Below, in pieces: positions 1-64,000 of a stretch of 64,000 nucleotides of DNA. The stretch comes from Hermatobates lingyangjiaoensis. Lineage: Eukaryota > Arthropoda > Insecta > Hemiptera > Hermatobatidae. Under the pieces are notes generated by a model, which was not told the origin of the DNA, searched no databases, and saw only the letters and a program-made list of their open reading frames with translations. Position 1 is the first letter of the stretch. Every line of letters starts with the position of its first letter. The position numbers and the translations under genes are program-made. The DNA lies in NCBI GenBank assembly GCA_026182355.1, contig JAPFBL010001928.1:4783001-4847000 (forward strand), given 5' to 3'.

Positions 1-1400
1 TGAGAAAATATCCTATGCCTGTTATAGAAACAAAAGAATGTGCCTAATATAATATGCCTATTATATTAGAAAAGTGAGAAAATATCTTATGCCTGTTATA
101 GAAACAAATAGATGATATTATAGGAATTACTAACGAGAATAAATTGGTGGAATAGATTTCCTATTATCTCATAACCATTTACTAAAAGGTTTGTTTGACT
201 ACTACTCTCTCATCCAAGATACATGTAGATAAAATGAAAAATGCCAGTTGTTGGCATGATAAGCCTTATCAATCTGATCCTTGATAGGATCTAATAACAC
301 CACTTTTTTACCACACAACGTTAAAATATTAACTCATACACTATTAACATTAGTCTTGTGATTTTAACCATATCACTCAAACAGGGTTACAATAATGAAA
401 TTGCAAGTACTCATTAGTTTTTTTTTGTTCTATTTTATTTCATAAAATATTGTACTAATAATTCCCTTGGCTTAGGGACTTTTTTTTTGCTATGTAAAAA
501 ATTACCTTGATGTAATTCATGTTTCGCTTGACCCCGTCATACCCAAGTTGTCACTGTTCCCTAGCAAGCTCTAATTTTCATGGTAAACCTCGTAATTAGG
601 AGTTCCAGACCAGAGGTCACTACTCTGTGTTCATTTAACGTGATACTACAAGTGTATATGTCACTAAATCGTATAAAATATCACAAAAATGTGAAGAGTA
701 GTTTCTGCGGCCTTGTAAGTCAAGAAGTCTGTACTACTTCTAGTCCGATGAATAGTGGGACACGAGGTGAGGTAAAATTCTATATTGGTTTAATGGCTTG
801 GACAATATTTTAACAGACAGGGTACTGTATGTAAGGCAAGTGATGATTCCCATCTGACGTCGTGTTGAACAAATATATCCAAATCTCCGGAGAATTAAGA
901 ATCTCTGGTTATACCATGAGCCCATTATTCTGGACTGTTTGGTTGCAGTTCTAGTCTCTATTCTACGTCTCCAAACAAAACTATCGTACGTCAAAGTTAT
1001 AAAATGACCAAATCTTGAAATATTCTTGGATTTCAGAATAAAATACAGATCGAAAATGACATTGAGAAACCGTGACTTTCCACCAGGAACACCATTAGGT
1101 GTATCTTGGATTGACAGATAAGAAAGCTCTTACTCTATCACTCAACCTTATTATTATTATTATTATTATGTCACTTCTACTTATTTATTATGTGTTTGTT
1201 TAGTTTGTTTGGTGATTCTTGCAAACACAATCATAATCATCTGCTACTTTGCAAATTGAACTTGTTGAGTTGGATGTTTTGAATAATCTACGAAGTGATG
1301 AATGAAATAGACTAAACAAAAAAATGTTAACGGGCATCCAAAATCCTCTAAAAAAAGTTTTTCTGGCTTATAATATATCACGTATAATTTGGTAGGCATA
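1..1400. other. A+T-rich non-coding sequence, left edge
   Basis: No gene seen. A 34-bp direct repeat occurs at 1-34 and 75-108, and a short (TTA)n run at about 1149-1170. The small ORFs here show no coding character. Confidence 0.5.
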
Positions 1401-1404
1401 TATA

Positions 1405-1560
1405 TGTAGTTCAATGTGCATAAAGACTCAAAAGAAAATTAAAAGCACGCAGTTACAGTCTCTAATTTTCGGTTTGAACCGTCTTCAGGAGAGATAAGAG
1501 AGGGAAACCAAGCGCACTGGTTCAGAGACGGTTGGAGACCAACAATGTTACCGCATGAGC
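1405..1560 (-). repeat. Solo arm of the 3.0-3.3 kb inverted repeat, with hammerhead-like motif
   Basis: This copy matches one arm of the inverted repeat at 3024-3330. On the minus strand, CTGAAGA (1482-1488) is followed by one base, a GGU/ACC hairpin and GAAA (1467-1470). UCUC upstream can pair with GAGA after a UUA site as stem I. All hammerhead core positions are present, with a minimal stem III. Confidence 0.55.
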
Positions 1561-3020
1561 GCCCGGTTACAGAGAATAAGGTAGACAGAAATCAATTTAT
1601 AATTAAATTAAATCAGTGGAATATGAAAAAAAAAAAGAAATAAATAAAAGAAAAAATTGATATATGAATAAAAGTTTGGACTAAGCTATGATAAAACTGA
1701 GAATATAAATAATAATATTAAATAAATAAAGTAATTAAATAATAAAGAATAACAAAGGGTATTTGATAATAACAAATCAAGTGCAAAGACAAGGGACTAA
1801 TTAAATGAAGCATTATCTCTTTTGATTAAGGTCAGGTGCACTGCGGGCACTTAACCAAATATGGGCATGTTCGGAGGGTCGTAGAGTGAGATCTTTGCGG
1901 GTCAGAATGTCGCAGAATTTGTCGCAGAATCTGTAACCTGTAGCACTCATTAAAGAGAAGACCGTGTCATCAATTTTTTGGAACAGAGAGCAACAAAAGA
2001 AAGTATGTACTAAATATATAAGAGAGGGGCTTACAACGTTTAGAACAAATAATTTAATTTTTAGTTAACGTAAAAATATGACTAAAAAGAAAACAAAACC
2101 AGCGCATTAAGGTAATGAAATCAGGTGAAAAAACATGGATTAACATGGAATATATAATACTTATACGCGTTTTTAATAATAAAAGACCTTGAATATATAT
2201 AATGTTCAATAACAGCCAATAAAAACAAGTACAAGATGAAACGAAATTATTATCGATTGGGTGATTATTTCTTAAAAAAGTGACATTCATTTAAGGTTTC
2301 TGCAGGCTTTCATACACAATACCAACACAAGGGGGGATTGTTAAATAAATGTTTCTGTTAAGGGAAAGTCAAAACATGTTTTATATGTATTTTGGAAGAG
2401 AAAACTCTTAAATGGTTTCATTCAATTACTCTGTTGCATGGTCAATAGCACTTCAACACTAAATTATTAACTTGTTAGATAGTAATTGATTGCTGTCTGC
2501 TGCCTCTTATATCTATTACTTCTTTTCTGGTCGACAAACCAAAAACCTTAACAAATCAAACTTGGTAATCTCTTGTATAACATCCTTGGCAAGGCCCCAA
2601 CTGTTTCATTTGTTCCACTCCTTTTCTCCCTGCATTTTCCAACCTTTGAAACTGCCTTTTACTTGTTTTTAAAAACATATTAACCCACCTTTTTACTCTA
2701 GTTTCAAACTTTGCCTCTGTCCTATTTATTTTATATACAACAACAATGTACTTAAGTTATTGATAGTAAAATACTTCTCCCATTACAGAAAATATGTAGC
2801 AACTCCATGATATTGTTACAAGGAACATATAAAACATTTACTACCGTAGTTTTCTATTCTTTAGGAGAAACAGGACAGGAATATGTAGTGCGAAAAATGT
2901 TTTGATGTTAGGAAATAGAAGCTTGTGTAGTGGGTTTATAAAGAACCCAATAAAATTCACTTATACACACTTTCATTTATATACATTTTTTCGTTGGAAA
3001 TACGATTCGAAACGAACAAG
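1561..3020. other. Non-coding stretch
   Basis: A+T-rich sequence without recognised genes or elements. Confidence 0.4.
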
Positions 3021-3023
3021 TAT

Positions 3024-3330
3024 AGTTCAATGTGCCGAAAGAAACATAGAGAAATTAAAAGCACACACTTACAGTCACTAATTTTTCGTTTGAACTTTCT
3101 TCAGGAGAGATAACAGAGGGAAACCAAGCGCACTGGTTCAGAGACGGTTGGAGACCCATCTCCAACGTTTGGAGACGGTTGGGGTTTCAACCGTTGGAGA
3201 TGGGTCTCCAACCGTCTCTGAACCAGTGCGCTTCCCTCTCTTACCTCTCCTGAAAACGGTTCAAACCAAAAATTAGAAACTGTAAGTGTGTGCTTTTAAT
3301 TTCTCTATGTTTCTTTCTGTACATTGAACT
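3024..3330. repeat. Inverted repeat (about 140-bp arms) with paired hammerhead-like motifs
   Basis: Left and right arms are imperfect reverse complements meeting near 3177; the outer ends share agttcaatg/cattgaact. The left arm (minus) has CTGAAGA with GAAA; the right arm (plus, about 3246) has the degraded core CTGAAAA. It is a head-to-head pair of the element seen singly at 1405-1560. Confidence 0.7.
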
Positions 3331-3465
3331 TTCATATGTATATATATATATATATAGAATTTGAAAGTTAAAACACTGAAAATATATATATTTAACTTTA
3401 CTGTACAAATTTGGTTATGAAAAATGAAATACAATAATCTGATTTCTATATTTCGATGGATTTAC

Positions 3466-3770
3466 ATGTTTTGAGGTCTACGAAGTCCCTTTTTGACGTT
3501 TTTTTCGATGATCTCTGTGTATGTGTGGGTGGCATCCAGAAGTCTGAGGGCATGTTGCTGTCCACACCATTAAATGGATATAATTCATATTATACATAAA
3601 AATGGGTATAATAGTGTAGATGTTTTGTAGTGTTTGGGGGGAATATTGCATGATAGGAAAGTCACTATATATATTAAAGTTACAACAAAGAAACTCAGGA
3701 AAGAGAATAACACTGACTATTCTCATGAGAACATTGTATATATAAGTAAAAATGAAGGTCATTCAATAAT
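3466..3770 (+). mobile_element. Truncated copy of the ACTTTACTATAAGTAAAGT DNA element
   Basis: The phrases around acatgttttgaggtc, ttcgatgat and gtgtgggtgg, and later the block ending gataggaaagtcac, match the longer copies at 40.76 and 42.57 kb. The palindromic terminus is missing. Confidence 0.5.
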
Positions 3771-3947
3771 TAAAGAAACAAAGTGGTCTGGAGAAAATTG
3801 ACTTTCCTGCTATTTGTTATAATCGCCATCAACAGTTATTCTTGATGGGACTCATTGCCCGAATGGGTTGCTATCTTTTTTATACCTGCAGTAGAGACAT
3901 CTTTCTTATGATGTTTGAGCCAATTTCCCACAAATTTTATGTCTACC

Positions 3948-4126
3948 CTCGGAAAGGACGTTAAGCCTTTAGTTCCTAGTCTGTATGAGGTCAGGTACTC
4001 GTTGAATTCTCTACTCTAATACACTTGAGCTAGGCAATATTTAGAATTCCCCAATGTATAATGCTCATAGTGTGGTATCGCAAAGTGTTCCCTTGTGGGA
4101 CTGCCTCTACAACTTAACCTAACCTA
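3948..4126 (+). mobile_element. 5'-truncated tRNA-derived SINE
   Basis: The body sequence and the (AACCT) tail match the full copies at 5564 and 11447, on the opposite strand. The tRNA-like head is missing, as expected from incomplete reverse transcription. Confidence 0.7.
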
Positions 4127-4129
4127 TGT

Positions 4130-5140
4130 TCCCTTTTTAATATATTGAATTCACTGAATTGAAAAGATAAGTTAAAAATAAAATAACAAAAACCTCCGCA
4201 AACACAATATAATTTGATAAAGCCATTAATCTGAGACAATCAAGCCAAGGCACATTTCCTGGCCTGGACTGTCAGGGTCAATATTCCAGGAGCAGCCCTC
4301 CTGGGGTAATACACTTTCCCCATGACCCCTTAACTACGAATTTATTGCATTTTCAGTAACAGTATTTCCTGATATTTTACTTGTTTCCTCTTTGCTTTAA
4401 TTAAAACTTAATGTTTTCTAATATTTCATTATTTTAATTTATATTCATTAAATCATATATTTAATTAACTGTTCGTTTATTAATTAAATTTCAGTTATTC
4501 TCTTTAAGATTTAAAAGATGTTTGTAAATTAGAAATTTTTCTCTTTTAATTAGAGATAAATCAAACAAGTAGACATAAAGTTTAAAATTCTGCATTGGTA
4601 TTAAAGTCGACAAACCAGTTGTCAAAGTTGAAAAATTAATATAATTTTTGTTAACTATGGCAAAAGTACAATTTTATAATATAATGGAAATCATACTAAT
4701 ATTTTATTTTGTAATAAAAAATATAAAATAGATATGTTGTTTTAATAAAGAGGTATTTCTTGTTTGAATTGTTTTGAATTTGAATAATTTAAGATCATAG
4801 AATTTCGAATGCAAAATACGTAATAATAAACTAATGCAGTAAATTTTTAATAACAAATTCTTACTGACTTGTGAATTGTCATATCTAAGTATAACAGTTT
4901 ATTATTGAACACTTCATATCTTTAAATCTGACATTAAGTGTTATCTTAGTGTTAGATACATCATCATTCTACCAATCTAGTTCAACATATGTTTACTATT
5001 AAGCTCTTGATGAAGCAGATTGATACGTATCATATTATTGATGAACGACTAGTCGCGATGTGAATAGAATTCATGTCTTGATATATGATAATTATCGTAT
5101 AATTTCATTAACAAATGAATAGGTCCGTTTGGACAAATTA
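4130..5140. other. Very A+T-rich non-coding stretch
   Basis: Nothing recognised. Confidence 0.4.
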
Positions 5141-5142
5141 TC

Positions 5143-5323
5143 AAACGATTTAAAGAAAAGAACACGTAAAACAACAATAAGAGAACAGCAACTCGATTTG
5201 TTGTTTACCAGCCGAGCAGAACTCATCATCTTCATCTTCTCCTTCTCCTGATGATGATGAGGTCGAAATAATATTGAAGTGAGTTCTGTGTTGTTTCTAC
5301 GTGTTCTTTCCTTTAAATCGTTT
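5143..5323 (+). repeat. Inverted-repeat element with intact hammerhead-like core
   Basis: Outer arms of about 33 bp (5143-5175 and 5290-5323) are reverse complements. Inside, on the plus strand, CTGATGA (5248-5254), one base, a GAU/GUC hairpin and GAAA (5265-5268) precede a short AU stem and a UU site. The downstream block UGAGUUCUG can pair with CAGAACUCA at 5217-5225 as distal stem I. Confidence 0.6.
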
Positions 5324-5563
5324 AATAAATATCATTAGAGTTATTTGATAACAACTGTCATGAGTTCAGTCCGATTAAATTATGTTTATTATATAACGCT
5401 TCATAATTCTTTCTTATTATTATTATTATCATTATTGAACAACATGCTCCACCAGAATACATTACATGCATTAAAAACTTCGATGTTAAGCAATAATTCT
5501 TATTAAATTATGATAATTAGCTTACAATAATAATAATCATGATAATATAAAGTAATAATACTG

Positions 5564-5880
5564 TAGGTTAGGTTAGGTTGCAGTGGCAGTTCCACAATGG
5601 ATCACACGTAGGCCGAGCATTGGCCCTTTGTGATACCACACAATGAAGATTGATTCTACAGTGGGAGTACTAAATTTTGCCTAACTCAAATGTATTTAGA
5701 GTAGGGATCTTTAACGAGTATCTGGCATCGTACAGGCGACGGTTTAACGTCCTTCTCCGAGGGACGACGCGCTCAGATTTATTCACCTCCCGCGTGAATA
5801 AATCGAGGGCCAGGTGAGGATCGAACCCCAGTCCTATCAGTTCAGAGGCGAGCATGTAACGACTGAGCTAGCCTGGCCCC
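5564..5880 (-). mobile_element. Full-length tRNA-derived SINE with AACCT tail
   Basis: Read on the minus strand it starts GGGGCCAGGCTAGCTCAG (A-box-like) and has GGTTCGATCC (B box), the layout of a tRNA-derived pol III promoter. It ends in repeated AACCT. It is flanked by a perfect 10-bp target-site duplication, aataatactg, at 5554-5563 and 5882-5891. Confidence 0.88.
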
Positions 5881-6049
5881 CAATAATACTGTAAAACAAT
5901 AATAATGTCATGATAATATAAAGTAATAACATGAAACAAAATAATAACTACACAATGATTACAATTAGACATAATGATGATAGGGCAATCGCAACAAGTC
6001 ATATTGCTCAGTACAGGCTCAATTAAGTACGTTGAAATATCTTTTTAGT

Positions 6050-6445
6050 GTTTCGTTAAATGCAACGACTAGGCTCTCGTCCAACAAAGCTGCTAAAGGT
6101 GGGAGCCACGCACCTCCAGCTGTCACCATTCGTCTCTCCAGCTCAGAGTTCGTCTCTCCTGCTCCTCTCAGAGTTCAACTCAATGCAGTCGAACAGTATG
6201 TTTTCAATTTTTTGAGCCGATCTGACGTCGCAATTACACCGTCGAGAGTTAACACTTTACAGGCGGTGAAGATAGTGACCAAATCTTCCATGCCCTGTTA
6301 GAAACTGGGTTACTTTCCAATTCACCTTGAAGTTTTCATGCGTTCTTTGTCTAACAGATGGTAAGAATCCTTTCGTAATCTGACCAATGGCCGCCTCTTT
6401 CCACGACATATACCAGCAAGCTATATTGAGTTCATAGGCCCACTG
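6050..6445 (-). pseudogene. LINE ORF2 C-terminal fossil (RNase H-like tail)
   Basis: The minus-strand translation reads WAYELNIACWYMSW... then TQFLTGHGRFGHYLHRL and, after a stop, a Cys-containing stretch ending ENILFDCIEL. TGHG.F..YL followed by CP/DC motifs is characteristic of the RNase H end of R1/Jockey-type non-LTR retrotransposons. At least two in-frame stops make it dead, and no reverse transcriptase part is seen nearby. The plus-strand 89-codon ORF here is a shadow of it. Confidence 0.7.
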
Positions 6446-7055
6446 CTATAAATCTGTTTGTAAAGCATCGATATAATTATTCTTCAAAATCAGCTTAGTT
6501 CAACATATGCTTGTATCGAATTCATCGTGTCTTAGTATCTGGTTATCAAGTATTGTTTTAGTGGTTATATAATTAATCAAAAGGAATGTTTAAAAAGACG
6601 ACACAATGTAAACGTGATGCTATTCATGTGACAATGTCACTTGATTTTATTTGAAAGCCAGAAGAGGCTAAGGCTCCAGCTGACGTCAAGCCCACGTGCC
6701 CTGATGACAGGATCAATGTTTACATCTCCCAGCCAGAACAATCACCACTTTGAATACAGCCGAGGTCAACCCTTTGCCCATTAGCTTCACATCCTCTGCA
6801 ATTAAAACAATTTCAAACTCCCAACTTTAATTAACTCACAACAATATTAACTTTCAATAACTAACTTCTATTAACTTTAGAAAGTTCTCAAATTCTTTAA
6901 GTACTCTCTGTATAATGTTAACTTTTAACTAATATCTATTTATTTTTATAAATAAATATATACATTTTTAATGCTTTGTATAATATCATTAAAAAAAAAG
7001 TATTTTTAGAAATCATATTTTACTATTTACATATTTTACTAGGAAAAAGACATAG

Positions 7056-7112
7056 AATGAACTGACACTTCTGTTTTCGACTGTGGTCGTCTTCAGGAAA
7101 AGAAGTAGTGGC
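7056..7112 (-). ncRNA. Solo hammerhead-ribozyme-like motif
   Basis: On the minus strand, CTGAAGA (7090-7096), one base, a GAC-CACA-GUC hairpin and GAAA (7075-7078) are followed by AC and GAAGUG. CUUC upstream can pair with GAAG. The UH site is weak (ACA), so it may be a decayed copy. Confidence 0.4.
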
Positions 7113-7339
7113 AGTAAGTGACAGAAGAGTAGCCAGGCTAAATCAATCAGGGTTACCATCAAGCGATCATGTAAAAAAAGATAATCTTTAATTTAAAGAA
7201 ACAATTTGTATTGTAACAATGTTGTATGTATTTCCCATATATCCAATTAGCAATATATATGTAGTAATAATATGTAAAAGATGTATAATAGAAATTTTAT
7301 TTTAATAGTAGTAGTAATAGATAAAAGACATATTAGTAA

Positions 7340-8677
7340 CTAGCAAATGCGCCCGTCTTTGACGGGTACTTTTTCAAAAATTCGGGGATGATACATGGTA
7401 TTCCAAAATATCATTAGAAATTATAGAATAGTAGAAAATATCATTATTGGTACAGTGTTAAGTAAATGCCTTTGTATACACCACATCAGCTGTCTGTCCT
7501 TCATTTTCATTCCAACCAAGAGTTGGAACCTCTGACTCTTAAGCAAGCAAACTACAGTTGACCATGTGAGAAAAACTTCGTCTCACTCCCTTCAACTCCT
7601 GCGGTAGATAGAGTATCCCCTTGAAACTTAGTACCGTCATTGCAAATCAGAGGCTGAAAGGACATTACAATCGTTTGAATGGAAACGGATAGTGACTCGG
7701 AATCAATAGTATGTGTGGTACACTCACAGAAAACCCAGTAACACACACAGGCATGATGTTCGCCTCCGTGGCGTATCTGTGCAGAGCATGAACTCAAACT
7801 TTTGGGCACTCAAATTTCGTAACATAAAATTTGTACTGCTACTAAATCACAGCATGATTGGTGCCCATACTTTAAGTTTTTAGTCATGAACAGGCAGTAA
7901 AGGAGCAGTTATGGAGTCAAATGAAATTCAGTGAGATAATGAACTGCTTCCTTACCACTAATCACTCCGTTTTCTGACTTGTAAGTTCTTTATTCGGCTG
8001 AATATAGCGCAAGAACTTGTTTGTTGATTTTTCCTGCCTGTTCATTAGTACAGGTTCACAAAGTCATTTATTCTGAATAGATAGTAGATCTTAAACTCTG
8101 GGAAACACCTTGTCAATTAGCTCTTGTTGGGAGCTTAAACACAAATGGAATTAAAATCAACTAACAATACCTACTTGCTACACCTGTATATTTTCAAAAT
8201 AAACATGTCTGTGTAGCCAGCCAAACACAATTTAAAACTCTATACCTTCGCTTCTACGTTGAATTTTTAATCCATTTAAAGCAGTTTTTAGGTTTTAAGT
8301 TAGATATACAAAATCTGGTGTGAAAGTTTCAGCGCGTAATGTCTCATAATGGATGAGTTTACTTGTGACAAACTTTTTTGCTTTAAAGATCTATAACTTC
8401 GCTTCTACGTAGAATTTCCAATGCATTCACTGCCTAGATTTTAAGTTAGACATACACAGATCCACTGTCAAATTTTCAGCTTTCTATGTCTCATGGTGAC
8501 AAAATAAAATTGTGACAGTTTACTTGTGACAACATTTTGTGGACAGACAGACAAACCGACATACGGAAATTTTTTTAAGGGTGAATTCGGTTTCTCTATT
8601 GTATGAAACGTAAAGATAACTTGAGTCAGTTCTAAGTAATGTACATATAAAAGCTTTCTTTTATTTATATAGGTAGA
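7340..8677 (-). mobile_element. Non-autonomous Helitron
   Basis: The minus-strand 3' end has a hairpin (CCCGTC-aaa-GACGGG) about ten bases before a terminal CTAG followed by T, the Helitron hallmark. The 5' end starts TC. It aligns along its ends and parts of its interior with the Helitron at 47359-48659. No Rep/helicase ORF is present. Confidence 0.75.
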
Positions 8678-8938
8678 CATATTAGTATTAAATATATAGA
8701 ACTTCTTTTAGAGTCATATTTGGAAAGTACTTCCTCATCAGGATAAGATCGGAACAGAAGATAAAATAAATATAGACAGATGCAGGTAAGCTGGTGCTTC
8801 AAGACTAAGTTCTGAAATGAATTCAAAATCTAAGTCACCCGTCGGAGTGCATTTCTTTATTTTCGTCTTCTGTTATAATCTTCTAATAACAAACTCCTAC
8901 TTCAAATATCTTTAGTAAGAGTTTTGCTCTATTCTGTA

Positions 8939-9115
8939 AATTATATACATATGTATGCATTGTTTATATACATACTATGTATGTATATGTATTGTAATAC
9001 ATGCATATGTATGCAATACATACTATATATTGTTTATGAACATACATATGTATGTAATACATACTATGTATTGTTTGTGTACATATTATGTATGTATGTA
9101 CTGTTTATATACCTA
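8939..9115 (+). repeat. ATGTAT-rich degenerate tandem repeat
   Basis: Repeated catatgtatg and ttgtttata(t)cata blocks, low complexity. The 64-codon ORF across it is not a gene. Confidence 0.6.
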
Positions 9116-9119
9116 TAAA

Positions 9120-10308
9120 AAAAGTACATGAAATCCAAAGAACTCAGTTCCACTGTGGTACTGACGAAGACCAATTGTTAGAAATATTTTAATTTTATTT
9201 CTTATTGTAATTTAGATATCATTTATATGCCTTTATATAATTAAAAATTACACAAAATAAAACATATTGCTTACTGTGACATACAGAGTTGCTAGATTTA
9301 TATCGTAATTTTTATTGTTTATTAATCCCTTAGATGTTTGAAGGCAAGAGGTAAATTTATATTCCTCTAAATTGTTACCATTAGAAATAGTATTTTTTTT
9401 AAATTAATTATTGTTTAAACATTTTGTTTGTTTACTTATGTGTAGGAATAAGTTATTAATCTTAGTTCTAGTTAATATTCTCTAAATAGTTTAGTCATCT
9501 GTGACGTGAATAAACTACAGCACTCAGTTTTGAGGCAACAACTGCAAATAAAACAGTAGTTTGTTTGATTTTGTTATCAGGTTCTCTTATCACAGATGTT
9601 CTGTACATGTTTTATGTCACTCTCTCTCTCTCTTCTGGTCGAGCTCCAAGCCTATTTTGATTGTAGTTTAGTTTCACCATTTATTAGTGCATGGAAAGAT
9701 TTGCAATTATTATATTCAACTGTAAGTATGTAATTATTTTTTCTGATATTTTAATCTCAAATAATTATAATTATTTCTTTTCTTTTAAGATTTTTAGGTC
9801 TTTTTTTTTCATTTGGTTGTGTGTGACATTAGTATCAGGAGCCTGATGACACCTGGTGAAATTTTCATCGTATAAGGAACACGTATAATACCTAACTATA
9901 ACATATATCCGGAAATGAACTTATTTTAAACAATAAAACATAAATATTACATAGCATGAGTGATATCTTCAATATCAATGCAAATCAACAAAAGTCACAT
10001 CATTTCCCCCCAAATGATACCTCTTGTCAGTGCACTAATTCAAAACAGTTATCGTTAACCCCTTAAGCACATAATCCCCAACAACTTAACATTTTAGAGG
10101 ACTTTCTTAGAAGTAATAGTAATTTTAGAAAAACATTTTAAAGTACTTGTTATAAAATCATATTTTTTATAATTGATAAAAAGACAAGAGCTGAATTAAT
10201 CACTGAATTAACTGATAACCTATGTGCTTAGATAGTCGAAAAAGTAAACTTTCCTTAATTCTTGATTTTTTTTCGTAATTTAAAATTTGATTTGAAATAT
10301 TATGATTT
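9120..10308. other. Non-coding stretch upstream of exon 1
   Basis: No gene. A weak hammerhead-like motif (CTGACGA ... GAAA) is at 9154-9180 and another (CTGATGA, ACC-U-GGU, GAAA) at 9842-9862. There is a (TC)n run near 9622. Any promoter or untranslated exon of the ECE-like gene would be expected here or farther left, but I could not identify one. Confidence 0.4.
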
Positions 10309-10462
10309 AATATTAAAATTATAGTAATCCTTCTTACCTCGTACCCTGCTGCTGAAGCTCTCGGACCGGTTTCGGGCGTTGAAGATGGGTGACGCCCGAA
10401 ACCGGTCCGAGAGCTTCAGCAGCAGGGTACGAGGTAAGACGGATTACTATAATTTTAATATT
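10309..10462. repeat. 71-bp-arm inverted repeat next to exon 1
   Basis: Arms 10309-10379 and 10392-10462 are near-perfect reverse complements around a 12-bp spacer. The plus strand holds TTGAAGA, a GGG/CCC hairpin and GAAACCGGUCC, a hammerhead-like layout with C3 changed to U. The same unit occurs singly at 38051 and, much enlarged, in the 55.3-kb palindrome. Confidence 0.75.
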
Positions 10463-10684
10463 AATAATACTAACCTCTGTGGTAATGACGAAATGCATGA
10501 ATTATGATTTAAATTTAGTTCGATAATACATTCCTGATTATGATTAAAAATTATTATAAGTTAGTCATTTTTAAAATAAAAACTGAATAAAATTCAGTGC
10601 TATTATAATCTTCACCCTTTGCTCATGGGATATTTTTGAATTCTGATGAAGATTCCAGATTCTGATGAAGATTTATGATTTCAG

Positions 10685-10792
10685 ATGACTCGTTATAAGA
10701 AGGCAGACTTTGAGGAAGACATCAGCAGCATTGGCTCCGTCCAGCTCACTGAAGGGGTGTCGTCAACTGCGACGCACATTCGCTTCCACACT
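10685..10792 (+). CDS. ECE1-like: ECE-like exon 1: cytoplasmic tail with start codon
   Basis: 36 codons from ATG ([16 protein letters not shown]...) ending HIRFHT, then donor GTCAGT; phase 0. The sequence directly before the ATG (gatttcag) looks like a splice acceptor, and an in-frame TGA sits at 10676-10678, so the ATG is the start whether or not an untranslated exon precedes it. The acidic YKK...FEED tail resembles the N-terminus of ECE proteins. It joins in phase 0 to exon 2 after a 25.8-kb intron. The distance makes the join an inference, but the tail-to-anchor match is good. Confidence 0.8.
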
Positions 10793-13700
10793 GTCAGTAC
10801 ATTAGTCTTAATCAATGACTACTGAGGCTTAGATATTGCCTTTTTATTAATTATTAATCATTAATGAAAGCATTCAAATAGACATAAATATGAAGTTTAT
10901 AGCAATTCAATCAATTCATTATTATAAGAATAAGCGTCCAAGAAGATTTACCTAACCACTCTTTGATCTTTCAGAAACATCAAACACCATGGATATATGA
11001 ATGATATCAACAAATTATTTGATTATTTTTTTATGGTTGATGATATATCTGAGATCGCACCCGAAACCATTAACAAAAATATGGAATGTAATAGTAAGAT
11101 ATAACATTAATTTACTTTTATTTACCCAGAAACTAATAAGAATTTAAAAGTTTGGAGTCAGTTCAGGGTTAGATAAATAAATTTTAGTTAGGAAGCGTAG
11201 AAACCGGGAAAATTCACTTAGTTAGAGCAAGGAAGCAAAAGTAAGCTACTTTATGCTTGCAGATTGTACGGAAAAATTTACAAACTTGGAGCAAATCAAT
11301 CAGGCATATTTGTAGAATCCGAATCGAATTGTTTAAATTGCTACTTCTTAATCCGTTTCTTAGTTGCCATCAAACCACTAGAAGTTATGACTTACAAGCT
11401 ATACAATCCTTTATTGTGTGATATGTACTCATGATTAGAGTGAGGAAGGTTAGGTTAGGTTAGGTTGCAGTGGCAGTCCCCACAAGGGAACACACGTAGG
11501 CCAAGCATTGCCCCTTTGTGATACCACACAATGAAGATTGATTCTACAGTGGGAGTCCTAAATTTTGTCTAACTCAAATGTATTTAGAGTAGGGATCTTT
11601 AACGAGTAACTGACTTCGTACAGTCTCGTGACCGACGGTTTAACGTCCTTCTCCGAGGGACGACGTGCTCAGATTTATTCACCTCCCGCGTAAATAAATC
11701 GAGGGCCAGGTGAGGATTGAACCCCGGTCCTATCAGTTCAGAGGTGAGCACGTAACCACTGAGCTAGCCTGGCCCCTAAATAGAGTGAGTAAAAGAAAAA
11801 CAAAGTCTGCCCACAAAAGTTTTATAGGACAAGTTTCAAACTATTCGTGTTATTCATCAGCTTACATCTCCTTAGTATAGATGAACCTTACATGTTTGAA
11901 ACGCGTCGTTGTATAAAATATTTTGTGAGCACACCTAGTTTTTCTTATATCTATTCTAATCATGAGTTATGACTTATTAATTAAAACGGAAAAAACTATT
12001 GAATTTTTTTTTCAATGCTAGCATTTTAGTAAAGATAACTGTTGCTTGTAGTATACTAGAGCCGATTTTTTAGTGAATCCAAATTTTATTTCTCATAACT
12101 ATCGTTCAGAGACATCAAATAACCATGTGAACTGTATCAACAATTTATTGAGTATTTTTTTAAGGCTGATGATATATATATTCAAGATTTGATACAACAA
12201 ATATGGAATAGAATAGTAAATAAATATATAACACAAAGAACAACAAATAAGGAAACCCAAATGTGGTATTTATTTTTCATTGTCTGGAAGACAATGTATG
12301 CAAGTACCAGAAAATTGAATTTCCATCTAGAATAATACTTACTATATTATTTAATCGTCAAAGGAATAAAATACGACTGAAAACTGAGGTAACTTTTACA
12401 ATATATTTGACATTGCAAAGAGGAAAATCGTGATGAAACCTCTCAAACACCAAATGTAGTAGATTTATTGAAAAATATTATCTTGAGAAGCCTCAAAAGT
12501 GTTATTTTAAGAAAATTCTAAAGAAAAAAATAACTGTTAACATCAGGGTTAACATTTTTACAGAATATAAACAGAAAAGAATTCGATTTGTCAAATTGAT
12601 TCTTAAATATTGGCATCAGTCCTGCCTCACATGTTAACATGCATAGTGATCGGATCTTAAAAGGTTTTTCATTCCCCATGAACTCGACTAATAAACGTGG
12701 ATGTTAGTCGTGAATTTCCTCAACATTGGTTAGATCAAATATATTTTTTAAAATTGAAAAATTTTAGAAATAAATTTAAAAATATATAAGCATGTTGAAA
12801 TTTCATTATGGAAATAAATTTATTATAAACTGTGAAAAAAAAAACTAAAACAGTAGATCATATTAGCAGCTTAAAATTTTTTTTACCAATTTCAATGAAA
12901 AATCTGATGATTTGAAATTTAAGAAAAATGTTAAATTTAAAATTTTCGGTTTATATACCTGTAAAAGAATTTTTATCCTCAACAAAAATTAAACTTCTAA
13001 ATTAAGAATCGATCAGGATTTTTGTACTATGAGTTAGGCCAGGTCCTCTCGGGGTACTAATTGAATGCTTTAAAAAGTAACCTCTTATTAGTCCATTTAG
13101 TAAAGAAACTTGGAGGCTATTTCCTCCTGTCTCCGTAAATCACGAACTAATACCATACAAAGCCCAAATTAAATACCTTCGTTTGATAACTAACAATGGG
13201 GTTACTTTAAACATCATCTTGCAGACAGGTTTAGATTTGTGCTAACTTTGATGTCAGATTAATACTGTATCCTACGATCTAAAGATATTTCACGAGTATT
13301 AAAAGACCTTATTTATAGAGCCACCATAGGCTAGGTTATAGTGGCCATCCCATGAAAGAACACTCGCAGGATTAGACCTTAACTCAAGTGTATTTATAGT
13401 AACGATCTTTAACGAGTAGCTGGCATCGTATAGGCTCGGGACTCTTAGCTTCCAAGGAACGACGATTTCTTTTTAGCCCCGACTTGAATGAGGGTCAAAG
13501 TGAATAACGAACTCCGCATCTTCTACTCGAATAGGCGAGCACGTAAGCCATTGGGCTAACATAACTTCTTAATCGTCAGCCTGATTCCTGATATTGAAAT
13601 GATATCCATTCCATAAAAATCGAAAGTAATTGTGAAAGTATATTTAAAATACATATTTTGATATTGATTCAAAATATTTATTTCTAAGAAAAATTAAAAT

Positions 13701-16700
13701 GTGATTAAATTGAGCCATTATTATATTTTATTTTAACAACATATCAATATTAGTAATCATTATTTATTCGTGGTAGATATTAATTTATTGGATGCTAATT
13801 ATCCCGGCAAGCTATATATTAGTTTGCAGACTGATTTTCATGTAAGTAGGTACCCTTAAAGAGAGGGTGTTCCTCTATAAATCAGACCTTGTTAGTCACT
13901 AACAAGATCGATTTCTGCCCTAAATGCGGCCTTCAAGTTGATTAACTGATATATTATCAGTACGCCTAACCAATCGACTTTCAAGCATTAATCCTTATTA
14001 ACTATATTTAACCATTTTAAAATGTTCGTTTAAATATTTTAAATTTTTAAATTCAAATAACATTCGATTAACAGATTGTTTATCGGAATATCAAATTGTT
14101 TCTTTGGTCCATTAAATCAATTTATTTAATTAAAAATCAAACAATATTTTTGAAATTTTTTTCACTAATTTGTGCCAGTGATCTGAAAGGTTCATTTGCT
14201 TGTGCGATCAAATTCATTACTTCTGCCTCCTTTGGGGGACTTGCGTCTTATGTCCTTCAAAACACCTGTAATTGATAGATCCTATTTTCTTAAGAGAAAT
14301 TCAATTAGCTCTGAATCCCTTTAAAAGTGTAATAATTTATAGCTCCATAAATTAAAAGTGTAATACAATATGGCTCCATAAATCATTAAAACCTAGAGTC
14401 AACGTGTCAGAGTTGAGTGATTCAAACTCAACTCTGCCCCACAAAGAAGTGGTGGATTTTTCTCAAAAAAAAATCTGATTAAATCAAAAAATAAAAAGAA
14501 AAAATGAAGATTAAAATGCTCCAGTTCATCTAATGACAATAGCATAGAATTGGTTGAGAAAAATTTGATTAACCCTACCAGTCCAAACGAGATAGAAAAG
14601 TGTTTAATGTTTAAAATATGTTACAAATGCAAAATATTTAATTTACTATTCTAACATGAATTCTTGTTGTTCAGAAAATGCCTCCTAGGATTGACCTCTG
14701 CGTAAGTACCTACTTGAGAATTATTTGTATTTATACTTATTCATATATGTATTTATGCAGGTGTAATCATGTCGGTAGTAATTTTATTTATATAGATTTA
14801 TTATTGTAGAGTTCAAAGAAAATGTTAACTGCTTCTATATGTATAAGTGTAGAAAATTATCATCAGACACTTAGAACGGCGTAAAATATTTAATTTCTTT
14901 ATTCATGATGTTTTTGTAAACAGCAAACGAATTTTCAATCTTCTTTTACTAATGAGTTAGTGAATACTTGGGCTTAGAAAGAAAAATATCGTTCTCGGGC
15001 AGATAAAGGTAACGAGTGGATTTATTTAAAACATTTTTAATGGGACTACAAAACATAAAAACATAAGGAATTATGTCATAATAAAGAATTTGAATTAATC
15101 AGTAATCATTAATTATTAACTAACTTCATTTTTTGATTGTTGTAAGCGATTCAAAAAATCATCAAACAGAATTACAAGAAGGTGTTTGCCCATATAGTAA
15201 TGTAGTAATTTGCCCATGTAGTAATTTTCTCTTGCCTTCTTTGATAATAGAAAAGTTAAAAAAAAATATTTTCATATCTGAACTGATCATTCTAAAAGAA
15301 TTACAGAGTAATCTTAGTAACCACCTCTAACTTATTATATGCTGATTTAAAATCTTTAAACTTGTGTGTTTAATGAAGAAGGAATTAGTTTTTTAAATGT
15401 GCAGTTGTGTCAATATTTATACTTTTTAAGGAAAGAAAGGATTAATGCCACCGTAAAGGCAGCACATAGTATCAATGAAAACTTCAAATTAATTTTTCTG
15501 AAGCATGATTTCAGATATTGTAGAAGATTATCAAAGGAAAATATTGGAAATACTATATATATATATTAAATAGAATAAGTTTTGTCTCTTAACTATAGAA
15601 GTGACATGCTAATTCAAATAGCATTTGTTCAGGTGTTTTAAATTAATTGAGTTTTGGCTGTATGTTTCTGTTATTGAAGTATATATCGTCTTATAAAAAT
15701 AAGCTTTTTCGTTGGTGTCATTGTTTTAGTGTATGTGCATGTTTATGCTGACAGCTGTTCTCAATTTTCCTTTCCTGCATTCATTTCATTAATAAGTAAT
15801 TAATGTAGTATTTCACTGTTTTTCAATTTATAAATATTATAATTTTGTAAGTTTACTCATTCCTAGACCATAATATTTTCATTTGTATTATTTTATATCT
15901 TTCAACTTTGCATCTTTTGATACTTGTATAATTCTAACGTAGTGCAATCACTCATTATGTGGTAATTTTTTTGTATGGTAAAAAGTTAATGAAATGGTCT
16001 CCACGTATAAAAATTTTAATGGTATAAACTTCCTTCTCGAGGAAGAACTTCATGAGGAAGAACACTACGTGTTCGAAACACGTTGTTTATACCATTAAAA
16101 TTTTTATATGTGGAGACCATTTCATTAAATTTCTACCCTACTTGTATATAACTGTTAATTGTTAAGATTTCTTAAATTTTCTTCTTTGTGTAGGACCATG
16201 AAAACTGTTTTAAGTAAAACCTAGAAGTTTGAATTTAATATTCCACTAACGAAAGTTTGATTTAAACCAGGATAACTAAACAAGTGTTGATATACTTATA
16301 TTTCATTCTACATGTAGGATTAAAATATCATATCGGGTTCAGTTTTCAGTTTTCCAAGTTTTAATCAAATTTCTAAAGCTGACGTTTCGATTTTATTTAA
16401 AATTATATACAATAGTAATAGATTCAGATATAAACTAAAGCAAAAAGCATACATGAAATGAATGCACTTACAATCTTTAATCAAAAAATTTTTAAACAGT
16501 TCTTTCTAGACCTGTTATACATGGAACAATTTAAATAACATAACTTCAGTAGATATCAGAATTACTGCCCCCATAAAATGGAAAGATTGTATTTTCAAAT
16601 TTGGTATTCTTCAGTCACAAATTATATAAACCATCATTTTGTGTTCACTTGTAACTTTTTAATGGTACATTAAAAAATAAGATTAATTTGAAGAAAATTT

Positions 16701-18475
16701 ATTTAGCTGAAGTTATCTTTTGGACTAGAGAGGGCTTCAATTAGGTTATTTCCTTAATAAATTAGGTTAGGTCTGCCATTCAGTTTATGCTTATTTACAC
16801 AGAAGCAGTTGTTGAAATCTAATAAACCTTATTAAGGGTTAATTAAATTGTTTTCCCAATGTTATCCTTTCTCTGAAATTTATCAAATATTTTTATTGAA
16901 AAGCATTTATGAAACTGAAAATTAGGTTAAAAAAGCTTTGCACGGTTATGAAATCTATTTATGATTAAAAATTACATTTATTAAAGAATTGTTTACAAAA
17001 GCGAGAGGCACCGCCTCGCCCAGGCAAAGCAAGCCTGCATTTTCAAGTGTCATTACTTGACATTATTTTGTTCAATGCTGCAGATAAGGGAAACATATCA
17101 TATATAAAATTGTTTTTGGCGTTTTGATTGACAAACTCGATTTGAAGTTCCCTGAATCCATTATTGAGAATTTCAGAATGCTGTCGGGATTTGTGGGGTG
17201 GAAATGTCATGATCCCTTTACAAGTGACACTCTTTGACAGATCTCAAAGAAAACTCTCAGATCCATTGTTTTCACAAAAAATTTGATCTTGTTAGAGATT
17301 AGTATTTATTTACAGACTACTATATTTATTAGTATTTTTTTTATTGTTTAAACTGATCCCCTAGCGAGTGATAACTTCAGCCGTTTACCGGCTTTTTGTT
17401 TGATCGGTGATTCTACAGATTCTACATTGTTAGTCTTGAATTTTACCTAACTCAAGTACATTTCGAGTAGGGATCTTTAACGAGTACCTGACATCATACA
17501 GGCTCGGGACTGACGGCTTAACGCCCTCTTCGAGGACAACATACTCGGATTTCTTCAACTCCCGCGTGAATAAATCGAGGGCCAGATGAGGATCGAACCC
17601 CGGACTACCAGCCCTGAGGCGAGTACATTAACCACTGAGCTAACCTGGCTCCTATTAGTAGTTTTATGTTTATACAAGTATTAATTTTTTCCCCTCTTCT
17701 GATAATTTTTGGACTCTTTACAGAGAATTGAAACTTTATATTTATTATTGCAATTAAGTGAGAGTTTTATAGTAAAAATTCATATTTAATTAATAATGTT
17801 TAATGATTGATTCTAATCACAGTTATTCGTATTATAATTTGTCAATTTTATTCAGGTGCTGTAACAATGATTACAATTACGGTAGAAGTAATTGCTAAAC
17901 GGAAGTGCTACATTAAAATTAAAATGAATGAGTCATTGAATTCAATTCATGTCAATGAGTGATAATCTTTTGTAAAATGTAGACCATCTCTATTTTCTTT
18001 TCTTTTCTTTTTTTTTTTTTTGATAATTCATATATATAATTATTTCTACTGGATTGAAATACATCAGAATGTACGTAAGACCACTTGAAAAGTCATTTAT
18101 AATAGAGAATCTATTACATCTATTCTATTACATAACAGGAACGAAATTATATTTGGTATTTAAAAATAAATAAAATATCTTAGTTTATGAGAGGGTTGGA
18201 TAAAAGTATCCAATCTGTTTAATAGCAGATCTATTAAATATCTTTTGCATAACTTCTTGATTGAAGTCTACCAGATGTTGCTTTAAGTTCTTATCTTGTA
18301 GCTGATCAACTTTGCTAGAATTTCTGGACCTCTCTTACTCGATACATTCACTTTTTACTTTACTATAAGTAAAGTTAAGTAAAGTATAGTGATCGTGAAA
18401 AAATTTGATCTCGAGATTTTGACGGTATTTATGTTTTGAGGTCCCAAAAGTTGTTTTATGAAGTTTTTTCGATGA

Positions 18476-18529
<54 letters not shown>

Positions 18530-21500
18530 GTGTGTGTGTGTGTGTGCGTGTGTGTGCGTGTGTGTGTGTGTGTGGGTGGGTGGGTGAGTTTGTTAGCATT
18601 GCTTGTTTTTTTAAATAATAAACTCATCGCTTTGTAAAATTAAGCCTGTACATATCGAATAGAGCTCATATTTGTATGAGTGTCTTGCACTCTATTAAAA
18701 AACATTATATTCCATAGATTCTTGGTTTAGCACTAATGTTAGGTATTGTGGCACTTCCGCACTCTTTTTGTATCCCCGGTGCAATGAACCCTCTGTCACA
18801 ATATGCTCTACAATAACAGATGCCTGACAATGTTTACATTATTATGGGTCATGTTATTAATTCTTAGACTAATTTCCTTATATGAAATGTTTCATTAAAA
18901 AATGTCATTATTTTCCTAATAAAATCAAAAAAACAGTTTTATTATAGTTTTCCGTTTTTAGAATGCATTGTCAAAATTTTATAGCACGAACTTTTCTATA
19001 TTTGAAATATTTACATAAGTGCAGTACTAAGTACAAATGTGTATTCTCTATAGTGAGTCAGGAATAACCAGAAAAAGAGAGAAAAAAATAGTTCCTTATG
19101 GATGTAAAGTTCAATAAAAAACCATTTTAATGATCCAATTTTGTCTCACACAAACATGTTTAAAAAGACTAAATTAATGTAAACAAAGAGCAATAAACTA
19201 TTGAAGTTCTGCCCATTAGAAGATCTAACTCCTAAAAAAGTGCTTCTTCTGGAGTTCTCAGAGTGACAGTGTTGAGATCACGAGTCGCTTAAAAACATGA
19301 ATGATTTCACTAAACAATTATTAAGGAAAATCTCTTTTTGAGTTCCCTTTTTGCTTTTATTGCATATACTTATTTTTTCCTTGATCTCTTTACCGTTTAT
19401 AGTATCATATATATATCACTTTTTATCATTATGATACATGTTCATTTAAAAAAAAAAACCAACTGTTTCGTTCAAACTTTGGAATTAACTAAGACTCCCA
19501 TTCTGAGAGGTATTTGGAAACCTTGTATTACAAAATTATAAAATATGTCTCTGAATTATACGAAAATGCAGTTCAATATGCAACTCTAATGTAATAGTAA
19601 TTACTTTGTCAATCCTTGTATTGTTTAAACAAAATTTACTTTGAAAAAAATTAAATACAAGGATTAAATTAGATCGTAAATAAAGACAAGAGAGATATAC
19701 CAGACACTTGGATGAGTCAGAGAACAAGGGAGTGAATACGAAATAACCCTCATGCCTGCTTGTTATAGCAATCATTGATGCCCTCAGACGAGTTCAATAA
19801 CTCCTCCATGTAAAACATAACCAATATTCTACTTTTAATAACAAAATTGTATAATCACAGTTAATTTCATTGATAAATATGACTTTTTTGTTTCTATTTT
19901 ACTATAAACGTTGATGGTAAGAAGTGGCTCATTTGTTTATTGACTCCCATTCCAGTTAAGAGTAAGCTACATTACCGGGGTGGTTTTACGTACCTACATC
20001 AGGAGTCCTAAATTTCGGTGATGTTTACATAAAAAAAGGAATTTCAAAGAGTTTGATTGAAACAATTATTATTATAGTACATTTTCTGATTTCAGCTGTT
20101 ACATACATTATCTCCAACCCACACATCTACATATTATAATCTGGCTTGTTTGAAAAACTTAAACTAAAATTAAGATTGTAGTTATAACTAGAATAACATT
20201 AAGCCAAAATAATAGTTGCAACTAATCCTAGGATTATCTGTAACTAAGTTTCGCGAGGTACCAGGATATTCCCTCGAAAAATAAACTTAAAATCTTTAAC
20301 TTTTAATAGAGTTATAGTATTCCATCTAAAATATACAAAGTTAAACTTGCTTCTAAATACTTAATGTTGCTAGGATGTTTCCCTGAAGTATTTAAAACTA
20401 TTTAATCTAACACGTGACAAAGATCATATAAATTAGGTAAAAAACAGCTTATGTTAGATATGTACAACTTTCTAGTAGTGAATATTTCAATACTGAATAC
20501 TGAGTATTGAATATTTTAATATTGATTATTGAATATTTCAATACTGAATACTGAGTATTGAATATTTTAAGATTGATTATTGAATATTTCAATACTGAAT
20601 ACTGAGTATTGAATATTTTAATATTGATTATTGAATATTTCAAAACTGAATACAGAGTATTGAATATTTTAATATTGATTATTGAATATTTCTTATGGAA
20701 ATAAACATATTCCTTGATAGATGACACGTAATACGGAATATTAACCTGCACAATTAAACATACTAAAAATAAAATGAAGGTTCTTGTCTCAAGTTGACAT
20801 TAAAAAACAAATAAAACCATCTAAAATAACCTTATAGTTATTATTATTTATTTTTTAAAAGACATAAAATGTCTCTATTACGGCTGGATCTATTTGACTT
20901 ATTTAATATACCTTTAATATGATATTTTAGTATTCATAGTAAGAAATACATGCAGATCCTGGTAGGCAGCAGTGAATACCAAAATATAAAAACAACAATA
21001 GTTTTCTACAGCTTATTAGATATGGATTTGAACTAACAGTTATGATGGTACTTTATTACAACAGTAATCTGTTGTGCATCGATACGAAGAGGATTACAAT
21101 AATTCATCATATCGGCTTTGAAAAGGGTGATCAGATAAACAATTTCCTTTTATTAGCGTACTTTATATTGCTTGTTATTAATAAATTAATTTCACTTCTT
21201 CATCTAAAAATAAGACGGGTTTTACAATGCTTTTAGTGTCATGTCATGGTCAGTAATTCCTCAGATCAGGTGTCATCTTCGCCAAGGTTACTTTTTTCTT
21301 AACAAACCCTGAAAGAATAATTTTATAATAAGGTAATTCATATATAGTAGGTTTTATATTTAATTGAAATAATTATAAAATATTAATAAGATAATTCACT
21401 ATTTGAAATTTTTAAGACGTTAAAGCAGAAGCATCCGATAGGTAGCGAAACCAAAGTCTTAATATTGACCAAAAACGTTCAAACATTATAAAACGATAAA

Positions 21501-24500
21501 ATGATTTTTATTGCATATTACTGTATTCAATCACACATTGAATTGATTAAATGAACTTAGCAATACTGAGTTCTGTAACCCTATAGATATAATATATAAA
21601 AAGATTTCACATAAACACGTGAAACAACAATCAATGATCAAACCACTGATCAATGATCAATTTTATCGATGAATACCATGTGCGAAGTCTTGTTTTCCCA
21701 TTTCATATTGTGGTTTGATCATAGATATAATGTATATATATATATATTGATAAAAGTATCGACCGTGGAATAGAAACAAAACTAAAGTTTATCGGGACTC
21801 GGTCAGTTCTTCAGGTTCTTATTAAACTCTCATTGCCAACGTTTCGGTCTTTATTTAAATCCTTTTTCATAGGCAGAAGTATACATTTTGAAACCGAAAA
21901 ACTAAATATTATATTACAAATTATTTTACAAAGAAAAATAATTTTCCTTCTAGTTTCCTAACCAACCGTGATATTGTGATATTATACTTTTTCAGTCTAA
22001 AAATTTAAAAATATCGGTCTATTATTGTCCTTTTGAAAAAATGATGAACTATAATAACAGTTCCTAATTAATATCCAAGGAATGATATTAATCTATAAAA
22101 GTAGTTATTTCAAATAATTTTGAAATAGTCATTCTTGGTTAAAACCCATATAACTGTTATGACTACCGATATATCATTGCCTAAGTGATTTCTTGATTTC
22201 AGTTACTTACACTACGTTATGAAGTGATTTGTAATGGTAATTGACTTGCGAAGTTTGATGATATCTGATTACACTCAAAGAATGTACAGCCTCAATTTTA
22301 AATATAACGCAGAACCGCCATCATTTATCATCCTTAATTCATTCTTTTAAAAGAATTACAATTTAATATTAAAATTAAAAATTCGCTGTTTTAAATTATC
22401 AAAAATGAACTGAAACAAGCTAAGTCACATACGGACATTTTCGGACACAGATAGTAGTGATTTTAGCACCGTACATCAACAATTATCTATAAGCTGAAGG
22501 TCAAGATGTTTTAATCTCCAATTGAGTATATTTTTGACGATAAAATCATTCCTAATGAATCGTAGCTTCCTTCAATTAATAATGAATCCGAGGATTACAC
22601 AACATCAATTAAATCGTAAATAGTTCTGCCTTTATTCCTTCAATCAATGGTATTCAACATAAACTGTTTTCTGCTTTAAGCGACTTATAATGATCTATTA
22701 ATATATAATTGGGAAGTTTAATTTTCTTTGAAACCTTTAGTGACCAATTTCAATGGAGTGAACTTCCCATGAGTCTTTACCATATATAACCTTTAACTTT
22801 CATTTCTCTTTGGTCAACCAGTTAACAATTATTTTGAATTTACTAAACAACGAAATAATACCATAATTCAATATTATTTGATAATTATTTAATTTAATCT
22901 CTATATATAAAGTTTGTGAGTTTGTTTGTTTGTTTGTTCACCCATTTCCCGTGGAGATAGAGACATGAAATTAAATATATATTATATATTACCTGAATAA
23001 TGTTAAATAAAAGAAAATTATCGCTATATTCCCAAAATTGGAAATAGGGTAGCTCACTGGCTTGCGGGCTCGCCGATGACAGTAGTTCAAATGTATTATA
23101 TATAAATGTAACAATTTTTTTTTAATTTAATATTTGTTTAATATAAACACTGGTAATAAACTAAAGGCATGGAGCCAGGGTAGCCCACTGGCTTGCGTGC
23201 TCACCGATGACAGTAGTACAAATATATTAAAAATAAATGTAACAAAAATTTTTTTTGAATTTAAAATTTGAATAATATAAACAATGGTAATAAAGTAAAG
23301 GTATTGATCCATGGTAGCCAGTCGCTTGTATGCTCAATGTATGCAATGTATGCTCATTATATTGCATATGTAAAAATGTATTACATATATTTTTGTAAAA
23401 AAAAATTAATTTAAAATTTCCGAAATATAAACATTGGTAATAAAATTAAGGCATGGAGCCAGAGTAACCTAGAGGATTGCGTGCTCGCTGATGACAATAG
23501 TGCAAATGCATTATAAATAAATTCAACAAATATATAATACACTATTACATTAGAGGTTAAAAATGAATAATTTTAGAAACTAACTTGAACAAAAATGTCA
23601 GATAAAATATGAATGTTCTGAGGTAATAATATAAAGACACATTCCTTTCATTAATTTAATTTTATGTTAGGTAATTAAACTGAATATTTCAGTTTACAAG
23701 TCTTGTTTGTTTTAGATATATTTTATTGTGTATATAACCTGAATTGATGTTTTATTTATTTATATGGTAAAGTAAATGATTTTTTTTACTTTTAAATCAT
23801 TTTTATTTTGCTAAATATACTTACTTCAAATATTAAATAGTATATATCTTGAATCATGTTAAGAATGCTATATCAAAAGCTTGGGCCATATAAGAATCTG
23901 TTTCCGTGCCTTAATAAAAAGAAACAACAATTAAAATTATCCCTTTCAATCATGTTCAGTGAATTAATTTCAATACCTATTGTTACAATTTCTGAGTGAC
24001 ACAAAGGATCACGGGTAGTATAGTATTATATATTTTGAAAAATGAAATAATAAAAAGATTCTGTATATAAATCTATATAATAAAGGTTAGGCTGATTTGA
24101 AAATAACGGTTATGTATTTATTTCCTTGCAATACCAAAATACCAAACCCTGAGGATGTCTACAATTATAGACGAAACGTTGGCTTAAATGTGTTATATTG
24201 TTTGATGCTAGACTAAACCTCGATAAAAAAAAAGAGTAAAAAATATATAAATCATTTCATAAAAATACTATTGTTTTTTCAAAATTCTTAAATACTAAAG
24301 AGCGTTGCATATATTTTGTATTAACTTCTCCATTTATCAGAATTACAGAATTTTCCACCTAGTCGTCTTCTTTTTCTTGATGGATTTTCTTTACACTTCT
24401 CCAGGAGTTAAAAGTTACATTTCTGATTTATCATCACAGTGTACTTTCAAAATTGTTCTTTATAGATCATTGGTTGAAAACTAGTTAACTAAACTTATAA

Positions 24501-27500
24501 GTGACAGTTTGGAGAATTATAAATTGTTTTTGATGTTAGAAAATAAAGTGCCTAAGTCAGCATCTACTGTACCCAAGAGAAAAATAACATCTACTACGTA
24601 AGTTCTTTTTCTGCATAAAACTTTTCAGAACTAAGATTAAAAAGAAAACTTGAGGTAATTTTAAAATTGGATATTGAATTAACTCTCTGTTATGATATAT
24701 CTATACACTAGTATTTGCAATATAAAAGCAAAATAGATTAAATACATGAATATTACTTTTTTAAGATTACTTCAAAATTGAGGGTCTGGTAATTTCAAGT
24801 CATCTGCTTATCCAAGTTTTCAATTAGAGCAAACCAAATCATGTTCACAGTTTTTATGGATTGAGATACCCACATATGTTACTCTGACTATAAACTGAGT
24901 GTCTGTTGTAATCTGAATAGAAAAATATCATCAGTGGGAATGGCCTAAATCAGACTTGAAACTCTCTCAAACATCATATCATCAGTGGGAATGGCCTAAA
25001 TCAGACTTGAAACTCTCTCAAACATCATATCATCAGTGGGAATGGCCTAAATCAGACTTGAAACTCTCTCAAACATCATATCATCAGTGGGAATGGCCTA
25101 AATCAGACTTGAAACTCTCTCAAACATCATATCATCAGTGGGAATGGCCTAAATCAGACTTGAAACTCTCTCAAACATCATATCATCAGTGGGAATGGCC
25201 TAAATCAGACTTCAAACTCTCTCAAACATCATATCATCCGAGTCCACATAAAATATTAAACCTTATTCTTATTGAACCAGAAGACAATTCAAAAAAATTA
25301 AACTTTTCTAGAAGTTTTAAAACATTTTAATAAAGGGAGAGGACAGTGAAACTGTCTTTGTCACAAATTTTAAATATTATTTCAAAACCAAAAATATTTA
25401 TCGCGTTTTGATCATAATTTGCACTCTGACTCTAACCATGTTGCAATCAACCAGTAAATTAAATTTATCATCAATAAATGATAACTGGATTACTTCCAAT
25501 AAAGTCAATATAAACCAGGAGAAGTAATATTTTACCTTTATTTCTCAAAATTAAGAGGGAAAAAAAAAGAATTTCAACTATAGTTGTCTGACCTGGTCGA
25601 TAATAATTAGTTTGCCCCACTTAACAGTTAATTGGTACTCCTTTTTAAAAGTTTTCTAATTTTCCTCACTTTTAAAAGGAATATAAATTTATGTTATAAT
25701 TTCTAAACTAATGCAGTGCCCGTATTAGATTTTGAATTTTTCTTACTACTATTATGATTTATAATCATTAAAATAACCTTAATTTTTTTTAACTTCTGAT
25801 TTACTTTCCCCTGGAGAATTTTCCTGATTGTTTGTTCTAGTTTTAAGTTATAAACATTTATCAATAATTTTATCACGAACATTACATATTGAAACATTCA
25901 TAACTGATACTTTATTATTTTATTTTTAGTCAACTAATACTTAAGCATAAGGTAATTTGAAAGCATAGTTTTTTCGTTATGTTTTTTACTCTAATTACCT
26001 TTCAGATTGTTATATTACCCTAATAAGAGTTTTAACAACTGTTTTCAACTGTAAATACTTAAGCAGATATCTAATAACTCTTATGTCATTTTGATGGATT
26101 CAGAGGAACACATATTTGTCTCCTCCGAGGCAGGTTTGCTCCTGGACTTACCTACAATCGTCCTTTTTTTTTTATTTATCGATTTTCATTTATTTATTAT
26201 TTTATAGTTTAATTTATTTAGTGTTATTATTTTATATACATAATTTTGTTTTATGTTTTTATTTTTACCCTTTTATTTTATTGCTTATATTTACCATCAT
26301 GAATTCATGAGTTTACCCTTACTCTCTCTCTAAAGTGGCAACATTGATACAGTGCTTCTGAAAAGAAGATTTCTGTTCTGGAGTAACTTCTCGTGGGCTC
26401 ATTTCTCTTCCTTCCTGATGATATGCTTCCTGTCTGACAATTTATTATATATAAGTAAACTTATTACTCAGAAACAACAAACAAACAACTCTCAATACTC
26501 TTAATCATTTCATCTGCATGTTATCTTCAGAAGAAAAGAAGAATGAACACTGCGATGAAGACGTGAAAGAGTTTCCAAATCTTTAGAACAATGTTTCTCA
26601 AACCATTTGACTCCAGGCTGCACCTAAAAAACAACAAAAGCTTTGGGGTGCACAGTTGATATTAATGCAAAAAAATGAGCAATGAAATTTGAAAATATAA
26701 AAGTTACTTTATAATTAAACCAACTTAGCATTTATTTTTTAGAAAATATATTTTACTTTTAAACATTTTAATAGGAAACATGTTATGCGTGAAATTTTTT
26801 GAATGTTTGGTCTTATTTGTAATGAACGAACTTTCATCTCTAGATGTATGCATTTAAACTTTTTCTATTTTTATATTTAATATTAGTAAGCACAAAAGAT
26901 CCTTGTTCACAAAGATTTCAATGTAGAAGACTGAATTAAAACAGACAAACCTTTCGTAGATATTGAAGAGTATTCCTTGACTGAAATCCAAAACTGCTCG
27001 ATAGATATCTCCTTATGTTTGATCTTTAATCCACGATCTGTAGATATGGTAATCAGATTCTTCTCTTCTATTAACGAAAAGACAACGTCATAAGTTGAAA
27101 TGTCAATGAAAAGGTTGAGAATAGAATCATATTGCACCATATTTATTGAAGTCTTATGGTTTAACGTTCATTTTTATCTTCCAAAATTGCTGCATGATCC
27201 ACTATTAAGAGAATTCAATCATCTGAATTACCTCTTTCAACAAAAGGTAGCATTTATGAACAGCCTGAATTAGCTTTTCTTTTCCGAATTGCTATTTTGT
27301 CCTTAATACTTTCATTTTGTTGGTAGATTAGTAAAGATTTTCATTCCCATTTCACATGGAACATTCAGAATATTTAAATTCCGAAATATATCTGTCAGAT
27401 ATATGAGCTTTGAAACCGAAACTCGCATTTAAGGAGTCCACAAAAGGTATTTTTATTTTCTTTTTCAAAAAATGCCAATAGTTTTTGAAAAAGTTCAAAA

Positions 27501-30500
27501 ACAAGACAAATAATTTTTACCTCTTGATAACAATCCTACTCTTGGATGCAATAGTAAGCGTGTGTATTGAATCTATACATGGTTTTGCCAAGTAGTTCAA
27601 ATATACTTACTTTTGCCGCTCTAGGCTGAATGAAATTTATCATATGTATAATTTGATCAAAAACTTTCAATTTAGTGCCCAGTGATTTTGCTATCAGGAA
27701 ATCTTTATTTAAAAAACAACGAGTTGTTATGATGTTATGATGTAGATAATAAAAATTATAATGAAGCCCACTATTGATGAGGACCCTTGAGTACAAACCC
27801 CAGTACACAACTTCCACGATAAATTCCATTTTTAAAAATTTTTATGTTCAGTAAGAGTATATGACTTCATTTTAATGGCTATCATTTTTAATATTTCATA
27901 AGAAGTAATTTGAGTTTCCTCAGACACCATCATCTATTTTTGAAAAAAAAAAACAGCTTGCTTTGTTACTTAAGTAAACTTTTAAAATAAAATATGTCTT
28001 TTCCTTGACACCGCCATCAGATGTTTGAAAAGTAATTGCTTAACTTACTGGAGAGCATAAGTCATTTGACATATGTTGCGTCCGCAAATCAAACTCAATG
28101 CCCGAGGTTATTTTTCATCTCCAGTCCACGTCAAAACATCTCTTAAATTAACTTTTGTCGTATTTGCAGTCTGCTCTTGTTTTTATTTGCTGGAACCTTT
28201 ATGTCACTTGGAGCAGCTTCATTATTAGAAGAAAATTCTGAAACGTTTTTTGCTTAAAAATGTACATTTTATGAGCAATTATTTTAATATAATCTAAAAA
28301 AAAAAATACCAATTGCAATACACTGAGTATGTTGAATGAGAGCTGTTAAAAGTGGCTGCACTTGGACAGCTACACCTGTACTGACAGAGTGACAGACTGA
28401 CTAGAAACCTTTTTATTGGACGATGAGGTCAATGTCATGTACCATTCATTCACCATATGATAAAATCATTAACCTGATTACCATAGTTTATCTTGCTCCT
28501 CCTTAAGTTTATTGTCAACTGTCCCCAGAGGTAATTCGCTATTGACTTTGGCTTCCTACTAGCGGTCTACTAAACATTTTAAGGCCATTGAGGCGTAATC
28601 AGGTAAATCAAGTTTGTAGCCAGATTGTATTTACTTATACAAGATCATTAGTACCTTAATCTTTCCTTTGAAGCTAATCCTCTTTTGGGATTAAAAAAGA
28701 AAAACATTGGAAGTATTAATTAATTATCTGCTTTAAACCCGATGGAGTTTCAGTGGACTGTAATACAATAATAATAATACATCGCCCGTAGTAATAATAA
28801 TGTTTATAAACAATGTGAAGTAAGGTCTTATATTTCAACAATGACAACTGTAGTACTGATATTTTTTATAGCATAATACGTTTTTGGTTCAGTAGGCCTG
28901 GTATTTCTCGCACATTGTTCTTTTGCGAATGTCTAATGTTATCTGTTTCCCCAAAGAAAGTAGAGATTCATGCTTTTACTTTGTTTTTTTAATAAATATA
29001 AATTACTTTAATACTTATATATTAATTAGAGATTAGTAATATTACTTCTGTTTGTTGTAGCGTTACACAGGTATTTCCATTTTAACATAGACATGATTTT
29101 ATTTTATTACTTTGCTACCAGAGTAGATACATAGTATGTAGATAACATACCAAAGTAGATACGTAGTATGTAGATAACATACCAAAGTAGATACGTAGTA
29201 TGTAGATAACATACCAAAGTAGATACGTAGTATGTCGATAACATACCAAAGTAGATACGTGGTATGTAGATAACATACCAAAGTAGATACGTGGTATGTA
29301 GATAACATACCAAAGTAACATCCCTGAGGGATTTGAAGGGGTTAAAAGGGCTGTGGATCATTTTTAAATTGGAGGATGCAAAATATATATTTTTGAAATC
29401 ACATTATTGTAAACATGTAAATATTTGATTAAATATAATCTACATGATGAAAAAAAAATATATTAAAATAAACGGAAAGTACTTAAGTAACTGAAAGTTA
29501 CTTAAAGTTAAAGGAAAGGCCTATGTGTGTTCTCTCTCGGGACGGCCACTGTAACCTAACCTAACCTAAATGAAAGTTTGTCAATCAACTTTCAGTTAAG
29601 ATTAAAAGAGGTTGAAAAAGAAGGACTCAATTTTTTAAGGAAAGAGGAAAGGAATCGTTTCTTAAAAATTCAAAAAGTGAAATAGTAAAGTCTTGACTGA
29701 CTGGGATACCATATTTTTAGTGCTAACAATTTAAGAAAATCATATCGTTTTTGAAAACCTTAATCATTAATCTTATATAAATTAAATTTTCTGTTCTGAT
29801 GACGCTTCAACCATCTTTTAAGGATCAACTTTGAGAACAAATGCGATTGAAAGAGACACTCAGTGAATCGACTTCACAATCGTGAAACTTGTGAACACTG
29901 AAAATAATAATAATCAAAGTCAAAAACTTAAGAAAATAAATAATCATAAATTAAAAACTGAGAAAAATAAGGATGAAAGAAAAATCTGTCTTATAATTAT
30001 AAAAAAAAAAACAAGAAGTAAACATCAGAAATAGTAAAGGAGAGACACAAAACTGAAATATTAATAAGATATTATTAGGAGGAAAGAAATAGTGAAATGA
30101 AAGTAAAGCTACCTCCAATCAAAAAGACTACTTCAGCATATTTCTATCACAGGAACAGAGAGGAATCTGTGAATTCATAAAATCTGCCTGTTTTATTATA
30201 ATAAAACTTTTTATAGATGGTTCACCATACATCTCATAGTAGAAGAACCTAAACGCACACAAAATCAAGCTTTGCTGTGACTGAATAAATGTTTGCTGTA
30301 AAACAACCAAAAGAGAAGTACAAAGAGAATTTATATTGCAGTTATTAATAATAGAATCATTCAATATAATAGGTAGAAGGTTTGGTATGAATAATTAAAC
30401 AGCAAGAATCTGTTGAAACTTCATAAGAGACAATCGTTAGCCGAGAAGATTTGCACAAGACGACTAATTGAATGGCCTTCCTGACCTTTGATGAAACGGA

Positions 30501-31586
30501 CTGGTCTAATTGAAGATTCGAAACCTTATGACAACGACCAGTGAATAATTTGCCTGCTTTATTTAATAGTTCAACCAACAGCATTTAGATTAAAGTTTAT
30601 AGTATTTATTAATGTTACTTTACGTTTGCTTACACCCTGAAAGTGGTTCATGAATACTGAAATGTTACTTATAGTTTTTGATAAATTGAAAGTACTATGA
30701 GATTTGACGTATACATGGAATAAATAATTAATTTTCCAGTGATTTATTTTACTCAGTACCTGTTAAGTGATAAACAGTGTAAGAACCAAGGGCAGAACCA
30801 AGGCAAAGAATGCAATATTCTATCTGGTTATATGTATGAAAAAAGATCTACTCCCTAAATATTGAGTGATGGACTGATTACCAACGCCCACGCTCATAGG
30901 CTTTCACCTCTTAGAGCTATTTTAGGGGGCGGGAAGTGGCTGATTTATCATTCGGCACCCACTGCAGTTATGGGTAAGCCACGTTACCGGGTTGGTTCTA
31001 CATTGGGAGCTCTGAATTACCGAGGTTACTCAAATGCATTTGTATCTGACAACAAGTATCTGGCACTGTCCACTATTGGAACTACAGCACACTTCCTGCC
31101 CAGGCAAGATGCAAGACCGCTTGTTACTGTTGAAAGATCTTAGTCTTTTTTCTCTTTCCTTCTTGTGCTTTGGACGTTGATTGTATTTCGCATGTTTCTT
31201 GTGAAATCTTGTTATATATATATATACAAAATTGTCAGAATAACACGTGATATAAATATTCAGGTAACTCACCACAAATGATCGAAGATAATCACTCTGA
31301 GGCCTATCGTCTATCACGTCGTCAGAGGGATTATCTTCCATCATTTGTGGTGAGTTACCTGGTATACATATATATGTAGTTACCTGATATATACATATAT
31401 ATATACCATGATAAACGAAAAACGGTCCGGCAGGACAGATAACACTTGAAATAAACAGTGACACATAGACTGAAACATAACAAAAGACTCACTTTTCAAT
31501 ATTATTTCGACGGCATTGCGGTCGAAATAATATTGAAAAGTGAGTCTTTTGTTATGTTTCAGTCTATGTATCACTGTTTATTTTAA

Positions 31587-31624
<38 letters not shown>

Positions 31625-31717
31625 ACTAGAATTTCGGCATTGCGGTCGAAATAATATTGAAAAGTGAGTCTTTTGTTATGTTTCAGTCTATGTACGAGTA
31701 TCACTGTTTATTTTAAG

Positions 31718-31750
<33 letters not shown>

Positions 31751-32075
31751 GAATTTAAAAAAGAACACATAGAAAGGAAACCACTGAACTCACTACTATA
31801 TTTCGATGTCCTCGTCTTCAGGAAAAGAAGTGAATCGCTCCAAAGGCTGATAACGACTCTATATATATATATATATGATCAAACCACAATAAGAAATGGG
31901 AAAACAAGACTAAGATCTTTCAACCGTAACAAGCGGTCTTCATCAGAGTCAAAAACCCAACTGACAGTTGGACTCTGACGAAGACCGCTTGTTACGGTTG
32001 AAAGATCTTAGTCTTGTTTTCCCATTTATTATTGTGGTTTGATCATTGATTGTTATTTCATGTGTTTATGTGAAA

Positions 32076-32120
<45 letters not shown>

Positions 32121-35100
32121 GATATAATCTGAGGCCTTTCGTCTATCACGTCGTCAGAGCGGTTATCTTCTATCATTTGTGGTGAGTTACCTGATAAATA
32201 TATAAACAACAAGATTTTACGTAAACACGTGAAATAATCAATGATCAAACCACAATATGAAGTGAAAAAAAAAAGACTAAGATCTTTCAACTATAACAAG
32301 CGGTCTTCGTTAGAGTTAAAAACTCAACTGAACCCAACATAGTTGGGTTTTTGACTCTGACGGTTAAAAGGTCTTAGTCTTTTTTTCCCATTTCATTTTG
32401 TGGTTTGATCATTGATTGTCATTTCACGTGTTTATGTAAAATCTTGTTCTATAGATATATTTATCAGGTAACTCACCACAAATGATAGAAGATAATCTCT
32501 CTGACGACGTGATAGACGAAAGGCCTCAGAGTGATTATCTTCCATGATTTGTGGTGAGTTACCTGAAATTTTATATCACGTATTATTGTGACAATTTCAT
32601 GTCAAAAGAAATACGTGAAATACAATCAACGTCCAAACCACCAGAAGAAATGAGAAATGCCAACTATGAGTACTAATCAGTAGTTACTATCTACCATTCA
32701 GGGTTATCAACTAGTATTCAGTGTTACCAAGAACATATCAGTGTTACCAATACCATTCAGTGCTACTAACTGCTAATCAAATACAGTCTGGATTGGCCTG
32801 CACTCAGCTTTACTACACATAAGAATGAGAGATGTTTAATCTCCCATCATAAATATGCATATTTTATCTGAAAAATGTCATAAACAAGTAAGAATAAATG
32901 TCGTTTTATTATAATTCGAAAAAACTTCATAAAGCGCTTTTGGGACCACAAAACAAGTAATTCCGTCAAGATCTCGAAATCTAATTTTTTGTGATAAGTA
33001 TACTTTACTTGCAGTAAAGTAGAAACATATTTTTGATTTTATGTACAACTATAAGAAAAAGACGACTGTTCATAAAAATTTACCAAATGTATTTTCCATT
33101 CAACAAATTTAAAAAGAAAACCTTTTAGTACTAATTAAATGTAAATTTAGAGTTTTGATTTATTTTGCCTGATTATATAAATGATTTGCCTTTGTGATTG
33201 TGAGTTCTATAATACTTATTGTTGAAATGTGTTCAATTGGTTTGGAAATGTTGCATTTCTTACAGTATGAATGAAATATTCGACGTCTTAAACAAATTAT
33301 AACAATTTTATTTTGTAGTTTCTATTAGGTAAATTAAAAAGTCGAAAGCTTTAATCTTAGGCATTCAAGTGTATAACTAAAGGAAAATCTATAATGGAAC
33401 TAACTAGGAATGTTTAAAAATATCAATGAAGTAAAAATAGAAAATATTTTAAGAGTTGTGATTGTGTTTCATTTTAAAATATTGTTAAAATAGATTCTTC
33501 ATTTATAGGGAACATACAAAATATGAAACCAGTTAAAAGGTTCAAAATGTCATCTTACTAAACAACATTTACATTATTGTATTTTTCAACTCAAATTGTA
33601 TTTACTTTTTTAATAAAAACAAGAATATGTGAAACAGTTTTAACATTCTTAGTGCAAAATATGAATAACAAGGATTGGGATGGATGAAGTAATCAAGTTA
33701 TTATACTTCCTGAATTCATGAGTAAGCAATAAAAACAAACTATGGATAATTTGGTCAAACCAATGACAACTGGTAACTTTAATAAGCTTTTCCGGCTCTT
33801 TTCAATGTTTCCGTTTAAACAGTTCGTAATTTCTTCAATATTCCTTTGTCTATAAAGTAACCAAATCCCAATACTGAAACTTCTATTAATCTGAAGAATT
33901 AAGACCAATTTTCCCATTATAAAACTTGAATATATTCCTATTTTCTTTGAAAAATATCAAATATGTAAAAAAAATGTCGTTTTAACATAATTTTTAATTT
34001 AATGTTTAGGATAACTTCATTTATTATTAATCAAAGAATGTTTACAGTTTTGAATTATGTTTTACATATTTGTCTTTTATTAAATTATTATACTGAGAAT
34101 TTTATAGCATGCAAGTGTTTTAAAAAAAATCATACTAATTCAATTTACTCTGAGTGAGTGTTATCTTTTTCCTGCGTGATTTACTCTGTTATAAGGTTGC
34201 TGTAAATCTACAATTTAGATTGAGAAAAAAAAATATATTAGAATCAGCCAGTTTTGCATACTCTAATCAAGTTCACGGCCGGCTTTCCAGTATAATTTGA
34301 AACTTTTTATAACTGAAAGCTTGAAATTTTTTTAAAAATAATAGATGCGAACTATTAGACTAATAGTGAAGAAAGTGGATATTTGTCAACAAACATAACT
34401 CCTCTTTCATGAGTAAAGAGTCCATTCATCATTCTTCAGAATCATAGTATCGGAATCAGATACTATGATTCATAAACACAAAAAAAATGTACATCTGAAA
34501 TTAAGTTTTGTTTAAGGGTGCAATACATAGATTCATTAGAGCATTTTGTAAGACAAATCCACCATACTATACAAAACATGAGAAATTTTATGTGTGATTA
34601 GCGTTGATTTTCTACATGTAAGAATTTTATTCCTTTACATCTCATATTAAGTTATTAACTTATTTACAAAATCTATATATAAATTCTCTTCGTGGCTCTG
34701 TATGTATGTTTATGTATGTTTGTACCTCATGCATTCGGCCTACAATGGACCTTTTTCAAAAATTCTTTTGCAAGGCACTTTCTATAGGTCTTGGGGTGGT
34801 TTTAGGCTATTAAACTCTGGGGGGCAGCCTAACCCAGGCCCCCTAGGGCCCTATAATAGATAAGGTTTGCTGTATAACCTGTTTGTTTACATTTTGACTT
34901 TAATTGGTAATGGCAACCGCAGGTAGGTTATTCTTTGTGTTAATATTTCCACATGCTTTGTTCAATTATTTTTTCGATACAATACTTCTTCATAAACAAA
35001 TAATATTTCATCAAAATATTGTTATTCAAACTTTTAAGAGACAATTTTGTTTACTGATATAATTTTAATTGGACATTTAAAACTGTGTGAAGTCTTCAAA

Positions 35101-38100
35101 TTGAAATCATTGAATGAAATGTAATGTGATATGGTTTAGCCTCTTCAACTAACTGGTTCCTAATTGAAACGATTTGGGGGTTTAAAATTCGTATCATATT
35201 TAACAGATAAGACATATCACATTTAATGAGCTTAGACTTCTTTCAAATTTCTTGATGTATTGTTCGGCAAAAAATATTCTTTTTATTATTTGTTTAATCT
35301 AATCTATCAACTTCCAATATTATTAGACAATGTGTGAAATTTATAATCACTGTTAGATTATATATTTTTTGAGTAATCTATAATTTTAATTCTGTATTAA
35401 TTTCGTTTATCTCAAAAAAGTTAAGTATAACGGAACTATAGAAAATTTAAATTGTTTTCGTTATGTGTAATTTATTATTAGAGTTGAAATTAAATTGTTT
35501 CCCGGGTAAAGCCGGGTAGATCAGCTAGTTTTCATTAAATCTCAAAACATCAATCTTCCTTCAGTGGATTCACTAAAAAAATTTCTAAGTCAATGTAAAC
35601 AATATAAATAAATGTAAAGAAATACAAGTATACCTAGTAAATCATTAGTACAGGATAAACATTCAATTCAGGATTTTTTTTATAGCTTTATTGCTATTTT
35701 CCCGAAATGGAACTTTCATTATTTTTTTTTAAAAGTTGCTAATTTTGAGCTTAATGTTTTGGCAAAAATTTCATTGTTTTTTAATGAGCCCTTTAGCAAG
35801 AAAAAAACATATTTTGAAAGCAGGTCCCTTTGGTGAATGTAATTTTAAAAAAAAAATTGCTTCAACACATCCTTTACGTAATGTTCTACTTTTAAGCATA
35901 ATTTAATTTTGATCCGTCAAATGGTATAGATAGAATCACCCTCACAAGCTTTCAAATTGAATTATAAGTCAAAATTTTTACAGTTTATGGAAACAAATAT
36001 TTGCTGTTGTTTTAAAAATCATAGGGTATTTTTCCTTTATTGCTTTTGTAGCCTCAAAGATAATTCCAAAAGTTCAAAACTTTAGAGTTAATAGTTAAGG
36101 AGAAAAAAATGTTTGCTGAAAACATGTTTTTGCAAATAAAAGTGCCTTTCTAATCATGAATAATTACTCTCAAACAATAGGGCTCATCTACACTATGAGA
36201 CCCATTCCTGAGTAAAGTCTATTTGATCTATCAAAGATTCTGGACCGTAGCGTGGTAACAAACTTTTCTAACATACCGATCCACCCACACACATACATCA
36301 ACGAAAAAACTTCATAAAACGTCTTTTGGGACCTCAAAACATGTAATTCCGTTAAAATCTCGAGATTGATTTTTTTCACGATCACTATACTTATAGTAAA
36401 GTAAAAATATAAAAGTTATGAAACAGTATATGTTATTTTATGGAATATATGAACTTACTTGAGAGCAGCGGTAATCGTCTTAATTCATTGGATTTAAAGG
36501 AAAGATGAAGTTTCTTTGAGACTTCTCAAATTAAGTCAATTGATGATGATTGCAATTGACTTATTGTGTTTCACGGTTTTTCGAATATTCTTAATCAGAT
36601 TCATTTAATTGTATCTAATGTTTTTTTTTTAATTTTTCAGCATGGAGGAAGAATCATGTGGAAATCGAGGTCATCTTTGGAGAAAGTATTACTAGTCTCA
36701 GTGGGGGTGCTTCTGCTTGTTGTACTCATACTGTCTTCGATTCTGTCCATGGCGTTGGATGTCAGCATGCTTCACCTGCCCCCCGATTCAGATCAGGGTA
36801 AACCACAGCCAGCTTTTCATACATTTTCCATTGCTCTAAGCCAGTGTTTCCTAACCTTTTTTTGCCTGAGGCACATCTGAGAACTCCTAAAACACTTAGC
36901 CAAATATAGAAAAAAAATATTTTTTTCTATATATTTTAGAGGCCCTAAAGCTAGCAACATTCTCAAATAAGAACTTGAAATTAATGAATCAACACCACAC
37001 TCCAATACACATTCATTATTTTGAATCCATGTAAAACATTATGTTAAAAACATACCAGCATTCAAGCATTGAATCAACGTAACAGTGTTCGTTCACGTTC
37101 ACATTTACCATTTAAGTATTGTTCAACGAGTAATTTTGCCTTTGAAATAAAAACTTTCAAAGTTTTAAATTTATGGAGTCTTTTGAAAATACCCTGTTTG
37201 ATAATTATATTTTTTTAGAATGAAAAACTAACGAACTTTAAGAAAGTAGTTTGTAATTGAATTAAATTTCCTTTTAATTTTTTATATTTTATATAATTTA
37301 TAACTTTTATATAATATTTTATATTTTTTATAGCAGTGATTTGATTAATGCAGTGTAACACTAAAGCTTCATTGTCCATTTAACAGAAAGCCATTTGTTG
37401 TTTAAATATATTGAGGATATACGAGTATAATGCATGTAAACTTTAGGATATCTGTATTATAAGCATGACTGTTTTCTAAATTTTCTTCATTAAAAGACTG
37501 ATGCTTTTAAAAAAAATGAATGTTTTTTTTTTCAGTTTGCCTAAGCGACTCCTGCGTTGTGACATCTGCTTCTATGATATCATCACTGGATACATCTGTC
37601 AGCCCATGCTCTGACTTTTACCAATACGCCTGCGGCAACTGGATCAAAACCAATCCCATGCCTGATGGCAAATCTATATGGGGAAATTTCGCTAAATTGG
37701 AACAACAAAATCAGCTTATTGTGAAAACTTTATTAGGTTTGTAAAATTATTCTTTTGATGAATATCTACTTTTGTTTACAACACAATTTTCTATAAAAAT
37801 TATTAATTTAATTTAAGTGTATCACACAAAATAATATTCATTTCAGAAACTTTCATGATTTTATTTAAAATCATATTTAAATTTAGTTAATGGGTTAAAT
37901 AGATAATGAAATAAGAAATAAAAGGAAAAAACATAGCAATTAAAGAAATATGCAAAAAAAATTTAACTACACAGACACTGATTCCACAATGTAGATGACA
38001 ATGTCATCTAGTAGGTAGGTTTTAGGAAAATAACATTCACAGTCAGTTAGGTGCTCTTGAAGATGGGATCCAGACGGACCCGAAACCGGTCGAGCTTTTC

Positions 38101-41100
38101 TGAGACTTTACGAGGTATGACGGATTGTATTATTACTAATTCTCATATTTAAATTATTGGGATTTATGGAAATAACACTTTCATAATTAAATTATTAGAT
38201 TTAGTCAATTAAACTATTTTAACGACATTATTGTTCTATCTAAAGAGGGCATTGCAATATTACTGTATTTGTTAGGGAAGCTATATTTTATCAACAAATA
38301 GCTGACTTGGCTAACCGTGTACCGCCTAAAAGTCTATATGCCGTATTAACTTCAGCTAAACTTAATTTAGTTTTTAATTAATAACATAATAGGTAGACCG
38401 ACATACGTGATCTTGTTTACTTATAAATACTCAATTCGAATAGGAATATACTTGTAATGTACCATAATATTAAATTTATTTTAAATTATCTCATTTTTTT
38501 TATTTTTAGTTGTTTTATGGAGAAATTTATGAAATTCAAACTTTTGATTGAATGGTGTTTATTTAAGTACATTTTGATACTCAATATTTTTTTTTACTTC
38601 TGGTGTGTAAGAAAATAAATCAGAAGGTTTTCGGATGAATGAGCTGTCTATGTGAAGAGCATGGATTTTCCAAATTCAGTCCGCGCACTTGTAATGATTG
38701 CCCTTGTGCGTTGTTAATGATAATTACAAAGACGAAATACACCGACAACTGCAAATGTTTGAATTCAAATCACATTTCTGTTGGAATCATTGAAATGGTT
38801 CGAGTACACCTTCACATTTAAATTTTCCGTTTAAAATTTTCGCTTCCATTTTGTTGTTCATCAACTTTTTAAGCGAAAGCCTGGCACCATTGCAGATTTG
38901 TAGTGTTTCGTAGAATTAATTGATGTTCTTAGAAGAATAATGGGAAGGCCAGTTTTCAATGTTAGAACATGTGGTGGCATGCCTGAAAAAAATCAAGTGA
39001 ATTTAGAAATTCTGTTGGATAATTCACAACTTCCTCTTGATTCATTTTAGTATCAAAGGATACGCTGTTGTGATGTCTCGAAATCGTTGTGAATGTTGAT
39101 GCATTAACATGTAGTTAATACAACTGAACTACTGATTAATTTAGTAATTTTGTGTTATATTTGAGGAAACTGTCAATTAACTCGTCGGTGTTACCTGTGG
39201 TTTTACAGAAATTCTGTAAAATTCTGTGATCATTCTGTTGATTCATGGATGACCATTTTTCTATTCCCAATGTAAAACTATTAATTTTTGCAAAACTAAT
39301 AGCAGAAACACCATTTTAAAGTCGTGTATAGTTCTCAAGTTCAATTTATGTACGTCTTGCCATAAACTGAAGATTTGAGACCTGCATTGAGCTCATCAGC
39401 GAGAGTTGAACGTGATGTTACTAGAAGAGTTTGTCGAAAATCACAACACAGTCAATTGATTGTGCACCGATGAGACGTTGATTTCTTAGAAGAACTTGGA
39501 ATGTAATGTCTGGTTTTTATTAATATAGAAAAGCACTTTGCATCCAAGTTTAAAAATACGTAAGTATTAAAGAAATAATTTAATGTAAATACATTCAGAT
39601 ATATAATATGCATTCTCTATCTATCTAGTTTTAGTAACTCAAAACAAATCAACCATTCCAAAAAGTTTCAAATGCATGGAATCAACGGTTTATGAAGACA
39701 TATGAATCATAGAGATAGACATCAATTTTTATTAATATAGATTCATCAGAGGCTCTATGTATGCATATGTCAAAGTCCTAACAAATCTTTCTTATGGAAA
39801 GTTAATAGAAGATTGTTTTGTGAATTTAATTACGATAATACCAATTTCAGTAAATAATTATTTATTTATTCAAAATGTATTGTTATATTGTTTCTCTACA
39901 ATTGAAGGAAAAACATAGTGTAAGAGTAATATTACAGATGTAAGGACATAATTATCCAACAAACTGTACAGTACATATACACTATGAGGCCAATTTTTTG
40001 TGTAAAATAACAATTTGACCCATCAAAGATTCTGGACGGTAGAGTGACTACAAACTTTGGATACACATCAACCCAGCCACCCACAAACAGACATCATCGA
40101 AAAAACTTCATAAAACGACTTTTGGGAGCTCAAAACATGTAGTTCCGTCAAAATCTCAAGATAAAATTTTTTCACGATCACTTTACTTTCCTTACAGTCA
40201 AGTAACAAAAAGGTTGGGTTTTTCCAGGTTGTTTGCCCTGATGACTCAGTGCTTGGCACGCTATTGGGCAATTGGCGATTACGCTGCAGGTCAGAAATGC
40301 TATGAACATAAAAAAAAGTTCTTCTCGTCCAAAATAAAACGCAGCACTAGAAGAATCCATCACTCTGTATATTAGCCTGAAAAAAGAAAAAACGGACAAA
40401 TCATTTTAAAATTATTAAAAAAAGTGGAAAAATCATTTTATGGTTAAAAAATTATTATCTATTTTTGAAAGTGTTAGCATAATAAAATTACAAACATAAA
40501 ATGACGAATATTTTTCTAAAATATAAGATATATTAGGGTATGTTTTAAATGCCTTTAACATTGTTGAAAGGGTTTATTGGATTGTAAAGGCTAAAGATAT
40601 CATAAAGGTTCTTAAGATGTAGGTTAACCTCACCTCTACGATTCTATATGACTCAGAAAAATATATAATTCTACTTCGCAGTTTTACTCCTTATTACACG
40701 TAGTTCTGTAATGTAACCCACAACAGTTGTTGTTATACAATTCTTTCATTTATTTAAACTTTTTACTTTACTATAAGTAAAGTATAGTGATCGTGAAAAA
40801 ATATTTTCTCGAGATTTTAACGGAATTACATCTTTTGAGGTCCAGGTTCCAAAAAAAGTTTTATGAAGTTTTTCCAATGATGTTTGTATGTGTGTATCGG
40901 TGGGTGGGTGTTCTACGGTCCAGACTCTTTGATCAGAATCCAATTGATATTTTACACCAAAATGGGCCTTATAGTATAGATGTTCTGTATAGTTTGGGAA
41001 CAGTTATGCATGATGGGAAAGTCACTTTTATTTGTCAAAAACCTGTTTTCAGAAAACATTTTTTTCTTCTTAACTACTAACTCCAAAGTCTTAAAATTTT

Positions 41101-44100
41101 GGCATTATCTTTGAGGCTACAGAAGCAATAAGAGAAAAAATCCTCAGATTTTTAAATCAGCAGGAAATATTTTTTTTTTTAATTAAATGTAAAAATTTTG
41201 ACTTATAATTCAGTCTGAAAGCTTGTGAGAGCAATACAAGCAATACTGTTTAACGGATCTAAATGTAACTGTAAAAATAGAACATTATGTGGAGGATGAG
41301 TTAATTTTCTTGAAAAAAAATATAGCCAGTTATTTTAAAATTCTGAATATAATTTTCGTTTATTCCATTTGCAACTTCAAAGATAATGCCAAAATTTCAA
41401 AACTCTAGAGTAAGCAGTTTAGGAGAAAAAAATGTTTTCTAAAAACCGGTTTTTGGTAAAAAAAGTGACTTTCTTGTCATGCATATTTCTTCCAAAACAA
41501 ATTAGTGAAAATAAATTCACCAAAATGGTGTTACAGTATATTTTCTGTTTTCAGAAAATGTTTTTTTCACGCTAAACGTCTCATTAAAAAAGTCATGAAA
41601 ATTTACAAAAAAATTAACAGTTTATAAAAAAAATTTCACATAACTTCAATGACGGCAAAGAGTAATAACGATTTAAAAACTAATTGTTTATTCTAGACTA
41701 ACGGATCTCCTTCTATACTTGTCGAATTTATTGATATTTATTTACATTGTTTACATTGACTTAGAAATTTTTTAACTGAATCCAATAAGTATTACTGAAA
41801 TAAGTATAAAGGAAAAATTAAATACTTTATTGACTTATATGAGATATAAAAGGAATAATATTTTTATTATTCACCTGTAAAAAATCACCTCCAATAAACA
41901 TAAATTTCTGTTACTTTCCATCGTACGGATGGATTTGTCTGACAAAATGCTCTAATCAATCTATATATTGTACTCTTGAACAAAACTTAATATCAGTTGA
42001 AAATTTTTTGTGTTTATAAATCAATAGCATCTTTGGATTATATTGAAGTGTGAGGAATGAACCTTTAGGTATTTATATTACGCCTAAATGGGTCGTTATA
42101 TATTATATATATCAAAGAAGTTTGATATTATGTTTACTTATAGTGAAGTTGCGTATAGGTGAGTGTTTTTAAATAAAAATAATTAAGATTTCAACTTTTA
42201 TCCTTTTTATAGAAAAACCATTTACCAATATGAGAAGTAAAGCGGAAAAAAAGGCTAAAATGTACTACACATCTTGTATGGATGCGAATGAAACTCTTGA
42301 CGCTCTGGGGTCTGAGCCACTGGAAGACCTGCTCAAGAAGACTGGCGGATGGTCAATATCTGGTGAATTCGACATCAGCTCTTGGAATCTACAGCAGAAA
42401 CTACAAACCTTGCAGAATAGGTAAGCTAATTGTATTCCTAAAACTTGAGACAAAATCTTAACTTCTTAAAAGAACTTTAACATTTTGAGTGTTACATATT
42501 TCAATTTATTTCAAAAGACAAAATAGAAAAATTGATAACTTTATTTTTTTTTGTCTGGAAACGCTATATTTTACTTTACTATAAGTAAAGTATAGTGATC
42601 GTGAAAAAAATCGATCTCCAGATTTTGACGGAACTATATGTTTTGAGGTACCAAAAGTCGTTTTATGAAATTTTTTTGATGATGTCTGTGTGTGTGTGGG
42701 TGGGTGAGTGAGTGTGTTAGCATTGCTTGTTTCCACGCTACGGTTCAGAATCTTTGATGGATCAAGTTGATATTTTACACAAAAATGGGCCCCATAGAGT
42801 AGATGATCCCTATTGTTTGGGAAGAATTATGCATGACGGGAAAGTCACTTTTTTTTGCCAAAAACCGGTTTTTAAAAAAAATTTTTTTCTCCTAAACTGA
42901 TAACCCTAGAGTTTTGAAATTTTGGCATTACCTTTGAGGTTACAAATGGAACAAACGACAAATATATTCAGAATTTTAAAACAACGGGAAATATTTTTTT
43001 TTTCAATAAAATTTAAAAATGTTGACGTAATTCAATCTCAAAGCTTGTGAGAGCCATACAAGGCATACCGTTTGACGGATCAAAATGAAACTATGCATAA
43101 AAATAGAACATTATATAGAGAACAAGATGAGATATTTTTTTTAAAAGTTACTTTCTCCAAAGGGGCGTTACAGTATGATTTCTGTTTTCAGAAAATGTTT
43201 TTTTTTTGACGCTAAACGGCTCATTAAAAAATCATGAAAATTTGACAAAAAATTGAACAAAAAATTAGCAATTCATAAAAAAAAATATGAAATTTCAATT
43301 ACGGCAAAGAGCAATAAAGCTATAACAGCTTTGTTTATCCTAGACTAAGGGGTCACCTGCTATACTTGTCGAATACTGATTCAAGGACTTGTATGTGATG
43401 TAAGAAGAATAAACTTTTTGTATGTAAAAAATGAACGACAATAGAGCATATGAAACATATAATTTCTGATTCTTTTGATGGTATGGGTGGTTTGTTCTAA
43501 TCGATCTATATCGATCTAATCGATCTATATGTTGCACCATTCGGCAAAGGTTAATGAAGGTTAATGAGATGCCGATTTTTCTAAGTTTATGAATGACATT
43601 ATTATTGGGTAATATTGAAGCTATTGGAATGAACTTTTTCGTCCTATAGAAGGGCTTTTATGATTTTGACCAACATCCAGTTTTTTCAGTATTCTTGTCT
43701 AATAGTTCATTCCATTATTTTTAAAAATTACAAGCTTCCAGCTTTTAAATTTAAAATTATACAGATAAGTCGGCTTTGAACTTGATTTAGGAATGAAAAA
43801 TTGGCAAATTGCCAATATATTTTTTCTCAATATACATTTACAGCGAACTTATAACAGGGTACTGCACGTGGGAAAAAATAAAATTTGCTCAGAGTAAATT
43901 GTTTTTTATGACTTTTGACTAACGGAAAGAAAAGTGACTTTTTAAAAAACTCTAGCATGCCATAAATTTCTAGTATAATAATTTGATAAAAGACCAAAAA
44001 CGTAGAACATTATTTAGAATTAAAAAAAAAATCTTTTAAAAATAATAAATGAAATTATCCGATATCTTAAATTAAAAATTATCTGAAAACGACATTTTTT

Positions 44101-47100
44101 CTTACATTTTTTGATATTTCAGGCAAAAATTTTGTAATGTTTTTAAAATACTTAAAATATTTTCAAGTTTTAGATGAAAAACTTTGTCTTAAATCTTCAA
44201 TGTAGAAGGAGGTCAAATAAACTATGTAAGTGGTCCACTGGTTATTGCAACAAAAGCGATGTTCTCCTGTAAGAGTAATATCGAAATACAAAATCTACAC
44301 TTGTGCTTTTCAAAAATGTTATTATTGCTGCAGTTATACTAATGTTATTATATGCATCAGTGGTGTGATAAAGATAATAATAAGCATATATATTGATAAG
44401 TGAATGAATCACTATCAGTATTACCTCCATGAATGAAAAACTAATAAATTTTCCTTAAATGGAAAAGCTTAAAAACCAGTCATTTCAATTATGCTTAAAT
44501 GGGACATTATATATTATATACCCAAGAAGAAATGTTATTTTCAAAGGTTAATTTCATTAAATGTTTTCCAGAACTTTCTTGTGATAATCAGTTTAAAACG
44601 ATGTTAAATGAGAATACGTTTGAGTTTTATTAGTAATAATTTTCTTTGAAAATTGAAAATAATTCCATTGAAAATAAATTTCCATTAAATGAATTACCAT
44701 GTCCTCTGTACCAGCTATTCGACAGCAAAGTGAATTTGTGAGCATAAAAGTTCCAGAAATCAGTCCATCAATATATCATGTCACAAAGTGGATTGTTTAT
44801 TCAATTACTATGCAATTAAAGAACCACTCACATGACGCAGCTTACATGTAGGAAATTTTGCACTCAACTATGCTATAAGTAAATATATTCATATTATATT
44901 ATAGACATAATATACATGTCTATAAGGCAGATGAGTAATAATATTTCATACATATGGGGACTGTACAGATAGTGATTCACCCAGTTATCAATATATATGT
45001 ATACTTATATTTGATTATCACACAAATGATACGTATAATATTACTACAGAAATAACATTTTGGCAAAGCCAAAGCAAAAAAATGTATTACAAAATAATCT
45101 CTTACAGGAAAATATGACGTTTGCTACCACAGACAGTGGATCTCATACATGGCCATCTATAGCACTATAGTGCCAGTGATATTTTCAACACTTGGTATAT
45201 TATATACCCAAGAAGTTTACTTATAGTAAAGTTGAGCGTAGGGCACTCCGGATTTTTTTTTTTACAAATTTATACTTTTAAATGTTGTCAAAAAAATATC
45301 AATTTCTATTCTCCATATTCTAAATTACTTTGTTTATAAGTTGGTTTGGATGAATTCAAACAAATAAATTAGAAAATACTTAATTCTGACCAATATATCT
45401 TTTTGGTTGTTTACATTTGAATGATTGTTTACATTTTCATGGAAATATTGAAATAATTTCATTCAGTTAATATTTTCAGAATGAATTTTGCATATGATTG
45501 AATGCAATGTACTTTAATCATAATGTGCATTAATTTTTGAAATACATTTTTTTATGCAGTGAGTTACTTTTAATTACTAAGGAAGATAAACTACAACTCT
45601 TTATACTTTATTTCTAAGAGATATTTAGTCTACGTTTGCTAAATATCGTTATCTCTAATACATTGCAATCTTATTATAATTAAATACTTGGTATTACTAG
45701 ATAGTAAATATTTTCTTTAACTATAATTTAGTGCTTCTGTACTTCATTTGTTGTTTTTTTAAATTTCTACAGTAAAATATTTTTTTATTTTGAAATTAAT
45801 GTGAAAATATAGTAAAACAATTCGCCTTAGGTGATAATTAAATAGAAATTCATTCAAGTATTTATTTAATTTATTATTAAATAAAAATGGATTTAATATT
45901 TTTTTGATTACAGATATAGTTTTGGTGGTTTATTTTCTTGGGCTGTTCAAGAGGATGATAAAAATTCTACAGCTCACATAATACAGGTATTTACGAGTAA
46001 TTCGGATTTTAATCAATGATTTGTTTTAATTTGTTGTAAATTATAGGAGTAATATGATCTAGGCAATGGTTTCAGATTGTTTTTAAAGTTTCAATTCATT
46101 TAATTTAATACCACTCAATGTTTTATCATTATATTACTTCAAATAGATAACATTTCAATAACTAGTGGGGGATTTACCATTTGAAAAAATTATTATTTCA
46201 TATAATAGAGTTGTTATATAATATTATATTAAAGGATGAAGAACATTTATGGCATTTTCATAAAATCAGAAAACTACTTTTAATATTTTCATTTTTAATC
46301 TTTCTATTGGGTTGAAAAATAGAACTTTGAGATGTTTTTATGATATTCTAAATTAGCAATTAGTATGATCATGTGGATGTGACAAAACTTTCTATGGTTC
46401 CCAATTACATGCATCTTACACAAGTGGGCAGAGGTACTTCTTTTTAAAGCATAAGAACAAAAAATATTCAAAATTTAATCATTATGATTTAAACTGTTTT
46501 TAAGCCTCCAAATAGTTTAAATTATTTATTATATATAAGATTTTAGTACATCATATTGTAGTGGTTTACAAGTAATTCATCTTTTTTTTTTCTACTTCAT
46601 TATATTTATTTGGCCAAATTTAGTAATATTATTACTAAACAATTAATATTATTAATCAAGAATTTGATTAATATTATTCATTTTCCTAAAATTGATCTTT
46701 CCTGTAAAAGAGTTGGAAAAGCACTGTTGAAAATGGACATTAGCTGCATCACTTATTTACTTATATTTTGATCAATTGTTTGCAAACTGTTCAAAAAAAA
46801 AAAAAACTCCTACAACTTTCAGGAATGCCAGATTTCCTTTCTTGTACCTTGAGCTCTTAAATAATTTTAAAAACTTATGTTTAGTAACGAATTAACTTGC
46901 TTTAAAAAACTTGAATATTTAATGAATACCTTATTTTTATAATATTTCAGTGTACCTCCGTATTATAAAGGATTAAAAAAATATTAATATTTCATTAGCT
47001 CACACAGAATTTTTCTTAATGCAGGAAATCTGCTCTGGTTTAAACTCATTTTAAATAAGTGAACTTATGATCAAACTTATGAATAATCAATTTCATTTAT

Positions 47101-50100
47101 AAATGATTTTAATGATCAATTTGACCATAATGATAAAAATGTGTTTAATTTTCAAGATAAACTTTCCATATGAGAACTCATTTGGGAATCCCCTCCTGCA
47201 TTTACAAGAATTAAATATTTTAAAAGAGTTTAAAACATCAACTCTTGATTTAATTTCTACAGTAAAATATTGATTGAGTTTGAAATGAATGTGAATATAT
47301 AGTAAACCATTTGCCTTAGGTGATAATTAAATAGAAATTCGTTCGAGTATTTATTTAATCTTTATAAATAAAATAATGATTTTGTCTGTACATTGCTTAG
47401 AACTGACTCATTTCAAGTTTTCTTTACGTTTCATACATTGGAGAAACCGAATCCACCCTTAGAAAAATTTCTGTCGGTTTGTCGGTTTGTCGGTTTGTCG
47501 GTTTGTCGGTTTGTCCGCAAAACTTTGTCACAGGTAAACTCAGCTACCATAAGACATATAAAGCTGAAACTTTTACAGTAGATTTGTGTAGGTCTAACTT
47601 AAAATATAGGCTATGAATTGATTGGAAATTCAACGTAGAAGTGAAGTTATGGACGTTTAACTCAAAAATGTTTGTCACAAGTAAACTCAGCCACCATAAG
47701 ACATAGCGAGCTGAAACATTGACACTGGATTTGTGTATGCCTAACTTAAAATATGGGCTCTAAATAGATTATTAATTCAGTACAGAAGCGAAGTTATGGG
47801 GCTTTTAGCTGTATTTTCCTAACTTCACAGACAAGTTTGTTTTGAAAATACACAGGTGTGGCAAGTAGGTATTGTTAGTTGATTTTAATTTCAATTGAGC
47901 ATATGAATATATTGCGTATTTGACATCATTGAAATGGTGTTTCACAGAGTTAAGGATGTACTATCTATTGAGAATAAATGTTTTGTAAACGAGCAATTCT
48001 CAACTCTTAATATGAACAGGGAGGAAAACTACGGTGATCGCCGATGACAGTAAATGTATTATAAATAAATGTAACAAACAAATATTTTTTTGAATTTAAA
48101 ATGTGGATAATATAAAAGATGGTAATAAAGTAAAGGGATCTAGCCAGGGTTGCCAGTAGCTTGCTTGCTCGCCGATGACAGTAGTGCAAATGTATTATAA
48201 ATAAACACAACAAAAATATTTTTTTTTAATTTAATATTTGCGTAATATAAACACTGGTAATAAAGTAAGGTATGGAACCAGAGTAGCCCAGTGGCTTGCG
48301 TGCTAGCTTTTGACTGGGAGCACGTTAATTAGAACTAACTCATTTCAAGTTTTCTTTACGTTTCATACTTCAGAGTAGCCACATGTACCCTTAGAATAAT
48401 TTCTGTCTGTCGGTTTGTCCACAAAATATTGCTACCATAAGACACATAAAGCTGAAACATTGATTGTAGATTTGTGTATGTCTAACTTAAAATCTAATCT
48501 TTGTATACAGAGGCTTTTTTTTAGCACTGTACTAATAATGGTATTTTCTACTATTCTATAACTTCTAATTGTAGTATTAGTATAATACTATAATTGATAT
48601 TTTGGAATACCAAGTATAATAGAATTTTTGATTCCGTCAAAGACGGGTACGTTTGCTAGTTTATTAAATAAAAATATATTTAATATTTAAAAAGTTATGT
48701 CGCAGGTTAAAAAGTTTTGATTATAATATAATAATTTGCATTATTAAGTCTTCTTTGGAAGATTTTAATTTATTCAGGAGACGAACAGATACACACAGAC
48801 CTAATAATAGAATAATTGAAAATATGGAATACCATATGTTATCAAAATATGAAAAATCTTGAAATACATAATTTCTCATGATGCCTTGTTATTTGTTTGT
48901 TTTTTTTTTTTTTTTTGATGAAAGTGTAAGAAATGTGTAATTGATATTTATAATAATAAGACTATTAATAGCTGATTTTATTTTTCAGCTAGATCAAGGT
49001 GGTCTGACATTACCAGCGAGGGACATGTACTTAAATGCAACTGCCAATGAAAAAATCTTCAAAGCCTGTCTCGAATATATGATTCAAGTGTGTATACTAA
49101 ATTTAGTGGTATTTAGATGATATGTTGACGCTGTGCTTATAATCTACATGGCTAATCAATAACCGTTTACTCTTGTGAAGTAGTAATTAGTAATAACTAT
49201 ATAATAATGTATTAAGCCTAATCGAAAATAACTACTTTTTTCCTACTAAAATGTTAGTACTAATTAATTTTTATTCATTAATTATGTTATTAGTTAACAT
49301 CTTAAAGTACCATCCATAATATTATTAAGTTATATAAAATATTCCAATAAAATCAATGGATAAAATCATAATACATTACCTTCTTCTATGTAATTTATTA
49401 TTTTATAAAACAAGTGTAGAAAACATCTAAGGTAAACTGACAAGGATCTTTTAAATATTTTCAATTCTTAACTTTGTAACAAATAATATTCGTTTCCTAT
49501 AATACAGGTTATTAAATTAATAAAATCCTTTTTTAATATATTTTAATTTCTATTTCATGAATTATTTTCTGATTTTTATGGGTTGCCGGAATGAACTTGG
49601 AGTTAGTTTGTAAAACATTTTGTGTTTTGTGGTGATTGATGTATTTAAGGAGGTTCAGTTTTAATCTTGATTACATCCATCTGCAATATGGTTGGATAAA
49701 AGATATATCTTTTACTTTTTCTGTATTATTTAAAACATAACTAAAACTTTTATTTGTTTTAATTTTTTTTTGTATTGAAACGGTTCAGAGCAAAAATTAT
49801 TCAATTGTCTGTCCAGGTAGGTGTTCTTCTTGGTGGTGAAAAGAATACCACTACTGAAGCCATGAAAGAAATCTTGGAATTTGAAACTAAACTGGCTGAA
49901 ATAACAATTCCACAAGAAGAGCGAAGGGATGAGGAAAAACTTTACAATAATATGGCCATAGCTGAGTTCCAGGATATGGCTCCTTTTGTGAGTATATAAT
50001 GTATAGTTACTTTGATGTATATATTGTTGTGGGACATTTAAAAACATGCCTTGAGGGGACTGCACAACCTGTAATGAACCAGTGTTGCACAACCTGTAAT

Positions 50101-53100
50101 GAACCAGTGTTTTGTATACGTTGACTAAATGTGTTGCTTTGAATATGTTGTTTTGAACTGTGTAAAATAAAAGTTGACATCATGAATCTCCTTTCGTTGA
50201 GTACTTTTAGCATTACAATGTGATAACGGACCTTCAACATATATACCATAGCAGGGCTCTCTAAAGTATGGTCCGCGGGCCACATCGGCCCACCCATCAA
50301 ATCCCTGTGTGCTGGCCTTGAAAAAAATAATTATCGTACGGCAGGCAACGCTGAATTATTCAAAGCTGGGGTGTGCTAGGCCCACCCCAAAACACTGACT
50401 GGTGTGCTAGGCCCACCCCAAAACACTGACTGGTGTGCTAGGCCCACCCCAAAACACTGACTGGTGTGCTAGGCCCACCCCAAAACACTGACTGGTGTGC
50501 TAGGCCCACCCCAAAACACTGACTGGTGTGCTAGGCCCACCCCAAAACACTGACTGGTGTGCTAGGCCCACCCCAAAACACTGACTGGTGTGACTGGCCC
50601 GACTCAGCTTCCCTCGCGATAGTGTGACGCACAGATACTAGTACTGGTAAGTATGTGCTGTGCATTACAACCAAATCAGTTGTATATAACGGTATTGTAT
50701 ACAATAGAGTATATATATATAATTGTATATACAACTGTAATATAGTTGCATATAACACAGTCTGCATTCCCAACAAGCTGATATTGTCAAGCTACGACTC
50801 AATAAACGGTATAAGTATGTACCCGACATACAGATGGCTCTGAACTCTACATTTCACCGTAGTTTGACATTATTTCCTTTTGAAGTTCTCCTTGGAACAA
50901 AAATGAAGTATCAGAAGTTAAATGTAAAACTTTAATCAAAATTATTGATTTTCAGATGACAGACTAAAACATAAACATGAGAGGAAATCTGACTGAGTTT
51001 TATAAATGCCTGCCAGCAAGATCAGTTTACAAATTTGATAAAGTTTTTTTGTAGTTTTCTGTCCATTTTTGGTACAACATACATTCACATGAAATATGTG
51101 AAATCTAACTATCGAGCAAATTTGTCTGATGATCATTTGAAATCAATTCTTACAATTGGTCATCTAATCTGGAACCTGATTTTAGTAAAATTTTGAAGTC
51201 AAAACGACAGTATCACTCGTCACACTAATTTGGTTGCATAAAACTAAAGGCAAGCATCTGTATGGTTTACCCTGATTTTTTCCAACAAGATATGTTTTAA
51301 TTTTCCCATGTTTATACTCTAATATTTGAGGAAATTAAATTACTGGCACAGATTTTTTTTATTCCTTCGGCCTGCATAAATGTGGGAAGTATATAAATGT
51401 GCCCCTTACATTGAAAAGTTTAGAGACCTCTGTACTGAAAGCTACCGTAGGGAGGGGGGGGGGGGTCTCCGCTGGTAGCTCTTTCCTCCGCTACGCAGCA
51501 GCTCTATTTTAGCGGGAAGTTTAAACATACATCAGTAAATAATTTTGTTTGTCAATTAATTGTTTTGTGAGCAAGTCATTATTATGAAAACATTTCTTTG
51601 AAGTAAACATAAAGTTATATTTTGAAACTTCTTATAATCCTTCAATACAATTATTGGTACTAATTGTTGACATTATGCTGACAAAGGAAATTTGTTGAGT
51701 AATTGACAAAGGAAATGATGTTTCAATGTTTTTGCTTTAGATCAACTGGCTGGAATATTTTCTAGACGCCTTGAGAGTGGTTTCCAAAAAAATAACTGAT
51801 AAAGAAAGAGTGGTTGTTTACTCACCTGCGTATTTCATGAACTTAACCCTTCTAATCGAAGATTACACCAAGACACCTGAAAAGAAAGTGTAAGTAGAAT
51901 CGTTTTTAATATAGAAGAAATTATATCTGGTTTTAAAAATGTTTAATCCTTACAAAATTTTAAGAAATGAATGGGATTTAAAATAATATTGTAATGACAA
52001 AGTTATTAACACTTTTTAAGGCCACTCAAACTCATCATTTGTTATAAGAAAGTTCATACTAGGTAAATCTGTAATTTCTGGTATTGCTTAAACCATATCT
52101 TAAAGATTTAGGCGTTACTAAGGCTTAGCGTACTTCTGTTGATATTGAAGGTAGAGGTTCGAATCTGTTTTGATCTATTTCTAAGCCTTTCGGCTTAATA
52201 TATAGTACTAAGTACTAACTTAGTAGATATTCGACTCTTTCCATGACCTTTGACTTATTTATGTGAAGATTAAAGATAGCTATAGGCGTGTAACCTCTTC
52301 AGAGGTTACTCCTCTAATAATACTGAGTTTAAAGTTTATTGCGTTCATAAATTATAGTTGTAATTCTTCGCTGTTACTAAGAGCAAAATGCAATTTAGAG
52401 AGAAGTTACAATGTTAATGAATTATATACAATGTATTAATAATTGTTTATGATTGTACTAACTTATTTAATCATTTTAATCATAAATTTGAAGAAAAATA
52501 GAAATTAGTTACATAAACATACCCTTATGTTCTAACATGATGTATGAATTGCCACAATTATTAGTGCTAGTTTAACATCATTGGTACTAATTTTCACTAA
52601 TTTATCGTTATGCCCCTCCATCCTGAAAGTAAACAGTGCAAAATAGGAAATAACAGAAAATGCCTGTAGGTGGAATATTTTGTCGTGGGTTTCCACACAT
52701 AAGATTAATATTTATCGTTCTCGAACTGCTTGAAGATCGAGAGGAAGATAAAATATAATAAGAATATTCCATGTTGAAGTGGATTTTATGACACTCAACT
52801 TCTATGGGCTTCTACTAGCTGTGACTAAATAGTGCTGCTTGATGTTCAGGCAGCATCTATGTTTTAAGATGGATCAAACTTTTTCACAGATAAGAACCCG
52901 GCAACTCCTTATTGCAAAAAAATAATGAGGTTTAGTTGTCCTTCAGAGAGTTGAGTGTTTGAAACAGGTTCTTGTAAGACACAGAAAGTTAACATGCATC
53001 GAAATATTAAAGGTCTTGAAGAGTGCAGCTTCAGGCAGCATCTATGTTTTAAGATGGGTCAAACGTTTTCACAGATAATAACCCGGCAACTCTTTATTGC

Positions 53101-56100
53101 AAAAAAAAAATGAGGTTTAGTTGTCCTTCAGAGAGCTCAGTGTTTGAAACAGGTTCTTGTAAGACACATAAAGTTAACTTGTATCAAAATATTAAAGGTC
53201 TTGAAGAAAGAAGATTTCCTCCCCAAAATGAACTGTATTAAGTAAGAAGCATTCTGAAGATCAACAATATGAGTGAATAATGGCCCTTTCCGAATATCTT
53301 CAAAGCGTTGGGATCCGCCTTGAAGAAGGTCGAATCCTTTGCAGCTTGATTGAGTTGCACCTGGATGGAAGAGCACGTGGGAGTTGTGATTCAACACAGA
53401 GTTTTCTATTCACTTTTATGCTCCTACCTTGTTCACCTTCATGCTGTTCCTGACACCAGTAGAGGCAATACTGAATATTCAACTTGTCAATATAAACAAA
53501 TAAATATGCTACCTATAGATATTGATGCTATATCCTTAGTTAACATTGAGAAAGGAGGAGGGGGGATCATTGTTTGTCACTAATCATGAAGGCAGTTTTT
53601 TCTTCATCTCTTCAAGTAATATTATTGAAAGATTTCCTGTTTTACAGCTTTAAGTCGTTTCCAAAGTATATTCATATCTTAAAATAGGTGATCAGCTCTT
53701 TATAAATGGCGGAAGGTAAATGAAATGAAGTTTTTTCTTAAACATATGCCAATGCAATATTGTTCATATTTTAAAAATGCATAGATATCAATGATGCTAT
53801 AGTTAACATGAAAACGAGATTATACTATTCAATTAGTATAATCTAGTTTTCATGTATTGATAACATATAATAGGTTTCTAAACACCTGAAATGAAAATCA
53901 GCATTTATAGCACAGTGAGAAATTCTGAAATATGTAATGGTCCTCGTCAGAGTGACAATTTGAATAAACTTGCGACTCTGACTCTGACGAGAGGCTCATA
54001 ACTGTTATTTGTAAGAGCCAGTTATACATGACTCATGACAGTCAGTAAATATTTTCTTCCATTCATTTCTCATCAAGCCAGCGTGTTGCTGAAATTATTA
54101 AGAATAGTGACTGTTAATTTATTTTGTATATACATCTGTCGATTTTTTAATTGAAAATACATATATTTAATATACAATGATGTAATTCAAGTATCAGTGA
54201 TTAAACTATTTATCAAAGTATGTCTTTATTTAGGATTTTAAACAACTACTTAGTGTGGCAGATGGTCAAGACGCTGACTAGTTACTTGAGCAAGCCCTTC
54301 CGAGATGCTTATAAAGTCTTAAGGAAGGCTTTGGTCGGCAGCGAAGGTGGAGAGGAAATTTGGCGTTATTGTGTCAGTGACACAAATAATTTTCTTGGCT
54401 TTGCTGTCGGTGCAATGTACGTCAGAGAAGCATTCAATCGAACTGCCAAAGCTAAGGTATATTCTCTCAGTTTTAAATAATACCATATAATATTATATTT
54501 TGAGAAAAATACGTTTGAATTATACAAAAATACGATCAAAATTATATATCATAATAGTAAATTTTCATTACATTTTTATAGGAAACAGTTTTTGGATGGT
54601 TGTAACATTATCAAATGTTACAATATCTTCAAGTTTCTTATCTCTTCCAATCCTTTGTTTACATTATGCCCCTAAAGGTAATCATAAATTAATTCACCAG
54701 AAAATATTATGTAGTATTTTATTCATTTAAAATTAATGAATTTTCATATAAATTTAATACAAAATTATAAATCCTCTTAAATTTAAAAAAACACTCAAGC
54801 AAATGTAGTTATATATTTAATTGAACATTGAAACTTATAGAAAGTATAAAAAAAATCGTTTTTCTGTGCCAAAAACAATTCTGAATACTTGTTTTAAACC
54901 GATAATGAATATTTATTTTATCACTCTATCAATATATAATTTTTCAGGCTGAAGAAATGATAACGAATATCCGAACAGCTTTCAAAGAAAATTTAAGAAA
55001 GTTAAGTTGGATGGAAGAAGAAAGTGTTCTTTTAGCAGAAAAAAAAGCTGATGCTATTTCTGACATGATAGGTAGTGTATCATGTGTTATTTTGATTTTA
55101 TATATTCGTGTGTTTGTAACATTAATTGAAGATGTAAATATTGGGGTGAAGCAAATATGAATATTGTATTTTTTATTGGTATTCCAAATATAATGTCTCA
55201 AGCACTTTTATTATTTGCTTTAGCTGTATAAGATCGTATATGAATTGAGAAGTAAAGCAAAATATAAACTCTTGTTTCTGTGCTTGTATCGTAAATTTTA
55301 GCCTTCATTGTTGTTTTAGGAACGAAATGTGTGTCCCATTGTTTAATATATTGTAGCGACGCGAGGGACAACCCTGCTCACCGGTTATCACCTGCTTTCT
55401 ATTATTGGACTTGTCGTTGTTTTTTATCTTAATTTTGTAAAGTGAGAGATTCTATTAAAGAACTCTACAGTATGATTTATATTAGAAATAGTTAAAACCG
55501 TCATACCTCGTAAGATGATCTTGGAGTCGTTGGAGCGCTTTCGGACGTTGTCCATCTTCGATCGCAACAAACCTACTGAGCTGTTATATAGCTGGTTGGT
55601 TATCTGTCAAGTCCACTGCTATCCTGATATTATTATTTTTGATTTTATTTTCAAAATAATAATATCAGGATAGCAGTGGACTTGACAGATAACCAACCAG
55701 CTATATAACAGCTCAGTAGGTTTGTTGCGATCGAAGATGGACAACGTCCGAAAGCGCTCCAACGACTCCAAGATCATCTTACGAGGTATGACGGTTTTAA
55801 CTATTTCTAATATAAATCATACTGTAGAGTTCTTTAATAGAATCTCTCACTTTACAAAATTAAGATAAAAAACAACGACAAGTCCAATAATAGAAAGCAG
55901 GTGATAACCGGTGAGCAGGGTTGTCCCTCGCGTCGCTACAATATCACCTATTTTGTTGATTCTACATCATGCATTCTAGATTGAATATTAGGTTAGGTTA
56001 GTTAGCAGTAGCAGTCCAATAAGAGAACGCACAGAGGCCAAGCATTGGCCCTTTGTGATACCACACAATGAATATTCTATATTGGGAGTCCCAAAATTTG

Positions 56101-59100
56101 CCTAACTCAAGTGCATTTAGAGTAGGGATCTATAACGAGTACCTGACATTGTACAGGCTCAGAACTGACAGCTGTACGTCCTCTCTGAGGGAAGACGTCC
56201 TCAGATTTATTAATCGATTATAAATCAGTTCGTGAATAAACCGAGGGCTTGAGTGGGTATTGAACCCAGAGGATATCTACCAGTCCAGAGGATGACACGT
56301 TGCTACATGCCTAACCTGATCTCCAAAAAATTAAACTCACTCTAGTTTGAATCCTTAAATTTAAACTTCATGAGCGAAGGTAGTTCTGGCATCTTAATTC
56401 AAAGATTCTTCTTTCATCATGAAGTTACAGAATAATGAAAGTAACTAGTTTCACCAAACTAGATTACACTTTACATTATATAACTAATTTTAAAAATTCT
56501 GAGGTAAAATGGATAAACCAACAAAAGTCTCCACATAAATGAAGTTTTATTCAACGCGTTTCGAACACTTTGTTTTCATCATCAGGAAGACATAATAATA
56601 CAAATTATATCTAATCAGTTACAAAATTAGTGTGAAATAATAAAATTCAATTAAGAGAATTCAAGACATACCCAAGGGCAGATGAATAAAACTTCATTTG
56701 TGTGGAGACTTCTGTTGGTTTATCCATTTTACCTCGATATAATTTGTATTTTAGTGTCTTCCTGATGATGAACACAAAGTGTTCGAAACGCGTTGAATAA
56801 AACTTCATTTGTGTGGAGACTTTTGTTGGTTTATCCATTTTACCTCAGAATGAGTAAATACCACACAATTACGAATTGCACAACTAATGATTTAATTTTA
56901 AAAAGTCAAATACAATCTATTTTTAATATTTAAGGTATTTAATATTGTATTTAAAACTTTTTTTATTTATCTAACCCAAAATAAAAAAACCTCCTAGTTG
57001 GAATATTATATACCTACCAAAAAGAATAGCCTTTAGTATTTTATTGAGAAAAGGTCTATTGTTTATCATATCTGATATGCTATGTTTGTAGCTTAATTTG
57101 TTTGAATAACTATTACATAATATACATTTTGTTAAATACAATCTATTTAATTTAAATTCAGTGAGTTCAACACCAAAATTATTGCCATCGTACATTGAAG
57201 AAAATAAAAATTGGTTAATAGATATTATTTTACGACTAGCTTTATTTTCTTGCAAACAAATAAAGTAAAAACGTTAACATATCACAATAAAAAAATATTT
57301 TGGTCTCAATCTTATAAAGTTAGTTGTTAAAATTAAAAAAGCTAACTTAATTTTTGATGCATGTTGACCATTTTTATTACCATCTTGTATTAAATAAACT
57401 GTTTTATGTCTGCTTAATTTCTTTGTTTTTTTTTTTTAAGAAAAAAACTGCTTCTTACACATATAAATAAATTTACTCGTTTTTAAAAAATGATCATTTT
57501 GCGCCATTGTTTATGAAATTGTTTTCAACATATACTGTTTCAGGTTTTCCTGATTATATACTGGATCCAAGGCAGTTAGATAACAAATATAAAGACCTAC
57601 AAGTGAGTGAAAACAAATATTTTCTTAACTTTATCAATGCAAACAAATATATGCTTAAAGAAAATTTGAAAAAATTGGGCCAACCTGTAAACAAAACAAG
57701 GTTAGTAATTCTATACAGTGTTGTGATATGATATTTTAATTAAATGTTTGCTTCTTATTTTTTAATGTTTTCATTCTATGTATGTATGAAAATGAAATGT
57801 ATGTAAATGTTTATGTACATTATATACAGTGGAGGTTACATCATTTAAATAGAATGATGCCTGAAAATGTTCTGGACAATTGTTTTGATAATTAATAGTA
57901 AACATGGTTGAAACATTGTATTTTATTTTGAAGAAAACTAAAGATGTGATATATTTATTGTTGGAATAACAATCTCTATATCTCTGAGGATATTTTTTTT
58001 ATTCAGATGGACTATGTCTCCTCCCACTGTCAATGCATACTATACTCCTACAAAAAATCAGATCGCCTTGCCAGCTGGAATATTCCAAGCTCCCTTCTAT
58101 GACCCCAATCGATTGGAAGTGCTAAATTACGGAGCTATGGGGGTAGTCATGGGTCATGAACTAACGCATGCTTTTGATGACCAAGGTATCATTTAAATTC
58201 AATTTTATTTATTAACTTTTCGAACGACATTTGTCGTTTAATAACAAATTATTAAATTTAATAACAAAATTATAATTTGATAACAAATTATTGTAATTGT
58301 TTACAGCTACTTTAAAGTATTATCAGTTAAACTTATTTGGAGGATGTGAACTTCATTTCGACAGGTAATCGTTAAAGTCACAGTCTGATTGTGAACAAAA
58401 TGAATAAAGGAATTTGTTATTCTTCTTGAAAAACAATATTATTAACTTATTAAATAGTTGAACAATATTTCAATTATTAAGGGCTTTGAAGCCTATCAAG
58501 ATTAATGCATAGTTTAAATATTGTCGTGTAAATCTTGAAACCTTTCTTCATCTAAGTGACTTTCAGAAATATCATCAAAAGCAATATGTTTTAACAATAG
58601 GGAAGTTAAGAAACTTCCTAAATATTGCAGTAGTTCTAACATTGAGTAAGCGACGGTAGGTTAGGAATGGCAAACATGTAAGAATAAATGATTTCGTCAA
58701 TTAAGCATGGAAATAATTGCTATAGCCAATTACTATTTGATTGAAATGATGCCAATTTTGACAGTTTGTTATCGGTAACAAACGATCTTTACATCTGCTA
58801 CATAGAATGTGGAGTTTCTTTCAAAATTGGTTAAGGTAGCCTGCCAGTATATTTTGGTTGCTTGATTTACATTAGATTGGGTTGCAATGGCACGGGAGAA
58901 GACAGACAGACTAAAGGTCCTGTTGTGATACCACACAATGAACGTTCTTCATTGGGAGCCCTAAACTTTGCCTAATTTAAAATAGCGATCTTTAACGAGT
59001 ACTGACATCATACAGGCTCAAGATCCTCTTTATGGGACGACCTGCTCAGATTTTATTTTCCATCTACCGCATAAATAAAACGAGGACCAGATTAGGTATC

Positions 59101-62100
59101 GAACCTAAGATCTACCATTTCAGAGGCTAGCACCTAAGCCACTTAAAGTCCAAACTTGGCTACATTCCTTACATTTTGATTCGCATCAAAGACGTCTCTT
59201 CTACATTGAAGAGAAGTATCTGTTATTGTTACCCTCTCTTTGCTACCCCGGTGACCCTATGATTTGCTCTCATTGCATTTTTCAAATTCTAATTTTGCAT
59301 TGCTGCAGTGCATTGAAGTGGACATAAAATTGATAGATAATAATCAAATATTTTGACTCAATTTTTATGTTGTAATACTAATAAGCCGACGTTACTAGGT
59401 ATGAATTTAAGCCATTAACCAGTATGTCGATAGTTAATTCTGGTACCAGTGAGAACCCAATGTACAACCATTTATTATTATTTGTTAATTTAAAGTGGTC
59501 GCAAAGTTTCTTAGTGAAGTTGCAGACTTGAAGAATATAATTAGGAATAGGTAGCGTCATGAACATCCACACTATCCATAATCAATGATCAAACCACAAT
59601 AAGAAAATGGGAAAGCAAGACTAAGATCTTTCAACCGTAACAAGCGGTCTTCGTCAGAGTCAAAAACTGGGTCTTCGTCAGAGTCAAAAACCCAACTGAA
59701 GATCAGTTGGGTTTTTGACTCTGACGAAGACCGCTTGTTACGGTTGAAAGATCTTAGTCTTGCTTTCCCATTTTCTTATTGTGGTTTGATCATTGATTGT
59801 TATTTCACGTGTTTATGTGAAATCTTACTATCCATAATAATTAAAACTTTAATGAGTTCATTAAACTAAAAAAAATTACAATTGTGCAGTAAATTTGCAT
59901 CTATGATTTACTTTATGCAAGAGATGTGTAAGTTTTAATTAATCGTATTAATTCCATTTCGAGTATTTTTTAAAAAAAAATATTTATGAAAAAAAGTAGC
60001 TTAATTTAATAGTTTAATTTGTTTCATGTATAAGGCTAGCCTTAATTAAAATATTAAAATTAAAATTAAAAAAATAAAATATTAATTTTGTATTAATATT
60101 AGGCTAGCCTTTACAGATTCTTATATTATTGTTTTCAGGAAGGGAATATGATGAAAAAGGAAACCTTCACCAATGGTGGAATAACATGACTATTGAAAAA
60201 TTCAAAAAACAAGCCGACTGCATTGAAAAACAGTATTCGAAATTTGAACACAATGGCAGACATGTCAATGGGAAACAGACATTAGGTATTGTTTTTCCTA
60301 GTTATCACACCCGTTAACATAAATTCCAAGTCACAAAGATTGAAAATAATTAAGTTTTAAAATATAGTTAGGTCAAGTAACTCTAATTAATTTTGTTTCT
60401 ACACTTTTTTTTCTATTAAACTATTATCTTTCTATTAAACCTATCTCATACACAGTAGTATTCTGATTAAGGCATTCTTTGCTATAACAAAATTATGTGA
60501 TCATGAAAAAAAACTTGATTTTGACTGATATACATGCTTTGATGACTCCTGAGTTTATTTTTAATATTTTTTGGATGATTCTTGGATGTGTTAGATGAGT
60601 AGTAGGATATGTATCCAAAAAATTGTAATCACTAACAATTTCCACCATTAAATAATCTTAATGAAATTTTCATTTCTTTGTATGCAATATATATATGAAT
60701 TAAATACCACAATAAACAATATAAATTAATTAATATTATGCTCTAAGGCCTTTGATTAACATCATCAGAGAGCTAAATGAAACAACCAAAAAAAAAAAAA
60801 AAAACATAATAACAAGTTAACCTTGTTAAAAGAAATGAAAATTTCATTAAGATTATTTAATGGTGAGAATTGTTAGTGATTAAAATTTTTTGGATACATA
60901 TCCAAAAAAGATTGAAGTCAAGACTTCAATCAGCCAGGTTAACTTGTTATTATGTTTTTTTTTTGTTTGTTGTTTCATTTAGCTCTCTGATGATATTGTG
61001 ACGAAAGGCCTTAGAGCATTTGAATTAATTTATATTGTTTATTGTGGTATTTAATTCATATATTATATCGAGTTATTGTTTGATTATTAATTTATATACA
61101 TATATATTTGTTCAATGTCTTTTTATCTCGAACACGTATATGGAACACTTATTCTCTTCATCGAGGACGCTGAACCAAACCCTGAAAAATAGTATTTATT
61201 TATTGCGATACTTTATGAAGTATATTTATATATAGTTTATTGTGTGTAGATGTGCCTTGTTATTCTTTGACAATGTTGAATGTAAGAAATGCTACTTAAG
61301 TTCTTTATACCGAAACAGTATTAATTTCTCCCTTGTTCTGGTTATTCCAGAGATCTGGCATTTTTCATTCATTATATATATTCTTATGTGTCTAGCCTCT
61401 TATAACTATTCCATGAATTTTGGATTATTACAAAAGGCAATATAACGCTGAAGGGACAAATATTAAGTCCTCAGGCAGTCATAAGGATTTCTTTACCTTA
61501 ATGTTATTATTAGAAGAAATTATTATTATTAGAAATTATTAGAAGCAAATATTTTTGAGATTAATATAAATAAATATTTTATATTTATTATAAAATATAA
61601 TAAATTTAGTATTTCAAGATACTACTTTCAAAAAATTACAAATCTGTCCCATAATTTGAAAAAAAAATGTACTATACAAAACTTAAAAATAATTATGTAC
61701 TACATAAATTGATAACCCATTTGATAACATTCTTTTAATTCTTTCATTAAATTTAGGGATTTATTAATATATTTTAATGAGTATTACAACTTATTAGTTG
61801 TGGTTTTTTGCCTAATTTTATTATCAGCAATTTCATATCCTAAATCATAAGATTTAAATGAATATTAGTTTACCTTTTCATTATTAAATCATAATCAATC
61901 AATGGAAAAATACCAACCAATGTAAGAAGTCAGTTATATTTTAATTATAATTGGCAAATTGTAATACCAATATTAAAAAAATCAATTAATTAAAATGATT
62001 TGTCATTATTTCTTCTGGTAATGGTTGTACTCACTGTAAAGTTGAGTTTTGGACTACACCAGGTTTTTTTAACTCAGTAGAATGTCAGAAACTTATTGGT

Positions 62101-62490
62101 GAGATGTTCTAAGAATATTCAGAGTGATTTTACATTTGTAGCTTGTGCTTTTAGTTAGTATTTTGTAGAAATTATATGAAAGGTGATTATACGAGGTGAG
62201 CACTGATTATAAGTGATAAATCAAGTAAAACAAGTTATATCATGCAGAATGTCTAGATAGCATGAATAAGAGAAAACTTTAAATTACTAATTAGATATTA
62301 TTACCTGACAAAAGTTAACCTATGAAATTTTTTTTTTGAATGATTTTAAGGAGAAAATATAGCGGATAATGGAGGTTTGAAGGCTGCTTTTAGGGCATAT
62401 CTGGACTGGGTTTCTCGTAATCCGAAAGAGGCGGCTCTCCCTGGCCTACCCTATACGCATGCTCAACTTTTCTTCATCAGCTTTGCTCAG
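10685..62490 (+). CDS. ECE1-like: M13 zinc metallopeptidase, endothelin-converting-enzyme-like (14 coding exons, 3' end outside window)
   Basis: The product is a type II membrane endopeptidase of the neprilysin/ECE family, expected to cleave small peptides outside the cell or in secretory compartments. Spliced exons give 712 codons, every junction is GT-AG and all phases match. A cytoplasmic tail (about 1-51) precedes a hydrophobic membrane anchor (about 52-73). The M13_N region follows, starting with the Cys-rich stretch C90, C95, C113, C121 ([12 protein letters not shown]). The catalytic part has NAYY (566-569), the zinc motif HELTH (H607, E608, H611) and GENIADNGG (third ligand E667, D671). 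Eight N-glycosylation sequons are visible (N181, N242, N265, N292, N373, N457, N554, N632). The reading ends in phase 0 after SFAQ, where family members continue with a Cys-containing tail of about 55-60 residues, so a final exon lies beyond 64000. It resembles ECE1 more than neprilysin in tail, length and motif positions. Orthology is inferred from memory of the family, not searched. Confidence 0.93.
11447..11777 (-). mobile_element. Full-length tRNA-derived SINE with AACCT tail
   Basis: Same structure as the copy at 5564. The tail is four repeats of AACCT, and it is flanked by the direct repeat tagagtgag at 11436-11444 and 11781-11789. It lies in intron 1. Confidence 0.88.
11826..11925. repeat. 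Inverted pair of degenerate hammerhead-like units
   Basis: Both strands carry GATGAA ... TTTGAAAC; on the plus strand it continues GCGTC, the minimal stem III plus GUC site. The 5' CU of the core is replaced, so activity is doubtful. Confidence 0.4.
11930..13317. other. Intron 1, A+T-rich, nothing recognised
   Basis: No genes or clear elements seen. Confidence 0.4.
13318..13567 (-). mobile_element. Diverged SINE copy
   Basis: Aligns with the 5564 SINE through the gatctttaacgagta block and the tRNA-like head (gcccattgg region), but with many substitutions and deletions: an older insertion. Confidence 0.65.
13570..15985. other. Intron 1, non-coding apart from the candidate microexon
   Basis: Only the 14675-14701 microexon candidate stands out. 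ORFs at 15133 and 15366 have no recognisable content. Confidence 0.4.
14675..14701 (+). CDS. Candidate 27-nt microexon or alternative first exon in intron 1
   Basis: Nine codons (KMPPRIDLC) lie between a good acceptor (ttcttgttgttcag) and a strong donor (gtaagt). Both ends are phase 0, exactly as needed between exon 1 (ends phase 0) and exon 2 (starts phase 0). It also contains an ATG, so it could start an alternative N-terminus (MPPRIDLC then HGGRIMW). ECE genes are known to vary in their N-terminal exons. A chance pair of splice sites is possible in a 26-kb intron. Confidence 0.35.
15988..16126 (+). repeat. Inverted repeat capped by a hammerhead-like motif
   Basis: 42-bp arms (15988-16029, 16085-16126) enclose a small UUCCU/AGGAA hairpin. 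A plus-strand AUGAGGA box, a GAACAC-UAC-GUGUUC hairpin, GAAA, AC-AC-GU and a UU site follow. The core box has A instead of C at position 3. The long arms directly extend stem I. Confidence 0.6.
16130..17409. other. Intron 1, non-coding
   Basis: A+T-rich; nothing clear. Confidence 0.35.
17410..17652 (-). mobile_element. SINE copy lacking its tail
   Basis: The tRNA-like head and body match the family; the 3' part and AACCT tail are replaced by other sequence. Confidence 0.7.
18350..18615 (+). mobile_element. Truncated ACTTTACTATAAGTAAAGT element carrying an expanded (GT)n
   Basis: Begins with the palindromic terminus and the tagtgatcgtgaaaaaa block seen at 40.76 and 42.57 kb. The short GT tract of those copies is expanded here to about 100 bp (18479-18587), ending GTGGGTGGGTGGG. 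ORFs on both strands are artefacts of the repeat. Confidence 0.7.
18640..20479. other. Intron 1, mostly unrecognised
   Basis: A block at about 19920-20030 matches the repeat at 30920-31060 (aagtggct, taccggg, gtggttttac), so it is a second dispersed repeat family. Nothing else is clear. Confidence 0.4.
20480..20691 (+). repeat. 51-bp tandem repeat, about 4 copies
   Basis: The unit is built from alternating gaatatt, actgaatactgagtattg and gattatt blocks and is itself palindrome-rich. The period is a multiple of three, which alone explains the 100-codon ORF on the minus strand. Confidence 0.85.
21600..21725 (+). repeat. Partial copy of the 31.9/59.6-kb hammerhead repeat ends
   Basis: Contains the ataaacacgtgaaa, caatgatcaaaccac and tcttgttttcccatttca blocks of those elements without an intact core. 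The core is lost or deleted between the arms. Confidence 0.5.
21726..22897. other. Intron 1, non-coding
   Basis: A degenerate minus-strand GACCGAAACGTTGG motif near 21840-21850 resembles the motif at 24149. Otherwise nothing is recognised. Confidence 0.35.
22898..23535 (+). mobile_element. Possible Helitron 5' end followed by a tRNA-like tandem array
   Basis: Starts TCTCTATATATAAAG after A and continues with the GTTTGTTTGTTTGTTC block usual at the left end of arthropod Helitrons; no matching CTAG end was found. From about 23030, four units of roughly 131-151 bp each carry ggagccagggtagcccact and cgatgacagtag. This tRNA-like unit also appears inside the Helitron at 47359. Confidence 0.5.
24143..24190 (+). 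ncRNA. Solo hammerhead-ribozyme-like motif
   Basis: CTGAGGA (24149-24155), one base, a 5-bp hairpin GUCUA/UAGAC with 6-nt loop, then GAAA (24173-24176), CGU and U. AAACC upstream pairs with GGCUU downstream with one mismatch as stem I. Core bases are all allowed (position 7 is free). Confidence 0.5.
24927..25238 (+). repeat. 51-bp minisatellite, about 6 copies
   Basis: Units are nearly identical (gggaatggcctaaatcagac, then a Ser-rich-looking ctctctcaaac block). The period divisible by three creates a 124-codon ORF with a 17-residue repeat. There is no start context, signal or downstream domain, so it is probably not coding. Confidence 0.9.
25245..26585. other. Intron 1, non-coding
   Basis: Nothing recognised. 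Confidence 0.35.
26589..28290 (-). pseudogene. hAT transposase fossil, ZBED5/SCAND3-like
   Basis: Minus-strand fragments in order resemble this hAT group. They are a zinc-finger-like start (about 28150-28000), AKSLGTKLK...IHMINFI (27536-27829), [15 protein letters not shown] (about 27400-27350) and [27 protein letters not shown] (26907-27140), the start of the C-terminal dimerisation region. A left terminus CAATGTTTCTCAAACC at 26589 fits hAT inverted termini. Many stops and frameshifts break it. The right terminus was not located. Confidence 0.75.
28291..29121. other. Intron 1, non-coding
   Basis: Nothing clear. Confidence 0.35.
29122..29314 (+). repeat. 32-bp minisatellite, about 6 copies
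   Basis: Units built on agtagatacgtagtatgtag and ataacatacc with few differences. Overlapping ORFs in all three minus frames are by-products. Confidence 0.9.
29516..29569 (+). mobile_element. SINE 3' end with AACCT tail
   Basis: Only the last ~55 bases of the SINE family (gtgtgttctctctcgggacg, then ccactgtaacctaacctaac): a severe 5' truncation. Confidence 0.6.
29570..30915. other. Intron 1, non-coding
   Basis: Minus-strand ORFs at 30128 and 30357 carry no recognisable domain; nothing else. Confidence 0.35.
30920..31149 (+). repeat. Dispersed repeat fused to a hammerhead-element fragment
   Basis: The left part (aagtggct, ttaccggg, ggttctacattgggagc) matches the repeat at 19920-20030. From about 31107 it switches to the agaccgcttgttac ... 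gaaagatcttagtc block of the 31.9-kb element, but with the CUGACGA box replaced. Confidence 0.55.
31261..31361 (-). ncRNA. Hammerhead-like snapback element with mutated GAAA
   Basis: 33-bp perfect-looking arms (31261-31293, 31329-31361) form an extended stem I. On the minus strand the core is CUGACGA, CGUGAUAGAC, then GAUA instead of GAAA, then GGCCUC and AGAG. It is a point-mutated version of the copy at 32465. Confidence 0.6.
31446..31720. repeat. Inverted pair plus a third direct copy of a hammerhead 3' half
   Basis: Arms 31446-31506 and 31527-31588 are reverse complements; a further plus copy runs 31636-31720. Each keeps GTCGAAATAATATTG, the 3' half of the motif intact at 5248-5275, but lacks the CUGANGA box. 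(AT)n runs at 31583-31622 and 31721-31744 separate the copies. Confidence 0.6.
31755..31850 (-). ncRNA. Hammerhead-like motif
   Basis: On the minus strand: CTGAAGA, a CGA..UCG hairpin, GAAA and UAUA, then GUAGUGAGUUC; CACU upstream can pair with AGUG. Confidence 0.45.
31877..32044. repeat. Inverted pair of intact hammerhead-like units
   Basis: Arms of about 82 bp. Plus-strand core: CTGACGA (31975-31981), one A, a 5-bp helix GACCG/CGGUU with a 7-nt loop, GAAA (32000-32003), GAUCUU. Stem I GGACU/AGUCU closes it, with a predicted cut after 32009. The left arm holds the same motif on the minus strand (core CTGATGA). Confidence 0.7.
32127..32194 (-). ncRNA. Half copy of the 32465 hammerhead element
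   Basis: Minus strand: intact CUGACGA, CGUGAUAGAC, GAAA, GGCCUC, but the partner arm is cut off at AGAU, leaving no long stem I. Confidence 0.5.
32210..32446. repeat. Inverted pair of decayed hammerhead units
   Basis: The same family as 31877-32044, with longer shared ends (caagattttacgtaaacacg and its complement). The plus-strand unit lost the stem II block (ctctgacggttaaaaggtc); the minus unit has substitutions in the core. Confidence 0.6.
32465..32565 (+). ncRNA. Hammerhead-like ribozyme with a very long stem I
   Basis: Plus-strand core CTGACGA (32501-32507), a GU-GAUAG-AC hairpin after one base, GAAA (32518-32521), A-GGCC-U mini stem III and a predicted cut after C32527. CUCU/AGAG then GAUAAU/AUUAUC, with a 2-nt bulge, continue into arms that pair to 32465/32565, roughly 36 bp of stem I. 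Every core base of the consensus is present. Confidence 0.68.
32920..33030 (-). mobile_element. Terminal fragment of the ACTTTACTATAAGTAAAGT element
   Basis: Has the aaaaaacttcataaagcg, ttttgggacc and tactttacttgcagtaaagtag blocks of the family on the minus strand; truncated. Confidence 0.55.
33550..36411 (-). mobile_element. Long copy of the ACTTTACTATAAGTAAAGT DNA element, interrupted by a Helitron
   Basis: The minus-strand left terminus (ttttactttactataagta) is at about 36385-36411. The body aligns with the copy at 42571 through blocks near 36000, 35570, 34500, 34250 and 33970. The left limit is uncertain. A Helitron at 34672-35528 splits it cleanly: sequences on either side are contiguous in the 40.76-kb copy. 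Confidence 0.65.
34672..35528 (+). mobile_element. Non-autonomous Helitron nested in another element
   Basis: Starts TCTATATATAAATTC directly after A. It ends with hairpin CCCGG-gtaaag-CCGGG, then tagatcag and CTAG (35525-35528) directly before T. About 857 bp, no coding capacity. All Helitron termini rules are met. Confidence 0.88.
36641..36797 (+). CDS. ECE1-like: ECE-like exon 2: membrane anchor
   Basis: The acceptor is a T-rich tract ending ttttcag and the donor is GG|GTAAAC; the exon ends in phase 1. It encodes residues 37-88: a basic stretch ([12 protein letters not shown]), then about 22 hydrophobic residues forming the signal anchor, then the start of the stalk. An in-frame Met at 36656 could serve as an alternative start. 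The ATG at 36642 is out of frame and soon meets a stop. Confidence 0.92.
36842..37190 (+). mobile_element. hAT-like terminus fragment in intron 2
   Basis: CAGTGTTTCCTAACCTTTTT at 36842, followed by gcctgaggcacatctgagaa, is a typical left end of non-autonomous hAT elements. It begins 45 bp after the exon 2 donor. No matching right terminus was found, so the extent is a guess. Confidence 0.4.
37536..37736 (+). CDS. ECE1-like: ECE-like exon 3: start of M13 ectodomain
   Basis: The acceptor is tttttcag. The donor is AG|GTTTGT, chosen over a GTAAAA four bases later because only phase 1 joins to exon 4. The exon encodes residues 89-155 with C90, C95, C113 and C121 and the family signature [13 protein letters not shown]. 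In neprilysin these Cys form one local disulphide and two to the C-terminus. Confidence 0.95.
37737..38050. other. Intron 3, start
   Basis: A+T-rich; nothing recognised. Confidence 0.35.
38051..38140 (+). ncRNA. Solo hammerhead-like unit in intron 3 (sense)
   Basis: GCUC (38053-38056), UUGAAGA, one base, a GGG...CCC hairpin, GAAA (38082-38085), C-CG-G-U-C and GAGC. Stem I GCUC/GAGC and stem III are both present; C3 is U, which in known hammerheads impairs cleavage. The sequence downstream (tacgaggtatgacgg) matches the 55.3-kb palindrome and the 10.3-kb repeat. Confidence 0.5.
38141..39965. other. Intron 3, non-coding
   Basis: Nothing recognised. Confidence 0.35.
39970..40205 (-). mobile_element. 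Truncated ACTTTACTATAAGTAAAGT element
   Basis: The minus-strand blocks ccacccacaaacagacatca and ttcacgatcacttta mark the left end of the family; the remainder is missing. Confidence 0.55.
40763..42158 (+). mobile_element. Near-complete ACTTTACTATAAGTAAAGT DNA element in intron 3
   Basis: Begins with the palindrome ACTTTACTATAAGTAAAGT and ends with its relative TTTACTTATAGTGAAGT. No transposase is recognisable, and the family is unknown to me. It ends about 55 bp before exon 4. Confidence 0.65.
42213..42420 (+). CDS. ECE1-like: ECE-like exon 4
   Basis: The acceptor is ttttatag and the donor AG|GTAAGC; it starts in phase 1 and ends in phase 2. It encodes residues 156-224, including [13 protein letters not shown], a typical M13 segment with C177, and the GGW motif. 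It is flanked on both sides by same-orientation copies of one DNA transposon. Confidence 0.95.
42571..45236 (+). mobile_element. Long ACTTTACTATAAGTAAAGT DNA element in intron 4
   Basis: Starts with the same palindrome about 150 bp after exon 4 and ends TTTACTTATAGTAAAGTT at about 45236, after cccaagaag. A second end-like block at 44495-44530 suggests that 44540-45200 may be an insertion. Same orientation as the copy in intron 3. Stops in every frame. Confidence 0.6.
45237..45913. other. Intron 4, remainder
   Basis: A+T-rich; nothing recognised. Confidence 0.35.
45914..45986 (+). CDS. ECE1-like: ECE-like exon 5
   Basis: The acceptor is gattacag and the donor CAG|GTATTT. This 73-nt exon encodes residues 225-249 (YSFGGLFSW...HIIQ) and has the N242 sequon. 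It is too short to appear in simple ORF lists; the phases (2 in, 0 out) fit both neighbours. Confidence 0.9.
45987..47358. other. Intron 5, first part
   Basis: A+T-rich; a block near 47255-47350 nearly repeats 45770-45870 (tctacagtaaaatatt ... gccttaggtgataattaaat), a local duplication. Confidence 0.45.
47359..48659 (+). mobile_element. Non-autonomous Helitron in intron 5
   Basis: Starts TC after A (taa|TCTTTATAAAT). It ends with hairpin CCGTC-aaa-GACGG (48634-48646), then gtacgtttg and CTAG (48656-48659) before T. It shares both ends with the 7340 Helitron. The interior has an 8-bp tandem repeat gtcggttt (47473-47512) and tRNA-like units (48017-48330) also seen at 23.0-23.5 kb. Confidence 0.85.
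48989..49087 (+). CDS. ECE1-like: ECE-like exon 6
   Basis: The acceptor is tttttcag and the donor CAA|GTGTGT; 33 codons, phase 0 at both ends. It encodes [15 protein letters not shown], a conserved M13 segment, then the N265 sequon and an extra C276. The downstream residues EYMIQ join VGVLLGG of exon 7 as expected for the family. Confidence 0.92.
49088..49816. other. Intron 6
   Basis: A+T-rich, nothing recognised. Confidence 0.35.
49817..49987 (+). CDS. ECE1-like: ECE-like exon 7
   Basis: The acceptor is tgtctgtccag and the donor TTT|GTGAGT; 57 codons, phase 0 at both ends. It encodes [10 protein letters not shown]...[19 protein letters not shown], the usual M13 helix and ITIPQE motif. ORF sequence upstream of 49817 is intron read-through. 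Confidence 0.95.
50059..50108 (+). repeat. 25-bp direct duplication
   Basis: tgcacaacctgtaatgaacc plus agtgt occurs twice in tandem in intron 7. Confidence 0.8.
50252..51432 (+). mobile_element. hAT element with transposase C-terminal fossil, intron 7
   Basis: Termini CAGGGCTCTCTAAAGTATGG and the complement of CAGAGGTCTCTAAACTTTTC are imperfect inverted repeats of hAT type, followed by the usual gtccgcgggcc. Plus-strand frames near 51085-51230 read [29 protein letters not shown], the hAT dimerisation tail seen in SCAND3/GTF2I-repeat-like transposases. The rest is deleted and no clean 8-bp duplication is visible. Confidence 0.7.
50369..50595 (+). repeat. 31-bp GC-rich minisatellite, about 7 copies
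   Basis: Identical units gtgctaggcccaccccaaaa plus cactgactggt inside the hAT element. The copies look identical, so the expansion is recent relative to the decayed element around it. Confidence 0.92.
51741..51889 (+). CDS. ECE1-like: ECE-like exon 8
   Basis: The acceptor is ttgctttag and the donor GT|GTAAGT; phase 0 in, 2 out. It encodes residues 340-388, starting INWLEYF (the family INW motif) with the N373 sequon. Confidence 0.93.
51890..52844. other. Intron 8, first part
   Basis: Nothing recognised. Confidence 0.35.
52845..53210 (-). repeat. 185-bp tandem duplication of an unknown sequence
   Basis: Two copies (from 52845 and from 53030) with a few percent difference. Less A+T-rich than its surroundings. 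Minus-strand ORFs run from 53482 into the second copy but match nothing I recognise. Confidence 0.7.
53211..54233. other. Intron 8, second part
   Basis: A short inverted repeat at 53807-53855 (catgaaaac ... gttttcatg). A repeated gactctgac/gtcagagt block at 53945-53990 is reminiscent of the hammerhead units but lacks GAAA. Confidence 0.45.
54234..54456 (+). CDS. ECE1-like: ECE-like exon 9
   Basis: The acceptor is ctttatttag and the donor AAG|GTATAT; phase 2 in, 0 out. It encodes residues 389-463 (NNYLVWQMV...[17 protein letters not shown]). C435 is the likely partner of C177. A second Cys that mammalian ECE-1 has shortly before this point is not present. Confidence 0.95.
54457..54947. other. 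Intron 9
   Basis: A+T-rich; nothing recognised. Confidence 0.35.
54948..55071 (+). CDS. ECE1-like: ECE-like exon 10
   Basis: The acceptor is atttttcag and the donor G|GTAGTG; phase 0 in, 1 out. It encodes residues 464-504 ([12 protein letters not shown]...LSWMEEE...[10 protein letters not shown]), a conserved helical stretch. Confidence 0.94.
55348..55944. repeat. 597-bp near-perfect palindrome in intron 10
   Basis: Arms 55348-55639 and 55653-55944 (292 bp each) read as exact reverse complements by eye around a 13-bp spacer. The plus-strand right arm contains UCGAAGA, one base, GGAC-AAC-GUCC, GAAA, G-CG-C-U-C, CAAC, a degenerate hammerhead layout. Its flank tacgaggtatgacgg links it to the 10.3- and 38.05-kb units. 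Confidence 0.9.
55988..56324 (-). mobile_element. Diverged SINE with AACCT tail
   Basis: Same family as 5564, with an internal change around 56210-56235 and several substitutions in the tRNA-like head. Confidence 0.75.
56503..56849. repeat. Three hammerhead-bearing units: one inverted, two in tandem
   Basis: The minus copy at 56503-56592 faces plus copies that begin aataaaacttcatttgtgtg at 56685 and 56796, a period of 111 nt. Plus core at 56761: CTGATGA, one base, a 6-bp GAACAC/GUGUUC hairpin with AAA loop, GAAA, C-GC-G-U and a UU site. Stem I is UUC/GAA then AGU/ACU across an internal loop. All core bases are consensus. Confidence 0.72.
56850..57543. other. Intron 10, end
   Basis: Nothing recognised. 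Confidence 0.35.
57544..57700 (+). CDS. ECE1-like: ECE-like exon 11
   Basis: The acceptor is actgtttcag and the donor AG|GTTAGT; phase 1 in, 2 out. It encodes residues 505-556 ([16 protein letters not shown]...NKT). Confidence 0.94.
58007..58185 (+). CDS. ECE1-like: ECE-like exon 12: catalytic HELTH motif
   Basis: The acceptor is tttattcag and the donor CAAG|GTATCA; phase 2 in, 1 out. It encodes residues 557-616 with NAYY (substrate backbone binding in M13 peptidases), LPAGI and the zinc motif [15 protein letters not shown]. Both zinc histidines and the catalytic glutamate are intact. Confidence 0.97.
58186..58860. other. Intron 12, first part
   Basis: A+T-rich; nothing recognised. Confidence 0.35.
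58866..59160 (-). mobile_element. Old SINE copy
   Basis: The blocks tgtgataccacacaatgaac, gatctttaacgagta and atacaggct place it in the SINE family. The head and tail are badly decayed. Confidence 0.65.
59583..59826. mobile_element. Head-to-head hammerhead element with 12-bp target-site duplication
   Basis: Flanked by the exact repeat actatccataat at 59571-59582 and 59827-59838. Inside, two reverse-complement units each carry CTGACGA, the GACCG/CGGUU helix, GAAA, GAUCUU and the GACU/AGUC stem I. The right unit is in sense with the ECE-like gene (intron 12). A short internal duplication (tcttcgtcagagtcaaaaac) lies at the centre. Confidence 0.8.
60139..60285 (+). CDS. ECE1-like: ECE-like exon 13
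   Basis: The acceptor is tgttttcag and the donor G|GTATTG; phase 1 at both ends. It encodes residues 617-665 ([14 protein letters not shown]...VNGKQTLG) with C644, a family cysteine expected to pair in the missing C-terminal part. Confidence 0.95.
60607..61063. repeat. Interleaved inverted repeats A-B-A'-B' with hammerhead-like motifs
   Basis: A (60607-60682) pairs with A' (60828-60902); B (60690-60822) pairs with B' (60938-61063). B' (plus) holds CTGATGA, GAAA, GGCCUU with stem I GCUCU/AGAGC; B has the same on the minus strand. Stem II is weak in both. Confidence 0.65.
61064..62350. other. Intron 13, remainder
   Basis: A+T-rich. ORFs at 61035 and 61242 have no recognisable content. Confidence 0.35.
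62351..62490 (+). CDS. ECE1-like: ECE-like exon 14: third zinc ligand
   Basis: The acceptor is gattttaag and the donor CAG|GTAATA; phase 1 in, 0 out. It encodes residues 666-712: [17 protein letters not shown] with E667 (zinc ligand) and D671, ending LFFISFAQ. The family continues with VWC and a C-terminal tail on an exon not present in the last 1.5 kb. Confidence 0.95.
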
Positions 62491-62689
62491 GTAATATCTT
62501 ACATACGTAAAGTTGTATTTATCATAAAAATGAAGTATATTCAGTATTGTGTTGATTCAGTATCGAGGCAAAACCATACATAAAACCTTCTTCTTCTTCT
62601 TCTGCTTATCTTCTCCATCTTCATTTAGCCAGCAGCCACTCTTAGCTGCTGAGCCATTTAGCAACTAATATTAATAATTAATATATATT

Positions 62690-62905
62690 AATCTTCTTCC
62701 CTCGGAGAGAGTGTTAAGCCGTCGGCCCTGAGTCTATACTATGTCAAGTACTTGTTAAAGATCCCTGCTCGAAATATACTTGAGTTAAGCAAAATTTAGA
62801 ACTCCCAAAGTAGAATGTTCATTATGATATATGACAAAGGGTTAATGTTTGGTTTATGTGTGTTTTCTTTCGTGAGACTGCCACTACAAGCTAACCTAAC
62901 TTCGT
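62690..62905 (+). mobile_element. 5'-truncated SINE with short AACCT tail, intron 14
   Basis: The family blocks cttgttaaagatccct, atacttgagttaagcaaa and tgccac plus taacctaact are on the plus strand; the tRNA-like head is absent. Confidence 0.7.
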
Positions 62906-63502
62906 AATGCGAAGTTGTTGGACAGATAAGGAGCCTTATGGTGTGTTAGGACAGAACTGGAAATGTATAAGTGGAGATTGCTATACTGCAGCAGGTACAG
63001 TGGACAGGTGAAGGTGTTTTTACAAGTCGATGGGAGAGTATGTAGAAATGGACTTTGAACTTTGACGAGGTCGCACAAACCAGGAGCTTGGAAACTCGTT
63101 TTTTTTTAAAGCAAAAATATACTTTCTTTTTAAGTCTATATACTTATCTTTTTTTAAGTATCTAGTATATAAAACTGCTCGAGATTCAAATTGAACAGTA
63201 TGTTAAAGTTTTTAAAACTTTCCTTCATATAAATAAAAATGCCACAATGTGAAAAACAAGTGAATTTATCATCAAAGTATTCATCACCATAATAAATGAT
63301 GCATGCTCTTGAGTCTTTTGAGATGAAAAGGTGGTTCATCTCACCTTTTCAAAGGTCTTCTAGAGTCACAAACAAAGAGTACGACGAGGGCCGTAACTAA
63401 TGGAATGGTCTTTTGTTCCTGGTGTTTATTGTATATATATATATATATATTATATATATATATATACACAATTAAAAGAAACGGTTCAGCGGACTTTTTT
63501 AC

Positions 63503-63779
63503 AATAAAATAAAAAACGAAGGAAACACACAGAAAGACACAGACATAACTCACATCGATATTTCGACAATCGTCGTCATCAGGAGGTGCGAAGAGCGAAG
63601 AGCGAAGAGTCCCGCAGGAAGACAGGGCGGTACTCAGAGTAGTACAGAGTACCGCCCTGTCTTCCTGCGGGACTCTTCGCTCTTCGCTCTTCGCACCTCC
63701 TGATGACGACGATTGTCGAAATATCGATGTGAGTTATGTCTGTGTCTTTCTGTGTGTTTCCTTCGTTTTTTATTTTATT
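63503..63779. repeat. Palindrome with 133-bp arms and paired hammerhead-like cores
   Basis: Arms 63503-63635 and 63647-63779 read as exact complements around an 11-bp spacer. Each arm carries CTGATGA, one base, GAC-GAUU-GUC, GAAA, UAUC and GAUGUG; CACCUC upstream pairs with GAUGUG except for one C-U mismatch. (AT)n tracts flank it on both sides. Confidence 0.78.
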
Positions 63780-63801
63780 ATATATATATATATTATATGG
63801 T

Positions 63802-63935
63802 CCAGCAGACTTTTAAATAAAAACGAATTAAAAAGAAGGTAGCACACAGATATACAAAGGAATAATTTACTTCTATATTTCGACCATCGTCGTCATCAGG
63901 AGGTGAAGAGTCCAGCAGGAAGGTAGACGCTCTGG
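63802..63935 (-). ncRNA. Third, diverged copy of the 63.5-kb unit
   Basis: Minus-strand CTGATGA, one base, GACGAUGGUC, GAAA, UAUA, GAAGUA: same order as the palindrome arms, with an 8-fold repeat of gaagagc-like sequence shortened. Confidence 0.55.
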
Positions 63936-63937
63936 AT

Positions 63938-64000
63938 CAGTTGGTTTTTTGACCCTGACGAAGACCGCTTGTTACGGTGGAAAGATCTTAGTCTTTTTTT
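63938..64000 (+). ncRNA. Hammerhead-like unit at the window edge
   Basis: CTGACGA, the GACCG/CGGUG helix and GGAAAGAUCUU as in the 31.9- and 59.6-kb elements; the sequence runs off the edge. Confidence 0.5.

Follow-up and report, generated by a model that had tools for sequence, protein, structure and literature searches.

Introns and flanks of one gene of Hermatobates lingyangjiaoensis, examined here in a stretch of 64,000 nucleotides (the window), contain many short repeats with a hammerhead-ribozyme layout, mostly arranged as back-to-back pairs. The best overall explanation, which we hold with considerable confidence, is that these ORF-less, mostly head-to-head units, built on a minimal type I hammerhead layout that carries one more base after A9, are most likely pLTR-like remnants of Penelope-like elements (PLEs), predicted to self-cut as dimers. 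We sort the repeats into about eight families, labelled A to H; D takes in relatives at 16.0 and 11.86 kb. By our own count the window holds 28 recognisable hammerhead cores, decayed copies included (Table 1).

Table 1. Hammerhead-layout units and cores in the window.
Feature	Position	Strand	Cores and remarks
A59 model insertion	59571..59838		head-to-head; left arm 59580-59696 (-), right arm about 59700-59829 (+)
A59 right-arm core	59721..59755	+	CTGACGA-A-GACCGCTTGTTACGGTT-GAA-AGATCT-T; predicted cut after 59755; stem I GACT/AGTC
A59 left-arm partner core	59623..59657	-	head-to-head
A31.9 pair in TA repeat	31875..32079		head-to-head; cores 31946(-), 31975(+); predicted cut after 32009
A21.6 pair	21583..21736		tailed left arm 21601-21646 (-); tailless right arm from 21686 (+)
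A21.6 right arm	21686..21726	+	starts at predicted cut site (N1.1 of family A)
A32.3 pair	32211..32445		head-to-head; decayed cores; inside A-C composite
B63.6 pair	63465..63785		head-to-head; cores 63582(-), 63700(+); tail on left arm only
Two-family junction	63799..64000		5' ends of B (-, core 63899) and A (+, core 63955) meet at 63933/63934
B5.2 pair	5138..5340		core 5248(+); left arm from +13, right arm with whole core
Single B copy	6990..7150	-	core 7096, decayed, no U16.1
B-related cluster	31472..31860		pair 31472(-)/31517(+); 124-bp duplicate 31641(+); B copy, core 31821(-)
C copy	32464..32600	+	core 32501, CTGACGA-C-GTGATAGAC-GAA-AGGCCT-C; predicted cut after 32527
Second C copy	31229..31361	-	core 31325, GAAA decayed to GATA
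Third C copy	32128..32203	-	core 32157; 3' end at most 3 nt from predicted cut site
D56	56489..56860		left arm 56489-56611 (-, core 56585); right side partial 56683-56735 plus full unit 56736-56860 (core 56762)
D56 partial unit	56684..56735	+	starts at predicted cut site, one base ambiguous (56683/56684, -1/0)
D-related palindromic unit	15987..16126		left arm (-) starts at cut site placed by analogy with D
E60 pair	60687..61075		cores 60768(-), 60987(+); stem I GCTCT/AGAGC, stem III AGGCCT, stem II poor
F3.0 pair	2985..3330		head-to-head; core 3104(-) decayed, partner decayed; tail on left arm only
Single F copy	1407..1548	-	core 1488
H single core	24149..24180	+	CTGAGGA-T-GTCTACAATTATAGAC-GAA-ACGT-T
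G55	55348..55944		292-nt perfect inverted arms, 13-nt spacer; variant core 55731, TCGAAGA-T-GGACAACGTCC-GAA-AGCGCT-C
G10 pair	10301..10471		variant core 10379, C3 to U
Single G copy	38057..38140	+	variant core 38057, stem I GCTC/GAGC

Hammerhead layout and core spacing

The original prediction had described unrelated repeats sharing one layout: CUGANGA, exactly one base, stem II, GAAA, a self-complementary stem III and UH. This motif was found at every coordinate it named, that is, 1488(-), 5248(+), 7096(-), 24149(+), 31975(+), 32501(+), 56762(+), 59721(+)/59657(-), 60987(+), 63700(+)/63582(-) and 63955(+). The common layout therefore stands, but the repeats are not all unrelated, given their grouping into families.

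For the descriptor scans, order-1 and order-2 Markov simulations of the window served as the null. A strict Watson-Crick descriptor with one extra base gave 14 matches against a null mean of 0.27 (none of 100 simulations reached 14), two of which (9843 and 12904) look like chance matches; with 0, 2 and 3 extra bases it gave 2, 2 and 1. At a spacing of 4 there were six matches against 0.35 expected, five of them family B cores recounted in another register (5248, 63700, 63899, 63582 and 31821) and the sixth at 26530. A second descriptor tolerated one core mismatch and required a palindromic stem III, H17 and at least three stem II pairs, G-U included; it also gave 14 matches with one extra base, against a null mean of 0.62 (60 simulations, maximum 3), and 0, 0, 2 and 1 matches with 0, 2, 3 and 4 extra bases. 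Controlled for composition in this way, the hammerhead layout is real and far above chance.

A single base between A9 and stem II characterises the best copies of every classifiable family. It does not extend to all copies, as had been claimed, since in the decayed cores 3104(-) and 11860(-) stem II pairs best with two. Nor is an extra base as such unique to this lineage, because De la Pena and Flores reportedly described a viroid hammerhead with an extra core nucleotide, likewise a single one and said to be positioned after A9, although that motif belongs to a plant viroid and not to a retroelement.

Families A, B, C, D, F and H carry CUGANGA, GAAA and UH in type I order, whereas G deviates at C3/U4 (U for C at position 3 in 10379 and 38057, UC for CU in 55731) and E has no stem II or nearly none. 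Decayed cores include B 7096, E, G, 3104, 11860 and 16052, the last of these with C3 changed to A and an imperfect stem III. With one spacer base, 26 of 27 stem II pairs form, with several pair types, over nine representatives of families or subfamilies, of which family G supplies three; the same representatives give 14, 11 and 9 pairs with 0, 2 and 3 spacer bases. Pairing at the observed level occurred in 1 of 20,000 re-dealings of the 3' strands, and adding E and the 16.0 kb unit brings the count to 31 of 33. Self-complementary stem III blocks include AGAUCU, AGGCCU, ACGCGU, ACCGGU and AGCGCU. A 6-nt palindrome follows GAA-A in families A, C, D, E and G, and at 55 of the 1138 GAA-A sites in the window, hammerhead cores counted in; the family B stem III has 4 nt only (AUAU). 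Stem I comprises 4-5 bp in A, C, E, F and 38057, with core 32501 of family C set in a long inverted repeat (extended stem I), and is weak, interrupted or distant in B, D, H, 10379 and the 16.0 kb unit.

When 12 cores were cofolded, an intermolecular stem III was predicted for C, D, E and 38057; the other eight favoured other minima, among them A, with an intermolecular stem II, and 10379, which formed part of stem III only. An Rfam scan of the whole window returned no hammerhead family at E ≤ 10, a result that the minimal stem III and the insertion may account for. The proposed minimal type I hammerhead layout is nonetheless borne out by the composition controls, stem II covariation and a stem III that is self-complementary despite differing flanks, and the cuts predicted after 32009 and 32527 can be derived from it.

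Inverted pairs, tails and target duplications

A curated list of 42 arms contains 18 cases of adjacent copies from one family, and 14 of these are inverted head-to-head. Five pairs (A21.6, A31.9, A59, F3.0 and B63.6) bear a tail of 30-40 nt on one arm only, which in A31.9 is the right; both A32.3 arms, within their composite, extend to the tail end. There are accordingly two classes of 3' end, a 30-40 nt tail apart. At the 5' side, all seven family A arms that reach the common end begin within a few bases of CAGTTGGG. The right side of D56 is a direct partial tandem with a 111-nt period that starts at the predicted cut site. The right end of the two-family unit lies beyond the window.

Target duplications were sought at 11 pairs, a set apart from the A32.3, 31.5 and 11.86 kb pairs. 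Two insertions have them: A59, with 12 exact base pairs (ACTATCCATAAT, 59571-59582 and 59827-59838, a few bases being ambiguous with the arms), and A21.6, with 15 of 16. An 8-bp match flanking F3.0, ACTTTCAT, is a weak candidate, and no convincing duplication was found at D56, E60, G55, G10 or the 16.0 and 5.2 kb pairs. A31.9 and B63.6 sit in TA repeats, where this comparison is uninformative. Inverted pairing, tails and target duplications had been overlooked when the sequence was first annotated; together with dispersed copies and defined ends, the latter two uphold the view that the repeats are mobile units.

Probable assignment to Penelope-like elements

Two sources had been suggested for the units, PLEs and metazoan retrozymes, and the anatomy fits PLEs better. 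Protein domains were sought with Pfam (E ≤ 0.01) in six stop-masked frames over positions 1-60000, taken in 15-kb pieces, with 60001-64000 outside the scan. This range yielded M13 peptidase domains only, besides one weak Pif1 stretch under its cut-off, and no RT or GIY-YIG domain; the PLE assignment therefore stands on anatomy rather than protein, and the units are at most non-autonomous or truncated PLE derivatives.

One close match in architecture is the EN-containing Penelope of the rotifer Adineta vaga, for which PMC3846280 describes an inverted pair of pLTRs with a 31-bp tail on one of them and 8-10 bp target duplications, head-to-head as the commonest inverted form, a palindrome at the 5' junction and partial direct tandems. 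All these traits recur here, whereas no RT/GIY-YIG was found between our inverted units and one junction unites two families. For Poseidon of Anolis carolinensis, PMC11167929 reports a minimal hammerhead near the unit start, AT-rich targets, insertion by cutting and extending both target strands, and a tail that is the stretch between two RT start sites; the hammerhead, the two 3' ends a tail apart and the AT-rich targets are shared with the Hermatobates units.

The ribozyme itself points the same way. Cervera and De la Pena (2014) and Lunse, Weinberg and Breaker reportedly found minimal type I hammerheads in PLEs. In the review PMC7761336, such hammerheads are traced to 2014 and their in vivo activity and role are called a mystery; as here, they have type I order and a short self-complementary stem III, are dispersed, often lack adjacent coding sequence and are expected to act as dimers. 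Possible distinctions of the hammerheads here are the one base between A9 and stem II in the best copies and their tie to the endpoints of inverted pairs. We regard the units as probable terminal parts of PLEs that lack an ORF and carry minimal type I hammerheads, a kind already known.

Retrozymes, the non-LTR circular-RNA elements of metazoans with canonical type I hammerheads, also combine type I order with non-autonomy and are suspected of using PLE machinery (PMC7229834), and the direct partial tandem of D, starting at the predicted cut site, would suit them. They are described, however, with tandems of about 300 bp, circles of about 170-400 nt and canonical hammerheads, the minimal variants being those of PLEs (PMC7229834 and PMC7761336), whereas the pairs here are inverted and tailed and their stem III is minimal. 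We saw no retrozyme-like monomer of about 300 bp in the window, its sole core-bearing direct repeat being that of D, with minimal stem III, and consider this origin improbable. Still slightly less credible are foldback or MITE DNA transposons with long terminal inverted repeats, in which the hammerhead layout would be internal and have no RNA function. Such elements would account for the shortness, AT-richness and inverted repeats of the units, for the duplications on either side of two of them, and for the lack of any mobile-element coding domain above cut-off in positions 1-60000. The outer ends of five pairs, however, differ by a whole tail, arm lengths are unequal, D has its partial direct tandem, one head-to-head junction unites different families, stem II covaries among families with dissimilar flanks, and no transposase domain was matched at E ≤ 0.01 in the same range.

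Arm starts at the predicted cut site and the number of templates

In three arms homology ends at the predicted scissile bond: the A arm at 21686 (offset 0), the D partial unit at 56683/56684 (-1/0) and the 16.0 kb left arm (0), where the core is decayed and D served as the guide for locating the cut site. Downstream of the predicted cut, identity is 23/25 for the A arm (against the 31975 copy), 25/25 for D and 24/25 for the 16.0 kb arm; upstream it falls to 5/20, 6/20 and 4/20. At the C junction a 25-nt ungapped comparison gives only 10/25, which we attribute to a 2-nt bulge. Cut-site starts make up four of the 11 determinable non-canonical arm starts, or two of nine without the 16.0 kb and C arms, for which stem I might be explanation enough; the chance probabilities are 0.0002 and 0.028, respectively, under an assumed uniform 100-nt range chosen post hoc. 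These few cases suggest that some templates were cut before reverse transcription. We give even odds to the reading that they reflect coincidence, or polymerase stalling at stem I/III, instead of cleaved templates: the numbers are small, the choice was made post hoc, and two of the four starts can be restated as the existence of stem I. Against it, the A21.6 and D56 arms are direct copies whose homology breaks at the bond itself, and stalling at stem I should presumably leave starts that lie a few bases farther downstream. The Poseidon study, which used purified full-length protein, records no RNA reads with either end at the hammerhead cut site and no effect of hammerhead mutants on insertion in vitro (PMC11167929); in the window, three arms do start at the predicted position.

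Inverted pairs could also arise by snap-back, that is, self-priming on a single template in place of two RNAs extended from two DNA ends. This was proposed for the rotifer Penelope in PMC3846280, which leaves the choice among insertion models open, and it agrees with the palindromic 5' ends and with arms that are perfect or nearly so at 55.6 kb (292/292), 63.6 kb and 10.3 kb, each pair having a centre of 11-13 nt. Arms of one pair can nevertheless differ in their 5' end (+25 and 0 in A21.6; +13 against the whole core in B5.2). Identity between the two A31.9 arms is 87%, against 93% between the left arm and the 59.7 kb copy, counting flank columns; neither the A31.9 nor the A32.3 arms are closer to each other than to that copy. 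The junction of the 5' ends of B and A, a single case, is on its sequence not explained by one self-primed template. We thus regard snap-back as a rather unlikely general origin of the pairs. In F3, however, the arms resemble each other more than they do the 1.5 kb copy, and the G55 arms are identical; two templates are therefore not needed for every pair.

Discussion

In the insertion cycle that we propose, a Penelope-like protein encoded elsewhere would bind the RNA and nick both strands of an AT-rich site, and reverse transcription would begin at either of two internal positions in the RNA. The broken DNA ends would each prime a cDNA of their own, and joining of both cDNAs at their 5' ends would produce inverted pairs with their tails outward. 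The self-complementary stem III would allow a pair of transcripts, or of arms, to assemble into a double hammerhead. The three arm starts at the predicted scissile bond make it probable that some templates underwent cleavage beforehand. In its full form, the reading is that a dimeric ribozyme cuts mini-Penelope RNA, that reverse transcription of the 3' product runs as far as the 5' end which the ribozyme created, and that insertions are stitched from two RNAs, sometimes of two families, so that truncation points map the cut site and the ribozymes help to make templates. We advance this combination tentatively, at somewhat less than even odds.

The two-family junction separates self-priming from two-template models of PLE insertion. 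Should arm starts at the scissile bond turn up repeatedly across the genome, ribozyme cleavage would be on record in old insertions, and the ribozyme's role would become a matter of counting in any genome rich in short PLE copies.

Hammerhead-like cores share one extra base

The original prediction held that unrelated dispersed repeats share the order of elements of a type I hammerhead, and we searched both strands of the window for CTGANGA and its continuation. With one base between A9 and stem II, a strict descriptor gave 14 matches across the 64 kb, where simulations averaged 0.27; spacers of 0, 2 and 3 bases gave 2, 2 and 1 matches and a spacer of 4 bases gave 6, five of which are family B cores recounted in another register. 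A second descriptor, which also required H17 and a palindrome in stem III but tolerated one core mismatch, again gave 14 matches with a one-base spacer, where simulations averaged 0.62; spacers of 0, 2, 3 and 4 bases gave 0, 0, 2 and 1. The claimed layout is present, and simulated sequences fall far short of the observed number.

Pairing in stem II points to the same spacing. Among nine representative cores (A, B, C, D, F, three of G, and H, these letters denoting repeat families with the core), 26 of 27 pairs are formed at the first three positions, and positions 2 and 3 hold several pair types. With a spacer of 0, 2 or 3 bases the count drops to 14, 11 or 9 pairs, and one of 20000 re-dealings of the 3' strands attained 26. 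Including family E and the unit at 16.0 kb, the count is 31/33. Since stem II was misplaced when ten cores were aligned with MAFFT, pairs were counted by script, with no covariance model. From family to family the extra base after A9 varies among A, C and T. Its predicted presence in all copies holds for every classifiable family but not for the decayed copies at 3104 and 11860, which pair best with two spacer bases. Because it occurs in every classifiable family, the extra base is probably a trait of this group of Penelope-like elements (PLEs) and not of one subfamily. De la Pena and Flores reportedly described an extra core nucleotide, after A9, in a viroid hammerhead. In the titles, abstract openings and passages covered of the open PLE-hammerhead literature, this extra base was not found reported for PLE hammerheads.

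The stem III block is self-complementary over 6 nt in five families, namely A (AGATCT), C and E (both AGGCCT), D (ACGCGT) and G (ACCGGT, AGCGCT); in B, F and H it is 4 nt long. Of the 1138 GAAA sites in the window, family cores counted in, 55 are followed by a 6-nt block of this kind. Dimer cofolding of 12 cores predicted an intermolecular stem III in C, D, E and the core at 38057; the remaining eight, family A among them, favour other minima.

An Rfam search of the window (E<=10) gave no hammerhead match. All 38 matches obtained, chiefly microRNA precursors, lie under their gathering scores, and the best ones are positioned on inverted repeats; we read them as palindrome artefacts. CUGA and UGAUGA also resemble the boxes of C/D-box snoRNAs; this reading was dropped by reasoning, since the boxes are succeeded, at constant distances, by stem II and a palindrome.

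Repeat units form head-to-head inverted pairs

Comparison of each family with the window showed copies paired on opposite strands, with their 5' ends adjoining and their 3' ends outward. This pair anatomy is absent from the original prediction. In a list of 42 arms (single copies of a unit) assembled by hand, 18 same-family neighbour pairs lie within 250 bp, comprising 14 head-to-head, 2 direct and 2 tail-to-tail pairs, counts that depend on our grouping; a binomial value computed from them, which takes strands to be independent, is given no weight. The apparent decayed relatives at 53950(-)/53984(+) and 9161(+) were left out of these counts, and 11860 with its partner was counted in the orientation census only.

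Seven arms of family A extend to the 5' end, and all of them start within a few bases of one sequence, CAGTTGGG, some 50-54 nt upstream of the predicted cut; the sequence before it is dissimilar among arms. This common end was read separately from the arm comparison. The references in that comparison were cut at chosen points, and a start at the first reference base, such as -50 in A, does not mark a measured end. The 3' ends of family A fall into two classes, near +37 to +45 and at +70. Five pairs, three of family A (21.6, 31.9 and 59.6 kb), one of F (3.0 kb) and one of B (63.6 kb), combine a short-ended arm with one that is 30-40 nt longer. In a further A pair, at 32.3 kb and within a composite with C, each arm extends to +70. 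Between 31113 and 32657, A, B and C units are nested in TA repeats, and C adjoins A units twice with a common spacer, as if an A-C composite had been copied whole.

Flanking duplications of 12 bp (ACTATCCATAAT) and 15/16 bp accompany the A pairs at 59.6 and 21.6 kb, respectively, and the F pair has a weaker 8-bp match. Of the other pairs among the 11 examined, six (at 5.2, 10.3, 16.0, 55, 56 and 60 kb) showed no convincing duplication, and two (at 31.9 and 63.6 kb) lie in TA repeats, where no duplication can be judged. Within pairs, the arms at 31.9 and at 32.3 kb (both A) are no nearer to each other than to the A copy at 59.7 kb, the F arms at 3.0 kb are nearer to each other than to the copy at 1.5 kb, the G arms at 55 kb are identical, and the D arms at 56 kb have distant comparators only.

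Probable affinity to Penelope-like elements

Excerpts of PMC3846280 describe PLEs whose terminal units are inverted, most often head-to-head, with a tail of 31 bp on one unit and 8-10 bp duplications; the repeats here are alike in inverted units, one-sided tail, short duplications and head-to-head preference. According to passages of PMC11167929, an Anolis PLE with a minimal hammerhead targets AT-rich DNA, where it cuts both strands and extends them; its reverse transcription begins at two internal sites, and the interval between these is the tail. Part of PMC7761336 describes the minimal type I hammerheads of animals as mostly dispersed in non-coding DNA, with an unknown role. When positions 1-60000 were scanned in six stop-masked frames, the only domains were those of M13 peptidases and a weak Pif1 stretch, and the defining PLE protein was not found there; for this reason we class the repeats as probable terminal units of PLEs, ORF-less or truncated, and not as complete elements. 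The interpretation as ribozyme-bearing mobile units is supported in outline by the core layout and the PLE-type anatomy. Scans of viral contigs with family D and A patterns gave no match; a generic PLE pattern matched 10 contigs at an uncontrolled chance level.

Genomic setting

The host is probably a true bug. Many of the repeats lie in introns of an M13 metallopeptidase gene. Among the best 120 matches listed for its joined exon translations, identity is 58% to Halyomorpha halys and Nezara viridula across the full query and 77% to Ranatra chinensis across 62% of it; the top match has 76% across 62%. A further repeat has boxes that look tRNA-derived and SINE-like; ARAGORN found no tRNA. One of its copies adjoins the decayed core at 11860. 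The GGQPNPGPLG motif is one that occurs in some LINE open reading frames, and the Pif1 stretch is possibly a Helitron remnant.

Features of the window other than the hammerhead-like families, with one variant inverted repeat
Feature	Position	Strand	Details
M13 metallopeptidase gene exons (endothelin-converting-enzyme/neprilysin-like)	37520-62580	+	~25 kb span
Repeat with GCTAGCTCAGTGGTTACGTGCTC ... GGTTCAATCC-like boxes	5765-5909, 11661-11800, 17544-17654		
51-bp tandem repeat	24925-25238		6.2 copies, 99% matches, open in one frame
Translation with GGQPNPGPLG near end	34651-34860	+	
Pif1 2B-domain, weak match	about 38930-38990	-	E 0.0023, under Pfam cut-off
Perfect inverted repeat	55348-55944		292-nt identical arms, 13-nt spacer; variant hammerhead-like core, UC for CU

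Insertion ends and the predicted cut site

A B unit and an A unit meet at 63933/63934 with their 5' ends, a single case whose right end lies past the window. The excerpts of PMC3846280 favour self-priming of a single template. This junction is not what a single self-primed template would give and is what two templates extended from two DNA ends would give; a nested insertion is another possible origin. Two-family inverted pairs were not found reported in titles, abstract openings and passages of the PLE literature. At 53950(-)/53984(+), two CTGACGAG cores lie head-to-head with dissimilar downstream sequences, and may be a further two-family pair or decayed A relatives.

The predicted cuts lie after 59755 in the A unit at 59700-59830, after 32527 in the C unit at 32464-32600 and after 56794 in the D unit at 56736-56860. 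Eleven arms have a determinable 5' start that is not the usual one of their family. In four of them this start coincides, to within one base, with N1.1, the nucleotide that follows the predicted scissile bond; these are an A arm (21686), a D arm (56683/56684) and the left arms of C and of the 16.0 kb unit. The other seven start at +25, -29, +8, +13, -14, -18 and -16 from the predicted cut. Identity below and above the bond is 23/25 and 5/20 in A, 25/25 and 6/20 in D, and 24/25 and 4/20 in the 16.0 kb unit, whose core is decayed and whose cut site was placed by analogy with D; in C it is only 10/25 ungapped, which we ascribe to a bulge. Because the C and 16.0 kb starts can be restated as extended stem I, the cleanest cases are 2/9. 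Under a uniform 100-nt range, which we picked after the observation, the chance is 0.0002 for 4/11 and 0.028 for 2/9. For family B, a stem III of 4 nt would shift N1.1 by about 3 nt from where it was set, and the cut-site starts include no B arm. A third C copy has its 3' end within 3 nt of its own predicted cut site.

These ends suggest, though they do not show, that some templates were ribozyme-cleaved. The passages of PMC11167929 report no Anolis RNA reads with ends at the hammerhead cut site, in contrast to the arm starts here, and insertion ends at the cut site were not found reported in the titles, abstract openings and passages of the PLE literature. The possible cleavage footprints at insertion ends are the part worth following.
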